NCBI GenBank assembly: GCA_033220425.1 | Contig: CM065648.1 | Coordinates: 5,263,243 to 5,327,242 of the forward strand | Direction of reading: 5' to 3' | Length of the DNA: 64,000 bases | From: Lepraria neglecta | Lineage: Eukaryota > Ascomycota > Lecanoromycetes > Lecanorales > Stereocaulaceae | Made by a program: the position numbers and the translations under genes | The notes under the pieces: generated by a model | What the model saw: only the letters and a program-made list of their open reading frames with translations | What the model was told of the DNA's origin: nothing | The model's database searches: none | In this document: positions 1-64,000 of the stretch, in pieces | How positions within the stretch are numbered: position 1 is the stretch's first letter | How the letters are laid out: each line of letters starts with the position of its first letter

Positions 1-170
1 CGCATCGCGCTTACCTCAAGCTGGACATCGCCCGTCTTTATTTAAACCAATAGAAGAGCTCAAGTCAGTTCTCCGGAACTCTGACGTGCCCGATCGTATG
101 GACGGGTGGCTCTCTTCTGATAGTCCCCAATTGCCAATTCGAATCATCACATTTCAGGATGCAACACTCC
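1..170 (+). pseudogene. BAHD-family acyltransferase, 5' part (partial, continues off the left edge)
   Basis: This is the upstream fragment of an acyltransferase gene that continues at 3,888. Read from base 2 it is open without stops (ASRLPQAGHRPSLFKPIEEL and onward) and runs to the exact point where the Copia element begins. Joined across the element, the frame continues into TLLTVTF-LHTLMD, where HTLMD is the HxxxD catalytic motif of the BAHD/Transferase family (Pfam PF02458). These enzymes move acyl groups from CoA thioesters to hydroxyl or amino groups, in fungi often on secondary metabolites. The start codon lies outside the window. The last five bases (ACTCC, 166-170) are the target-site duplication. 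The family call is known-family inference, while the frame continuity is seen directly. The substrate is unknown. Confidence 0.75.
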
Positions 171-364
171 TGTCGCTATGGTGCAAGCGTTGCAAGATAT
201 CAATGAGATCTATGAATGTGAACAGCCTGAGCAGCCAGAATCTATGGAATGAGGCTCCTAATATACATGATGGAGTGTCAAACAGTAGAAGACGCTAGAA
301 TGTTGACAAAGAAATGGTGATAAAGGAAAATGGCAAAGGAAAATGGCAAATAGCATACAAAACA
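171..364 (-). repeat. Copia LTR (3' LTR of the minus-strand element)
   Basis: This is the first of four copies of the same LTR in the window; the others are 3,696-3,887, 46,511-46,702 and 47,405-47,583. It starts TGTCGCTATGG, and the polypurine tract follows it at 365-372. Two extra bases near the inner end make it slightly longer than its partner. Confidence 0.85.
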
Positions 365-407
365 CACCCCCCAGCTTGAGCGCTGATGCGATCAGGCTGA
401 AAAAATC

Positions 408-890
408 TCACACAATGAGGGTTGAAATGTCGGCCATGTTGAGGAGTTTGATGAAGTTTTGGTGTTTTTGAATTGGTAAAGCTTTGGTGAGGCCATCTGC
501 TGGCATATCGGCCGTTGGAATCCATGAGGCTGTGATCCGTTTTTCCTGGATTCGGTGTATATACAGATATTTCAACATTTGCTTCCAATTCTTCGGCTCG
601 TCTGGGAGTTGATCACGATGGAGGTAATCTTTAGGTACCAGGTTAGTGGCGAAGGCAGCGTGATATCCTGAAAGATCATGTAGATTGTTGATGGCTACCG
701 CATGAGCTTGTCGACAGTTCCTGGTTCTGAAAGGAAGGATGAAATCCTTATTTATATCTGCGGATATATCGTTGGAGCGGGGAGCGGGAGCTCCTATTGG
801 TCGATATTCCCAGTTGCTATCTCCGTCACCTACTGGTAGTGTTCCTAATAAGGATGCCGATGAGGATATAGAGTTATTAGGATCGCCCAC
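408..890 (-). pseudogene. Copia polyprotein remnant: RT start fused to RNase H end
   Basis: This 160-codon open frame is the 3' end of the Copia polyprotein. Residues from about 55 to 110 (RQAHAVAINNL through LHRDQLPDEPKNWKQMLK) match the region just before and at the beginning of fungal Copia reverse transcriptase. Directly after NWKQMLKYLY comes IHRIQEKRITASWIPTADMP and ADGLTKALP, which is the C-terminal end of Copia RNase H. The palm domain with its YVDD motif and most of RNase H are therefore absent, and the join is in frame. The frame stayed open after the deletion, so it probably arose by recombination or template jumping rather than by stepwise decay. No function is expected. Confidence 0.8.
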
Positions 891-1039
891 TTCTAATAGC
901 GGCGGTGATATATATAATTGGTTTTCACTGGTTGTTGTCTTGGGAGGTAGGATTAGAGTAGTATTGCCATTACTAGGAATAGGAATCTCCAGCTCCTACT
1001 TATCTTGATTATCAGCCAGTAGAGCTTCAGGGATTTCTT

Positions 1040-2000
1040 GCAAGATTTTTATAGCTTATAGCAGTTCTTACTCCTGTACTAGTTATCCAGCGTCAATATT
1101 AGATAGCTTATAGTAAGTATTCTTATCAAAGGTCACATCGCGGATTCGGATCACTTACTTCTTACTAGGAATCCAAATACGATAGATATTCCTGGAGCTG
1201 TACCCTACTAGATTCCCAATATAAGCTCGAGGCTCTAGCTTCTGGAGCTTTGGAATGTTATAAATAAGAGGGTAAGCTCTATAGCCATAAATCTTTATAT
1301 ATAAGAGCGTCGGCTTTAAGTGGTAAAGGGCTTCGAACGGTATTATTCCCGTCCTAGATATTGGGGTGCAGTTAAGGATGTATACCGCTGCTGATACTGT
1401 TTCCGGCTATAGATCATATAGTAAGTTAGCACTGATCCTTATACATCTAGCTTTCTGAATAATCACCCCCCTAGAGCGCTCGGATTTTCCGTTTTGGGCA
1501 GGGGTGTATAGAGTAGTACGCTCTAATTAGATACTATACCTAGTGAGTAGGTCTTCGAAGGCTTATCCTAAGGACTTTTTACTATTAGTACGAAGGAAAA
1601 TTATCCGCTGTTGGTACTGATTTTCTGCGATATTAACTATACGAGCGACTATATTAGTAGCCTTATACTTGTTCCGATGTGTCTATAACTAATAGAAGTA
1701 GGTATTCTAGCAGACAAAATAACTAATCTAAGTATACCTATTATAGCCTTGCTCTATGGGAATAAGATTATAGGCTACTCGATGAAGTGGATATATTAAT
1801 AGGACTTTATTATCACTTCTTCTTGAAATAATCCGATATACTTTTAATAGGCGACAGGTTTCGCAGGTTTTAAACTCGTCTTGAGTATATAGCGAAGTAA
1901 GCTTTAGTCCTTTAGCTGCAGTTAGTAGCTTAGAAATAGTATTAGCTCCTGTATAGCCTATTATTTAGTGTAGATGGTTTAGCGAAGCTTCGAAAGTTTT
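1040..2000 (-). pseudogene. Copia integrase region, RIP-degraded
   Basis: Minus-strand reading gives, across stops, the conserved Copia integrase C-terminal order: IPFEALYHLKPTL, YIKIYGYRAYPLIYNIPKLQ, LEPRAYIGNLVGY and NIYRIWIPSKK followed by VIRIRDVTFDKN. Upstream parts are heavily TA-enriched. The order protease, then integrase, then RT/RNase H is that of Ty1/Copia and not Gypsy. Confidence 0.75.
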
Positions 2001-2099
2001 TTGCTGAGATGTAGCTTTTGAAGCTACCTTTATTAATAAGTCCGTAGCGGATAAAGCAAAGATTTGTTTCGCTGATAGTAGGTTATTATATTCAATAAT

Positions 2100-2498
2100 C
2101 TAATACCTATTATGTGGTTTAAGCTGGCAGAAGTGATCCTGTCTTCCTTTTTCGACTATATATAGAGTATCCCTTATAGTATCCCAATAAATGTTTACAC
2201 CCTTTACCTTACTGAATAAGACTAAGTTAGTAAAGAATCCTAGGATCAGGGCTACTTGTTTGAGTGAAATATTTTCTGTCCTACCAGTTAGTAACGCGAC
2301 GGTGATGTCGACCGTCCTATAGGCAGTAATAGGATATATTATTGATCCGGAAACAAGATAGTCGTCGGATATAGTACAGTGAGTTATTTTAAAGCGATAT
2401 GGATCATTGCAGACATGGATGTTCGAACCGGAATCTAGTATCCAGGAGTTCGCAATATTATAGTCGTTTATATTGAGGACTGCTACAGGATCGCCCAT
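2100..2498 (-). pseudogene. Copia gag-pol protease fragment
   Basis: This open frame of 132 codons contains SWILDSGSNIHVCND, the aspartic protease active site (DSG) of Ty1/Copia polyproteins, followed by the usual strand-rich segment. It is preceded on the minus strand by gag-like sequence with many stops. It is part of the element at 171-3,887 and not an independent gene. Confidence 0.8.
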
Positions 2499-3695
2499 TT
2501 TGTTGCAAAGATTCTTGGATCCTATAGTTTAGTTAGAGGCTCAGTAGTTATTTTCGATGTCTGCTTATTAGCTCTCTACTTCCTAGCCTTTTCGACGTTA
2601 GCTTTGACTTTTGAATCCTTTAGGGCTTCTTCTACTTTCTTAATAGTCTTAGTATTAGGTTTCTAGCTATTAGGACGTAGTGATTCGATAAGGTAATAGT
2701 AATCACTATACTAATATACTATCCCACAAGCATATTCCTGGGGCGGTTCCTTTTTTGATTTTTGAGGGTTTATAGATATAGGTACTAGAGGTTGACCTTG
2801 CAGCGTTGCCGTATATAAGGATACGGAGTTACTAGATACGGAGTTGCTAGATAGTAGATTATCTGTACTAATTTGTTAAAAGAGATTGAGGACTTCTATA
2901 AAGGTAGGTAGTTTCTTGTTTCGGGAACGTCTGAGCTGCAAGTTATAAAGTGATATTACGGTCTAGATCGGATCTATCTGCTTGAGGCTGTTAATAAAAT
3001 AGTTAAGAATTAAACCTGTTTCAATATCCGAATACCTCGTTGCTTTAGCTTCTATATAGACCGTTTCTTATCTGCTAAGCCACTACTTAATGTTCTGACC
3101 CTTTTGTAGCCCTGTATAAAGTGCTTTATACTAACGATTAATCTTAAGAGCTCGGATACTTAAATAAGGTTTAATAGCCTATTAGAGGGATCGAAGAGCT
3201 TGCTATAGAGTGTCCTTATTGATAATATACGTGACGTACTCAGGTGAGATCGATTTTTATATGTATGATAATGTACGGATTAGTACATCCTTCTTCTCCG
3301 TATGATCCTTTTGTCGAATATTAAAGTCTAGTAACTAATCAGTGTATTGATCGTTGCGCTCGATTTCTATAAGGCCTGGTGGTAGCCCTGTTCGTCTTGG
3401 AAGAGTAGGAGTAGTAAGTAGGGGCTCTTGATCGAGCGATGGGTCTATAAGATCCTAGATGTCTGATTATTTTACACTGGATCTAATGATAGAGATCCAG
3501 TTATACTATATTGATACACCTGTGAGGGTAATCGATGCAGGAACGGTAGCTTGTAAGCTTATATTAATGGCTTCTACTGCGATGAAGGAAATTAGATGAG
3601 TTTGAGGCTGTTAAAGAATCGGGTGCAGCGGGTGGTATGCTTGATCGGGTTTAGCGCCGTTAAGCTAACCAATTAGGGTAATACGGGCTTATAAC

Positions 3696-3887
3696 TGTCG
3701 CTATGGTGCAAGCGTTGCAAGATATCAATAAGATCTATAAATGTGAATAGCCTGAGGAGCCAGAATCTATGGAATAAGGCTCCTAATATACATAATGGAG
3801 TGTTAAACAGTAGAAGACACTAGAATGTTGACAAAGAAATGGTGATAAAGGAAAATGGCAAAGGAAAATGGCAAATAGCATATAACG
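3696..3887 (-). repeat. Copia LTR (5' LTR of the minus-strand element)
   Basis: This is the second LTR of the element. Internal leader sequence lies just left of it (complement of GGGCTTATAAC, 3,686-3,695), and the same sequence borders the LTR at 47,405. That position is where the primer-binding site should be. Confidence 0.85.
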
Positions 3888-4890
3888 ACTCCTAACAGTC
3901 ACATTCCTCCACACACTCATGGATACAATGGGGCTTCACTCTATATTCCAAGGCTGGTCCGCAGTTCTTCGCGGACAGGAAGATGAAGTGCCCATTTTGA
4001 TTGGGTTTAATCATGATCCGTTAGCCGGTCTCAGCGAGACGAAACCGTCACAACCATATATCTTTGCTGAAAAGCTGCTACTGGGCGTATCCTGGTTGAT
4101 ATTTGCGTTTCACTATCTCTTCGAGCTGTTCTGGTACCGCAAGGAGGAGGAAAGGGTTATTTTCTTGCCTGCACATTATCTGCAAAGGATGCGAGACACC
4201 GCAATGGGAGAGCTGGCATTACAGAATACCGGCGACAAGAAACCTTTCGTGAGCGAGAGCGATGTTCTGTTTGCGTGGTGGACACGGATCGTTCTCCGAG
4301 CGCTCGAACCTGCACCCAGTAGAACAATCATGATCAGGAATGTTTTCGATTGCCGATCCATTTTGGCAGAGCTCGGTCATATCCCATCTGCTGGAGCTGC
4401 CTTGATCACCAATGCCTTTTTCGCAACACTCACATTTCTCTCCACACGCCAGATTCTCGAAGAGCCTCTGAGCTTTGTTGCATCTGGAATTCGCAAGTCT
4501 CTCGATCAACAGCGAAACATGGAACAGCTCCAAGCCAATGTTGCGATTCAAAAGGCTACGCTCGACAACGCGGGCCATCCAGCCCTATTTGGGGACTCCG
4601 GTATGCTCATGATTGTATGCTCCAATTGGTGCAAATCTCGACTTTTCCAAGCCGATTTCTCCGCAGCAGTCCTTTCGTCAGGAATACCGCTCTCTCAACG
4701 AGCCAACCAGCTAGGTAGATCTTCCTACGTCAATGTCACCGGGACCAAGACCTACGCTACTCGGAACACTGGGGTGGTGATTGGAAAGGATGCAGCTGAC
4801 AATTGGTGGCTTCTGTATACTCTGCGGGCCGAAAGATGGGCTTCTGTCGAGCAACAACTTCGGTCTATGTCTGAGAAGGATGTAAATTGA
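3888..4890 (+). pseudogene. BAHD-family acyltransferase, 3' part (split by Copia insertion)
   Basis: This is the main body of the acyltransferase whose 5' part is at 1-170. The HxxxD motif (HTLMD) is encoded at 3,910-3,924, only about 20 bases after the insertion. Downstream it reads LPAHYLQRMRDTA, then KPFVSESDVLFAWWTRIVLR, which is typical of fungal BAHD enzymes. Near the C-terminus SNWCKSRLFQADFSAAV holds the position of the DFGWG-type motif, as DFSAAV. The frame is open to a TGA at 4,888-4,890 and shows no RIP stops, so the gene was probably intact until the retrotransposon landed. An internal ATG at 3,919 could start a 323-residue product, but it would lack the catalytic His, the N-terminal half and the native promoter. 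Substrate unknown. Confidence 0.8.
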
Positions 4891-5401
4891 TTGATCAAAT
4901 ATGCAATTAGCTTCGGGATCAAAGCTATGAGTCTCAACTAGAATATCGCTAGTGAAACCAACACTCAAGTACTTTGATGATTCAGTGAATTCACGCAGAT
5001 CAAAATATGGTCCCTCATGGTCATAGCCCTTCAAGTAGCTTTGCAGTGGCAGCTTACTGTCTAGGGTCAATTCTAATAGGTCGTTTCGAGGTTTACACAC
5101 TATCAAGTCTCTATTATGAAAACCATCCCCATGGAGCGTACGGCATTTCGGCAGGAATAACTCTCTAGCCACGAGTTGAGTTATAGCTATGTGGAGGCTG
5201 AAGGCACAGCAAGTCTACCTGCTTCAGTGACTTAAAAAGATGTGCGATTTTCCTGATCAAAGGAGTAAATCCTCACTCGTACAATGGAACATCCCTTGCA
5301 TGATACTCACCTAACTAAAACACATGACAGAAGCTAAATTTGGAAGTGCAGTTGATGTTGATTCAGACCTTCTAAGTGCTTAGATATCATTAGAATACTG
5401 A
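4891..5401. other. Intergenic stretch between acyltransferase and reductase pseudogene
   Basis: This gap separates the end of the acyltransferase from the 3' end of the reductase pseudogene; the two are convergent. The minus strand is open for about 94 codons (5,172 down to 4,891, beginning MARELFLPKCRT) and runs on into the acyltransferase antisense. It resembles no family I recognise and may be chance. Nothing else is visible. Confidence 0.3.
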
Positions 5402-6563
5402 TTACTTCGAGACTCTGGATCTTTGGATCTCTTCGCCGTCCTCTCTAGTCATGGCCTCCCACTTCCGCCTCAAAAAAGGCATAACCAACCATCCCATCAC
5501 CACAGAAAGTAAGGAATCAAAAATTCCCCACCCTCTCTTCGGCGACAGTCCGATCATACTGGTAAACAGAACCGAAGCCGCCAGTAAGTCCTCGCATATA
5601 ATAAAATCGCCCTTGTCCACCGCTGCAATGATAAGAGCAGCCACCTTCTCGGAAGAAGGAAACTTGGTCTCCAGTTCTGCGGCGGCTAGGTTGGTTCCTT
5701 GAATGCGTTTCGTTAGCGGAGTCTTGGTTTCCTGCTCTAGCTTGAATCCGGGTGAGAAAAAATCGGCTGGGAAGGCACAGTGGATCGAGTAGGTGGACTT
5801 GGAGCTGCAGTATCGTAGCACTTCTATCCGCAGTGTATCCGCCAAGGCTCGGACCGCGCTTTTGGCCGCTTTGAGAGAAACAATGTTAGCGAGACCTATC
5901 TTAAGAGTGTCTATAATGATGAAGAGTAACTTACAAGTATAAGCAATAGAGCCTGGTAAGCCCAAGAACGCCGCGGCGCTGTTGATAAAGATGATCTGAC
6001 GAAGCCTAGGATAAGGACCTGGTTAAGCCTCTTCTTTGTCATCCTCTGTCTAAATGTCGAGCATGGACTCTGCAGCATATGCGGAAGAGTAGTAGTTGTT
6101 CTTCATACAGTTATCAAAATCCTTGGCCTTGATATCCACAAGAAATCCGTTCTCTGCATGGTTACCGCCAGCTGTACAATACAAGATGTCTGCAATCCGA
6201 TGCTGTGCCTTGAAAGCTTCGTCAACCTGAAGACTCGGTCAGATCTTGCTGTAGCTTATCCACCGTCTTTTCCCCACTGTTCTCCTGTCAGGGCAATACC
6301 TTAGACGCATCAGCCAAATCAATGGCAACGGTATTGACTTCTTGACTCTCCTCTCCGCATGTTGCGATTATCTCTTGCTTTACTTCTGCCAGAGGACCTG
6401 GCCTGCGGGAGAATAAGGTGATATGAGCCCCTGTTCTTGGTCAGCGAAAGTGTCGTTCCAACTCAACCCAAAGCTTCACTACTCTAACCCTGGGCAGCCA
6501 ACTCCTTGGATATAGCTTTTCCCAGCCCACCAGAACCGCCGGTGACAAAGACCGTCTGCTCAT
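5402..6563 (-). pseudogene. 3-ketodihydrosphingosine reductase (KDSR/Tsc10-like) pseudogene
   Basis: This SDR-family enzyme reduces 3-ketodihydrosphingosine to dihydrosphingosine with NADPH at the ER, an early step of sphingolipid synthesis. On the minus strand the Rossmann motif TVFVTGGSGGLGKAI is visible near 6,545, then an NNYYSSAY segment, then INSAAAFLGLPG with the catalytic Ser. After splicing an intron (5,869-5,934) the YTSAK catalytic YxxxK is formed. The C-terminus (from AVRALADTLRIEVLRY to the hydrophobic tail) is open to TAA at 5,402. A likely second intron follows the ELAAQG segment. It is broken: TAG and TAA replace Gln codons around 6,020-6,060, and frame is lost around 6,220-6,310. 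The original start is not clear. The family match is strong in motif order, and a related SDR is the alternative. Confidence 0.75.
5869..5934 (-). other. Spliceosomal intron in reductase pseudogene (66 nt)
   Basis: On the minus strand it begins GTAAGT, contains the branch-point-like GCTAAC and ends CAAAG. Removing it joins ...GCTTATACTT to CGGCCAAAAGC and restores the SDR motif YTSAK. Length and signals are typical of filamentous ascomycetes. Confidence 0.75.
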
Positions 6564-7262
6564 GGTGTCAGTGTGACCAGGGGTGTACCATAACGAGTCC
6601 TCTCCTTCGTCGAAGCGCTCACTTTACCGCGGAGGTCTTGATCTGCTTTCATCTTATCCAAATAGTACCCAGCTTATGTTATTTTGGTGCTCTAAATCCT
6701 TCAAGATGTCGAATTACTCGGCACAATTAGGTCTTCCACTCACGTTCAAACGTTCAGGCCAAAGAATCAGGATCAATCCACCATCGTCTTCTTGTCAAGC
6801 TCGGTGATATTGCCATTTACGCTCGAAGCGCTAGGATGAGGGCCAATCGGGATGTTCACCGACCGCAAATCTCGCTCAGTAACTGTTCTAGGTGAGGATT
6901 AGGATTCCACTTAAGGGACGCCGTCTTTTGCTCTGACTCAGCTGGAATCCACCCCCGACCATGGCGGGCGGGTCCGATTCCCGTGGGAGACATGGCACTT
7001 CACTGGTCTACGGGTACCCGTCCAGCCTCACTACATCCTGCGCTGGCGCCGCGTGTTCCCATGGAACTGGCGGGCGGATCCCTATTCAATTCGGTAGATG
7101 CCCCCTGTTTTCGAGCCGTTCAAATACTAAAAATTTCTGATTTTACCGTGATTGGCTTCTTCCATCTCAGTGACAGAGGGGGTATTGCACTATTAGATCG
7201 TCTTCTGTGTTCTCGATCTCACGTCTAATTATGGCCCCCAATCCTACCTTGATTATTTCACC
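6564..7262. promoter_or_regulatory. Divergent intergenic region between two pseudogenes
   Basis: This is about 700 bases between the 5' ends of the reductase pseudogene (minus) and the hydrolase pseudogene (plus), so it would have held both promoters. A GC-rich part at 6,950-7,085 contains related segments (GGCGGGCGGGTCC and GGCGGGCGGATCC). Short open frames here look like chance. No TATA box can be assigned with confidence. Confidence 0.3.
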
Positions 7263-8243
7263 ATGCCACTCAAGTACGACCGAGAATGGGCTGAGGCTAC
7301 GGTTGCATTCCGCGCCGCCACGGCTGCCTTCAAACCAGCCTTGCATGATTTGCTCACGAGGCGTCAAAACCTCGACGCCAAGGCAGCCAGTCTAGCTGCT
7401 GCGTGCCCGCCAATCCCCTCTGACATAAGAATTAAAGTGCACTCCTTCAACTCCTTCGACGACACATCTCTCTCTATCCATCAGTTTGCGCTCAAGTCTG
7501 ATTATGACGGAAGTCTACGCCCTGCAATCTTCTATATACACGGCGGTGGCATGATCCACGGGAAATCAACCGACCTATATGCACTCATAGCGCAACATGT
7601 TCGAGAATGCGGCGTTTAGGTATTTGCCATCGACTTTCGGCTTGCACCAGAATACTCGCATCCCGTACCAACTAAAGATTGCTTTGCTCGCCTGAATTGG
7701 GTACAAACACATGCTGCATAACTAAACGTTGACGCGGCACGGATTGCTCTATACGGACACAGTTCGGGAGCCGGTATGGCTGCTGGCCTTACGCTTATGG
7801 CCCGGGACCGCGGTTTGGAACCAAAGATTGCTAAGAAGATCCTGATAGCACCTATGCTAGACTCTCGGACTGTGACAGCGGAAGTTGACAAGGAGATGGA
7901 GTCGTTGATCGTTAGCTGGCACCTAGACGATAATCTGACAGGATGGTCGGTATATCTAGGTCGAAATTGGGTAGAGGAAGAGTCGTAGATCTGGTATATG
8001 CGAGTCTATCGCGCGCGAGAAGCTTGGAAGGCCTTCCGGATACGTATATCGAAGTTGGGGGTTTAGATCTATTTAGGGTTGGTTGAGTGTGTAGAGTATG
8101 CGGCAAGACTGGCTAAGAGTGGAGTAACAGCAGACTTTCATCTATATCCAGGAGTGCCGCATCTGTTTGATTCGCTTGCTCCAGAGGTAGATGTTGCCAG
8201 AAGGGCAAAAGCAAATCAGCTAGCAGCATTTAAGAGCTTTTAG
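7263..8243 (+). pseudogene. Alpha/beta-hydrolase (HSL-type, fold 3) pseudogene
   Basis: This is a carboxylesterase/lipase-like hydrolase of the hormone-sensitive-lipase group. The frame from ATG 7,263 gives the oxyanion-hole motif YIHGGGMIHG, then FRLAPEY, then the nucleophile elbow GHSSGAGMAAG. The acid residue is in EVGGLDLF and the catalytic His in GVPHLFD, about 325 codons in all, which is normal for the family. It is interrupted by TAG at 7,617-7,619, TAA at 7,719-7,721 and TAG at 7,986-7,988, each fitting a CAG/CAA-to-stop change. A 4-base GGTT duplication near 8,090 shifts the frame, after which the C-terminus reads ECVEYAARLAKSG to AAFKSF and TAG (8,241). Substrate unknown. Confidence 0.85.
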
Positions 8244-9235
8244 GTCACCTCGACCTTCATCGTGTGAACCTGCTCACAGTTTAATGAACGTCTGGGTAAG
8301 ATTCTCCATTTGGTTGACATGTGCCCGTCTCTATACCTCCATTACTGATATTCCTCTGTCACCCAGTAGTAAGCCAATTAGATTGGTCAGTACCTTGCTT
8401 CGCCCGTCGGTCTTTGTGTTCGTATTCCTAATAACCGGTTAATCCGCAGTGATAGCCGCTATTGCCAGTCGCTCGGTGACCTTCGCTACTGGTGTTCGGG
8501 TCCTCAGAAGTGCTACTTAGTCCTCGAGTTGGGCCGCGGTCGGTATTTGGATCGGTCGAAGTGCCAGGAGCCGTCGGCGCGATTCTGCACCAGAAGCCGT
8601 TGTCGCTACTTGAAATTGCATCTGTGTTTTTCTCTCACTGCCGTCGTCCTCAGCCCCAGGGAGCACAAGCTTTTCCTGTTCTATTGCTTGTGTTGTCTTG
8701 GTACCCTCGCGGCGATCGATACATCAGATTATAGACTTTCTACGCAATACTATTTGATCCTGGATCTATTCGGTAATCTTGACATAGATTAATGGTAAGT
8801 TTATCTCAGCCTAAATGGCCACTCCAATCGGAAAGCAAAGCGTCCGAACCGGCTCATTAGAATATGCAGGGACTCTATGTAAGACTTATGAGTGGTGGTC
8901 CCTTGCTAACGATCGATATTTATTTGACAATTTTCGCCATTATCACTATTTTTGGTCATCGTATTGAAGTAGAAAACTATCGATGGGTAATTTTGCACGT
9001 ATAGATAAGTATGGCCTCATAGTCTCCTAACCTCTCTACTTTACCTCAACCTTTTTTTGATGTGATCTCGAATGCTAAAAATTGGAATGATTCTGAGAGA
9101 TGATGGTGTTATTCGCCCTAATGATTGATAGGTGATAGGCATGTATGAGGATATGGCGAGCCTTATCAAAGGAAAGGATCATGTGTCAATGGAACACAAT
9201 TGGGTTAGTGCCCTCTATGCTTAACTATCTGGTCG
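8244..9235. other. Gene-free stretch left of the mariner element
   Basis: I see no conserved protein, tRNA or clear repeat here. A GC-richer part at 8,420-8,720 gives short open frames with no recognisable motifs. AT-rich sequence follows, with no RIP-like TA saturation, so this looks like ordinary host intergenic DNA. Confidence 0.35.
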
Positions 9236-9237
9236 TA

Positions 9238-10733
9238 CTCTCGACTTTTTTTTTGAGTATGCGCACCCGACCCCACCAAAAAAACTCCTTTTTCTTATTT
9301 TTTTTACCATATCACAACGCTCTATTCTATTGACTTAATTAAGTCGTTATATACACTATTAAATACGCTTTACAAGATCTACCCATGAAAAGTATTATCC
9401 CCTTTGGCGTCGCGACATCGTTGAAGGCAAGGCCTGATTCGCCAGATCCACTTCCCTATCATTTCCAAGTCCAATCTTTCCTATATCTCTTGCCCGGCTT
9501 GTCTCGTTTTTTCGATCGTAGATACTATGTACGATAATTCAGTTACCTTCCGCTTCATGTAGTACCAGGTCTACTCAATCATATTCAAATCGAGTGAGTT
9601 GACGAGTCAATCGATGCGATGTAAACCCTCTATCTCATATTTCTTCTTATTTTTCCAAGCGATATGCGGAGAGGTCTCATCTTCTAGTCGGTAATACTCA
9701 TTATACTGTTGGATAATTTCACGACAAAAGGGGAGAAATTTAGGACGCAACACTTCCGTAAGGTATCTATATCAATCGATACCTTCTTTCAAATTCTTCT
9801 TTCTTTCTTTCAGAACGGTTTCAGGCTTAGGCGAGCGTTTTCTTCGCTTCGAAGAAAGTTTTTTGGCTTGCGCGACCTCGAAAATGTCTTTCAATAGCTG
9901 GGCTTCGACATGGTAGTCGACGTTGACGTCTGATAGATCTTCATGAGTCGCTCTCTTCTGCGGCCTTCTCTGTAGCGTATATGTGCCAGAGCCGGCGTTT
10001 ATCGTCTGCGAAAGCGCCCCAAAACATCAAATCGAAGTATTTCTTAAAGGTAGGGTTTAGGCAGCCCTTGTGATATGCTTCGTTCTCCTTTCTAGTTACC
10101 TAGACTTGTTCCCGACGTTGTTCGACCTTTACGAGCGTCTCGTCTGTCCAAACAATCTTCCTTTATCATTTCGGATCTTTTTCAAGTATGTCAATGCAGA
10201 ACTAGAGTCGCTTTTACTTATTTTCTTCTGGCGATAGAGGCGATTTGTAGCGCGGGAGATAGCGTTCATAGTATGCGATTTCGAAATCGTGTCGAATAGT
10301 CGTCGTGCGGACTTCAATACCACATTCTTGCGCAATTACGCTCTAGACTTTGCGTCGATTGACTTTGTTCTTTGTCGCATGTCTAATCAATCGTCAACGA
10401 TTTCGTACGTCTAATTTGAAGTCGCGATGACCTCGTGATGACTTGTTATTGGCGGCGATGACGGGAGAGATGTTTTCCCTCTTTGACTCTTCAAAAATGC
10501 AACTTCACTCGGTGTTTTCACCCACATTAAGCTTCCGCCCGACTTTTCGATTGAATTGATTGGTCTATGTATTCGTAAAAGCAATAGCTCCACGTTCTGA
10601 GGCCGTTAGATCCCTGATGCCCTTTGGACGAGTCATTATTGTGGCTTGAAAGAGGAAAACACGGTCTAGCGGGATATGCGCGAGGCCCGGCTAAATTTCG
10701 GTAGTGCGCATACTCAAAAAAATAAGTCGAGAG
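9238..10733 (-). mobile_element. Tc1/mariner-type DNA transposon with TIRs
   Basis: The ends are inverted repeats of about 30 bases. The left end (9,238-9,266) begins CTCTCGACTTT and contains GAGTATGCGCAC. The right end (10,704-10,733) is its complement with one or two differences. Both ends are flanked by TA (9,236-9,237 and 10,734-10,735), the target duplication of this superfamily. The 1,496-base length fits a one-gene element. It carries a degraded transposase on the minus strand. Confidence 0.88.
9379..10560 (-). pseudogene. Tc1-like DDE transposase, degraded
   Basis: The minus strand reads in pieces through an N-terminal DNA-binding region (VNRRK-like), then WTDETLVKVE with the first catalytic Asp. 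FDLMFWGAFADDKRR follows, then LKERKKNLKEGIDWYRYLTE. The second Asp region is YNEYYRLEDETSPHIAWKNK. The third is RIDWLVNSLDLNMIE, followed by a C-terminal GDNTFHG and stop at 9,379. These are the blocks of fungal Tc1-like transposases. Several TAG/TAA/TGA codons and frame breaks show it is dead, though damage is lighter than in the region to the right. Confidence 0.82.
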
Positions 10734-10735
10734 TA

Positions 10736-11950
10736 CTCCATGTCGCAAGTAGCAGTTTAGTCCTCTAATATAAACAGCAGACCTAGTAAGAGTTGTAAAC
10801 AATAGATGGCCGCGTGTAGCTGTAGAGAGCTATAATTCAAAGGGTGGAGGTATCTGTGGTTATATTCTAACGCCTGACACTATGCTTCCGATCTGTCTAT
10901 CGCCCTTGACATTTTAGTCCCTGCCATCTAATTAGCCAAACTGCTATTCGCGACATGGGGTAATTTGGCAATATAATCATTCGTCCATACCTCCAAGTCC
11001 TCCTCATTCGGGCGTAATACCCTAACTGTAACGGATCCAGGGTCCAGTCCTCAGGCGGGACAGGCGCCGGGAAACCGGGCGCCAAGCCTGAACATCGGAC
11101 GGAAGCCCATGGATAGCGTTTCTTACCAAGCATGTTACGGCAACTGAGCGGCTTACCTAAAGGTTCAACGAAGGGAAGGTTTTTATGAAAATGCCTATAT
11201 AAGGAGTTCATGGGAGGAGCCCAGTTCTGCAGGGATTAGTCTAATCAAGAGCGTACCCTGAGATAGAGTCGACTGGTGCAATAAACCCCTAGATCACGTG
11301 TATCCCTTACGCCCATGGATCTTACACTAAAACGTTCAATCATTCCTACTCCAAAAGGCCTCCTGCTCCGTGCCAGAGGATCTTGGAACTGACTAAGCAC
11401 TCGAGTGGGCCCACATTAAGGTATATATAAGCCAGCCATCATGCGCTTCTGCTGCGGGCCTGATGCGCTTACGGCCCGGTGAAGGTTAGCGCGGCAATGT
11501 CAGGCATGCATATCCTGGCGGGGAATGGATGCGGCAAGCTTACCTAGGTATCACTCGGATCACTAACATGGTGGTACGGAAGTGATTCTTTCCTGCCTGC
11601 AGCGACCCACAAGCTGTCGTAATACCAGGTACTCCCCGATCGTCTGACAACCATGGATCATACCGGTAGCCATGTTCTCTCCAACAAAAAGAAAGACTTT
11701 GTATTTCAAGGCCTAGGTTCTGTCGCGTTGGTGGCGTTACGTAACTTTACAGCTCGATCGGCAAGCCGAACCTACAGTAGCAGCCAGTTGATCGGTCCGT
11801 CGGCGTGCCATATGGTCAGGGCTTGGAGGTTTGCTCCTATACTCAACGCTCAGAAGATAATTCAATAGCTGCGGTCACGTATTATACCAGGAACTTTTGG
11901 AATTTCGGAGGGGGACACTATAGTTTCAGGGCCTAAGTAACGTAACTTTC
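10736..11950. other. Gene-free stretch right of the mariner element
   Basis: Base composition is still balanced. Short open frames (for example minus 11,211-10,897) have no recognisable domain and no intron signals. A TATATATAA box-like sequence lies near 11,420, with no gene that I can attach to it. RIP-like TA saturation begins at about 11,950. Confidence 0.35.
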
Positions 11951-12381
11951 TATACAATTGAAAAACATGTTAAGGGAAAAAAATTTGGTTTTGAAAGATT
12001 CGTCGACGTGTTATTTACCTATATATATACCTAAATCTTTTAAAATAAAGTAGTTACAGTATTTAACTAGTAGAAATCTCGCTCTAAGTATAGTTTTAAG
12101 CCTAAATTCGATGGTTTAAGACGTTGTTTTAATAGGTTTATATATACTTATTCATACTAAAATCGAAAAGCTATCGATTCTTCGGAAGTTTGCGCTCAGA
12201 CGTATCGCCCCCTAGCTACGGAGTTAGCAACGGCTAACCCGATAGGGGCTTAGCCGAGGGGTAGCTTGGCACGTCTAAGGTACTTGAGAGATTTAGTAGT
12301 TATTTTCTACGCTTGCAAATCTTAACTTTTTGGGCAAGCGTCGTCTACTAAACGCTTTTTAGATATCTTGGTAGGCTTCTA

Positions 12382-12418
12382 AAGAAATTTTATTTCTATT
12401 ATAGAAATAAAATTTCTT
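12382..12418. repeat. Perfect 16-bp hairpin (AAGAAATTTTATTTCT / AGAAATAAAATTTCTT)
   Basis: Two 16-base arms are exact reverse complements around a 5-base loop (ATTAT). It is isolated within RIP-mutated DNA and its parent element is unknown. Confidence 0.7.
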
Positions 12419-13063
12419 CCGTATTATATACTACTTTCGTTCTAGAGGTAGTTTATAAGTAGCTAAACGTACTTTAGAATCGACGTTATTCGTACTATAA
12501 CGTCTATAGTCACTACCTACTATAAGCTTAGCGCCGTCTATATATATATACTATAGACTTTACAGATTTTACTTGGAAAGTCTTAACCCTAGCTAATACG
12601 GCTCCTTTTTGCTTAAATTTTACCTATATAGCTACTAAAATCGAAGCGAAAAAGAGTAGCCTTAGTACCCGTAGGAGTCTTTAGCAAAATATCACTTATA
12701 ACTTTTCAACTAGATATCTCTATACGCTACTATTCTATTAGTACTAGTAGTAGAGCTTTTATAGAGATTCTATAGAGTCTAATACCTACTCTAGAACCCT
12801 TATCTACCCTCTCTACTACGCCTTTAGAGTCTTAGATTAATCCTTATATTACTAATCTAAATAATCTAATTAACTCGATAGAGAGATATATACCTGCGAT
12901 ATAGCTAGATAATAAGGCCCTACGGGTCTTACTAAGGAAGAACAAAGGGAAAAGGAAGGTAATAATACTACTAGTAACGATAGAGATAGAGTAGCCTATA
13001 GAGCTAAAAAAGAGAGCTCCAAAAATAAAACTCGGCCCTAAAGAAGACCTTGTATTAGTCTAT

Positions 13064-13667
13064 ATCGCGTTTTCCCAAATCTTGCTGAGAACTTCTAATT
13101 TGCTAGACGCGCGGATAGGGCTGAAATTAGCCTATCAGCAGGATTAGCAAATAGTGCCCGCTAATAGGTCGATTTCAGCGTAATCAGTAAATAGCGCCCG
13201 CTAACAGCGCGATTTCAGCGCATTTAGTAACTCCGGCTTGCTAATAGCAGGATTAGTAGGATTAGCAAGTATTCAGCGAATCACGTGATTGATAACTAAG
13301 CAAAATGTTGATTTTCTATAATCGTCGCCATCGACGGCAGCGACTCCCCCAGAGCCCTATCAACACCAGCTGAAAACGGGCCCCGGAATCGTGCGATTGG
13401 GCTCAAATTCTCGCGGGGGTGATGTTCGTAGCTACCCTTGGGGTTTAGTTGCGGCGTCGCAGTATCGTAATCATTGCGCGCGGTCGCATGTCTTCGGGGA
13501 TGATTTTTGGGTGCTGCTTGGTTACTAATAATACCTTGGAGTTGCTGATCCTACTAATTTCTCGGCCCGCAATTGATATGGGATGCAGACCCTAATCGCT
13601 ATACGGCCTGCTAACAGCGCAAAACTAGCTGTAACGCTAATAATATAGTCTTTTGGGAAAGCGCGAT
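13064..13667. mobile_element. MITE-like element, copy 1
   Basis: About 600 bases, bounded by the inverted repeat ATCGCG(C/T)TTTCCCAAA and TTTGGGAAAGCGCGAT. It has no coding capacity. It is clearly less TA-rich than the surrounding DNA. The same sequence occurs inverted at 37,199-37,772, and a partial copy is at about 43,640-43,773. No convincing target-site duplication could be assigned. Confidence 0.72.
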
Positions 13668-16429
13668 GTAGTTCTATCTAAAATACGCGGATATATATAG
13701 ATAGTTAAAGTTGGACGTTAATTAGTAGAAGAATATAGGAAATAAGTTTAATATATAGCTATATAAACTATTTACTAATTATAAACGCTATATAAAGAAT
13801 CTAGTTAAGGCTCGAAAGTTATTTCTAGAGATACTATAGACGGGAGATAAAGACGAAACGCGTCTATTTATTAATACTATTATATAGTAGATTATACTTA
13901 TTAATAGCTTTAAAGATAAGGAGGTAAATAAGAAGAAAAGTTAGTAAGTTATAGATATAGAAGATAAGAGAGCTTCCTAACTTCAAGTAAATATATCGAA
14001 GACTCTATCTTAGAAGAAGCGCGACTATCTAGATATAAGCTAATTAGATAGTAGTAGCGATAAATTAGGGTTTTTGTAATAGAAAGCTTGGTAAAGTCTT
14101 AGTTAGCTCGCGATTACTATACGCTTAGCGTGCGTTAGCGCTATAAGTCCCGTACGTCCCTTATTTAATAGAAGATTTATACTCCTCCCCTTTTATAGAC
14201 TCCTTAAGAATTAGTCTTAGTATAAACTCTACTACTATACTTTATTTTATATTACTATAGATTCCTATTATAATTATAATTCTCCTTCCTTATAAAGGGT
14301 AGTAATCTAGAATAAATATATTAAGGTAAACGCGCGTAACTCGTAGCTAGAATAGAGGCAAAATATCTAGTACCTTAGAAGATAGTAGAGATAGATAATA
14401 TTAATAGGCGGTTAGCGAAGGTAGTAGAAACCCCCTATAATCGCTTAGAGACGATAGCTATACTTTAGAAGTAATAGGTTTAGTCTCTACCCTAGATAAG
14501 CGTCTAGCGTAGGCTTAATACCGTCGAATCGAGCTCGTTAAATAATATAAATTAGATACTATTCTAGCCTAAATCGAGACCCTTAAATATACCGCTCTAG
14601 ATCTAGAGGTTACTATATAGGCGAGATACTATCTAGAAGAATTATAGAAGTAGTAAGAACTCTAGGAGATACTAGCTCAGATTAAGACTCTAGAAAGAGG
14701 AGAAGTCCTCCCCCGCTAGCTATAGTTCCTCCCCTACTATCTAGTTTAGGCTCTATAAGCTATACTCGCGGTTTAAAATATATATAAAATATATCCTCTA
14801 ATAAGGAAGAAGATTAGAGCCTATCTATAAGACTAGTAAAGCTATCTAAATATTATAGGAAGACTATTCGGGAATACTATAATTAGATAGAGGAATACGA
14901 TACTATCTTTTAATAGATTTATTACTATTTTAAGACAGATAAGAATTATATTCTATACGTAATATTAGCGCTATATAGTAGCCTATAGTAACTATAGGGA
15001 AGCTATAAGAAGGTATATTAGTTAGAGTAAGAGTATAATATCTAGGAGTTCTTTTCGGGGTTCTTTATTAACCTAATTTAGAACCCTATAAATCGCTAAA
15101 TACGGACCTCTTAGGAGATCTAGGATATCTATTAGCAGAATAACTAGTCTACTAGATAATTTAATTAGTATCTAAAGAACCTTAAAGACTAGTTATCCCT
15201 AATAGATAAATTCTACTAAGGGAGTATCTTCCTTATAAAGCTTAGACTTAACCTATATAAAGTAGTACTAATAACGATTCTAGTACCGTAAAAGAGGTTA
15301 GAATTAGTAGACCTAGCTAATAGGTTAGAAGATATAGATATAGATAAGCTGATAAAAGATAATTTATAACTATCTCGCGGTTAAGAAGCTAAGGGAGTAT
15401 AGTTAGGAAATAGAGAAAATAGAGATAGGAGTATTATAACTAGTAGCGGCCCTATCTAGGAGAGCCTTCCTCCTCGATTAAAGAGAGATATAGGTAGTAT
15501 AGAAGCGAATCGAACTAATAAATCCGATATTGCCTACTATAATTACGGGGAACAAGGATATATTCGGCTAAATTACACTAAATCTGCGGCGAATAACTAG
15601 TATATCCTAGTCGGTTTAGTTATAACTCTAGAGGATTATATAGTAGAGCCGCCGGGAAAGGAATACTACTTATCTAAGAATCCTTAAAAGGATAAGAGAA
15701 GGAAAGACTAGAGATAATATTATCCTCTATTATAACTATTCTAGGTCTTATTCTTCTAAATAATAGAATAAAAGAGGCCCTAGCGGAGTATTAATTCGAT
15801 ATAGATATCGAGGTAAATATAATTAGCTAGTATTTTACTATTAAGTATAATATAAAGCTAATAAGTAAGGCTAAGCTACTAAGACCAATTTAGATAGATA
15901 GTAGCTCGATATATTACTATACGGTATACTAAGTAACTACCCGGCTAAAAGATAGTTAGGGACGTATAAGAGATACTATTTATATCTATTACGCTATTAA
16001 TAAGTAGGGCCTCCCTATTATACTAGAGATACTAATATAGAGAAAGAATACCTTAAGATTAATATAGATATAAGGATCTAGCGTTTTAGAATTAATATAA
16101 ACTTACTTAAACTACTAGGCGAAAAGAGTTTATTAAGAAGGCCTAAAGGGAATTAATAGTCTATATACTTCTTATATTAGATCTAGGATTAATACCAATA
16201 TAAAATACCTCTATAGGATTAGTAAAAGTATAGGCTAGCTATAATATAGACGAAGTTACTACGCTAGCGCTACCAGCGTAACTATTAGACTTAGAGGATA
16301 TATTTTTAGTTGAGGAAGCGGGCTATTTGCCCTTATATAAAGACGATAATCACGTAATTAAAACAACTACTATACCCTCCTATAGACTACTCTATAATCT
16401 AGCTAATACTAAGCTTATAGCGCTAAAGG

Positions 16430-17000
16430 CCTATCTAGATAATACTCTAGAATAGGGGTAGATTAGGTATTCTACTAGCCCTACGGGGGCTCTAATCCTA
16501 TTCGTTCTAAAGAAGGATAGAGGCCTATATTTATACGTCGATTACTATAGGCTTAATAAGATTACTATCAAAAATCGCTATCTACTATCGCTTATTAGTA
16601 AAACCCTAGATTATTTAAGCGGTACTAAGGTATTTACTAAGCTTAATCTAAAAGATACTTACTATTAAATTAGGATTAGACTAGGAGACGAGTAGAAGAC
16701 TACGTTCCGTACGTATTACGAGTATTTTAAGTATATAATTATACTATTTAGCCTAACCAATACTTCGATAACCTTTTAGGCATATATTAATAAGGCCTTA
16801 GTAGGCTTAATTAATAACTTTTATATTATTTATCTAGATAATATTCTTATCTTCTCCGAATTAGCGAAGTAATATATATAATATATATATAAAGTCCTTA
16901 AGAAACTTAGATAATTTAAACTTTTTATAAACCCTAAGAAATATTAATTCTTTACTACTAAAGTCGAGTTTCTAGGATTTATTATCTCTATATAAGGTAT
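16430..17000 (+). pseudogene. Gypsy family A reverse transcriptase region
   Basis: The plus strand reads SPTGAPILFVLKKDRGL, VDYYRLNKITIKNRY and FTKLNLKDTYY, then YLDNILIFSE at 16,831. The last is the YLDD catalytic box with its second Asp changed to Asn (GAT-to-AAT, a G-to-A change as RIP makes). Stops replace Trp and Gln codons throughout. Confidence 0.8.
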
Positions 17001-18410
17001 AACTATAGATAAGTATAGGATAGATATAATCTAGGAATAGCTAAGATCTAGGAGCTACTATAAAGTCTAAGTATTCCTAGGATTTATTAACTTCTTTCGG
17101 CGATTTATATATTATTACTCCTAAATTATAGAGTCTTTAATAAGTCTTCTATAGGGGATTATAAAAGGAGTTAAGATAGGACTATTTAAATAGTCTAATA
17201 ATATAGAATATATATTTAACCTACTTCGCGATATCTTTACTAATATTCCTATCCTATATTATTATAATCTAGAGAAGTATATCCGGATTAAGATAGATAC
17301 TTCTGATTTTATAATAGTAGGGATCCTATCCTAGCTATAAGATAGTATATAATAGTACCCGATAGTCTTTTAGTCTCGAAAGATAATTCCTACTAAGAGG
17401 AATTATAAAATCTATAATAAGAAGCTTTTTACTATTATTATAGTATTAAAATAGTATTAATACTACTATAAAGATAGTCTCTACCCTATTAAAGTCCTTA
17501 TAGATTATAATAATCTAAAATATTTTATAAATATAAAAGAGTTAAATAGTTAGTAAGCTAGATAGACGATAAAGCTCTCTATATTCGACTTTATTATCTT
17601 ATATAGGCCTAGTAAAATAAACCTAGCCGATACGCTATCGAGATACCCTAATTATATAGGTATAACTATATCTATAAATCTCTTATTACTAACTCTATAG
17701 TAGAAGCTAGCTAATATAGCGGGGATTTACACCTCTATATTTAAGGTAATTAGGAAGGTATATAGGCTAGATACTTCTAAAGGAGGTAATACTCTAGAAG
17801 TTGGTATAATATATACGGTATATAGTATATACGTAGTATAGATATAATATCTAGCAGTAGAGGTAAAAGCTGAACTACTAGGATCTATACTTACTATTAT
17901 TAATAAGATCTGTTTAAGTTATATAATAAGGCTTAGGAAATCTCTATCCTAAAGCCGAGGGAGCGTAGGCGAGATACCGGCTTAAACTACTTATAACGTA
18001 GCTAGTATCTAGCTTAATCCTATTACTAGAACTATTAGTTATAAATAGCTTATTCTATATATAGTTACTAGTATAATAGCGTCTTATAAAACGATATATA
18101 TACTTGAAAGTAATTCTATTATCTAACTTATTAAAGCCTTATAGCTTAAAGACCCTTAGGTCTCTAGCTATAGATAAGGCAAAGAGATAGAAAATTATAT
18201 AGTAAATACTAGGTCTTAGATATAGAATAAATAAGGTCTTCTAAGATATAATAGTACTATATATATATCTAAAGACGAAGCTATCTACGATAAGCTATTA
18301 AAACGCTATTATAATAACCCTTTAGCAGGATATTTTAGGTCTAATAAGACAATAGAGCTCCTCTAGAGGAAGTTCTTCTAGGGTACTATTAATAAGAATA
18401 TCAAGGTATA

Positions 18411-19386
18411 TCTTTTTTCTAATAACAGATTATAAGGACTTTCGGAGTAATTCCGCACTTGTAGCCAATTAGAACATCCCTTTAGAGCTGTATTTCCTCT
18501 CTCGGCTAGCGCCTTCAACCACCAAAAGTCGAATCCGCTACGCACTTCTTCGCAGTAATGCCCCGCGCTATATACGCTATATAATATCGAGATGATTTCA
18601 TATGTTTTGGAGTCAATCATTAGCTTGCTTACGCATCAAGAATTTTTAGAATCGGCCTATTTACGCAATAGTTATGAGCAAAAGAAGCGTTTTCGCTATG
18701 TTTTGCGGGCAGCGCGAGCTCGGTAGCAAATGCCAAGTATTGGGTTAAATATGCATCGCAACTTCTTCGCAGTACTTCCCCGCGCTACATACGTCATATG
18801 ATATCGATATAATTTCGTGAGTTTTGAAACCAAGTATGCGCTTTCCAACACCGTCAAACTTTTCAAAATCGGTCTATTTGCGCAAAAGTTATGAGCAAAA
18901 GAAGCGCTTTCGCCATGTTTTGCGGGCAGCGCAAGCTCGGTGGCAAATGCCAAGCATTGAGCTTGGCGCCCCGGACCCTAGAACATCAAAAGTTGAATAT
19001 GCACCGCAACTTCTTCGCAGCAATGCCCCGCGCTATATACGTCATGATATCGAGATAATTTCGTGAGTTTTGGAACCAAGCATGCGCTTTCCAACGCCGT
19101 TCGAATTTGAAATCTGGCTAAGATTTGGCTGAGGAAAGCTCAAATAACATGTTTTTGCCTGCGCAGTTCCCCAAAGCTACCCCCGCAGCCGCCCCCAAAG
19201 CACTAATATACTAAATCCTTAATAACTTTTGCCCTATTAGGATTAGGGCTTAGCTTTATATGTATAAAATGTACTATAAATATAGGACTTTCTAATACCG
19301 CTTAAATTTCCTAAATCGAGTATAGAATAAGCGAGATATAGCCGTTTTTACTGTAATCTTCTGTGAAGATTACGGGCACTCACTTA
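18411..19386 (+). mobile_element. Helitron-like element, copy 1 (non-autonomous)
   Basis: It begins TCTTTTTTCTAATAACAG after an A and ends CACTCACTTA before a T. A 9-bp-stem hairpin (GTAATCTTC-TGT-GAAGATTAC, 19,353-19,373) lies 13 bases from the 3' end. There is no target duplication. The inside holds two to three copies of a module of about 240 bases (TTCTTCGCAG, CCCCGCGC and ATCGAGAT blocks) and no Rep/helicase gene. It interrupts the family-A integrase. Confidence 0.75.
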
Positions 19387-20844
19387 TATAGATATATATA
19401 ATATTTATTAGCGTATAAAAGCTAGACGGTATCGCCTATATAGCGAAATATATATATTACTATAGCTAAAGGGTCTATAGAAAGAAATTACTATAGACTT
19501 TATTACTAACCTATTACTAAGTAAGCGGAGAGGATATATTTATAATATAATTCTTATAATAGTCGATTAGTATATAAAGATAGTTAGATACTTTCTAATC
19601 TAAAAGACTATTAATACTATTAATCTAGCGGAGCTCTTCTTTAAGGAAATTATCCTTAGATATAGCTATCTAGATAGTATTATCTCGGATAGAGGTAGTA
19701 TATTTACTAGTAGCTTTTAGGCTAAGATTTACTATTAAACGAAAATAAAGAGAAATCTTAGTACTATATTCTACCTCTAAACTAATAGCTAGATAGAACG
19801 CCAAAATTAAACGCTTAAGTATTATCTATATATCTACTACGATAAATAGTAGAGTAACTAGACGGGTCTTCTACTACTAGCTAAATTTATCTATTACTAA
19901 GCTTAATAAACGAGCTCTAAGAGAAGTCTATTTTACTTAATATATAGCTATAAGCTAGAGCTTAAAATATATACTAAGGATAATACTAGAGAGGAAGAGG
20001 TACCTATAGTAAAGGATTATATAAAGTAACTTTATTAAATATAAGATATATTTATAAAATACTAGGTAACTATATAGGAATTATAGGCTAAATACTATAA
20101 TTAATATTATAAGCTACGTATTCTTAATAAAGAGGATTTAGTATTACTATTAACTAAAATTTTAAAGTTAAAAAGACCGAGTAAAAAGATATTCTATAAG
20201 TAGATTAGGCTATTTTATATAGACGAGCCTATTAGAAAGTAAATATACCGCTTTATAATCTCTATAGAATATTTAATTTATTCTATCTTTTATATCTCTC
20301 TTCTAGAGCTATATAAATATAGGCTAAATAATAAGTTAATTCCTGAATTTTAACTCCTAGAACTTATTAATAACTAAAGGTATAGGAAGTAGAAGAGATT
20401 TTAGGAAAATATACTTAGAAAGGAATTATTTCCTATAAAATTAAGTAGAAAGGATAGCTATTATAGTATAATTAGTAGATAGTAGAATAAAATATAGAAG
20501 GTCTATCTTATATATAAGATATATATAATTAATAGCTAAAGAAAGAGCGGAGATAAAGGAAGGGTTAGATTAGCTATATATTAAGGAGAAATTAGGGAGA
20601 AAGGTAAAGTATTTATAGATCTAATAAAAGACTAAATAAGAGATAGTAAGAAGTAACCTCTTCGCTATATAGATATATATAAGAACTACTCTATTTACTA
20701 GTAAAACGCTAGTATATATAATAAATAAACTACCCGAAGACGCTACCAATATTATACGTAAGCGCTATATAGGCAGAATATACGCTAACTATATATTAGA
20801 GCCACCGGGTCTAACAAGACTATCGTAGAGGATAAAGGACTTTG

Positions 20845-23800
20845 GGATAGGATAGGTAGATTAAGCGATAAGCGTAATGTAACCAGGGCGCTTAAGAATG
20901 ATAAGCGCAATGAGCGCAGTGCGATTAGTGCGCTTATAGAAGGCTTGGCAGGATTTCCTATTGCTATATATACGGAGTACTACTTACCACTTGGAGTATC
21001 GTACTCAACCTCTTTCTATTTATAGTAGTATCCTACTATATATAATAGATCTCTTAAGCTAGGCACTAAATATATATTACCTAATTATATACCAGACCCG
21101 CTTAGTATTACTAAGGCCTACTTCGCCTCTTGTATAGTAATACCTCTATCCCTAGTAAGAATAATCTATATATAACCGTTAGTATATAATACGATTTATA
21201 ATACTTTAAGTACCCTTAAGGATAAGTACTATACTAAGAGACCCTAGGGTATCTACCCTAAGCTCTTTAGGAGGGAGTAGATAATAATACCTAACTATTA
21301 ATAAAGGACTTAGTAGATATATTAAGATAGCCTAGCCCGACTTATACTATAGAGAAAGAGATAAGCTTAAGGGATAGCTATCCTAGATATTACTTTATTT
21401 AAAGTTTTAAGGAGACTTTATACCTATATAATAATATTTAACCTTTACTATTACTTACTTATATAGAAGAGCCTAAAAGTAGGTTAATTCGTTCCCTAAG
21501 AAATATATAGAAGATAATAATAAGGATAGCGAAATTAAATAATAGATAGAGAGTATAACTATATTTAGACTTAAAATCTACTATATATTCGGACTATTAA
21601 ACGAGATTAATATAGTAATATAAACTATTTAGTACTTAACTTAGAAGAAGTCTATATTAGAATATTTAACTTAGTTTTAGTAGTATATAGTAAAAACTGA
21701 CTAGGATAATAATATATTAATAATTATATATTAGAGAGGTCTTAAGGATAATATTAAAGATAAGTTTATAAGATTAGAGATTATTAATAATACTCTAGAT
21801 AAGTTAATTAAAGAAGTAATTAAGATTAATAATAAATTATTTAAGAGGACTATAGAGAAAAGGTATAATAGAGGAGTCGGCTAAATAGAATACTTAAGCT
21901 TTTTTACTAAATCGAAGAGCTATTACCTAGGATATAAGGAATACGACCCTTATAGATATATATCTATAGAACTAGACTTTATAGAAAAGAAAGGAAAGTA
22001 AGCCTTTAGAGGGCCTATAAGGGGTAAGAAGTAGTAAAGGGGTAAGAAAATACTAAAGTATTATAGCTATAGTAAACCGGGCTACTTTACTAGAGACTAT
22101 AAGTTAAAAAATATAGTATATTAATAGTAGCTAAATATACTAGAGAAAGTATATGCCTAGGATAATATAGATAATATACCTAAGGAAATTCTACTAGTAT
22201 AGAATAAAGTTAAAGAAGATATTAGTTCCTAGTATAATAGGATAATATAAGAAGAGCTTAATAAAGAATCTAAAAACAGCGATAGTAATTTTATAAGGAA
22301 ATTTAATATACTTATTAAAGATTAATATAGAGAAGACCTAAATACTAAAGATAGTAGTAAGGCTTAAGATAAAGAATCTAAATAGGATTAGGATAAGAGT
22401 AAAATAGACCTAGAGTAGGAAGAAGCCCTTAGTATATTAGAAGCTAAGTAGGAAGAAATATAACTACTAAGGAAAATAATACCTAAAACTACTATATCTA
22501 AGGAAGAAGAAGAAAACTCTAAGGAATATATATAGCTAGACTATCGGATAGATCGAAATTACTAAGGTTACAAGAGTATACTATAGGAAGAATATATATC
22601 GCTTTACTACGCTTAGTATAGTATACTAAGGAATATAGCTAGGGGACTAGTTAGAATACTACCCTGCGGATATAACTATTACTACGAATATTAGGAAAAC
22701 GGATATCTATAGTATCTCGTAACGAAAAGAATTTACTAATACTTTCTAGGACGCGATAAGGAATAGTTAAAGAGAGTTATTAGAGAATTAAACTATAACC
22801 TAAGTATAAAAGAGTACTATTTAATAGAATAGTACGCCTATCTATATAATAACTACAAGAAATATATATAGTCAAAGTCGAAGGTAGGGTTCCTACTCCT
22901 ATAAGCGGGAAAAGAGTAATCCTTTATAGTAGGGGCAGCTATAAGGAGATCAATATATTAACCCCTAAATAATATCTATATTCCGCGTAATACGATATAT
23001 ATATAAAGGTACTAATAATCGTTAATAGATAGCGGACTATCGTGATAATAGATTCTAGAGCTACTAGAAACTTTATTTTATAAGACTTAGTATAATCGAC
23101 TAGAATACTAACTCGAAGGAAGTTATAGTAGTATAATCTTTAGATAGCTAATAGATTAATACTATTAATAGGAAAGGTAGACGAAGAGATACTTTTATTA
23201 CCTAGTATAATTTAATACTACTATAAGGAGATTACCTTTAATATTATTAGGATAGCTACTTATTATATAATTTTAGGAATACCTTAGTTAAAGAAGTATA
23301 ACCTAATAATTAATTAGGCTCGAGGAGTACTCAAGATAGACCGATCTAGAAATATTACTAGGATTATACCTATATATTAGTAGTATTTAATAGTAGATAA
23401 GAAGTCGAACCGAAGACTAGTTAAGGTATATATTACCTTAGCTTTAAATAATAAGGATAGCCTCTAGTAGAGAGGGTCCGACTCTATAATTACTAGTATA
23501 GATTAGTAAGATAATAAAGTAAAAGTAAAGAAAAGAGGAATTAATATACTCTCTATCCCTTAAGAGTATAATATATAGGTATATTTATTCGAGGAAGAGA
23601 CGAATATAAAAGTATTACCTAGGTACTAGCTATAGGATTATAAGATTAAACTCGAACCTAGTAGAGAGCCGATATTTAGATCTATTTATATATTATTAGA
23701 AAAGGAACTTAAAGTACTTCGCGGGTATATCGACGAGAACCTTAAGAAATGATTTATTCGGGAATCTAAATTAGTAGTAGATTATCCTATCCTCTTTATA

Positions 23801-26176
23801 CTAAAGAAGGATAGAAGCTTTAGACTATATATTAACTATCGAAAGTTAAATAATATTACTATTAAGAATAGATATCTATTACTAAATATAGGAAAGCTAT
23901 AGAATCGGCTTAGTAAAGCAAAGATATTTACTAAACTAGATCTTAGAGGTTTATATAACCTAATTTAGATAAAAGAAGGCGAAGAATAAAAAACTACCTT
24001 CTAAATAAGATATAGCTACTACGAGTATCTAGTAATACCGTTTAGACTTACTAACGTACTAGTAACCTACTAAGTACTTATTAATAATATTATATAAGTA
24101 TATTTAGATTGAATAGCGATAGCGTACCTTAATAATATACTAATTTATTCTAAGAATAAGGAAGAATATATTCTATATATATAGGATATCCTTAGATACC
24201 TATTATAAGCGGGACTTCTCCTTAAACCGGAAAAGTGCGAATTCTATAAGGAATTAGTAGAATTTCTAGGATTTATAGTTAGTATAAAAGGTATTAGTAT
24301 AAGCCCGGAGAAGATTAAGGCTATCGCTGAATAACCTATACTATAGGATATTAAAGTAGTATAAAGTTTCTTAGGATTTACTAATTTTAATAGGAAATTT
24401 ATTAAGGGCTACTTAAAGAAAGTACTACCTCTAATAGATATTACGAAGAAGAATATCAGATTTATATAGGAGAAAGACTAATAGAAATTATTCGATATAT
24501 TAAAAGAAGTATATTCGGATCTACTAGTACTCTATACCTTTTAGGCTAATATATCGGCCCGTATCGAAATAGATGCCTTAGATCTTATAATTAGAGTATA
24601 TCTATATTAAATAAAAGACTAAAAGTAGTATCTAGTTACCTACTATTTAAGGAAGATATTAGTAGTAGAATAAAATTATAATATATATAATAAGGAACTA
24701 CTTACCGTAGTATATATATTATAAAACTAGTAAGTATATATAGAGAGCTACTCGGATCTAACTATCTTTATAGATTATAAAAATCTCCTTAGTTTTATAA
24801 TAATAAAAGAATTAAATAGAAGATAGGTTTAATAGTTAGAACTATTAGGTTAATATAAGTTTAAGATAACCTATACCCTAGAAAAAGATAATAGTTAAGT
24901 AGATACCCTTAGTAGGCGATCGGACTATATAGAAGAAAAGAATATTATAGAGTAACTAATCCTAAAAGAAGAGGCGGACGGATTGTTAGTACTATACTAG
25001 ATATTAGCTACGACCCTTCGTATATCGGGACCTAATATAACTAATAGGATTATAAAGGCCTATAACGACGATATACTCGCAGCGGACCTAAGAAAAAATC
25101 AATAGGGTTTAGTATTACTAAAATACTAGGATAAAACTTACTTATCTAATATATACGTTAAGGAAGTAATTAGAGATTACTATAATAACCCTTTATAAGG
25201 TTACCCTAGAGTATCTAAGATAATAGAACTCCTAGGACGAGGATACGCGGCGCTAAGGCTTCAGGCGCGCGTTAAATAATATATTAAAGAATATATTAAG
25301 TGCTAGTAGAATAAGGCGGCACGATACGCTAAGTATAGATAAATATAGTTTATACCTATACTAGAGTCACTATAGGATAATATTATATTGGACTTTATAG
25401 TAAAGTTACTACTATTAAAGGACCTAGCTATATAAGATATCTTTAATTTAATTATAGTTATTATAGATAAACTAACGAAGTATATAATTATAATACTATT
25501 TAAGGAGACCTATAAAGTAGATTAGCTAGCCTTTATACTACTCGACAAACTAATAAGGGATTATAGTATACTAAAGTCGATAATATCCGATAGAGATAAG
25601 TTATTTACGTCTAACTACTAGAGAATACTTATAGCAGCGATTAGAACGAAACTTCGGATATCAATAGTATATTACCTATAGACTAATAGCTAGACTAAAC
25701 GCGTAAACTAAATGATAGAAGTATACCTAAGATACTATATAAACTAGAAATAAGATAACTAGGTTTTACTACTTCTAATAGTATAACTAGTATATAATAA
25801 TAAGAGGTTAGATATAACGGGACTAACTCTATTCTTTACTAACTTCGGGAAGGATATAAATATATTTCTAGATCTAAGGATAGGACCTAATATAGAAAAA
25901 GCCCTAGTTAAGATAGAAGAGCTAAAGAATTTATATAAGGATATATAAAGGTCTATTAAAAGCTTAAATAGTAAGTTAAAGGAATAGATAAATAAGAAAA
26001 GAAAGAATATTTCTTAGCTAAAAGAGGGGGATAAAATATACCTCCTAATAAAAAATATAAGAATAATAAGACTAAGTAAGAAACTGGATTATATTAAGGT
26101 CGGACTATTCTTAATTAGGAAGATTAAGGGACCAGTTAACTATAAACTCTAATTACTACCTAATACTAAGTTATTG
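20845..26176 (+). mobile_element. Ty3/Gypsy chromovirus, family B, copy 1 (3'-truncated)
   Basis: The 5' LTR is about 20,845-21,203 (ends TTATAATA, then CTTTAAGTACCC). Gag has a zinc knuckle at 22,051-22,100 reading KYYSYSKPGYFTRDYK (Cys now Tyr). RT spans about 23,690-24,400 with the catalytic box as YLNNILIYS at 24,124. RNase H is about 24,540-24,930 and integrase about 25,130-25,860, including LDFIVKL and IISDRDKLFTS; the TERQN-type Glu has become Lys (TKRVN). It stops at 26,176, where another element begins TGTAACGGGG. It supplies uninterrupted reference sites for the insertions in copy 2. Confidence 0.8.
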
Positions 26177-28735
26177 TAACGGGGTCTAGATATACGTAAC
26201 TGATATAACTGGTAGATTTGCTACTAGATAGACTGAATCCTGAGGAACTCAGGTGGGAGTCCTCAGAGATACCATATTTATCGAGGGAGATTGTACCCTC
26301 GTATTAAGCCGATCTACTATATGACTTGCGCTATCGTATAGCCGTACTAGAGGGATAGTCTCCCGAATCTAGTCTAGTATCTCTATAATCGGCCCTTATA
26401 ATTATCCTCTCTTTTCTAAAACGAGCTCCTATAAGGTAGTAAGCGTAGGAAGAAGAATAATAGTAACTAGCTACCCCTACCGGAGCAGCTTTATAGTACG
26501 CTAGTACCCTATTATATAGATATTATACTAATATACCAGTAATTATTAGACGACTACCGAGTAGACGAAATCCGACTCGAAGTCTGAGTTAATTAGTTAA
26601 ATCGATATCTTTCGAACTTTAATCCTTCTGTCTTACGCGATACCTTAGTCTTATTAAAACTATAAAAACCTCCCTAGTAGATAGGAAAATAGATAAAAGA
26701 GTACTATCGTTTATAGTATCGCTACGGATATTAACGCTTTCTTCCACCCTTGCCCTTATTTATAGATATAGGTCTCTTTAGAATATATTATTATAGCCTC
26801 CTTCTAGCGGCCACCGATTCTACTATAGACCTATTAGGGTATTCCTTATAAAACTTTCCTAATAGCTTCCGTAGATAAGAGACCCCCTCGAAGGGTTCCT
26901 AAATATCCTCTAAATCAGGATAACCTTCCTAATAGATTTAATAGTATAGGCCTCCTATCTTACTATCCTTACCGGGTTTAAAAATTGTACTATCTATAAC
27001 GCTAGCGATAATATAGTCCTGTATATCGCCCTCATCGAATTCTATATCCTCTAGGCTTTAGCTTATCTCCTCCTATTTTAAAGAGTTCTTTTCTAGTAAG
27101 GATATATAGAATATATTATAAATTCGCTAGCTATCCGGTAGCTTTAGTTAGTACGACTATAAGCCGATAACGTCTGTAATAAGAAATGGACCGAATTTCT
27201 TAAACTCTAGCTTCCTATTTCGCTTCGTCTTTATATACTTAGTATTTAACTAAATATAGTTACCGACTTTATAGTCTCGTAACTTCCGATATCTATTAGT
27301 AAACTCTACTTATAATTGCTATATAGCTAAGATAGTATCCTTATATACGCCTATCAGTATAAACAAGTATTTTATATTATTAACTACGGCGTAAGAATAA
27401 GATTTCGGATCGATTTCCTCGTCCTAAGATATCCTTAGACTATAGCCAAGGTTAGCCTCGAATAGTAATATACTAGTAGTAGAGTTCTTTATATTATTAT
27501 AAGCAAACTCCGCTATAGGTAACTACTATACCTAGTTATCCTACTCCCAGCAGACGAATACTCGTAAGTATTATTCTATAGTACTATTCTATTGCTTAGT
27601 CTAGCTATCGGTCTAACGGTAAAAAGCTGTTAAGAGGCGACGTCTTACCCCTAGGAAATATGCAAGGCTAGACTAGAACTGAGAGGTGAACAGCGACCTA
27701 CGGTCTATTACTATAGAGTCTAGTAATCTATAATAGCGAACTAGATTCTTAATTAGTATCTGGGCGAACCGCTTAGCGTCGAGCGTCTTATCTACCGCTA
27801 TATAATATAATATCTTTATAAGACAGTCTACGATTATAAAGATCAAGTCGTATATATACCTATACTAATCTTTCGATAGGGGTAGCCTAGTTATAAAGTC
27901 TAATAATATATCCTTCTACTTATAAGTAGGGACTTGCAAGGGTATTAACTTACTATACGGTTTGTACCTTAACGACTTAGTTATAGCGTATATAGAGTAT
28001 ATAGTAATATATTCGCTTATATCCTTAGTAAGCTTCAGCTAGAAGTACTTATATTAAATAAGTACTTAAGTTTTCTCAGTACTGAAATGGCCTGCTAGTA
28101 GACTATATAGTCTACCTCCGGCGAGACTATAGGGTTAGCTACTTAGGCTACTTAGAGAGTTAATTATAGATTTCTTTAATTATTCTATAACGCTCCTCGT
28201 GTAATTATCCTTAAGAGTTAACTCTTCGAGTTAATTATTAAAAGACTAATCCTTAACGGAGTCGCCTATAGGGTCTTCGATTATAATAGTAGCTTATATT
28301 TAGGCCTACTATCTATATATACCGGGTACTCTATTAGTACTAGTAACGAGTATCTAAAAGTAGCCTACTATAAAAGTAGACCGCTCTATAGTACGGAACC
28401 CTCGTAGGGTATACTTCAGCTTATTAAGTAGATAATAGTTCTCTCGTTCGGTAATACTATTATCCTATTTATAGTTAGGGATCCGACTTAGTACCCTCCG
28501 TCAAGTACTTAAAGACCGCCTATAGGGTACTACTATTTAGGGCGAAAATCTTTAAGGTTCTAGCTAGGACTTTACTAAGGTCCTTAACTCTATTACTACT
28601 AATTTTATTCTACCTAACTATATACTACCTTTTAGAGACGAAGTAATATATATACTTATAAGACTACTTAATAAAGTACCTAGAGTAGCTAACTAATATA
28701 CTAGTAAACGACCCTTAAAGGAGTCTTACGACTTG
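26177..28735 (-). mobile_element. Ty3/Gypsy chromovirus, family C, 5'-truncated (integrase, chromodomain, 3' LTR)
   Basis: It lies on the minus strand. A TG-starting terminal repeat (TGTAACGGGGTCTAG) begins at 26,177; its inner end could not be fixed. The chromodomain is near 26,960-26,850 (IGGLYY, then EGYPDLEDIQEPFEGVSYLR). Integrase spans about 28,400-27,100 with DFITRLPLSKD (27,868-27,912) and IVIDRRSLFTSQF (about 27,690-27,730). The third position reads TKQQN, so the catalytic Glu has become Lys. RT and gag are absent. Confidence 0.78.
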
Positions 28736-28739
28736 TTTA

Positions 28740-31700
28740 GTTTAAAAAAGCCTAGATATAATAATACCCTTACTAAGTAACCTGATTATACTAGACTATT
28801 CTTTGTACTAGCTCTAGCCCTAGATAATACCTACCTATCTTATATTATCCTTAGAATCGGTTATATACGCGATAATAAATTCTATCTTGTCTAACTACGG
28901 TATATTATATATAATACTTCGCTTACTAATACTAACTAGCTCTAGGACTAACTTAGCTATAATACTCTAATCTAGTTCCTAGAAACTAAGAAATTCTAGA
29001 CTACCGAAGATAATACCCGGGGGAGTACCCTTATCTATATATCTAATAGGATTATAGAGGTAACTATAAACGAAGATCTACAAAATACTATCCGCGATAT
29101 ATATTTATATAGTTACTAGCGCTATAAGCTTTATATTATACAAGGGGTACTCTATTAGTTATACTACGTTAATTAATAGTTAGGATATTAACTAATAGAT
29201 ATAATAGAATCTATTAAGGGTAATACGGCCTATCTAAATTAACCTTACTAAGGTAGTTTTACCCTCTCCTATCGCTTAAAATATTCTTCTCTTACGGTAG
29301 GATCTAAAGGGAAAACCCTTAATATATAGGATCCTCTAGATAAAGACCCTACTATCTCTTCTACTAAACCCTCTACCCTAAAGCCTTTTATTAATCCTTC
29401 CCTTCTTACTAATAAATATACTAGTCCGTCTACCGGGGATCTAAAGGAGCCTATAGATATTAGCTCTAGCTTAGATAGTAGTAGTAGTATAAATAATAAG
29501 GAAGAGAATAATAGAAAGGAAGGGGATTTAATAGATAAGGACGAGTAGAAGGTATTATAGATTAATAAGTTAGTGCCCGTAATCTTCACAGAAGATTACC
29601 GTAAAAACTACTACATCTCGCTTATTTTATACTCGATTTAGAAAGTTTAAGCCTAATTTGAAAGCCCTCTATTTATAGTATATTTTTTGTATATAAAGAT
29701 AAGCCCTAACCCTAATATATCGAAAGTTATTAAGGGTTAAATATTTGAGTGCTCCTCTATCATGGACCATCTCTGCTGCTAAGCCATTTAGGGCTGAGGC
29801 CCGCATATAAGCAGATTCTGCAACTCCGTATAGAATCATCATCTTTTATACTATTCAACCCATCCGATCTCATCGATCCATCATCAGACGTCCGTACCGT
29901 GACATCCTCGGGGGTGACTGCGGTGGTAGCTTCAGGGAACTCCGCAGGCAAAAACATGTTTTTTGAGCTTTCCTTAGCCAAATATTTACCGAATTTCAAA
30001 ATTCGAACGGCGTTGGAAAGCGCATGCTTGGTTCCAAAACTCATGAAATCATCTCGATATCGTATGACGTATGTGGCGCGGGGCATTGCTGCGAAGAAGT
30101 TACGGTGCGTATTCAACTTTTGATGTTCTAGGGTCCGGGGCGCCAAGCTCAATGCTTGGCATCTGCTACCGATTGTGCTGCCCGCAAAAACATGGCGAAA
30201 ACGCTTCTTTTGCTCATAACTTTTGCGTAAGTAGACCGATTTTGAAAATTTTGACGGCATTAGAAAGCACATACTTGGTCCCAAAACTTATGAAATCATC
30301 TCGATATCGTATGACGTATGTGGCGCGGGGCATTGCTGCGAAGAAGTTGCGGTGCGCATTCAACTTTTGATATTCTAGGTCCGGGGGCGCCAAGCTCAAT
30401 GCTTGGCATCTGCTACCGAGCTCGCGCTGCCTGTAAAACATAGCGAAAACGCTTCTTTTGCTTATAACTATTGCGCAAATGGGCCGATTCTAAAAATTCT
30501 TGATGCGCAAGCAAGCTAATGATTAAGTCCAAAACTTATGAAATCCTCTCGATATCATATGGCGTATGTGGTGCGGGGCATTGCTGCGAAGAAGTTGCGG
30601 TGCGTATTCAACTAAGCTTGCGCTGCCCGCAAAACATGGCGAAAACGCTTCTTTTGCTTATAACTATTGCGTAAATAGGCCGATTCTAAAAGTTCTTGAT
30701 GCGCAAGCAAGCTAATGATTGACTCCAAAACTTATGAAATTATCTCGATATTATACGACGTATGTAGCGCGGGGAAGTACTGCGAAGAAGTGCGCAGCGT
30801 ATTCAACTTTTAATGGTTGAAGGCGCTAGCCGAGAGAGGAAATGCAGCTCTAAAGGGCTGTTCTAATTGGCTATAAGTGCGGAATTGCTCCGAAAGTCCT
30901 TATAATCTATTATTAGAAGAAAGATAAGGCCTATATAGGTAGGACTCTAGGGTTATATAATATTAAGATAGATAGGGTAGTAGTAGCTAGAGTAGCTACG
31001 AAAGATATAGAGGTATTAGAATAGGAGGATCGTAATAGAATATAAGTACTTTAGCCTCTACCTTATTATTTACTCGCTACTAAATACTACCCTAGTATTA
31101 ATATAACTAAGATAGAGGACTATCTATAATAGTCTTAGAAAACGTAGTAGTATATAGAGTTATTATTCTAACTCTAGAAGGGAAACTAGTCTATTAAGAA
31201 TATATAAACCCTCTATAGGTTATTATCTATTATAGCCCCCAATAGTAAGATAAAAAAGATTATACTATATATTTATTAGCTCTACTACGCTGCTTAGATA
31301 TACTAGTATACTTACTAGTAGAGGAGGGGTATTAATAGAGACGATCTCGGCTTTAGTAAGGTTTATATCTATTTCTAGCTTTTAATAAAACCTACTATCG
31401 ACTTAGATAATACTAATATCTAACTCGAACTAGACTCTGACGATTTTTATTATATATATCCTTAAGTATTAACTCTCTTTATAATAGCGCGAGGTTTTCG
31501 AAATATATAAATAGGATTATAAAAATCTTAAATAGTTTAAAGCGTTAATCTATTATACTAAGTATCTCCTACCTTCGAAATTAAAGGTATAGAGCGGTAA
31601 TAATATATATCCCTCCGCTAATAAATAGGATATTAGTTATCTATATATTAAGAAAAGTACTATCTATTTAACTAGTATACTAAAGTAAGGTATTATTCTT

Positions 31701-33420
31701 ATTATTATACTAGCGAAAGTAATAGGTAACTAGTTATAAGAGTAGACGAAGATAATTAATATTTAATATCTAATATTAAAGCTACGATACTTCTATAGCT
31801 ATATAGGTAAAATATATAATAATATTAACGCTACCCTACTTATATTAGAAAATACTAAACTACTTTAATATAAAAAGGATAGAAAATCTAAACCTAGATA
31901 GGAGTATATTCTACTCCTTATAACTAAGGGCTTATATAATAGGTATATTAAGGAAGTACTATAGGACTCTAAGTCTCTATTCGTCTATAACTTCTATATC
32001 GGCTAGATCTTTATTATCGAATTCTATAAGATAAGGATAGTAAAGGGTAAATATCCTAAGATAGTCTTTAGTATTAAGGATAAGATTAATACTTAAATCC
32101 TAGTAAAAATACTAGAGGATAATAAAAAGGAGTAGAATACTATAGATAATCGGTATATAAAAATATACCGATTATCTTTACCCTAGATATAGGGTTTCTC
32201 CGCTATACCGTAGATATATAACCTAACTAACTACTTAGCTATAATCTATATAATCGAGTAGCCTTAGTAGTACGCTATTAAATAGTATTAATATATAACT
32301 TATAACGAAGTCGAGGTTATTAGGAAACTAACTACTAGCTACTAAAAGTAAAAGAATCCGGTTAATAAGAGCGAGAATAATAAGAATATTATAGAAATAA
32401 AGGCTATCTTAAACTCTATCGAAATTAAGCGGATATCTATAACTATAGATATTAATAGGACTACCGAGCTTATTAAGCTACCTTCGTACGAGACTCGTTA
32501 TATTATATACTTACTTAATCTAGAGTAATAGGCAGCTCTTTATACTAAGGATTAGAGGATCTAAGATATAGTAAAAGCCGAATATACTAGAGAATATATA
32601 ATTACTCGCAAGGCTAGTAAGGAGATACCTATACCAGCGATTAATAACTACTTTAAATATACCTATAAGCTATATACTACTACTATTATCCTAAGCCTTC
32701 TAGAATTCTCTCGATATAACTACCTTACTCTTACTTAGGATAAGCTTAAAGAGGGGTCTTTATATAATAACGGAAAGGATTATATAGATTTTATAGAGTT
32801 AGCTAGCCTAATATAGAATTAGGCCAAGATGCCGCTAGATAGTATTTATACTAAATATATTAATAAACTTACTAGTAATATACCGGAGTTAGTAAAACTT
32901 AAAGAGTTAATCGGTTTACTAGAGGAAGATATCTATAGGTAACTAGAGAAACTGGTTATATTTACTAGTTCTCCTATTATTATATATATTCTAGTAGTAG
33001 TAAGTCTATATCTCTTCCGCTATTCTACCTTAATCTTATACTAACCTTACTCTAGTAGTTTAAAAAGTATTTTTCTAGTAAATAGCTATAGTATAGCTTA
33101 ACCGTACTATCCGAGAAGTGAGATAAGTTATATATATAGCTATTCTAAGAAGAGGACGATAAGCGCTTCCTTATCTCTATAAAATATATCCTTAGAACTA
33201 GTATTACCCTAACCTATATATTTAGAAGTATAAATATAGATATAGACTAGATATAATTCTATAATATTTAGTATAATAGATAGATAGTTCGGTTATCTTA
33301 GCGAAATCTAAAGATATATAACTACTACTTTATTATAGACGATAAATATAGAGTAGATTAGAAGATATTATTTAAATAGAGTAGAGATAATATAATAAGG
33401 TAATAGGCGTATAAATAAGC
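28740..33420 (+). pseudogene. Degraded SNF2-type helicase-like gene D1, interrupted by a Helitron
   Basis: A long plus-strand frame can be followed if stops fitting CAG/CAA changes are ignored. An N-terminal part runs to 29,565, and the same frame resumes after the Helitron at 30,925 (KIDRVVVARVATKDIEVLEQ, LQPLPYYLLATKYYPS). Later it reads LPSYETRYIIYLL, TRKASKEIPIPAINNYFKYT and LEKLVIFTSSPIIIYIL. The last blocks resemble the C-terminal helicase half of SNF2-family ATPases in fungi. The Walker A region is not clearly readable. The family call is inference from these motifs. A homologous segment lies at 35,600-38,636. Confidence 0.45.
29566..30924 (-). mobile_element. Helitron-like element, copy 2 (non-autonomous)
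   Basis: It is in reverse orientation. The hairpin GTAATCTTC-ACA-GAAGATTAC is at 29,579-29,599 next to one end, and the TCTTTCTTCTAATA end (complement) is at 30,924. It lies between A (29,565) and T (30,925). Gene D2 has the matching empty site (ATTAG^TAAAGCC near 35,890), which shows no target duplication. It holds about four modules and an extra segment at about 29,745-29,940 that copy 1 lacks. The open frames inside (for example 29,749-30,123) are repeat shadows and not genes. Confidence 0.78.
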
Positions 33421-33737
33421 CAGATATTTCTAGTTAAGTAATAGCGCGCTTTTACAGGGTTCTTTTCTTCTACTTAGTAGTACTTTAACTTTATATAAGA
33501 TAGATATAAAACTCTTATTACTCTTCTATAGTAATATTAAATCTAATCTATATTAGTTCGGGAAGACTTGAAAGTACTTAGATTACTAGCTATTCCCCTT
33601 TGCTTTCTCCTATCTTTAGTAGATATTTTATACTATAGCCTTCCTTGAATATCTACTACCAAAATCTAGATATATATTAGAACTAGGAGTTCTAATAGGA
33701 CTATCGCGAAGGATAAGGAGCTTCAGATAGGACAAAT

Positions 33738-34074
33738 TTGGATCGCACGCTAATAAGCTAGATCGTATTAGTTATAATTCGGATCGTATTGATTATAATT
33801 CAGACCGTATTAATCAAGAATACTTAGTATAGATTTCGTATATCTATATATACGGAGTACTACTTACTACTTGGAGTATCGTGCTTAATTTACTATTTAA
33901 TTATTTACTATATACGATATATCTCTTAGGCTAGATACTAAATATATATTATCTGATTATATACTAGACCCGTTTAGTATTATTTAAAGCCTGCTTTACC
34001 TCTTATTCGGTTGTACCTCTATCCCTATTAAGAATCAATCTATACTATAATATCGGAACGTACGGTTTGTAATA
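33738..34074 (+). repeat. Solo LTR of Gypsy family B
   Basis: It matches the family-B LTR through TACGGAGTACTACTTA, the GATATATCTCTTAGGC region and the end TACGGTTTGTAATA. No family-B internal sequence is attached on either side. The first part diverges, so the left boundary is approximate. Confidence 0.65.
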
Positions 34075-35600
34075 ATATACTACGTACTTATATACTAAAT
34101 ACAAGCTATAGATAAAAGGGAATATAATTTATAGCCCTAACTTACTAGATTATAATCGTATTTGATACGAACTATATATACTACTATATTCCTTTATAAC
34201 GTATTATCTTAAGTTATAATCTTCCTTATAATACCCTTCTATTAATATAGACTCTTTTAACTAAAACTATTATTAAATAAAGGGAGAAACCTACTCGAAA
34301 GTTAAGTAGCTATACCTATACTTAATATAGATACTATATAGGGAATAGCCTATATATCGAATAATATTAAGTATTAGATAGTATTTAAGTCGGATAACTC
34401 TTAATATCCGAGTCGAACAGCGCTTAATATACTTAGTATTCGAGTCGGATATCGCTTATTATATTAATATAGAATTATTCTTTATATATTATATATCGAT
34501 CTTTTAATCCTTTCCTATACTCCTTTCTCTTACTACCGATATATTAATTAATACTCTATATCTTATATATATACCTGCTATAGAATACTAGTACGAGCCC
34601 GTAGCTATCGCTACTAGTATTTCCCCCTCCTCTCTAGCCTCTTTACCTTCTACCGAATTCTATAAAAATACTAACCCTAGGAATTAGATAGTCTTAGTTA
34701 TTTCGCGTAGCCTTATAGTCGAATAGGCCTACTATAAAGAGATTTAAGTAGTATTAAAGAAAGAGATAGAAAGGAGATATATTATTAGTATATCTCTAGG
34801 GATACTAGAGAACTAGGCTAAACTTAGTAAGGTTTTATAGTAGTTAGAAATAGTATTTCCCTCCGTTTTTATACCTAGAATCCTCTAACCCTAGCTAGAG
34901 AGTTATAAATTAAGTATAGCTAGAAAGATTAATAATACCTATAATTACTATCGTAATCGCAGAAGGCGTACTATACTATCTCTCTCTATAGATAGTACTC
35001 TATATATAGTATATCCGCTTACCTTCAGTAAATAGGATTCTATATCTAGTCGATAGAGATAATAGTAAATATACTTTTCTTTACCTCCGATATTATTAAG
35101 GAGAAAAAACCTCTAGCTAGTATTATATTAGATAAAATCGAATTTAGAATATTTAAAGAGGTCTTATACAAGGACGGTATCTATAATAGCTCGACTAATC
35201 GAATTCTTTATTATATTAGTAAAAATAATAAAGTTAATTACGCCTATAAATTCAAGACGGCTACCTTATAGATATATAATATAGGTAAGAATTCTATCTC
35301 ATTTTATATTAAGACGCGCCTATAAGGTATATATCTTATACCTTACTTCGATCGCGCTCCTACTAACTATATTCTAGTAAAATAGTAGGCCCGCGTAAAA
35401 TATTAAATAATAGATATACCTTATATCCGTTTCCGCGATATAGTAGTAAACCTAGCTAATTACGATATATCGATACTACTAAATTATATACTCTAGTATT
35501 CTTCTTTATTCTAACTTAGCGAAGGGCCTCTACTTCTTTATATTTTATTCTTCCTATTATTACTATCCCTATTATATCTCTATATAACCTTATTAGGCTA
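34075..35600 (+). other. RIP-degraded stretch of unknown coding origin upstream of D2
   Basis: A plus-strand frame can be followed across suppressed stops at about 35,070-35,600 (FTSDIIKEKKPLASIILD, RIFKEVLYKDGIYNSS, KQQARVKYQIIDIPY). I do not recognise it. It may be an N-terminal part of D2 or another element. Confidence 0.3.
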
Positions 35601-38600
35601 GATATTCTTCTCTTATAATATAACCTAAGAATATAATCTATAATATATAGAATCCTCTATACGAAGACTCTACTACCTCTCCCGCTAAACCCCTCGCCCT
35701 AAAGCCTTATAATTCTCCTCCTTAATTAAGTAAGCCTACTAGTATTTCCTACCCGGCCTCTAAATAATCCTATACTTATCTATTCCGATATAAATAATAG
35801 TAGCTATACTAGTAATTAGGAAGAGAAGGAGTAAGAGGAGGAAGGGGATATTATAGAAGAGGATAAGAAGAAGGCGTTAAAGATTAGTAAAGCCTATAAT
35901 AGTAGGGTTCCGAAGTTATATAATATCGAGATAGATAGGGTAGTAGTAGCTAGAGTAGCTACGAAAGATCTAGAGGTATTAGAATAGGAGGATCGCGATA
36001 GGATATAAGTACTTTAACCTCTACCTTATTATTTACTCGCTACTAAATACTACTCTAGTATTAATATAACTAAGGTAGAGGACTATCTATAATAGTCTTA
36101 GAAAATATAGTACTATATAGAGTTATTATTTCAGCTATAGAAGGGAAACTAGTCTATATAGAATATACGAAACCTCCGTAGATTATTATCTATTATAGCC
36201 CCTAACGGTAAAATAAAGAAGATCGTACTATTTATTTATTAGCTATACTACGCGGCTTAGATAAGATAGTAGGCTTTCTAATAGGGGGAAGCTATCTATA
36301 GGCGAGATTCTAGTTTAGGGATATCTAAACTAGATTATTACTTCTATTAAGGACTCTAGTCGACTTAGATAATATAGATATTCGACTTAGGCAACGCTAA
36401 CGTCCGACTCTATCTAGATCGAAATCTATATATATAAAATTATCTAATAATTCGAAACGTCGCCTTATTATAATAAGTATCTCTTACTAGAGAGATTAAA
36501 GCTATAGAGTTATTATAATATATATCTATCGGCTTATAAATAGAATATTAGTTATCTATATATTAAGAATAGTACTACCCGGAATATTAGCGCAGCGAAG
36601 TTAGGTATTATTCTTACTATTATACTAGCGAAAGTAGTAGGTAATTAGTTATAATAGTAGACGAAGATAATCGATATAAAGCGGACGCTATATACTTAAG
36701 ATATCTCTAGGACTATCGATCTGGTATAACTACCTCCCTACGAGATTCGTTATATTATATACCCGCCTTTACTAGTATAGTATAAAATATAGCTCTTTAT
36801 ACTAAGGATTAAAGGATCTAAGATAAAGCGAAAGTAAAATATACTAGATAATATATAATTACTTGTAAGGCTAGCAAGGAGATACCTATACTAACGACTA
36901 CTAACTACTTTAAACGTATATATGAACTACGCGCCGCTACTATAGTCCTAAGCCTTCTAGGATTCGCTCGGCTTAATAACCTATCTCTATATACTAACGA
37001 GCTCGAAGGAGGGGATTTATATAACGGCGGCGAGGGTTATACAAACTTTATAGAGCTAGCTAATCTAAGAGAAGACTAGACTAAATACTCGCTAGCTAGT
37101 ATCTATATCTATTATATCGAATATTTTATTAATAATAGTCCGAAGTTAGTTATATTAAAGGATTTTATTATTAAACTAAGGGAGGATATTATCGGAACAT
37201 CGCGCTTTCCCAAAAGATTATGTCATTAGCGTCACAGCTAGTTTTGCGCTGTCAGCAGGCCGCATGGCGATCAGGGTCTACATCCCATGTCAATTGCGGG
37301 CCGAGAAATCAGTAGGATCAGCAACTCCGGTTACTGTTAGCAACTCCAAGCTAACCAAGCAGCAACCAAAAATCATCCCCGAAGACATGCGACCGCGCGC
37401 AATGATTACGATACTGCGACGCCGCAACTAAACCCCCAGGGTAGCTACGAACATCACCCCCGCGAGAACTTGGGCCCAATCGCACGATTCCGGGGTCCGT
37501 TTTCAGCTGGTGTTGATAGGGCTCTGGGGGAGTCGCTGCCGTCGATAGCGACGATCATAGAAAATCAACATTTTGCTTAGTCATCAATCACGTGATTCGC
37601 TGAATACTTGCTAATCCTGCTGATCCTACTATTAGCAAGCCGGAGTTGCTGAATACGCTGAAATCGCGCTATTAGCGAGCGCTATTTGCTAATCCTGCTA
37701 ATAGGCTAATTTCAGCCCTATCCGCGCGTCTAGCAAATTAGAAGTTCTCAGTAAGATTTGGGAAAGCGCGATGAAGACTATAATAACTATCTATAATTAC
37801 TAAGCTATCTACTACTATATATATTCTGGCGATAGTAGGTCTATAGCTCTTCTACTATTTCGCCTAAGCTTTATACTAACCTTACTCTAGTAGTTTAAAA
37901 GGTATTATCCTAATTAATAACTATAGTATAGCTTAGCCTTACCTTTCGGGAAATAAGATAAATTATTCGTATAGGTATACTAAGGAGATAACTATTATAA
38001 CTTTGTTCTCTCTACGAACTACGTTCTTAAAACTAGTATTACTCTTACCTATACCTCTAGAAGTATAAATATAGATATAGACTAGATAAAGTACTATAGG
38101 ATTTAATACTATAGACGGGTTATTTAGTAGTAATAATAAAGATAGAAGGTATATAAGTATAGTATATTTCTAGATAAGGTAAAGGGATCTTAATTTAATT
38201 ATTATCTAGATAGGTAGATAGAAAGCTCTTAGTAAGAGTAGATATAATATAATAGAATTAACCTATAGATATTACTAGTAGTAAATTTAAGGACTAGTTT
38301 AAATATTATAAATAGTAGACCCTATTATTCGAATTAGAGACTATAGAGAAACTATACTATTTAACTTAATATTACCGATATAATATTTATATCCTAGAAT
38401 CCCGCTATAAAGACCTAGCTAATACTACCCGCCGCTTTTCCTAACCTAGATTCGTCTTCTCTAATAAATATAAATACTATTACCGCCGTAGAGGATATAG
38501 TTCCGCTAGCTTAATATATATCTACTAGTAGAGATTTTCTTTATAGAATATATTATAAACGGAAGGAGGTATCTAATTATTATTAACTAAGTCGAAGAAC

Positions 38601-38636
38601 TAATTCAATCGGTTAAGCTTATAATATAACTCTATA
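35600..38636 (+). pseudogene. Degraded SNF2-type helicase-like gene D2 (paralogue of D1, internally deleted)
   Basis: It aligns with D1 over KALKISKAYNSRVPKLYNIE, IDRVVVARVATKDLEVLEQ and LQPLPYYLLATKYYSS. It then skips most of the central ATPase region and rejoins at TRYIIY, CKASKEIPI and FIELANL. The MITE-like copy 2 (37,199-37,772) interrupts it just before the expected EKLVIFT block. It diverges from D1 by more than C-to-T changes, so the two are separate paralogues or old copies. Function is inferred only. Confidence 0.42.
37199..37772. mobile_element. MITE-like element, copy 2
   Basis: It is inverted relative to copy 1, with ends ATCGCGCTTTCCCAAAA and TTTGGGAAAGCGCGAT. It keeps normal base composition, with few RIP-like changes, inside strongly mutated DNA. 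It has no coding capacity. Confidence 0.75.
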
Positions 38637-39980
38637 TCTTTCTTCTAATAACAGATTATCGCGACATTCGGAGCAATTCCGCACTTGTAGCCAATCAGAA
38701 CATCTCTTTAGAGCTGCATTTCCTCTCTCGGCTAGCGCCTTCAACTACCAAAAGTTGAATCCGCTACGCACTTCTTCGCAGTAATGCCCCGCGCCACATA
38801 CGCTATATGATATCGAGATGATTTCATATGTTTTGGAGTTAATCATTAGCTTGCTTGCGCATCAAGAATTTTTAGAATCGGCCTATTTACGCAATAGTTA
38901 TGAGCAAAAGAAGCGTTTTCGCCATGTTTTGCTTGCGTACCGTAACTTCTTCGCAGGACTTCCCCGCGCCACATACATCATATGATATCGAGATGATTTC
39001 ATAAGTTTTGGAACTAAGCATGCGCTTTCCAACACCGTCAAAATTTTCAAAATCAGTCTACTTACGCAATAGTTATGAGCAAAAGAAGCGTTTTCACTAT
39101 GTTTTACAGGCAGTGCGAGCTCAGTAGCAAATGCCAAGCATTGAGCTTGGCGCCTCCGGACCCTGGAACATCCGCAACTTCTTCGCAGTAATGCCCCGCG
39201 CCACATATATCATATGATATCGAGATAATCTTATCAGTTTTGGAACCAAGCATGCGCTTTCCAATACCGTCGAAATTTTCAAAATCGGTCTATTTGCGCA
39301 AAACTTATAAGCAATACTCGCACATGGCGATATGGCGCCGGATTGCCTATTCGCACATGGCGATATAGCGATCATGGCACCGGATGGCTCATTCGCACAT
39401 GGCGATATGGCGACGGATTGCCTATTCGCACATGGCGATATGGCGGTAGATTGCCTATTCGCACATGGAGATATGGTATCGGATTGCTCATTCGCACTGT
39501 TGGCTATATGGCACCGGATTGCCTATTCGCATATGGCGATATGGCGGTATGTTGCCTATTCGCACTGTTGGCGATATGGCACCGGATTGCCTATTCGCAC
39601 ATGGCGATATGGCGGCAGGTTGGCTATTCGCACATGGAGATATGGTACCGGATTGCTCATTCGCATATGGCGATATGGCGATATGTTGCCTATTCGTTCC
39701 GAGGGCATTCCAATGGCTTCCGGGGGCGAAAAGTATCCTGGAACCATCCAAACCATGCAAAGCTTCAAAGATTATTTCTGTATCCTAGAGCTATCTAAAT
39801 AGCCAGCTCTTATATATACCAAAACCGTTGCTATTATATAAAGTTATAGATAAGCTTATAATTCAACACTATAGATAGATTACTTTCTAATTTCGCTTAA
39901 ATTTTCTAAATAGAATATAAAATAAGCGAGATATATCCGTTTTACGGTAATCTTCTGTGAAGATTACGGGCACTCACTTG
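38637..39980 (+). mobile_element. Helitron-like element, copy 3 with 33-bp minisatellite
   Basis: The 5' end is TCTTTCTTCTAATAACAG after A (38,636). The 3' hairpin is at 39,947-39,967, and the end CACTCACTTG is followed by T (39,981). There is no target duplication. Inside are modules shared with the other copies, then a 33-bp tandem array (39,318-39,696), then a unique tail. There is no Rep/helicase gene. Confidence 0.78.
39318..39696 (+). repeat. 33-bp minisatellite, about 11 units
   Basis: The unit is built on CGCACATGGCGATATGGC followed by a short variable part and GGATTGCCTATT. Because 33 is a multiple of three and the unit has few stops, several overlapping frames stay open and show an 11-residue repeat. 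These are best explained as repeat shadows. Confidence 0.85.
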
Positions 39981-42900
39981 TCCTACCTATATAACTTAAG
40001 AGCCGGCGGCAAAGTATATATTATTAATATACTATAGCAAATCTAGTAAGTCCGGCTCTATATATCTTCATCGATAGACGCTTAAGTAGATAGTATCTAA
40101 GGTCTTAAGGTCCCGGGCTAATAGGGCAGAGGTAGCGTATACTCGTCGAGGATATAGAAGAAATAGTAATATTCGTTATACGTAGAGGAACTATAGCTAG
40201 AGATATAGTCCTAGTAGTAATCTATTCGAAAAGGTAGGGAAATTTTGTTTAACTTAGATAAACTTTTATCTAACTTAGCTAAGTTTCTATCTAATTTAGT
40301 TAATAGTCTTTAAGCTAACTCGATTTTATATTAATATTATATTAATTAAAATAATATAATAATAATATACTAAAGAAGCCTATCCCTTTCTAAAAACCTT
40401 CGCCTTCTTCCTCTAAGAATCTCGCCTATCTAGCTACCTATAACTAGCTATATTATTATAGATTATACTCCTTAATACCTTATACTACCTTATTACTAGT
40501 AAAGACCCTTATATATATTAGATAGATAATAGAGATCTTCTAATAATAGCTAAGATAAAGGGAGAACGATTAGTAGCTACTAGAAAAGCCTAGGAGACTA
40601 AAGCGAATAAGCAAAAGGTATAATTCGAACTAAGTAACTTATTCTATATATTAATATATTAATAGATTAAGGCTATTAAAGAAAAGTAGCTAGAATCTAA
40701 GAGAAGTACCGAAGGGGATAATAGAGTAGTAGAGTCTAGGAAACGTCAAAGATATAATAGTAACCTTAGTAAGGATATCTCTAAAAAAATATACGAAGAA
40801 GAGGTCTCTTTAAAGATAACTAGCGTCGAGGATATCGAAATATCTTCTAATAACCCTATAACTAGCCCTGCGAAGAGACTAGTACCTACTATTATTATAG
40901 GGGTATAACTTCCCTATACTCCTATATTCGGTCTATTAGATAACTCTATATTTAGGAGATAGAAAAGATAGGCTTCTCTGTTATAAGTACGATTAGTATA
41001 TAATAATAGATATAATCTATTAACCGTATAGCGTAAATAGACGCAGCTGTTAACGTCTAGAATTAATACTATATTATAAAGCGATACGAGTATTATCTAA
41101 AAGAAGACCATAAGTTATCTATCGATATTATATATATAGTTAATATACTAATATAGAAAGAAGGAAATAATATAGAACTATATACTAAAACGAGGTCCTC
41201 AAGGGAATATAGATACTAGGAACTATCTATACAGCTCGATAAATAATAAATTAGAGACGTATATTTATTAAATATAGCTAAAATAGCTAATAGTATAGGA
41301 ATAATAAAATCGAATATCTTTATATATAGAGTAGAATGGCTAGTATACCGGACGACCTATCTAGATACCCTAATATATAATAACTGATAAGTTTAAATCT
41401 ACTAGTAAGAAATATTGAAAATCGAGAGAGAATCTAATTAGTAGACGGAAGGATAAATCAATAGTATATTTACCTTAGTATATAGGTTTTATAATAACTA
41501 ATTATTATAGTTAGTATAATATAAGTACTAATAGCTAACTCGTACCGTACTACCTATACGGCGCAAGCGGCCGAATTCTAGTACCGCGACCACGGGACGA
41601 TTATCTAATCCTAATAATCGGGTTCTATTATCTAAAAAGATAAGGCCTAGACTATTATCGACTTCGTTACCTATATCTATATATATTAGATGTTAAATCT
41701 AAAGATAACTATAAGGAGGTAACTATAGAGGAGGCGGCGGGACCTATTACTTAGGGTAGTTCTAGGCGTCGCTAAGCGTAAAGATACTAATCCTTACGGG
41801 AATATTAATATATTTTCTATATAACGAAGCCTATATTCCTCTCTAAGATTATAGGCGATAATAATACTAATAGCCTATTACCGTAGCTAGAATATAACCC
41901 GGTAGCTCTAAGTAACCTTATAATAAGAATATAGAGAGAATAGAAGGCTAAGCTCTAAAGAACGAAGGGGCCTTAAGTTATCAGCGATCTAGATACCTTA
42001 GGTAATATACTAACTCCTAAAGAAGCTCGTAAGGTTATTACTCCTAAACCCCTATCTATTTATATAACGTCGCGTAATAGCTAATATCTTCGTAGCTTAT
42101 AGATAGCCTAAGCGAATTGCGAAGTTTTATAATAAGGAAAATAAGATTAACTATTAAAATAGTAGTAGAATAGCTATACTTAATAGTCGAGGACCGGAAG
42201 AATAATATATCGAACCTACTATTTAATATACGATTTACTTTCGCAGATCTAGAGAAAGGTATAAATATTCTTCTTTTCTAAACGAGAATGAAATATATAG
42301 CTAATAGGTCTAAGATAAGGGTTATTTTCTAGTACCGATAATTATAATAAATCTATATCGCGTTTTTTCCCCTAATAGAATAAGCGCTATTAGACTTAGG
42401 TATAAGAGTATAGATCTATAGAAATCTTTACCTACTAGTACTATTATTTTCGTTATAATAGCGCGTTATTATATATTCGAAGAATATAAATATAGCTCCC
42501 GTAGAATTAAGAGATAGGATAGTATATTAGTTAGTAGTAAATTAACCTAATACTCGAAGAATAACCTATATACTAATAATAACTTAAGCTATATTCGAAT
42601 ATATAATAGAGGTATAGTATAATATAGGTAAAATCAAAACGCGGATAGTTATAGAACTACTTTATTATCGAATAATAGACTACTACTATATAAATAGATA
42701 TAGTAAGAACTATTAACTACTAGTTACTAATATATTTAAGGATTCCCTAGAAGATCTGAAAAATCAACCGGACCTTTAGAGTATTCTAGAGGAGATAGGA
42801 ATAAATAATACTAGTATAATAGGCTAAGAAGAAGAGTATAGAAATAATAAGAATATATAGTATATATAAGAAGCGATTATAGTTATATATTATCGGCTAA
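39981..42900. other. RIP-degraded stretch, origin not identified
   Basis: TA-saturated DNA with no domain I can name. Short lysine- and glutamate-rich plus-strand frames around 40,500-40,850 and 41,950-42,200 suggest former coding sequence, perhaps transposon-derived. No terminal repeats were found. Confidence 0.3.
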
Positions 42901-43640
42901 TACTAAAATTAAGGCTAAAGAACTATCTCCTAAGGAGGGTCTTAATAAGACTAATTTAGAGTTTAAAAACTAGGATAGTTTTTTCGCTTCCCTTACCTTT
43001 AGTAATAATTCAGCGGAGATAATAGATATCTAGGTATTTTTAATATAAGACTTCGAGTATATATAGAAGGAGGCCGGCCTACTAGTAGATAAGAGTCTTT
43101 AGGAAGAGAATTATATTATAGATATTAAAGAGTATAGTAGGTTAGTAGAGAGGTAGATTATAGAGGATAAAATAGTATATCTAAATATTATTCTAATAGG
43201 AGAAGAACCTAAGGACTAGGCTACTAAGGATACTGCGGAGGGGATAGATAATAGATTAATAGAGTATAAAGCTTAGACGGGAGGAAGTCTAACGGAATCA
43301 AGCTGTTATTAATCGAATATATAGCTATTAAACGTATAATATAAAAATAATTATCGTATTATCTTTTAAAATCGCCTAGCTCGGATAATACTACCTATAG
43401 GTTAATTCTAGATAAGATATCTAACTTGAATATACCTACTATAGCGGAGGATATATCCGAACTATCCGACTCGGATGACTTCCTATCTACTAATATTATC
43501 GATATACTATCTAAGCGTATATATTTCGTATTCCGGAATAAATATATAATAGTAGCGTTAGTCCACGAAAGCAACTTTTGATACTAATATTATAGGCGCC
43601 TAGCGCAGCAATTTAAGGTTATAGATACTACTATCGGTAA
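42900..43640 (+). pseudogene. RIP-degraded coding segment, unknown family
   Basis: The plus strand gives one continuous acidic frame when TAG is allowed for CAG (FFASLTFSNNSAEIIDI, FEYIQKEAGLLVDKSLQ). It continues to ISELSDSDDFLSTNIIDIL and FVFRNKYIIVALVHES before reaching the MITE-like fragment. It looks like real former protein, but I do not recognise a family. Confidence 0.4.
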
Positions 43641-43773
43641 CCTCGAGTTACTAATTTAGCTAATTTCTCAGTCCGTAATCGATATAGAATATAGATCCTA
43701 ATCGCTATACGGCCTGCTAATAGCGCAAAACTAGCTGTGACGCTTATGATATAATCTTTTGGGAAAGCGCGAT
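43640..43773. mobile_element. MITE-like element, copy 3 (one end only)
   Basis: It matches copies 1 and 2 from CTAATTTCTC through CGCTATACGGCCTGCTAA to TTTGGGAAAGCGCGAT. The other terminal repeat is missing. It is more RIP-mutated than the two full copies. Confidence 0.65.
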
Positions 43774-43858
43774 AGAGCGTATAGGACTCGTAGCGCTAAC
43801 GCACGCCAAGCGTACGGTAATCGCGAGCCAACCAAGACTTTGCCAAGCTTTCTATTAT
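43774..43858 (-). repeat. Gypsy family A LTR fragment
   Basis: The reverse complement matches the family-A LTR start at 14,076 (AATAGAAAGCTTGG, CTCGCGATTAC, GTGCGTTAGCGCT). It is cut by the MITE-like fragment on its left. Confidence 0.65.
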
Positions 43859-44075
43859 AGTACCCTAGTACTTTAGTATTATAATAGATCGCGACTAGTA
43901 GTACTCGGGACGGATTTATCCGATTATATTAATAGTAGAGTCCTATCCTAAGCTGACGATAACGGAGTACTCTATCTAGTTATATTCTATAGTAAGAACT
44001 TATTACCTATAGAGTATAACTATAAGATCTATAATAAGGAGCTATTTATAATCATCCGCTATCTAGAATACTAGT
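43859..44075 (+). pseudogene. Gypsy RNase H fragment
   Basis: The plus strand reads LSDYINSRVLSQADDNGVL, YSKNLLPIEYNYKIYNKEL and FIIIRYLEYQ, which is the Ty3/Gypsy RNase H block. It ends where a family-B LTR begins. Confidence 0.7.
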
Positions 44076-44434
44076 TATTACGAACCGTACGTTCCGGTAT
44101 CGTAGTAGGGATTGATTCTTAATAGGGATAGAGATATAATCGGATAAGATATAAAGCAGGCTTCAAGTAATACTAAGCGGGTCTAGTATATAATCAGATG
44201 ATATATATTTAGTGCCTAGCCTAAGAGATCTATTATATATAGTAAATAATTGAATAGTAAGTTAAGTACGATACTCCAAGTGGTAAGTAGTACTCCGTAT
44301 ATATAGACATACGAAATCTATACTAAGCGCTTCTGATTGTATTAATTATACTGATCGTACTGCGCTTACTACGCTCCCTGCGCTTATCGCTTAGTATACT
44401 AAGTATTTAGGGTCTATTCGAGTCGGATACTACA
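44076..44434 (-). repeat. Family B LTR (3' LTR of copy 2)
   Basis: In sense orientation it starts TGTAGTATCCGACTC and ends GGTTCGTAATA (probably ...AACA before mutation). It is the same length as the LTR at 53,242-53,600. Confidence 0.8.
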
Positions 44435-46510
44435 GATTTCTCGTCCTAAGAAACTATCTATCCTTTATACTACCCTAATATACTAAATATTTAGATAAAC
44501 CGACTGTCCGCCGAATAGTACTAGCTAGTAAGCTAACTAAAGTCGTAATACGGCTATATTCCCGATATGTTGCTAGCGGCAAATAGTACTTGATAGGTAT
44601 AGGATCTAATAGGTATTCTAACTATATAGGTAGTAGTAGGAAGTACGACCTTGTAGTATTACCCCTTAAGATATATTATATTAAGATAGAACGAAAGGAA
44701 GCGTAGTTATAGTTAAAAACTACGCGCGAAGAGTTAGCTCGTTCTATAGAAGAGTCTATCTATCTTTAGACTATACTAATACGCCTTTAGATATAGTATA
44801 AATACCTTAAAAATAAGAAGCGAAAGATTATAGACTAAGAGATATAGAATATTAAGGAGTTAGAAGAAGACTAGCGGTCTATCCTAAGCGTTCCTAATAA
44901 CTAGATATTTAACGTCTTGTCCGAGTAGTTCGGCTTCCTAGATAGTATCGATTAGTCCTCCTTCTATAATATTCCCGGAACTCTTATAGAAGTCCCTAGC
45001 AGTTCGTAAGATTCTTAAGTAGTTCCTAGGTATTTTCGGTATCGTCGTACCCTTTCTATTTAATTAGATACTTCTAATTAACCTAGCTTAGAATCCTCTT
45101 AACCTCGAACTCCGTTTCTTCTTTAATATTATAATAAAAAGTTTCTTATAAGGGTATATTAGAGTCTACTAGCTCTAAAAGTAAGATATAGAATACCGGA
45201 TATACCTTGGCGTCAGGTAGTAGTTAGATTTTATAGTTAACTAGTCCTTTTAACCGCTTAATTAAGAATAGTCCGACCTTAATATAATCTAGTTTCCTAC
45301 TTAGTCTCGTTATTCTTATATTTTTTATTAGGAGATATACTTTATCCCCCTCTTTTAGCTAAGGAATATTCTTTCTTTTTCTATTAATCTACTCCTTTAA
45401 TCTACTATTTAAGCTTTTAATAGACCTTTATATTTCCTTATATAAATTCTTAAGCTTATCTATCTTTACTAAGGCTTTTTCTATATTAGGTCCCTTTCTA
45501 GATTATAGAAATATATTTATATTCTTTCTATAATTAGCGAAGAATAGTATCAGCTTTATTATATCCGACATTTTATTATTATATACTAGTTATACTATTA
45601 GAAGTAGTAATATTTAGTTATCCTATTTCTAGTTAATATAGTATCTAAGATATACTTCTATTATTTAATTCGTATATTCCGTTTATCTATCTATCTATAG
45701 ATAGTATACTATTAATATTCTTAGTTTTATTCCGATTACTCTAATAAGCGTCTTCTAGTAATTTAATATAAATAGCTTATCTCTATCCGATATAATCGAT
45801 TTTAGTATACTATAGTCTCTAATTAGCCTATCTAATAGTATAAACGCTAGCTAATCTACTTTATAGATTTCTTTAAAAGGTACTATAATAGTATACTTTA
45901 TTAGTTTATCTATAATAACTATAATTGAATTAAAGGTATCTTAGATAGCTAGATCCTTTAATAGTAGTAGCTTAACTATAAAGTCTATCGTAATATTATC
46001 CTATAGTAATTCTAGAACCGGCGTAAACTATATTTGCCTATATTTAGTATATCGTATAGACTTATTCTACTAGTATTATATATACCCTTTAATATATTGT
46101 TTAACGCGCGCTCGAAGCCTTAGCGCTATATATCCTCGTCCTAGGAGTTCTATTATTTTAGATACTCCTAGGTAACCTTATAAAGGGTTATTATAGTAAT
46201 CCCTAATTACTTCTTCGGTATATTATTTAGGTAGATAAGTTTTCTCCTAGTATTTACATAATATAGTATCTAGCTAATTCTTCTTTAGAGTTATTATAAA
46301 TATATCGTCTTTATAGACCTTTACGATCCTGTTAGTTATATTAGGTCCCGTTATATAAAGGGTTATAGCTAATATCTAGTATAGTACTAATAATCCGTCT
46401 GCTTCTTTCATTAAGATCGGTTACTCTATAATATTCTTCTCTTCTATATAGTCCGATCGCCTACTAAGGGTATCTACTCGACTATTATCCTTTCCTAGGA
46501 TATAGGTTAT

Positions 46511-47583
46511 TGTCGCTATAGTGCAAGCGTTGCAATATATCAATGAGATCTATGAATGTGAACAGCCTGAGGAGCCAGAATCTATGGAATAAGGCTCCTA
46601 ATATACATGATGGAGTGTCAAACAGTAGAAGACGCTAGAATGTTGACAAAGAAATGGTGATAAAGGAAAATGGCAAAGGAAAATGGCAAATAGCATACAA
46701 TACACCCCCCAGCTTGAGCGCTGTTGCGATTAGGCTGTAAAAATCACACAATGAGGGTTGAAATGTCGGCCATGTTGAGGAGTTTGATGAAGTTTTGGTG
46801 TTTTTGAATTGGTAAAGTTTTGGTAAGGCCATCTGCTGGCATATCGGCCGTTGGAATCCATGAGGCTGTGACCCGTTTTTCCTGGATTTCCTGCCTAAGC
46901 CAGCAAATATGTACGTCTATATGCCGTAGACGCGTTGAAAGTGTCGCTGGCTATGTTAAGACGTTTGATGAAAGGTAATAGTAGGACGAACTGCCTAATA
47001 AAAAGGATCGTCTATAGCGGTGATGGATTTGGGAGGATAGGGTTGTTGGAATGGTAGGATTTGGTAGTGGAGTGAGTATTGGCTCAGGATCGAGCGATAG
47101 GTCTATGAGATCCTAAATGATGGCTCAGGATCGAGCGATGGGTCTATAAGATCCCAGATGAAGGCTTCTTTCCTCCTATCTTGCTAGGGCTTGGATAGCC
47201 TTGGGGTTCTTGTTGATACGTAGTTACAGGGCTCGGCCGCTGGATTAGCTACGCGATGTAGTGCTGTGGCTAATGGTGCCTGATTGATGATATAGTTGAA
47301 TGGTAGTGAGGCTGAGGCTGTTAATGAAGATGATACAGCGGTGGTAAGCTTAATATGGTCTAGCGTAATTAAGCGAACCAGTTGGGGCAAACCGGGCTTA
47401 TAACTGTCGCTATGGTGCAAGCGTTGCAATGTATTAATGAGATCTATGAATGTGAACAGCCTGGGGAGCCAGAATCTATGGAATAAGGCTCCTAATATAC
47501 ATGATGGAGTGTTAAATAGTAGAAGACGCTAGAATATTGACAAAGAAATGGTGATAAAGGAAAATAGCTAATAGTATACAATA
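46511..47583 (-). mobile_element. Miniature Copia derivative (TRIM-like), nested in family B copy 2
   Basis: It has two LTRs of the same family as the element at 171-3,887 (46,511-46,702 and 47,405-47,583). The polypurine tract complement (CACCCCCC) follows the left LTR, and the leader/primer-site region precedes the right one. The target duplication GTTAT is at 46,506-46,510 and 47,584-47,588; copy 1 of family B shows the single ATAAC at 24,866-24,870. Only about 180 bases of the RNase H end and about 500 bases of leader remain. It could have moved only with proteins supplied by a full element. Confidence 0.85.
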
Positions 47584-49147
47584 GTTATCTTGAATTTATA
47601 TTATCCTAATAGTTCTAACTATTAAACCTATCTTCTATTTAGCTCTTTTATTATTATAAAGTTAAGAAGATTCTTATAATCTATAAAGATAGTTAGATCC
47701 GGGTAGCTTTCTACGTATACTCGCTAGTTCTAAAATATATAGACTATAGTAAGTAGTTCCTTGTTATATATATTATAGTTCTATTCTACTACTAATATCT
47801 TCCTTAAATAGTAGATAACTAGATACTACTTTTAGTCTTTCATTTAATATAGGTATACTCTAATTACTAGATCCGAGATATCTATTTCGATATAGGCCGG
47901 TTCGTTAGCCTGAAAGGTATAGAGTACTAGTAGATCCGTATACGCTTTCTTTAATATATCGAATAATTTCTATTAGTCTTTTCCCTATATAAATCTAATA
48001 TCCTTCTTCGTAATATCCGTTAGAGGTAGTACTTTCTTTAAATAGCCTTCGATAAACTTCCTATTAAAGTTAGCGAACCCTAAGAAGCTTTATACTACTT
48101 TAACGTCTTATAGTATAGACTATTCCGCTATAGCTTTGATTTTATCTAGGCTTATACTAATACCTTCTATACTAACTATAAATCCTAGAAACTCTATCGA
48201 CTATTAATAAAATTTATACTTTTCTAGTTTAAGGAGAAGTCTCGCTTGTAATAGGTATCTAAGGACGTCCTATATATAAAAAACGTATTCTTCCTTATTC
48301 TTAGAATAAATTAGTATATCGTTAAGGTACGCTATCGCTATTCGATCTAAATATACTTATATAATATTATTAATAAGTATTTAGCAGGTTACTAGTATAT
48401 TAGTAAGTCTAAATAGTATTACTAGATACTTATAGTAGCTATATCTTATTTAGAAGGTAGTTTTCTATTCTTCGCCTTCTTTTATCCGAATTAGATTATA
48501 TATACCTCTAAGATCTAGTTTAGTAAATATCTTTGCTTTCCTAAGCCGATTCTATAGCTTACTAATATTAGGTAAAGGGTATCTATTCTTAATTATAATA
48601 TTATTTAACTTTTAATAGTTAATATATAGTCTTAAGCTTCTATCCTTCTTTAGTATAAAGAGGATTAGATAATCTACTAGTAATTTAGATTCTCGAATAA
48701 ATCCCTTTTTAAGGTTCTTATTAATATACCCGCGAAGTACCTTAAGTTCCTTCTCTAATAATATATAAATAGATCTAAATATTAGTTACTTACTAGATTC
48801 AAGTTTAATCTTATAATCCTATAGCTAATACTTAGATAATACTTCTATATTCGTCTCTTCCTTGAATAAGTATATCTATTTACTATATTCTTAAGAGATA
48901 GAGGGTATATTAGTTCCTCCCTTACCTCTTACTTTATTATCCTACTAACCTTTACTAGTAACTATAGAGTCGGACTACCTTTTAGTACCGTCCTTATATA
49001 AAGCTAAGGTAATATATACCTCGACAGGTCTTCGGTTCGACTTCTTATCTACTATTAAATACTACTAATATATAGGTATAATCCTAGTAATATTATTGGA
49101 TTAATCTATCTTGAGTACTCCTCGAGCCTTAATTAATTATTAGGTTA

Positions 49148-51148
49148 CAAGTGAGTGCCCGTAATCTTCACAGAAGATTACCGTAAACCGGATATATCTC
49201 GCTTATTTTATACTCTATTTAGAAAATTTAAGCGAAATTAGAAAGTAATCTATCTATAGTATTGAATTATAAGCTTATCTATAACTTTGTATAATAGCAA
49301 CGGTTTTGGTATATATAAGAGCTGGCTATTTAGATAGCTCTAGGATGCAGAAATGATCTTTGAAGCTTTATATGGTTTGGATGGTTCCAGGACACTTTTC
49401 GCCCCCGGAAGCCATTAGAATGCCCCCGGAACGAATAGGCAACATACCGCCATATCGCCATGTGCGAATAGGCAATCCGGTGCCATATCGCCATGTGCGA
49501 ATAGGCAATCCGGCGCCATATCGCCATGTGCGAATAGGCAATCTACCGCCATATCGCCATGTGCGAATAGAGCAATCCGGTGCCATATCTCCATGTGCGA
49601 ATAGCCAACCTGCCGCCATATCGCCATGTGCGAATAGGCAATCCGGTGCCATATCGCCAACTGTGCGAATAGGCAATCTACCGCCATATCGCCATGTGCG
49701 AATAGGCAATCCGGTGCCATATCTCCATGTGCGAACAGGCAATCCAGCGCCATATCGCCATGTGCAGAATAGGTAATCCAGCGCCATATCGCCATGTGCG
49801 AATAGGCAATCCGTCGCCATATCACCATGTGCGAATGAGCCATCCGGTGCCATATCGCCATGTGCGAATGAGCCATCCGGTGCCATATCGCCATGTGCGG
49901 ATAGGCAATCCATCGCCATATCGCCATATGCGAATAGGCAACCTGCCGCCATATCGAATAGGCAACCCGGTGCCATATAGCCAACAGTGCGAATAGGCAA
50001 TCCAGTGCCATATCGCCATGTGCCGAATGGGCAATCCTATGCCATATCGCCATGTGCGAATAGGCAATCTACCGCCATATCGCCATGTGCGAATAGGCAA
50101 TCTACCGCCATATCTCCATGTGCGAACAGGCAATCCATCGCCATATCGCCATGTGCAGAATAGGCAATCCAGCGCCATATCGCCATGTGCGAATTGAGCC
50201 ATCCGGTGCCATATCTCCATGTGCGAACAGGCAATCCATCGCCATATCGTCATGTGCAGAATAGGCAATCCAGCGCCATATCGCCATGTGCGAATAGGCA
50301 ATCCATCGCCATATCGCCATGTGCGAATTGAGCCATCCGGTGCCATATCGCCATGTGCGAATAGGCAATACATCGCCATATCGCCATGTGCGAATAGGCA
50401 ACCTGCCGTCATATCGAATAGGCAACCTGATCGCCATATCGCCATGTGCGAATATTGCTTATAAGTTTTGCGCAAATAGACCGATTTTAAAAATTTCGAC
50501 GGTATTGGAAAGCGCATGCTTGGTTCCAAAACTGATAAGATTATCTCGATATCATATGACATATGTGGCGCGGGGCATTACTGCGAAGAAGTTGCGGTGC
50601 GCATTCAACTTTTGATGTTCCAGGGTCCGGAGGCGCCAAGCTCAATGCTTGGCATTTGCTACTGAGCTCGCACTGCCTGCAAAACAAAGTGAAAACGCTT
50701 CTTTTGCTCATAACTATTGCGTAAGTAGACTGATTTTGAAAATTTTGACGGTGTTAGAAAGCGCATGCTTGGTTCCAAAACTTATGAAATCATCTCGATA
50801 TTATATGATGTATGTGGCGCGGGGAAGTCCTGCGAAGAAGTTACGGTGCGCAAGCAAAACATGGCGAAAACGCTTCTTTTGCTCATAACTATTGTGCAAA
50901 TGGGCCGATTCTAAAAATTCTTGATGCGCAAGCAAGCTAATGATTGAATCCAAAACATATGAAATCATCTCGATATCATATGACGTATGTGGCGCGGGGA
51001 AGTAGTGCGAAGAAGTTGCGATGTAAATTCAAGTTTTGGTGGTTGAAGGCGCTAGCCGAGAGAGGGAACACTGAATATAGGGCCAATCTAATTGGCTATA
51101 AGTGCGGAATTGCTCCGAATTTCGCCATAATCTGTTATTAGAAGAAGA
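49148..51148 (-). mobile_element. Helitron-like element, copy 4 with large 33-bp minisatellite
   Basis: Reverse orientation. The hairpin is at 49,161-49,181, the outer end CAAGTGAGTGCCC (complement of CACTCACTTG) starts at 49,148, and the other end is TTATTAGAAGAAGA at 51,148. It lies between A and T. The uninterrupted sequence is present in family B copy 1 (GAAGTA^TAACC, about 23,293-23,303), which proves insertion without target duplication. It contains about 31 minisatellite units, then modules shared with the other copies. No Rep/helicase gene. Confidence 0.82.
49432..50455 (-). repeat. 33-bp minisatellite, about 31 units
   Basis: On the plus strand the unit is GCCATATCGCCATGTGCGAA, then TAGGCAATCC plus a variable triplet. 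Some units carry one- or two-base changes (for example GTGCAGAATAG, GAATTGAGCC, ATATCTCC) and a few are shortened. Overlapping frames of up to about 246 codons stay open in the array. They show only 11-residue repeats and lack any start, splice or domain logic. Confidence 0.9.
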
Positions 51149-53600
51149 TACTTCTTTAACTAAGGTATTCCTAAAATTATATAATAGGTAGCTATCCTAA
51201 CGATATTAAAGGTAATCTCCTTATAGTAGCGCTAAATTATAATAGGTAACGAAAGTATCTCTTCGTCTACCTTTCCTATTAATAGTATTAACCTATTAGC
51301 TATCTAAAGGTTATACTATTATAACTTCCTTTAAGTTAGTATTCTAGTTAATTATACTAAGTCTTATAAAATAAAGTTTCTAGTAGCTCTAGAATCTATT
51401 ATCGTAATAGTCCGCTATCTATTAATAATTACTAGTATCTTTATATATATATCGTATTCCGCGGAATATAGATATTATTTAGGGGTTAATATATTAATCT
51501 CCTTATAGCTACCCCTACTATAAGGGATTACTCTTTTCCTATTTATAGGAGTAGGAACCCTACCTTCGACTTTAATTATATATATTTTTTATAGTTATTA
51601 TATAGATAGGCGTATTATCCTATCAAATAGTACTCTTTCGCGCTTAGGTTATAGTTTAATTTTCTAATAACTCTCTTTAACTATTCTTTATTACGTTCTA
51701 GGAAGTATTAGTAAATCCTTTTTATCGCGAGGTACTATAGATATCTATTCTCTTAATATTTATAGTAATAGTTATATCTATAGGGTAGTATTCTTACTAG
51801 TCCCTTGGCTATATTCCTTAGTATACTATACTATATATAGTAAAGCGATATATATTCTTCCTATAGTATACTCTTATAACCTTAGTAATTCTAATCTATC
51901 CGATAGTCTAGCTATATATATTTCTTAGAGCTTTCTTCTTCTTCCTTAGATATAGTAGTTTTAGGTATTATCTTCCTTAGTAGTTATATTTCTTCTTACT
52001 TAGCTTCTAATATACTAAGGGCTTCCTCCTACTCTAGGTCTATTTTACTCTTATCCCGATCCTACTTAGACTCTTTATCTTAAGCTTTACTATTATCTTT
52101 AGTATTTAGGTCTTCTCTATAATAATCCCTAATAAGTATATTGAATTTCCTCGTGAAATTACTATCGCCGTCCTCGGATTCTTTATTAAGCTCTTCTTAT
52201 ATTATCCTATTATACTAGGAATTAATATCTTCTTTAACTTTATCCTATACTAGTAGAACTTCCTTAGGCGTATTAGCTATATTATCCTAGGTATATACTT
52301 TCTCTAGTATATTTAGCTACTATTAATATACTATATTTTTTAATTTATAGTCTCTAGTAAAGTAGCCCGATTTACTATAGCTATAATACTTTAGTATTTT
52401 CTTACCCCTATACTACTTCTTACCCCTTATAGGCTCTCTAAAGGCTTACTTTCCTTTCTTCTCTATAAAGTCTAGTTCTATAGGTATATATCTATAGGGA
52501 TTATATTCCTTATATCCTAGATAATAGCTTCTAGACTTAGTAAAGAAGCTTAAGTATCCTATTCCGCCGACTCCTCTATTATACCTCTTCTCTATAGTCC
52601 TTTTAAATAACTTATTATTAATTTTAATTACTTCTTTAATAAGCTTATCTAGAGTATTAATTATAATCTCTAATCTTATAAATTTATCTTTAATATTATC
52701 CTTAAGACCTCTCCGGTATATAGTTATTAATATATTATTATCCTAGTTAGTCTTTACTATATATTACTAAAATTAAGTTAAGTACTCTAATATAGATTTC
52801 TTCTAGGTTATATACTAGATAGTCTATATTACTATATTAACTTTATTTAATAGACCGAATATATAATAGATTTCGAGTCTAAATAGTTATACTTTCTATC
52901 TATTATTTAATTTCGCTATCCTTATTATTATCTTCTATATAATTTTTTAGGAATAGATTAACCTACTTTTAGGCTCTTCTATATAAGTAAGTAATAGCGA
53001 AGATAGGATATTATTATATAGGTATTAAGTCTCCTTAGAACTTTAAGTATAATAATACCTAGGATAGCTATCCCTTAAGCTTATCTCTCTCTCTATAGTA
53101 TAAGTTAGGCTAAGCTCTCTTAATATACCTACTGAGTCCTTCGTTAATAGTTAGGTATTATTATCTACTCCCTTCTAAGGAGCTTAGGGTAGGTACCCTA
53201 GGGTCTCTTAGTATAGTACTTATCCTTAAGGGTACTTAAAGTATTATAAACTATATATTCTAGTATTATAGTATAGATTAATTCTTAATAGAGATAGAGG
53301 TATAACCGGATAAGATATAAAGTAGGCTTTAATTAATACTAAGCGGGTCTGGTATATAATTAGATAATATATATTTAGTGCCTAGCCTAAGAGATCTATT
53401 ATATATAGTAAATAATTGAATAGTAAGTTAAGTACGATACTCTAAGTAGTAAATAGTACTCTATATATATAGATATACGAAATCTATACTAAGCGCTTCT
53501 AATCGTATTGATCGCACTGATTATACTGCGCTTACTGCGCTCCCTACGCTTATCGCTTAGTATATCAAGCCTTCAGGGTCTGTCCGAGTCGGATACTAAT

Positions 53601-53670
53601 TCGTCGACTCGAACCATAACGAGCGCTACGCTCCTTGAGCGTATCCCTGATTATGTTTCCTAATTGTAAT
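53601..53670. other. Short spacer between two family B copies
   Basis: It contains GTCGACTCGAACCATAACGA and is less TA-rich than its flanks. Nothing further can be assigned. Confidence 0.3.
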
Positions 53671-55507
53671 ATATAGTATACTAAAGTCGATAATATTCGA
53701 TAGAGATAAGTTATTTACTTCTAACTACTAGAGAACGCTTATAGTAGTAATTAGAACTAAACTTCGGATATTAATAGTATATTATCTATAAACTAATAGC
53801 TAAATAGAACGTGCCAATTAGATAATAGAAGTATATCTAAGATATTATATAAACCAAAAATAGGATAACTAGATTTTACTACTTCTAATAGTATAACTAG
53901 CGTATAATAAGAAGAGGTTAGATATAATAGGACTAATACCGTTCTTTACTAACTACGGAAAGAATATAAATATATTTCTAGATCTAAGGAAAGGCCCTAA
54001 TATAGAAAAAGCCTTAGTTAAGGTAAAAGAGCTAAAGAATTTATATAAAGATATATAAAGATATATAAAGATATATAAAGATCTATTAAAAGCTTAAACT
54101 ATAAGTTAAAGGAATAAGTTAATAAGAAAAGGAAGAATATCCTTAGCTAAAAGAGGGGGATAAAATATACCTCCTAATAAAAAATATAAGAATAACGAGA
54201 CTAAGTAAGAAACTAGATTATATTAAGGTCGGACTATTCTTAATTAAATAAGTAAAAGGACCTATTAACTATAAACTCTAACTACTATCTGATACTAAAG
54301 TATATCCGGTATTCTATATTTTACTCTTAGAACTAGCGGACTCTAATATACTACTATAGAAGATATTTTATTATAATATCGAAGAAGAAATAGAGTAGGA
54401 GGTTCAGAGGATCCTAGATAGAAGGAATTAGTCCTATCTAGTTAAATAGAAAGGGTATAACGAAACGAAAAATACCTAGAAACCTCTTAGGAACCTCGTG
54501 GGGAACTATAGGGAATATCTATAAGAGTTCTATTAGAGATAAGAGAAGACTAGTTAAAGTTCTTAGGGGCTTCTAACCTGCTAGGAAAATCGAATTACTT
54601 AGACGGGACGTTAAATATTAAGTTATTAGATAATATAGGAGCAATACGCTAATCCTCCTCTAACTCTTTAGTATTCTATAGTTTACGCTTGACTATCGAC
54701 TTCTTTTTATTTTCTACCGCTTCTAATTATTTCTAGAGATAACCTAACTTCGCTATAGAGTTAGATAGCTCCTATAGTATTTCGTTACGCCGTTTTTTAA
54801 TATAATATATTTTAAGGGGCGATACTATAAGGCCGTATTTCCTACTACTACCGACGTAGTTAGAATATCTACTAGGTATTATTTACTACTAGCGATATAT
54901 CGAGAATACAATTATATTACGAATTCGGATAGTTTACTAGCCAGCTCCGTTCGGCGGACGGTTAGTTTACTAGACTATTTTATATAACGGGGTAGTATAA
55001 AGGATAGATAGTTTCTCGAGACGAGAAATCTAGGAGAGGGAGCTAATATTAAAACCAGGAACTGTGACCAGAGATGCGCCCTTATAGCGTAGTACCTATT
55101 ATAGTATAAGTCGGACTAGACTATACCCGACTCGGATAAGACCCTAAAGGCTTAGTATACTAAGCGATAAGTATAATAAGCGTAGTACGATTAAAGCGAT
55201 CATAAAAGATAAGCGTAATGAGCGTAGTACGATTAAAGCGATTAAAAAAGGCTTGGCAGACTTTCGTATATCTATATATATAGAGTACTACTTACTACTT
55301 GGAGCGTTATACTTAACTTCGTATCTTACCTTATACTTGATTATATATAATAGATCTCTTAGGCTAGGCACTAAATATATATTATCTAATTATATACCAG
55401 ACCCGCTTAGTACTACTTGAAGCCTACTTCACCTCCTACTCTATTATACCTCTATCCCTATTAAGAATCAATTCCAAATACGATATCGGAACGCACGGTT
55501 CGTAATA
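53671..55507 (+). mobile_element. Ty3/Gypsy family B, copy 3 (5'-truncated, integrase to 3' LTR)
   Basis: It begins inside the integrase (compare 25,570 in copy 1) and continues through a C-terminal chromodomain near 54,375-54,520 (EVQRILDRRNQSYLVKQKGY, then NETKNTQKPLRNLVGN). It ends with the 3' LTR at about 55,118-55,507 (end CACGGTTCGTAATA). A GATATATAAA triplication near 54,050 is a local slippage. Integrase and chromodomain are stop-ridden. Confidence 0.78.
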
Positions 55508-55689
55508 AAGGGTTACTAATTAGCTTCGCCTTCTAATATAAGCTACTATACTACCTCAAGTTAATTAATCCGCGTTACCAGGATAGCTTTTACCCTACTC
55601 TAATATTACTATTAATAGTATCGGGTACTCTCTATCTAGTAAATAATAATAATTACTCTCGCTTCCGGAGCAGCCAGTATCCTCTATAA

Positions 55690-57060
55690 TTATCGAATCA
55701 GTTTAATCGCCAGGTCTCGCTCTCTACTTTCGTCTCGATACTTATATTTAAGGGTAGTTATATCGATATTACGCCAGTTAGATAACGAATTATACCCTAA
55801 TATCTCTATCTACTCGATTAGTCTTTATCTGCTATAATCTAAGTGCTATTAGTAGGTAGCCTCGGAATTCGGACCGTAGTTTTAGATACTTAATATACTT
55901 TTCGACTAAGTAATAGAGAGTATCTACCTATATATTCCCCTCGAGAAGGCTAGGGAGATTACTAGATTAATACTAACTCGCCTCTACTACCCCGAAGAGA
56001 ATAAGGAGATTCGTAGTATCTACTAGGTATCCGGTATTACTATCTACATTTTGGTCGCTTTTAATATCCTACTCGATATATTTATAGGGTATACGAGTAG
56101 TATATTCTATATTACGGATAGAGGCGATACGATAGGGCGTATACTATACTTTCGTACTCTAGATTAGGGTATCGATATATTACGTCGTCTGCTAGTATAT
56201 TTAGACTTTATTAGCCACCGCGACAGTAAGGTAATTACATCTAGCTTAATATATATTAGGTTTATTAGTATTCTTACCGGTGTTAGGAAAGGCTTAAGTA
56301 TCTCGCTAAACTTCCGCCCTAGCTATAATATAAGTAGTTAATTAGGGAACCTGGCCTTCTACCTTTACTATATCTAGGTTATTTATAGTAAGCGCCTATC
56401 TATAGTATCCCTCCTCAGGTACTATCTCCTACTATTACTAAATTCCGACTCCGGTACTACTACCTTAGCTCCTCCGTCGATACTTTAATATATTAAATAA
56501 TTACTGCTCGTAGTCCCGACAATATCCGCTTATCTCGTCTTTAGTAATAGCTATAGGACTATCCTTATTAAAAAGGATTATTGTATAGCTATAGTATACT
56601 CCGTAGATAATATTATCGCTATCGCTAACTACGATACTATAGATAACTAGAGTATTACTTTCTATACGCTAGTAGTAGATAGCCGGCCTTGAAAAGACTC
56701 CGCTATAGCTATATAGGATATATATATAAAGGGACGGATATCCGGCTATTCTAGTTAGAGTCGACGCGAGACGATTCAAGGTATTACTAACTAGCTTAGC
56801 CGACCGCCCATCTTTAATTCGTAAACCTATTTTACTACTATTATAGATTCGATTAAAGGAGTCTTTCTATAGAAGCTATAGGGTTAAGGCTTATCCGATT
56901 TCGAAGCGCGAGTTAGTAAGATTTAGTTAGGAGATAGAGATAGAGATAGAGAATCTATAGAAAGTAGTAGTGAAGACGGCCGTGACGTAACTAAGGCGAG
57001 TATTCCGGCCTTTTCGGACTTCCCCTATAAGGCACCCTTAGATAATTTAGAAGCTTAAAT
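55690..57060 (+). pseudogene. Acid-ceramidase / NAAA-like Ntn hydrolase, RIP-degraded
   Basis: Acid ceramidases split ceramide into sphingosine and fatty acid, and NAAA cleaves N-acylethanolamines. With stops ignored, one plus-strand frame reads ESIYLYIPLEKARETTRLIL, YQVSGITIYILVAFNILLD and IFIGYTSSIFYITDRGDTIG. It continues RILYFRTLDQGIDILRRL, LDFIS and FISILTGVRKGLSISLNFR. This is the block order of the family (CTS, GR.LDWGMD, GYVG.LTG...SLNFR). The catalytic Cys of CTS is now Tyr (TGT-to-TAT), and Trp of LDWG reads TAG. SAYLVFSNSYRTILIKKD and IAIANYDT follow, matching the C-terminal half. It was once a host gene, not a transposon gene. Confidence is in the family, not the substrate. Confidence 0.6.
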
Positions 57061-57790
57061 CAGCAGGAGGGTTAGGCGCTTCCGATAGTTAGTATATTTT
57101 ATTCTAGCTCTATCTTTCTATATAAGCAGATAGGGCGATATCTAAGAGAGGAGATAGTATCTAATATTATCCCTTTCTAGGTACCGCAGAGTATACTTCT
57201 ATTACTAGACTAGCGGTTATAAATAAGCTTAGTCTCTCCCGGAGTAGGCTACGATAGATACTAGTTTAAAACCTAATCCTGTCCTGTCTATATATCCTCG
57301 ATTATAATTTATATTCTACTCCGGCTATTTTACTATTATAACCACTAATATAGTAATCTCCTACTCCTATAGGGGAGAAAAGGGAGGATCTACTATAGTA
57401 GTACTTATATTATTTAAGCTTTAAATAGGTACTTAGAGAGATTCGTATAAAGGAGTTCTATTAATCCCTCTACTCCCCTACTATCTATAATACTATCTAA
57501 ATAGGAGATCGGGTATAAAAACTCTACTTACTAAGGGTCTAAACCTATACGATTAGCGCGCTGTCAGGTAGTCGCTACCCTTCTCTACAGAGCTACTTAA
57601 TCTAATCTAACCTAGCCTCGCCTTAGAAAAGGGAGTTAAAGTATATACTAAAAGTCTTGAATTACGCTAGTACTAAATACTACGGCGCTAAGGAGGCCTT
57701 AGACCTTAGCTATACCGAAAATTTCGCTGTATCTATAGCTAAATATTAATATAATACCGCCGATAGGGTTAGGAATAGAGGCCAGGAGGC
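57060..57790. other. RIP-degraded stretch downstream of the ceramidase-like gene
   Basis: TA-rich, with no recognisable protein block or repeat. The mutation density falls abruptly near 57,790. Confidence 0.35.
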
Positions 57791-57809
57791 TCTCTCTAAA
57801 GTCTTGGGC

Positions 57810-57861
57810 AATTCCCGTCTACCCTCGCGGGAATTAGGGTTCGCCCGAACCCTAATCCCGG
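57810..57861. repeat. Overlapping inverted repeats containing TTAGGG
   Basis: A 16-base arm (57,828-57,843) pairs with 57,846-57,861 with one bulge or mismatch, around GAATTAGGGTTCG and CGAACCCTAATCC. A second pairing (AATTCCCG near 57,810 with CGGGAATT) overlaps the first arm, so the two hairpins exclude each other. Confidence 0.6.
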
Positions 57862-58000
57862 TGAACCCCTCCCTGCTGATAATCAATCCCGGTGAACCCC
57901 TCCCTACTAATAATCAATCCCGGTGAACCTCTGCCCGCTAATCATCAATCCCAGTGAACCTCTACCCGCCAATTATCAATTCCGGTGAACCTCTGCCCCT
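57855..58000 (+). repeat. 31-bp tandem repeat, four to five units
   Basis: Units start AATCCCGGTGAACC and end with a variable CTAATAATC/CTAATCATC. They differ by single bases, including C/T changes. They lie in the GC-richer island. Confidence 0.8.
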
Positions 58001-58008
58001 GATATCTC

Positions 58009-58092
58009 TGCGCGCGCGCCCGCGTGCGCGTCCGCAGACGCGGATATGGACGCGTACGCAGACGCGCACGCGTACGCGGACACGTACGTCGA
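58009..58092. repeat. CpG-rich alternating purine-pyrimidine tract
   Basis: About 80 bases dominated by CG, AC and GT steps (GCGCGCGCCCGCGTGCGCG, then repeated ACGCG(G/T)-type hexamers ending ACACGTACGTCG). The composition is opposite to the TA-saturated flanks. The minus-strand frame through it (58,189-57,962) gives VRVRVRV low-complexity residues; its first 33 codons could be a gene start but I cannot confirm that. Confidence 0.7.
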
Positions 58093-58346
58093 ACCTGTCT
58101 AGTCGCTGAGTTGGAGAAGATTTGGCCTTTAGGGTATCGTTGAGTAGTACACGTAAAGTATCAAGTTGAGCTGGAAGGATCGGCTGCAACGCCGCGAGAG
58201 TTCCCTAGATTCCCCGCCCCCCTCCTACTAGATTCCTTAGGATTCATCTAATATCTATTAGATATCTATTAATGTCGATTAGTTGTCTATTGTTACAAGC
58301 TGTAACTGTACTGTGTTGAACGCATGGTTGTCGAACGTTGTCGAAC

Positions 58347-58675
58347 AGGCTTGGTATGTTAAGCGATGAGCGCAATGAGCGCAGTAGGTGCAGTACGATC
58401 AGTGCGATTAGTGCGATCAAGGATGCTTGGTATGGATTTCATATGTCTATATATACGGAGTACTGCTCATGACTTGGAGTATCGTGCTTAACTCAGTTTA
58501 CTTAGTATATACGATAGATCTCCTAGGCACTAAACATATCATATTATATACTAGACCAGTCTAGTGAATACTACGAAGCCTGCTTTACTCTCTTGTATAT
58601 AGCTAGCACCTCTATCCATATTGAGATAACATCTATACGCGATACCGATACGCACGGTTTGGAATATCTATAAGC
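58347..58675 (+). repeat. Solo LTR of Gypsy family B, lightly mutated
   Basis: It matches the family-B LTR through TACGGAGTACTGCTCATGAC, TAGATCTCCTAGGCACTAAA and the end ACGCACGGTTTGGAA. It keeps many C and G positions that read T or A in the other copies, for example GAGCGCAATGAGCGCAGTAG, so it is either younger or spared from RIP. Confidence 0.75.
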
Positions 58676-58889
58676 TATAGTAATACGCGGTATAGCCGTA
58701 GTAGATTAAATCGTATTTCTAGAGGGTGTAATATGGTATACCTAGAGAGAATATCGCTAATATTACTTAGGTTTATTAATACGTAGATATAGTTAATCTA
58801 ATATCCTCTTGAGTTAGAAGTCCCTGAATCTATTATATAGCCGGTAGGATAGATTGAATTATTTAAAGACGGGTTATAATCCTAAGTTA

Positions 58890-59420
58890 ACTTAGAGTAT
58901 ATTTATCGATTCTCTTCTTCCGCTATTACTATCTTACTAAGAAGCTATCTATTTAGGGTTATCTAGGGATAGAATTAGAATAGCCTCGATTAGATAGTAC
59001 TAGAGGTAGCTACTAAACTATTGCCGGGGTTACCCTTTACCTAGGATATTAAGGTAGTAGATTCTAAACTAACTATTTACTTAAATCCCTCTCTATCTTA
59101 CTAAGGAGTCGTCTATTTTTTAATCGGAGAATAGAATTAAAATAGCCTTAAGTAGATAGTACTAGAGGGAGCTACTAAACTATTACCGGGGTTACTCTTT
59201 ATCTAGGATATTAAGATAGAGGTCCGTAGCGGATTCTAAACTAGCTATTAACTTAAATCCCTCTCTATTATACTAAGGAGTCGTCCGTTTTTTAATCTAA
59301 GGATAGAATTAGAATAGCCTTAAATAGATAGTACTAGAGATAGCTACTAAACTATTGCCGGGGTTATCCTTTATCTAGGATATTAAGGTAATAGATTCTA
59401 AACTAGCTAATTCTATAGGA
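58890..59420 (+). repeat. Tandem repeat of 160-170 bases, three units
   Basis: The block AGAATT(A)GAATAGCC starts at 58,971, 59,133 and 59,304, giving periods of 162 and 171. Each unit also contains GATAGTACTAGAG, CTACTAAACTATT(G/A)CCG and TTAAATCCCTCTCTAT. Confidence 0.8.
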
Positions 59421-60411
59421 TATAATTAGGTTAGATAACTTAGTAACTATTAGAGACCTACCTAGAGCGAATTAATAGAGGTAGAATATAAGTAGGAGAA
59501 TATAGCTAAAAAGGGAAGATAGATATAGAGAGAGTAGTAAGTACTTAAGTATATAGTAAGGCTATTAGTAGTTAAATATATATATTAATATAGTTAGATT
59601 AAGCTAAAGTATAGATAGATAGAGTAAAAGGTATATTAGGAGGTAGAGGTAGTAGTAGTTAGTAAGAGGTTTTATTTATTAGTAGTAGTAATTAGATAGT
59701 AGAGTAGTAGTAGATATTATAAAAATAGTAAATAGTTAGATAAGGAGAGAGTTATATTTATTAGGGAGATAGTTTAAATTTAATTATTTTATAGAGTAGA
59801 ATAGCTGAAGAGAGAGAGTAAAAAGGTAGAGTTAGAAGTTTAATTAATAGTAAATTAGTTATTATAGAAAGTAGATAAGTAGAGTAGTTAATAGTTATTA
59901 AATAGAGTAGAATTAATTAGTAGTAAATTAAATAAATATAGAGAGATTTTTTAAAGGTTATTTTTAAAAGGTATAAAGTTTATTAGATTAGAATATATAT
60001 AGAAAGAGAGATTTAAGTTTTAGTTTTTTAAAAGAGAGTTATAATAGTTTTATTAAAGTAGAGGAGTAGAAGAAGATTATTTAAAGGTTATTATAGAGTT
60101 TTTATATATTAATATAGTATATAGTTTAAATTTATAGATTAAAGGGTATAAGATTAAATAGTATAGTAGAAAGTAGTAGAAAGTAGAATTAAATAGTTAA
60201 TTAAAAAGATATAATATAGAGGTTTTAGATTTTAGAGTTATATTAATATAGAGATATTATAGTTAAAGAGTTTATTATAAAAGAGTAAATAGAATATTTT
60301 AAATAATAAATTAAATAGAGTAGATTATAAAAAAGAGTAAAAGAGAAGATAGAGGAGATAAATTTAGAAAAGATTAATTTAAAAAAGAGGATTATAATAT
60401 TAATTAATAAT

Positions 60412-60450
60412 TTTATTTAAATAATTTTATTTAAATAATTTTATTTAAAG
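60412..60450 (+). repeat. 15-bp tandem repeat (AATAATTTTATTTAA), about three units
   Basis: Near-perfect short tandem array inside the cytosine-free run. Confidence 0.8.
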
Positions 60451-60851
60451 TAGAAAAAGAGATTATAATATTAATAAATAATTAAGAGATTAAATTTAAA
60501 TAATAATAATTTAATTTAGGGTTAAAAGGTTATATTAATAAGTAATTAAATAGTAGTTTATACTTAGGGTTATATATTTAAAGAATATAAATAGTTAGAA
60601 TAAAAAAGAAAATTTTCGGGTTAATATTAAAAGAGAGTTAGGGTTAAGTTATTTTATAAATAATTAGATTAAATATAGTTAGTAATAAATAATTTTAGAA
60701 TATTAGATAAGTTAGTAAATTAAGGAATTAAAATAGATTAATTAGAAGAGAGAGAATAGATTTTAGTTTTAATTAAAATAGAAGTAGAAATAAAAAGAAA
60801 GAGAGTAGATAGAAATAGAAATAGAGTAAATAGGTAGAAATAGAAATAAAG

Positions 60852-60935
60852 GAGGAATAGATAGAAATAGAAAGAAAGGAGGAATAGATAGAAATAGAAA
60901 GAAAGGAGGAATAGATAGAAATAGAAAGAAAGAAG
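60852..60935 (+). repeat. 27-bp tandem repeat, three units
   Basis: The unit reads GGAGGAATAGATAGAAATAG followed by AAAGAAA. Adjacent sequence continues as degenerate GAAATAGA repeats up to about 60,990. Confidence 0.8.
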
Positions 60936-61547
60936 AAGTAGAAAGAAATAGAAATAGAGAGGAAATAGAGATAGAATTAAAAAGAATAGAAAAATTAAAG
61001 TAGAAATAAGATTTAGAGAGGAAGAAATTTTATTTAAATAATAATTATAAGTTTAATATATTTTTTAAAGAATAGATAGATATATATAGAATTAGAGAGA
61101 GAATAATTAAAGATAATAAGGATTAAATAGAAAAGAAAAGAAAAAGAAATAAGAATAGATAATTAGAATTTAAAAAGGATTAGAAAGAGGAAAAAAGAAG
61201 ATATTTAATAAAAGAAGAGAAGGTATTAAATAGAGATAGAAATTAATAGAAAGTAAAATTAAAGGGTAAAAGAATAGAAAGGATTTAGAATTATATAGAG
61301 AAGAATTAAATTAAAGAGAAAGAAAGATAAGTAGAAAAGGGATTAATTAATTATAAAATCGAATTTATTAGGGGTTAAGAATTTTTAAATAAAGTAAAGT
61401 AGATTTAGGGATTATAGAGATTTTTAGAGAGGTAGGGTATTTATAGAGAAGGATTTTAGGGATTTCAGGGTTAGAAGTATTAATAGAGAAGGATTTTAGG
61501 GTTTAGAGGGATAAGATTAGGGTTATAGATAAGGGTCCGGGGTTTAG

Positions 61548-61680
61548 AGGCGGGGATTATATTTATAAGGAAGGATAAAGGGGGTTTTAGAGGTAGGGAT
61601 TATATTTATAAGGAAGGATAAGGGGGTTTTAGAGGTAGGGATTATATTTATAAGGAAGAATAAGGGGGTTTTAGAGAGTA
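61548..61680 (+). repeat. 42-bp tandem repeat, three units
   Basis: The unit starts GGGGTTTTAGAGGTAGGG and ends TATTTATAAGGAAGGATAAG. A divergent unit with C residues precedes it at 61,520. Confidence 0.8.
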
Positions 61681-62214
61681 GAGAGGCAGATTAAATATAG
61701 TTAGTAATAAAGATTTTTAGAATATTAGATAAATTAGTAAAGTTAAGAATTAGATATTAATTTAAGGAGAGAGATTAGGTTTTAGGGTTATAAGAAGTAG
61801 AAGTAGAGATTAAAAGTTAAAATAGAAATAGAGAGGAAATAGATAGATTTTAAGAGGGAATAAATAGAAATAGAAATAGAAGAAGAGTAGATATAGAATT
61901 AAAGAGAAGAGAAAAGAAAGAGTAAAAAGGAAATTTAGGGTTAAGAATTAAGATAGAGATAGAAAAAAGAATTAGAAAAAGAATTAATAAAAGTTAGGAT
62001 TCGAGGGTAAAATAAATCAGAATAATTAAGGGTTAAAGAAGATTTAAGGGAGTAGAAGTAGAAGTATTTTTAGTTTTATAAGATAGAAGATTTATAGGGG
62101 TAGGAAATATTTCGAGGAGTTAGAGTATTTTAGGAGGTAGGGTTATAAGATAGAAGATTTATAGGGGTAGGAAATATTCCGGGGAGTAGAAGTATTTTTA
62201 GGGTTAAAGAGTTT

Positions 62215-62895
62215 TTAGGGGAGGGGGTTTAAGGGGCGGGGATCGTGTTTATAGGGTTAGGGTTACGGGTATTTAGAGGGCCGAGATTATATTTACAGGG
62301 TATAGGTTATAGGTATTTAGAGGGCCGGGACCGTAGTTATAGGGTAAGGGTTACGAGTTTTAGAGGGGCGGGGATCGTGTTTATAGGGTTAGAGTTATAG
62401 GTATTTAGAGGCGAGGATCGTATTTATAGGGTTACGGGTTACGGGTATTTAGAGGGCCGAGATTATATTTATAGGGTAAGGATTATAGGTATTTAGAGGG
62501 CCGGGATTATATTTACAGGGTAAAGGTTATAGGTATTTAGAGGCGAGGATTATGTTTATAGGGTAAGGATTACGGGTATTTAGAGGGCCGGGATTATATT
62601 TATAGGGTAAGGGTTATAGGTGTTTAGAGGCGAGGATTATATTTATAGGGTAAGGATTATAGGTATTTAGAGGGCCGGGATTATATTTATAGGGTAAGGG
62701 TTATAGGTGTTTAGAGGCGAGGATTATATTTATAGGGTAAGGATTACGGGTATTTAGAGGGCCGGGATTATATTTATAGGGTAAGGATTACGGGTATTTG
62801 GAGGCGAGGATCGTATTTATATAGTTACGAGTTATAGGTATTTAGAGGGCCGGGATTATATTTATAGGGTTACGGGTTATAGGTATTTAGAGGGT
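62215..62895 (+). repeat. Tandem array of 40-45-bp units, about 15-16 units
   Basis: The unit is GGTATTTAGAGGGCCGGGAT followed by TATATTTATAGGGTAAGGAT and a short end. It varies at GGCCGGG/GGCGAGG and at CG/TA (ATCGTG or ATTATA, TTACGGG or TTATAGG). The CG/TA alternation between units is direct evidence of transition mutations in the array. Confidence 0.85.
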
Positions 62896-63069
62896 TTAAA
62901 TTATAGAAGTATTTTTAGAGTAATAATATAGAATATTTAGAGGAGTAGAAATATTTTTAGGGTTATATATTAGAATATTAGTAGGGGTAGTAAATAGTTA
63001 AGTAGAGTAGGAGGGTTATAATAGAAGATTTATAGAGGTAGGAAATAGTTAGGGGGAGTTCGGAGGTTT

Positions 63070-63260
63070 TTAGGGGTAAAGAATTTGGAGGGAGAGGGGA
63101 TAGGAGTAGTTTTTAGGGTTAAAGAATTTGGAGGGAGAGGGGATAGGAGTAGTTTTTAGGGTTAAAGAATTTGGAGGGAGGGGGAGTAGGGATATTTTTA
63201 GGGTTAAAGAATTTGGAGGGAGGGGGAGGGGAGTAGTTTTAGGGTTAAAGAATTTTTAGG
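63070..63260 (+). repeat. 43-bp tandem repeat, four units
   Basis: The unit contains AGTTTTTAGGGTTAAAGAAT and TTGGAGGGAGAGGGGATAGG. Each unit carries one TTAGGGTT-like telomeric word (TTTTAGGGTTAAAG). Confidence 0.8.
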
Positions 63261-63744
63261 GAGAGGGCGGGGAGTTTTTAGGGGGTAGAATAGTTTTAGG
63301 GTTAGAATAGAAGGGTTTAGAGTTAGTTAGAATAGTATTAATAAATAGTAGATAATTAGATTAAATATAGTTAATAATAAAGATTTTTAGAATATTAGAT
63401 AGATTAGGAAATTTAGGAATTAAATATTAATTAGAGAAGAGAGATTAGGTTTTAAGGTTATTAGAAGTAGAAGTAGAAATTTTAATAGAATTAAAAGTTT
63501 TAATAGAAATAGAGGGAGTAGATAGAAATAGAGAGGGAATAGATAGAAATAGAAATAGAAGAAGGGTAGATATAGAATTAAAGAGAATAGAAAAGAAAGA
63601 GTAAAAAGGAGATTTAAGGTTTAGAATTAAAATAGAGAGAATAGAATAATTCGGCAAAGAATTAATAAAAAGTAAGATTGCAGGGTAAAATCAATAGGAA
63701 TTATTTAGGGATAGTAAATATTTGGAGGAGTAGAGGGAAATCAG

Positions 63745-63890
63745 ATAGAATATTTATAGGGGTAGGAAATATATTAGGGAGGTAGAGTGTTTTTAGGGGT
63801 AATAAGATAGAATATTTATAGGGGTAGGAAATATATTAGGGAGGTAGAGTATTTATAGGGGTAGGAAATATATTAGGGAGATAGAGTATT
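63745..63890 (+). repeat. Direct repeats next to the telomere
   Basis: ATTTATAGGGGTAGGAAATA and TATTAGGGAGGTAGAGT recur at least three times with spacing of about 35-55 bases. Confidence 0.7.
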
Positions 63891-63922
63891 TTTTAGGGTT
63901 TTTGGGGGGGTTGGAACGCGAG

Positions 63923-64000
63923 TAGGGTTAGGGTTAGGGTTAGGGTTAGGGTTAGGGTTAGGGTTAGGGTTAGGGTTAGGGTTAGGGTTAGGGTTAGGGT
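63923..64000 (+). repeat. Telomeric repeat (TTAGGG)n, about 13 units
   Basis: Perfect TTAGGG repeats from TAGGGTTAGGG at 63,923 to the last base, with the G-rich strand pointing to the window end. This marks the right chromosome end. The boundary with the subtelomere is GGGGGGGTTGGAACGCGAG. Confidence 0.97.

Follow-up and report, generated by a model that had tools for sequence, protein, structure and literature searches.

The four repeats in the window, a stretch of 64,000 nucleotides at the end of contig C3 in the 42.0-Mb genome of Lepraria neglecta, are almost certainly non-autonomous members of one Helitron (rolling-circle) family that has RepHel-bearing partners elsewhere in the genome. 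The preliminary description, made from the window, had recognized the repeats by a hairpin, fixed ends and insertion between A and T; our data support this observation as right and its interpretation as largely right. In its anatomy the family is Helitron1-like. Since TTAGGG repeats (63900-64000) terminate the window, it represents a chromosome end.

The boundaries given for the four copies were exact. Copy 1 (18411-19386, plus strand, 976 bp) opens with A^TCTTTTTTCTAATAACAG and closes with CACTCACTTA^T, and copy 2 (29566-30924, minus strand, 1359 bp) has the 3' end CACTAACTTA. Copy 3 (38637-39980, plus strand, 1344 bp) and copy 4 (49148-51148, minus strand, 2001 bp) both end in CTTG^T, and CTTA, which the preliminary description took for a mutated form, occupies this position in copies 1 and 2. 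All four share the 5' end A^TCTT(n)CTAATAAYAGATTAT and sit between A and T. Each carries the proposed hairpin, with a 9-bp stem, a 3-nt loop and a spacing of 13 nt from the last base, at 19353-19373 (plus), 29579-29599 (minus), 39947-39967 (plus) and 49161-49181 (minus) in copies 1 to 4, respectively. A 19-nt 5' end occurs four times in the window (shuffled mean 0.20, with four occurrences in 0 of 100 shuffles), and a 33-nt hairpin end occurs exactly at the four copies and in none of 100 shuffles.

Genome-wide, the hairpin 3' end was found at 257 places with up to three mismatches, 65 of them without mismatch, and a 23-nt 5' end at 231 places with up to two mismatches; the reversed controls gave 0 for both. 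Within copy 3, one stretch of 171 bp has matches of 92-100% identity at 41 places, its own among them (40 of 81 candidates scored). Among 40 distinct 3' ends in the first fetched DNA, 36 read CTTG and four CTTA, and T is the next base in every case. Pairing of ends gave 27 pairs, which were reduced to 26 elements from 26 distinct 5' ends by dropping a 3,928-bp pair at L042 that joined the 5' end of a nested copy to the 3' end of its host element. A stands immediately before the 5' end of 25 of the 26 elements, and T follows 27 of 27 3' ends, against flank frequencies of 0.34 for A and 0.35 for T. In the exception, L031, our script had placed the 5' end five bases too early, and A precedes TCTTTCTT there. 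A second sample, consisting of 20 hairpin-end places with one mismatch, chosen manually among the 35 listed, returned 19 CTTG and one CTTA, with A before 17 of the 18 5' ends in reach (the exception, L070, has a changed first base) and T after 19 of 20 3' ends. The lone 3' end with A next to it is L072 (G000:C1:1206749-1208981).

Insertion without target duplication had been claimed from two empty sites in the window. The site of copy 4 stood in full: its relative at 23179-23417 (plus strand, 93% identical) reads GAAGTA^TAACC with no duplication, and four further empty loci were found for this copy. For copy 2, the relative at 35795-36007 (minus strand, 81-83% identical) is indeed empty and free of duplication, but its junction is not A^T; it reads TTTA^CTAATC, which is A^C in the orientation of the element. 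L036 supplies an empty site without duplication for copy 3, and the sole relative of copy 1, L047, constitutes weak evidence at 71% identity. Across the family, a joined-flank search recovered an empty relative for 22 of 26 elements, with none among the fetched sequences for L012, L018, L021 and L039. The comparison is gap-free within 10 bases of the junction for 18 elements, and for L015, L022, L031 and one of L032 it is available with small gaps near the junction only. The best empty relative has A^T in 20 cases, A^C in one (copy 2) and T^C in one (L031), the last being unreadable because the 5' end of L031 was mis-set. None of the 21 readable comparisons contains a target duplication.

The absence of Rep and helicase from the window was borne out by tblastn with three relatives, which found no RepHel there at E<=1; seven scanned ORFs of the 19 (at least 90 aa) in the four copies gave no Pfam domain, and Rfam gave no match in the window at the gathering score. 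The preliminary description took this absence to imply a partner element elsewhere, and RepHel remains flanked by both family ends were indeed found in this genome. In L046 (7,061 bp) and L039 (8,501 bp), remains of Rep and of the helicase lie between the 5' end and the hairpin/CTTG end, all on the same strand. L046 occupies a clean A^T empty site, with a relative inside the window (33417-33653, minus strand, 92% identical, TTTAA^TATTAC), and pieces of L046 hit the domains Helitron_like_N (E 2.7e-16) and PIF1 (E 7.4e-42). Copies 1-4 align to its first 293-332 bp and last 115-169 bp at 84-90% identity. The 5' subterminal unit occurs about twice or more in tandem in the short copies, and a 33-bp minisatellite spans 39318-39680 (plus strand, 10.6 units) in copy 3 and 49432-50416 (minus strand, 29.8 units) in copy 4. 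A third long element, L043, is about 8.7 kb with a degraded 3' end (hairpin with four mismatches). At L042 (G000:C1:6169278-6179277), a 1,004-bp non-autonomous copy (4112-5115, minus strand) is nested in a RepHel element of the same family, and other RepHel copies provide its A^T empty relatives.

Helitron_like_N matches 26 places in the genome, 25 of which (24 loci) fall outside the family of L045, a second Helitron discussed below. In 12 of these 24 loci, Rep is preceded at a distance of 2.3-2.9 kb by a family 5' end on its own strand, namely at six of the seven longer loci (L039-L043 and L046; L044 is without it) and six of the 17 short windows (L050, L051, L057, L060, L061 and L063). It was not found in the stretch read at the other 12, of which 11 are windows of 0.9-1.0 kb. 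The Rep match at C3:5160082 has another 5' end about 3.5 kb upstream. P0001, the closest relative without stops, shares 36-53% identity with individual pieces of the family elements and aligns to Helraiser with 608 bits. Both HUH histidines of L046 read tyrosine when compared with P0001, and the element therefore looks dead. Stops interrupt all 25 family Helitron_like_N matches, as well as every RepHel match of a wider search (39 of 83 candidates scored) except those at L045. The best-preserved RepHel piece, at C6:1750000, has two stops in approximately 400 codons. It belongs to L067 (G000:C6:1747000-1754500), where approximately 2 kb of other DNA separates a lightly mutated family RepHel fragment (2881-4347) from the next matching piece (6387-6497); the family ends are absent from L067, around this piece. 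Because every RepHel match found is mutated, the enzyme of the family is probably dead in the present genome, or else the assembly lacks an intact copy.

A very unlikely alternative is that the family belongs to the Helitron2/Helentron type, as do FoHeli1-5 of Fusarium oxysporum (Chellapan et al. 2016, PMC5148889), which are likewise fungal Helitrons with non-autonomous derivatives. In the portion of that paper cited here, FoHeli elements have asymmetric terminal inverted repeats, some with hairpins at both ends, start with TCAG or TGCCT, end with ATTTT or CTCCTGT, and insert at TNAT^T (two subgroups) or TT; the majority of the fungal Helitrons found there group with Helitron2. The window copies allow a weak 4-bp hairpin to be folded close to their 5' end. 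Yet comparison of the first 60 nt with the last 80 nt gives a longest exact inverted match of 6 in every one of 22 elements, against shuffled means of 5.9-6.3, and it is because no asymmetric inverted repeat exceeds chance that we consider the anatomy Helitron1-like. A^T insertion with a TC start also counts against this type. As to the endonuclease domain of Helentrons, the three L046 pieces scanned against Pfam, which cover part of the element and stop short of about 0.7 kb after the helicase, matched only Rep, PIF1 and PIF1-2B.

It is also very unlikely that the short copies are driven by L045, the other, intact-looking Helitron of the genome, rather than by RepHel partners of their own family. 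L045 holds the sole stop-free PF14214 match of 26, and a related 5' end (TCTCTTTATAATAACAGAATAT) adjoins its 855-aa RepHel frame. Its RepHel, however, is only 25-40% identical to the family RepHel pieces (32% for the Rep part of L046), a genome search allowing three mismatches finds its presumed hairpin end a single time, and its N-terminal part is apparently split across frames. This second Helitron family lies at G000:C6:349000-357999 (2439-5003 and 6100-7878). Downstream of the stop-free frame, a hairpin and CTTG are directly followed by the TCTCTTTATAATAACAGAATAT 5' end and an N-terminal Helitron frame; given its single genome occurrence, the 3' end of L045 is presumed and unconfirmed. Finally, a short-TIR cut-and-paste element (MITE) driven by a DDE transposase would also be short, non-coding and multicopy, but this is close to impossible given inverted-repeat agreement at 1-3 of 15 terminal positions (22 elements), ends that enclose RepHel, and a search for the two observations named beforehand as contrary, target duplications and another transposase between the ends, in which neither appeared (21 comparisons; 7 of 19 ORFs in Pfam).

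For the rolling-circle family, we propose a mechanism modeled on that published for Helraiser. A RepHel enzyme would nick at the TC end, and the helicase would then peel one strand away. Strand displacement might pause at the 3' hairpin, a cut after CTTG would allow the strand to close into a circle, and the circle would insert at an A^T site. Of the full element, the short copies retain approximately 300 bp at the 5' side and 115-170 bp at the 3' side, and their 5' subterminal unit has been multiplied in tandem; copies 3 and 4 additionally carry the 33-bp minisatellite. Their mobilization would have been in trans. We infer the RepHel activity itself, since each RepHel match is mutated.

Comparison with known systems places the unusual 3' end in context. 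The family has the 5' TC start of Helitrons but departs from the strict 3' CTRR, and the earlier remark to this effect was correct; CTTG has nevertheless been published as the 3' end of HELPO2 from Pleurotus ostreatus (Castanera et al. 2014, PMC4289320), and we therefore do not take the departure from CTRR as excluding a Helitron. As far as the cited text of that study goes, HELPO2 also shares the subterminal hairpin, A^T insertion, lack of duplication and RepHel (PF14214, PF05970). HELPO2 is given eight rows in strain PC15, with young, near-identical full elements and no intact non-autonomous copies in that account, whereas the present family has 231-257 ends, a great majority of short copies in our sample, and mutated RepHel copies. 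Helraiser/Helibat (Grabundzija et al. 2016, PMC4778049; PDB 7lcc) shares the TC start, terminator hairpin, A^T insertion and RepHel. According to the sections of PMC4778049 drawn on here, its hairpin lies 11 nt from the end, compared with 13 nt in the present family, and it ends in CTAG, unlike CTTG/CTTA; some insertions from mutant Helraiser donors had CTTG, and CTTG is cited there for maize. The 13-nt distance is slightly beyond the range of about 10-12 nt that appears in PMC5148889. The titles and abstract openings returned by a literature search did not name the present family, which does not imply that it is unpublished.

The part worth following is the contrast in RIP between short and long copies. 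The composite RIP index was compared between elements and their flanks (up to 1 kb). In the first sample, it was below that of the flanks in 21 of 22 short copies (median -0.55 vs 1.32) and above zero in three (L015, L030 and L031). Most of this sample was retrieved through a perfect match to an end in which CA sites occur, a choice that favours unmutated copies. The second sample, with one-mismatch ends, gave a similar result, with 17 of 18 below their flanks (median -0.49 vs 1.09) and two of 18 above zero, for a pooled count of 38 of 40 short copies. Copies with two or three mismatches, and those too decayed for the pattern, were outside both samples, so the contrast may still be exaggerated; the flanks of a few elements are likewise unmutated. 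Three long elements have an index of 0.95-1.14. The DNA beside the four window copies is strongly RIP-like, at about 1.4-1.75.

Some short copies are nearly identical, including L020/L024 (99.6% over 989 bp) and L032/L036 (99.1% over 1,019 bp). L030 and L031 differ at 52 positions, and since 35 of these are of RIP type, RIP does reach some short copies. The CA/TG-rich sequence of the short copies may itself lower the index. Over the common first 300 bp, CA+TG per base is 0.103 in short copies vs 0.057-0.067 in the three long ones, and the same stretch therefore truly differs between them. RIP in Neurospora has a length threshold. Two readings remain: the short copies may fall below the length that RIP needs, or they may have moved after RIP ceased. 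It is possible, though we hold it tentatively, that short derivatives escape the RIP that destroyed the long coding copies, that they are young passengers without a working driver, and that the defence thereby selects short forms.

The CTTG end is a known variant, of which this is a second fungal case, and the family itself is a well-supported addition to the Helitrons. Short and full-length copies as well as empty sites are now available for a Helitron1-like ascomycete family, in contrast to the mostly Helitron2-like fungal Helitrons in the cited portion of PMC5148889. With mutated long and spared short copies, size-dependent escape from RIP becomes testable within one family of more than 200 insertions. 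Elsewhere in the window, a 334-codon open frame (3886-4887) is 98% identical to an unnamed protein, and its closest named protein is a Talaromyces marneffei acetyltransferase (PF02458), at 72%.
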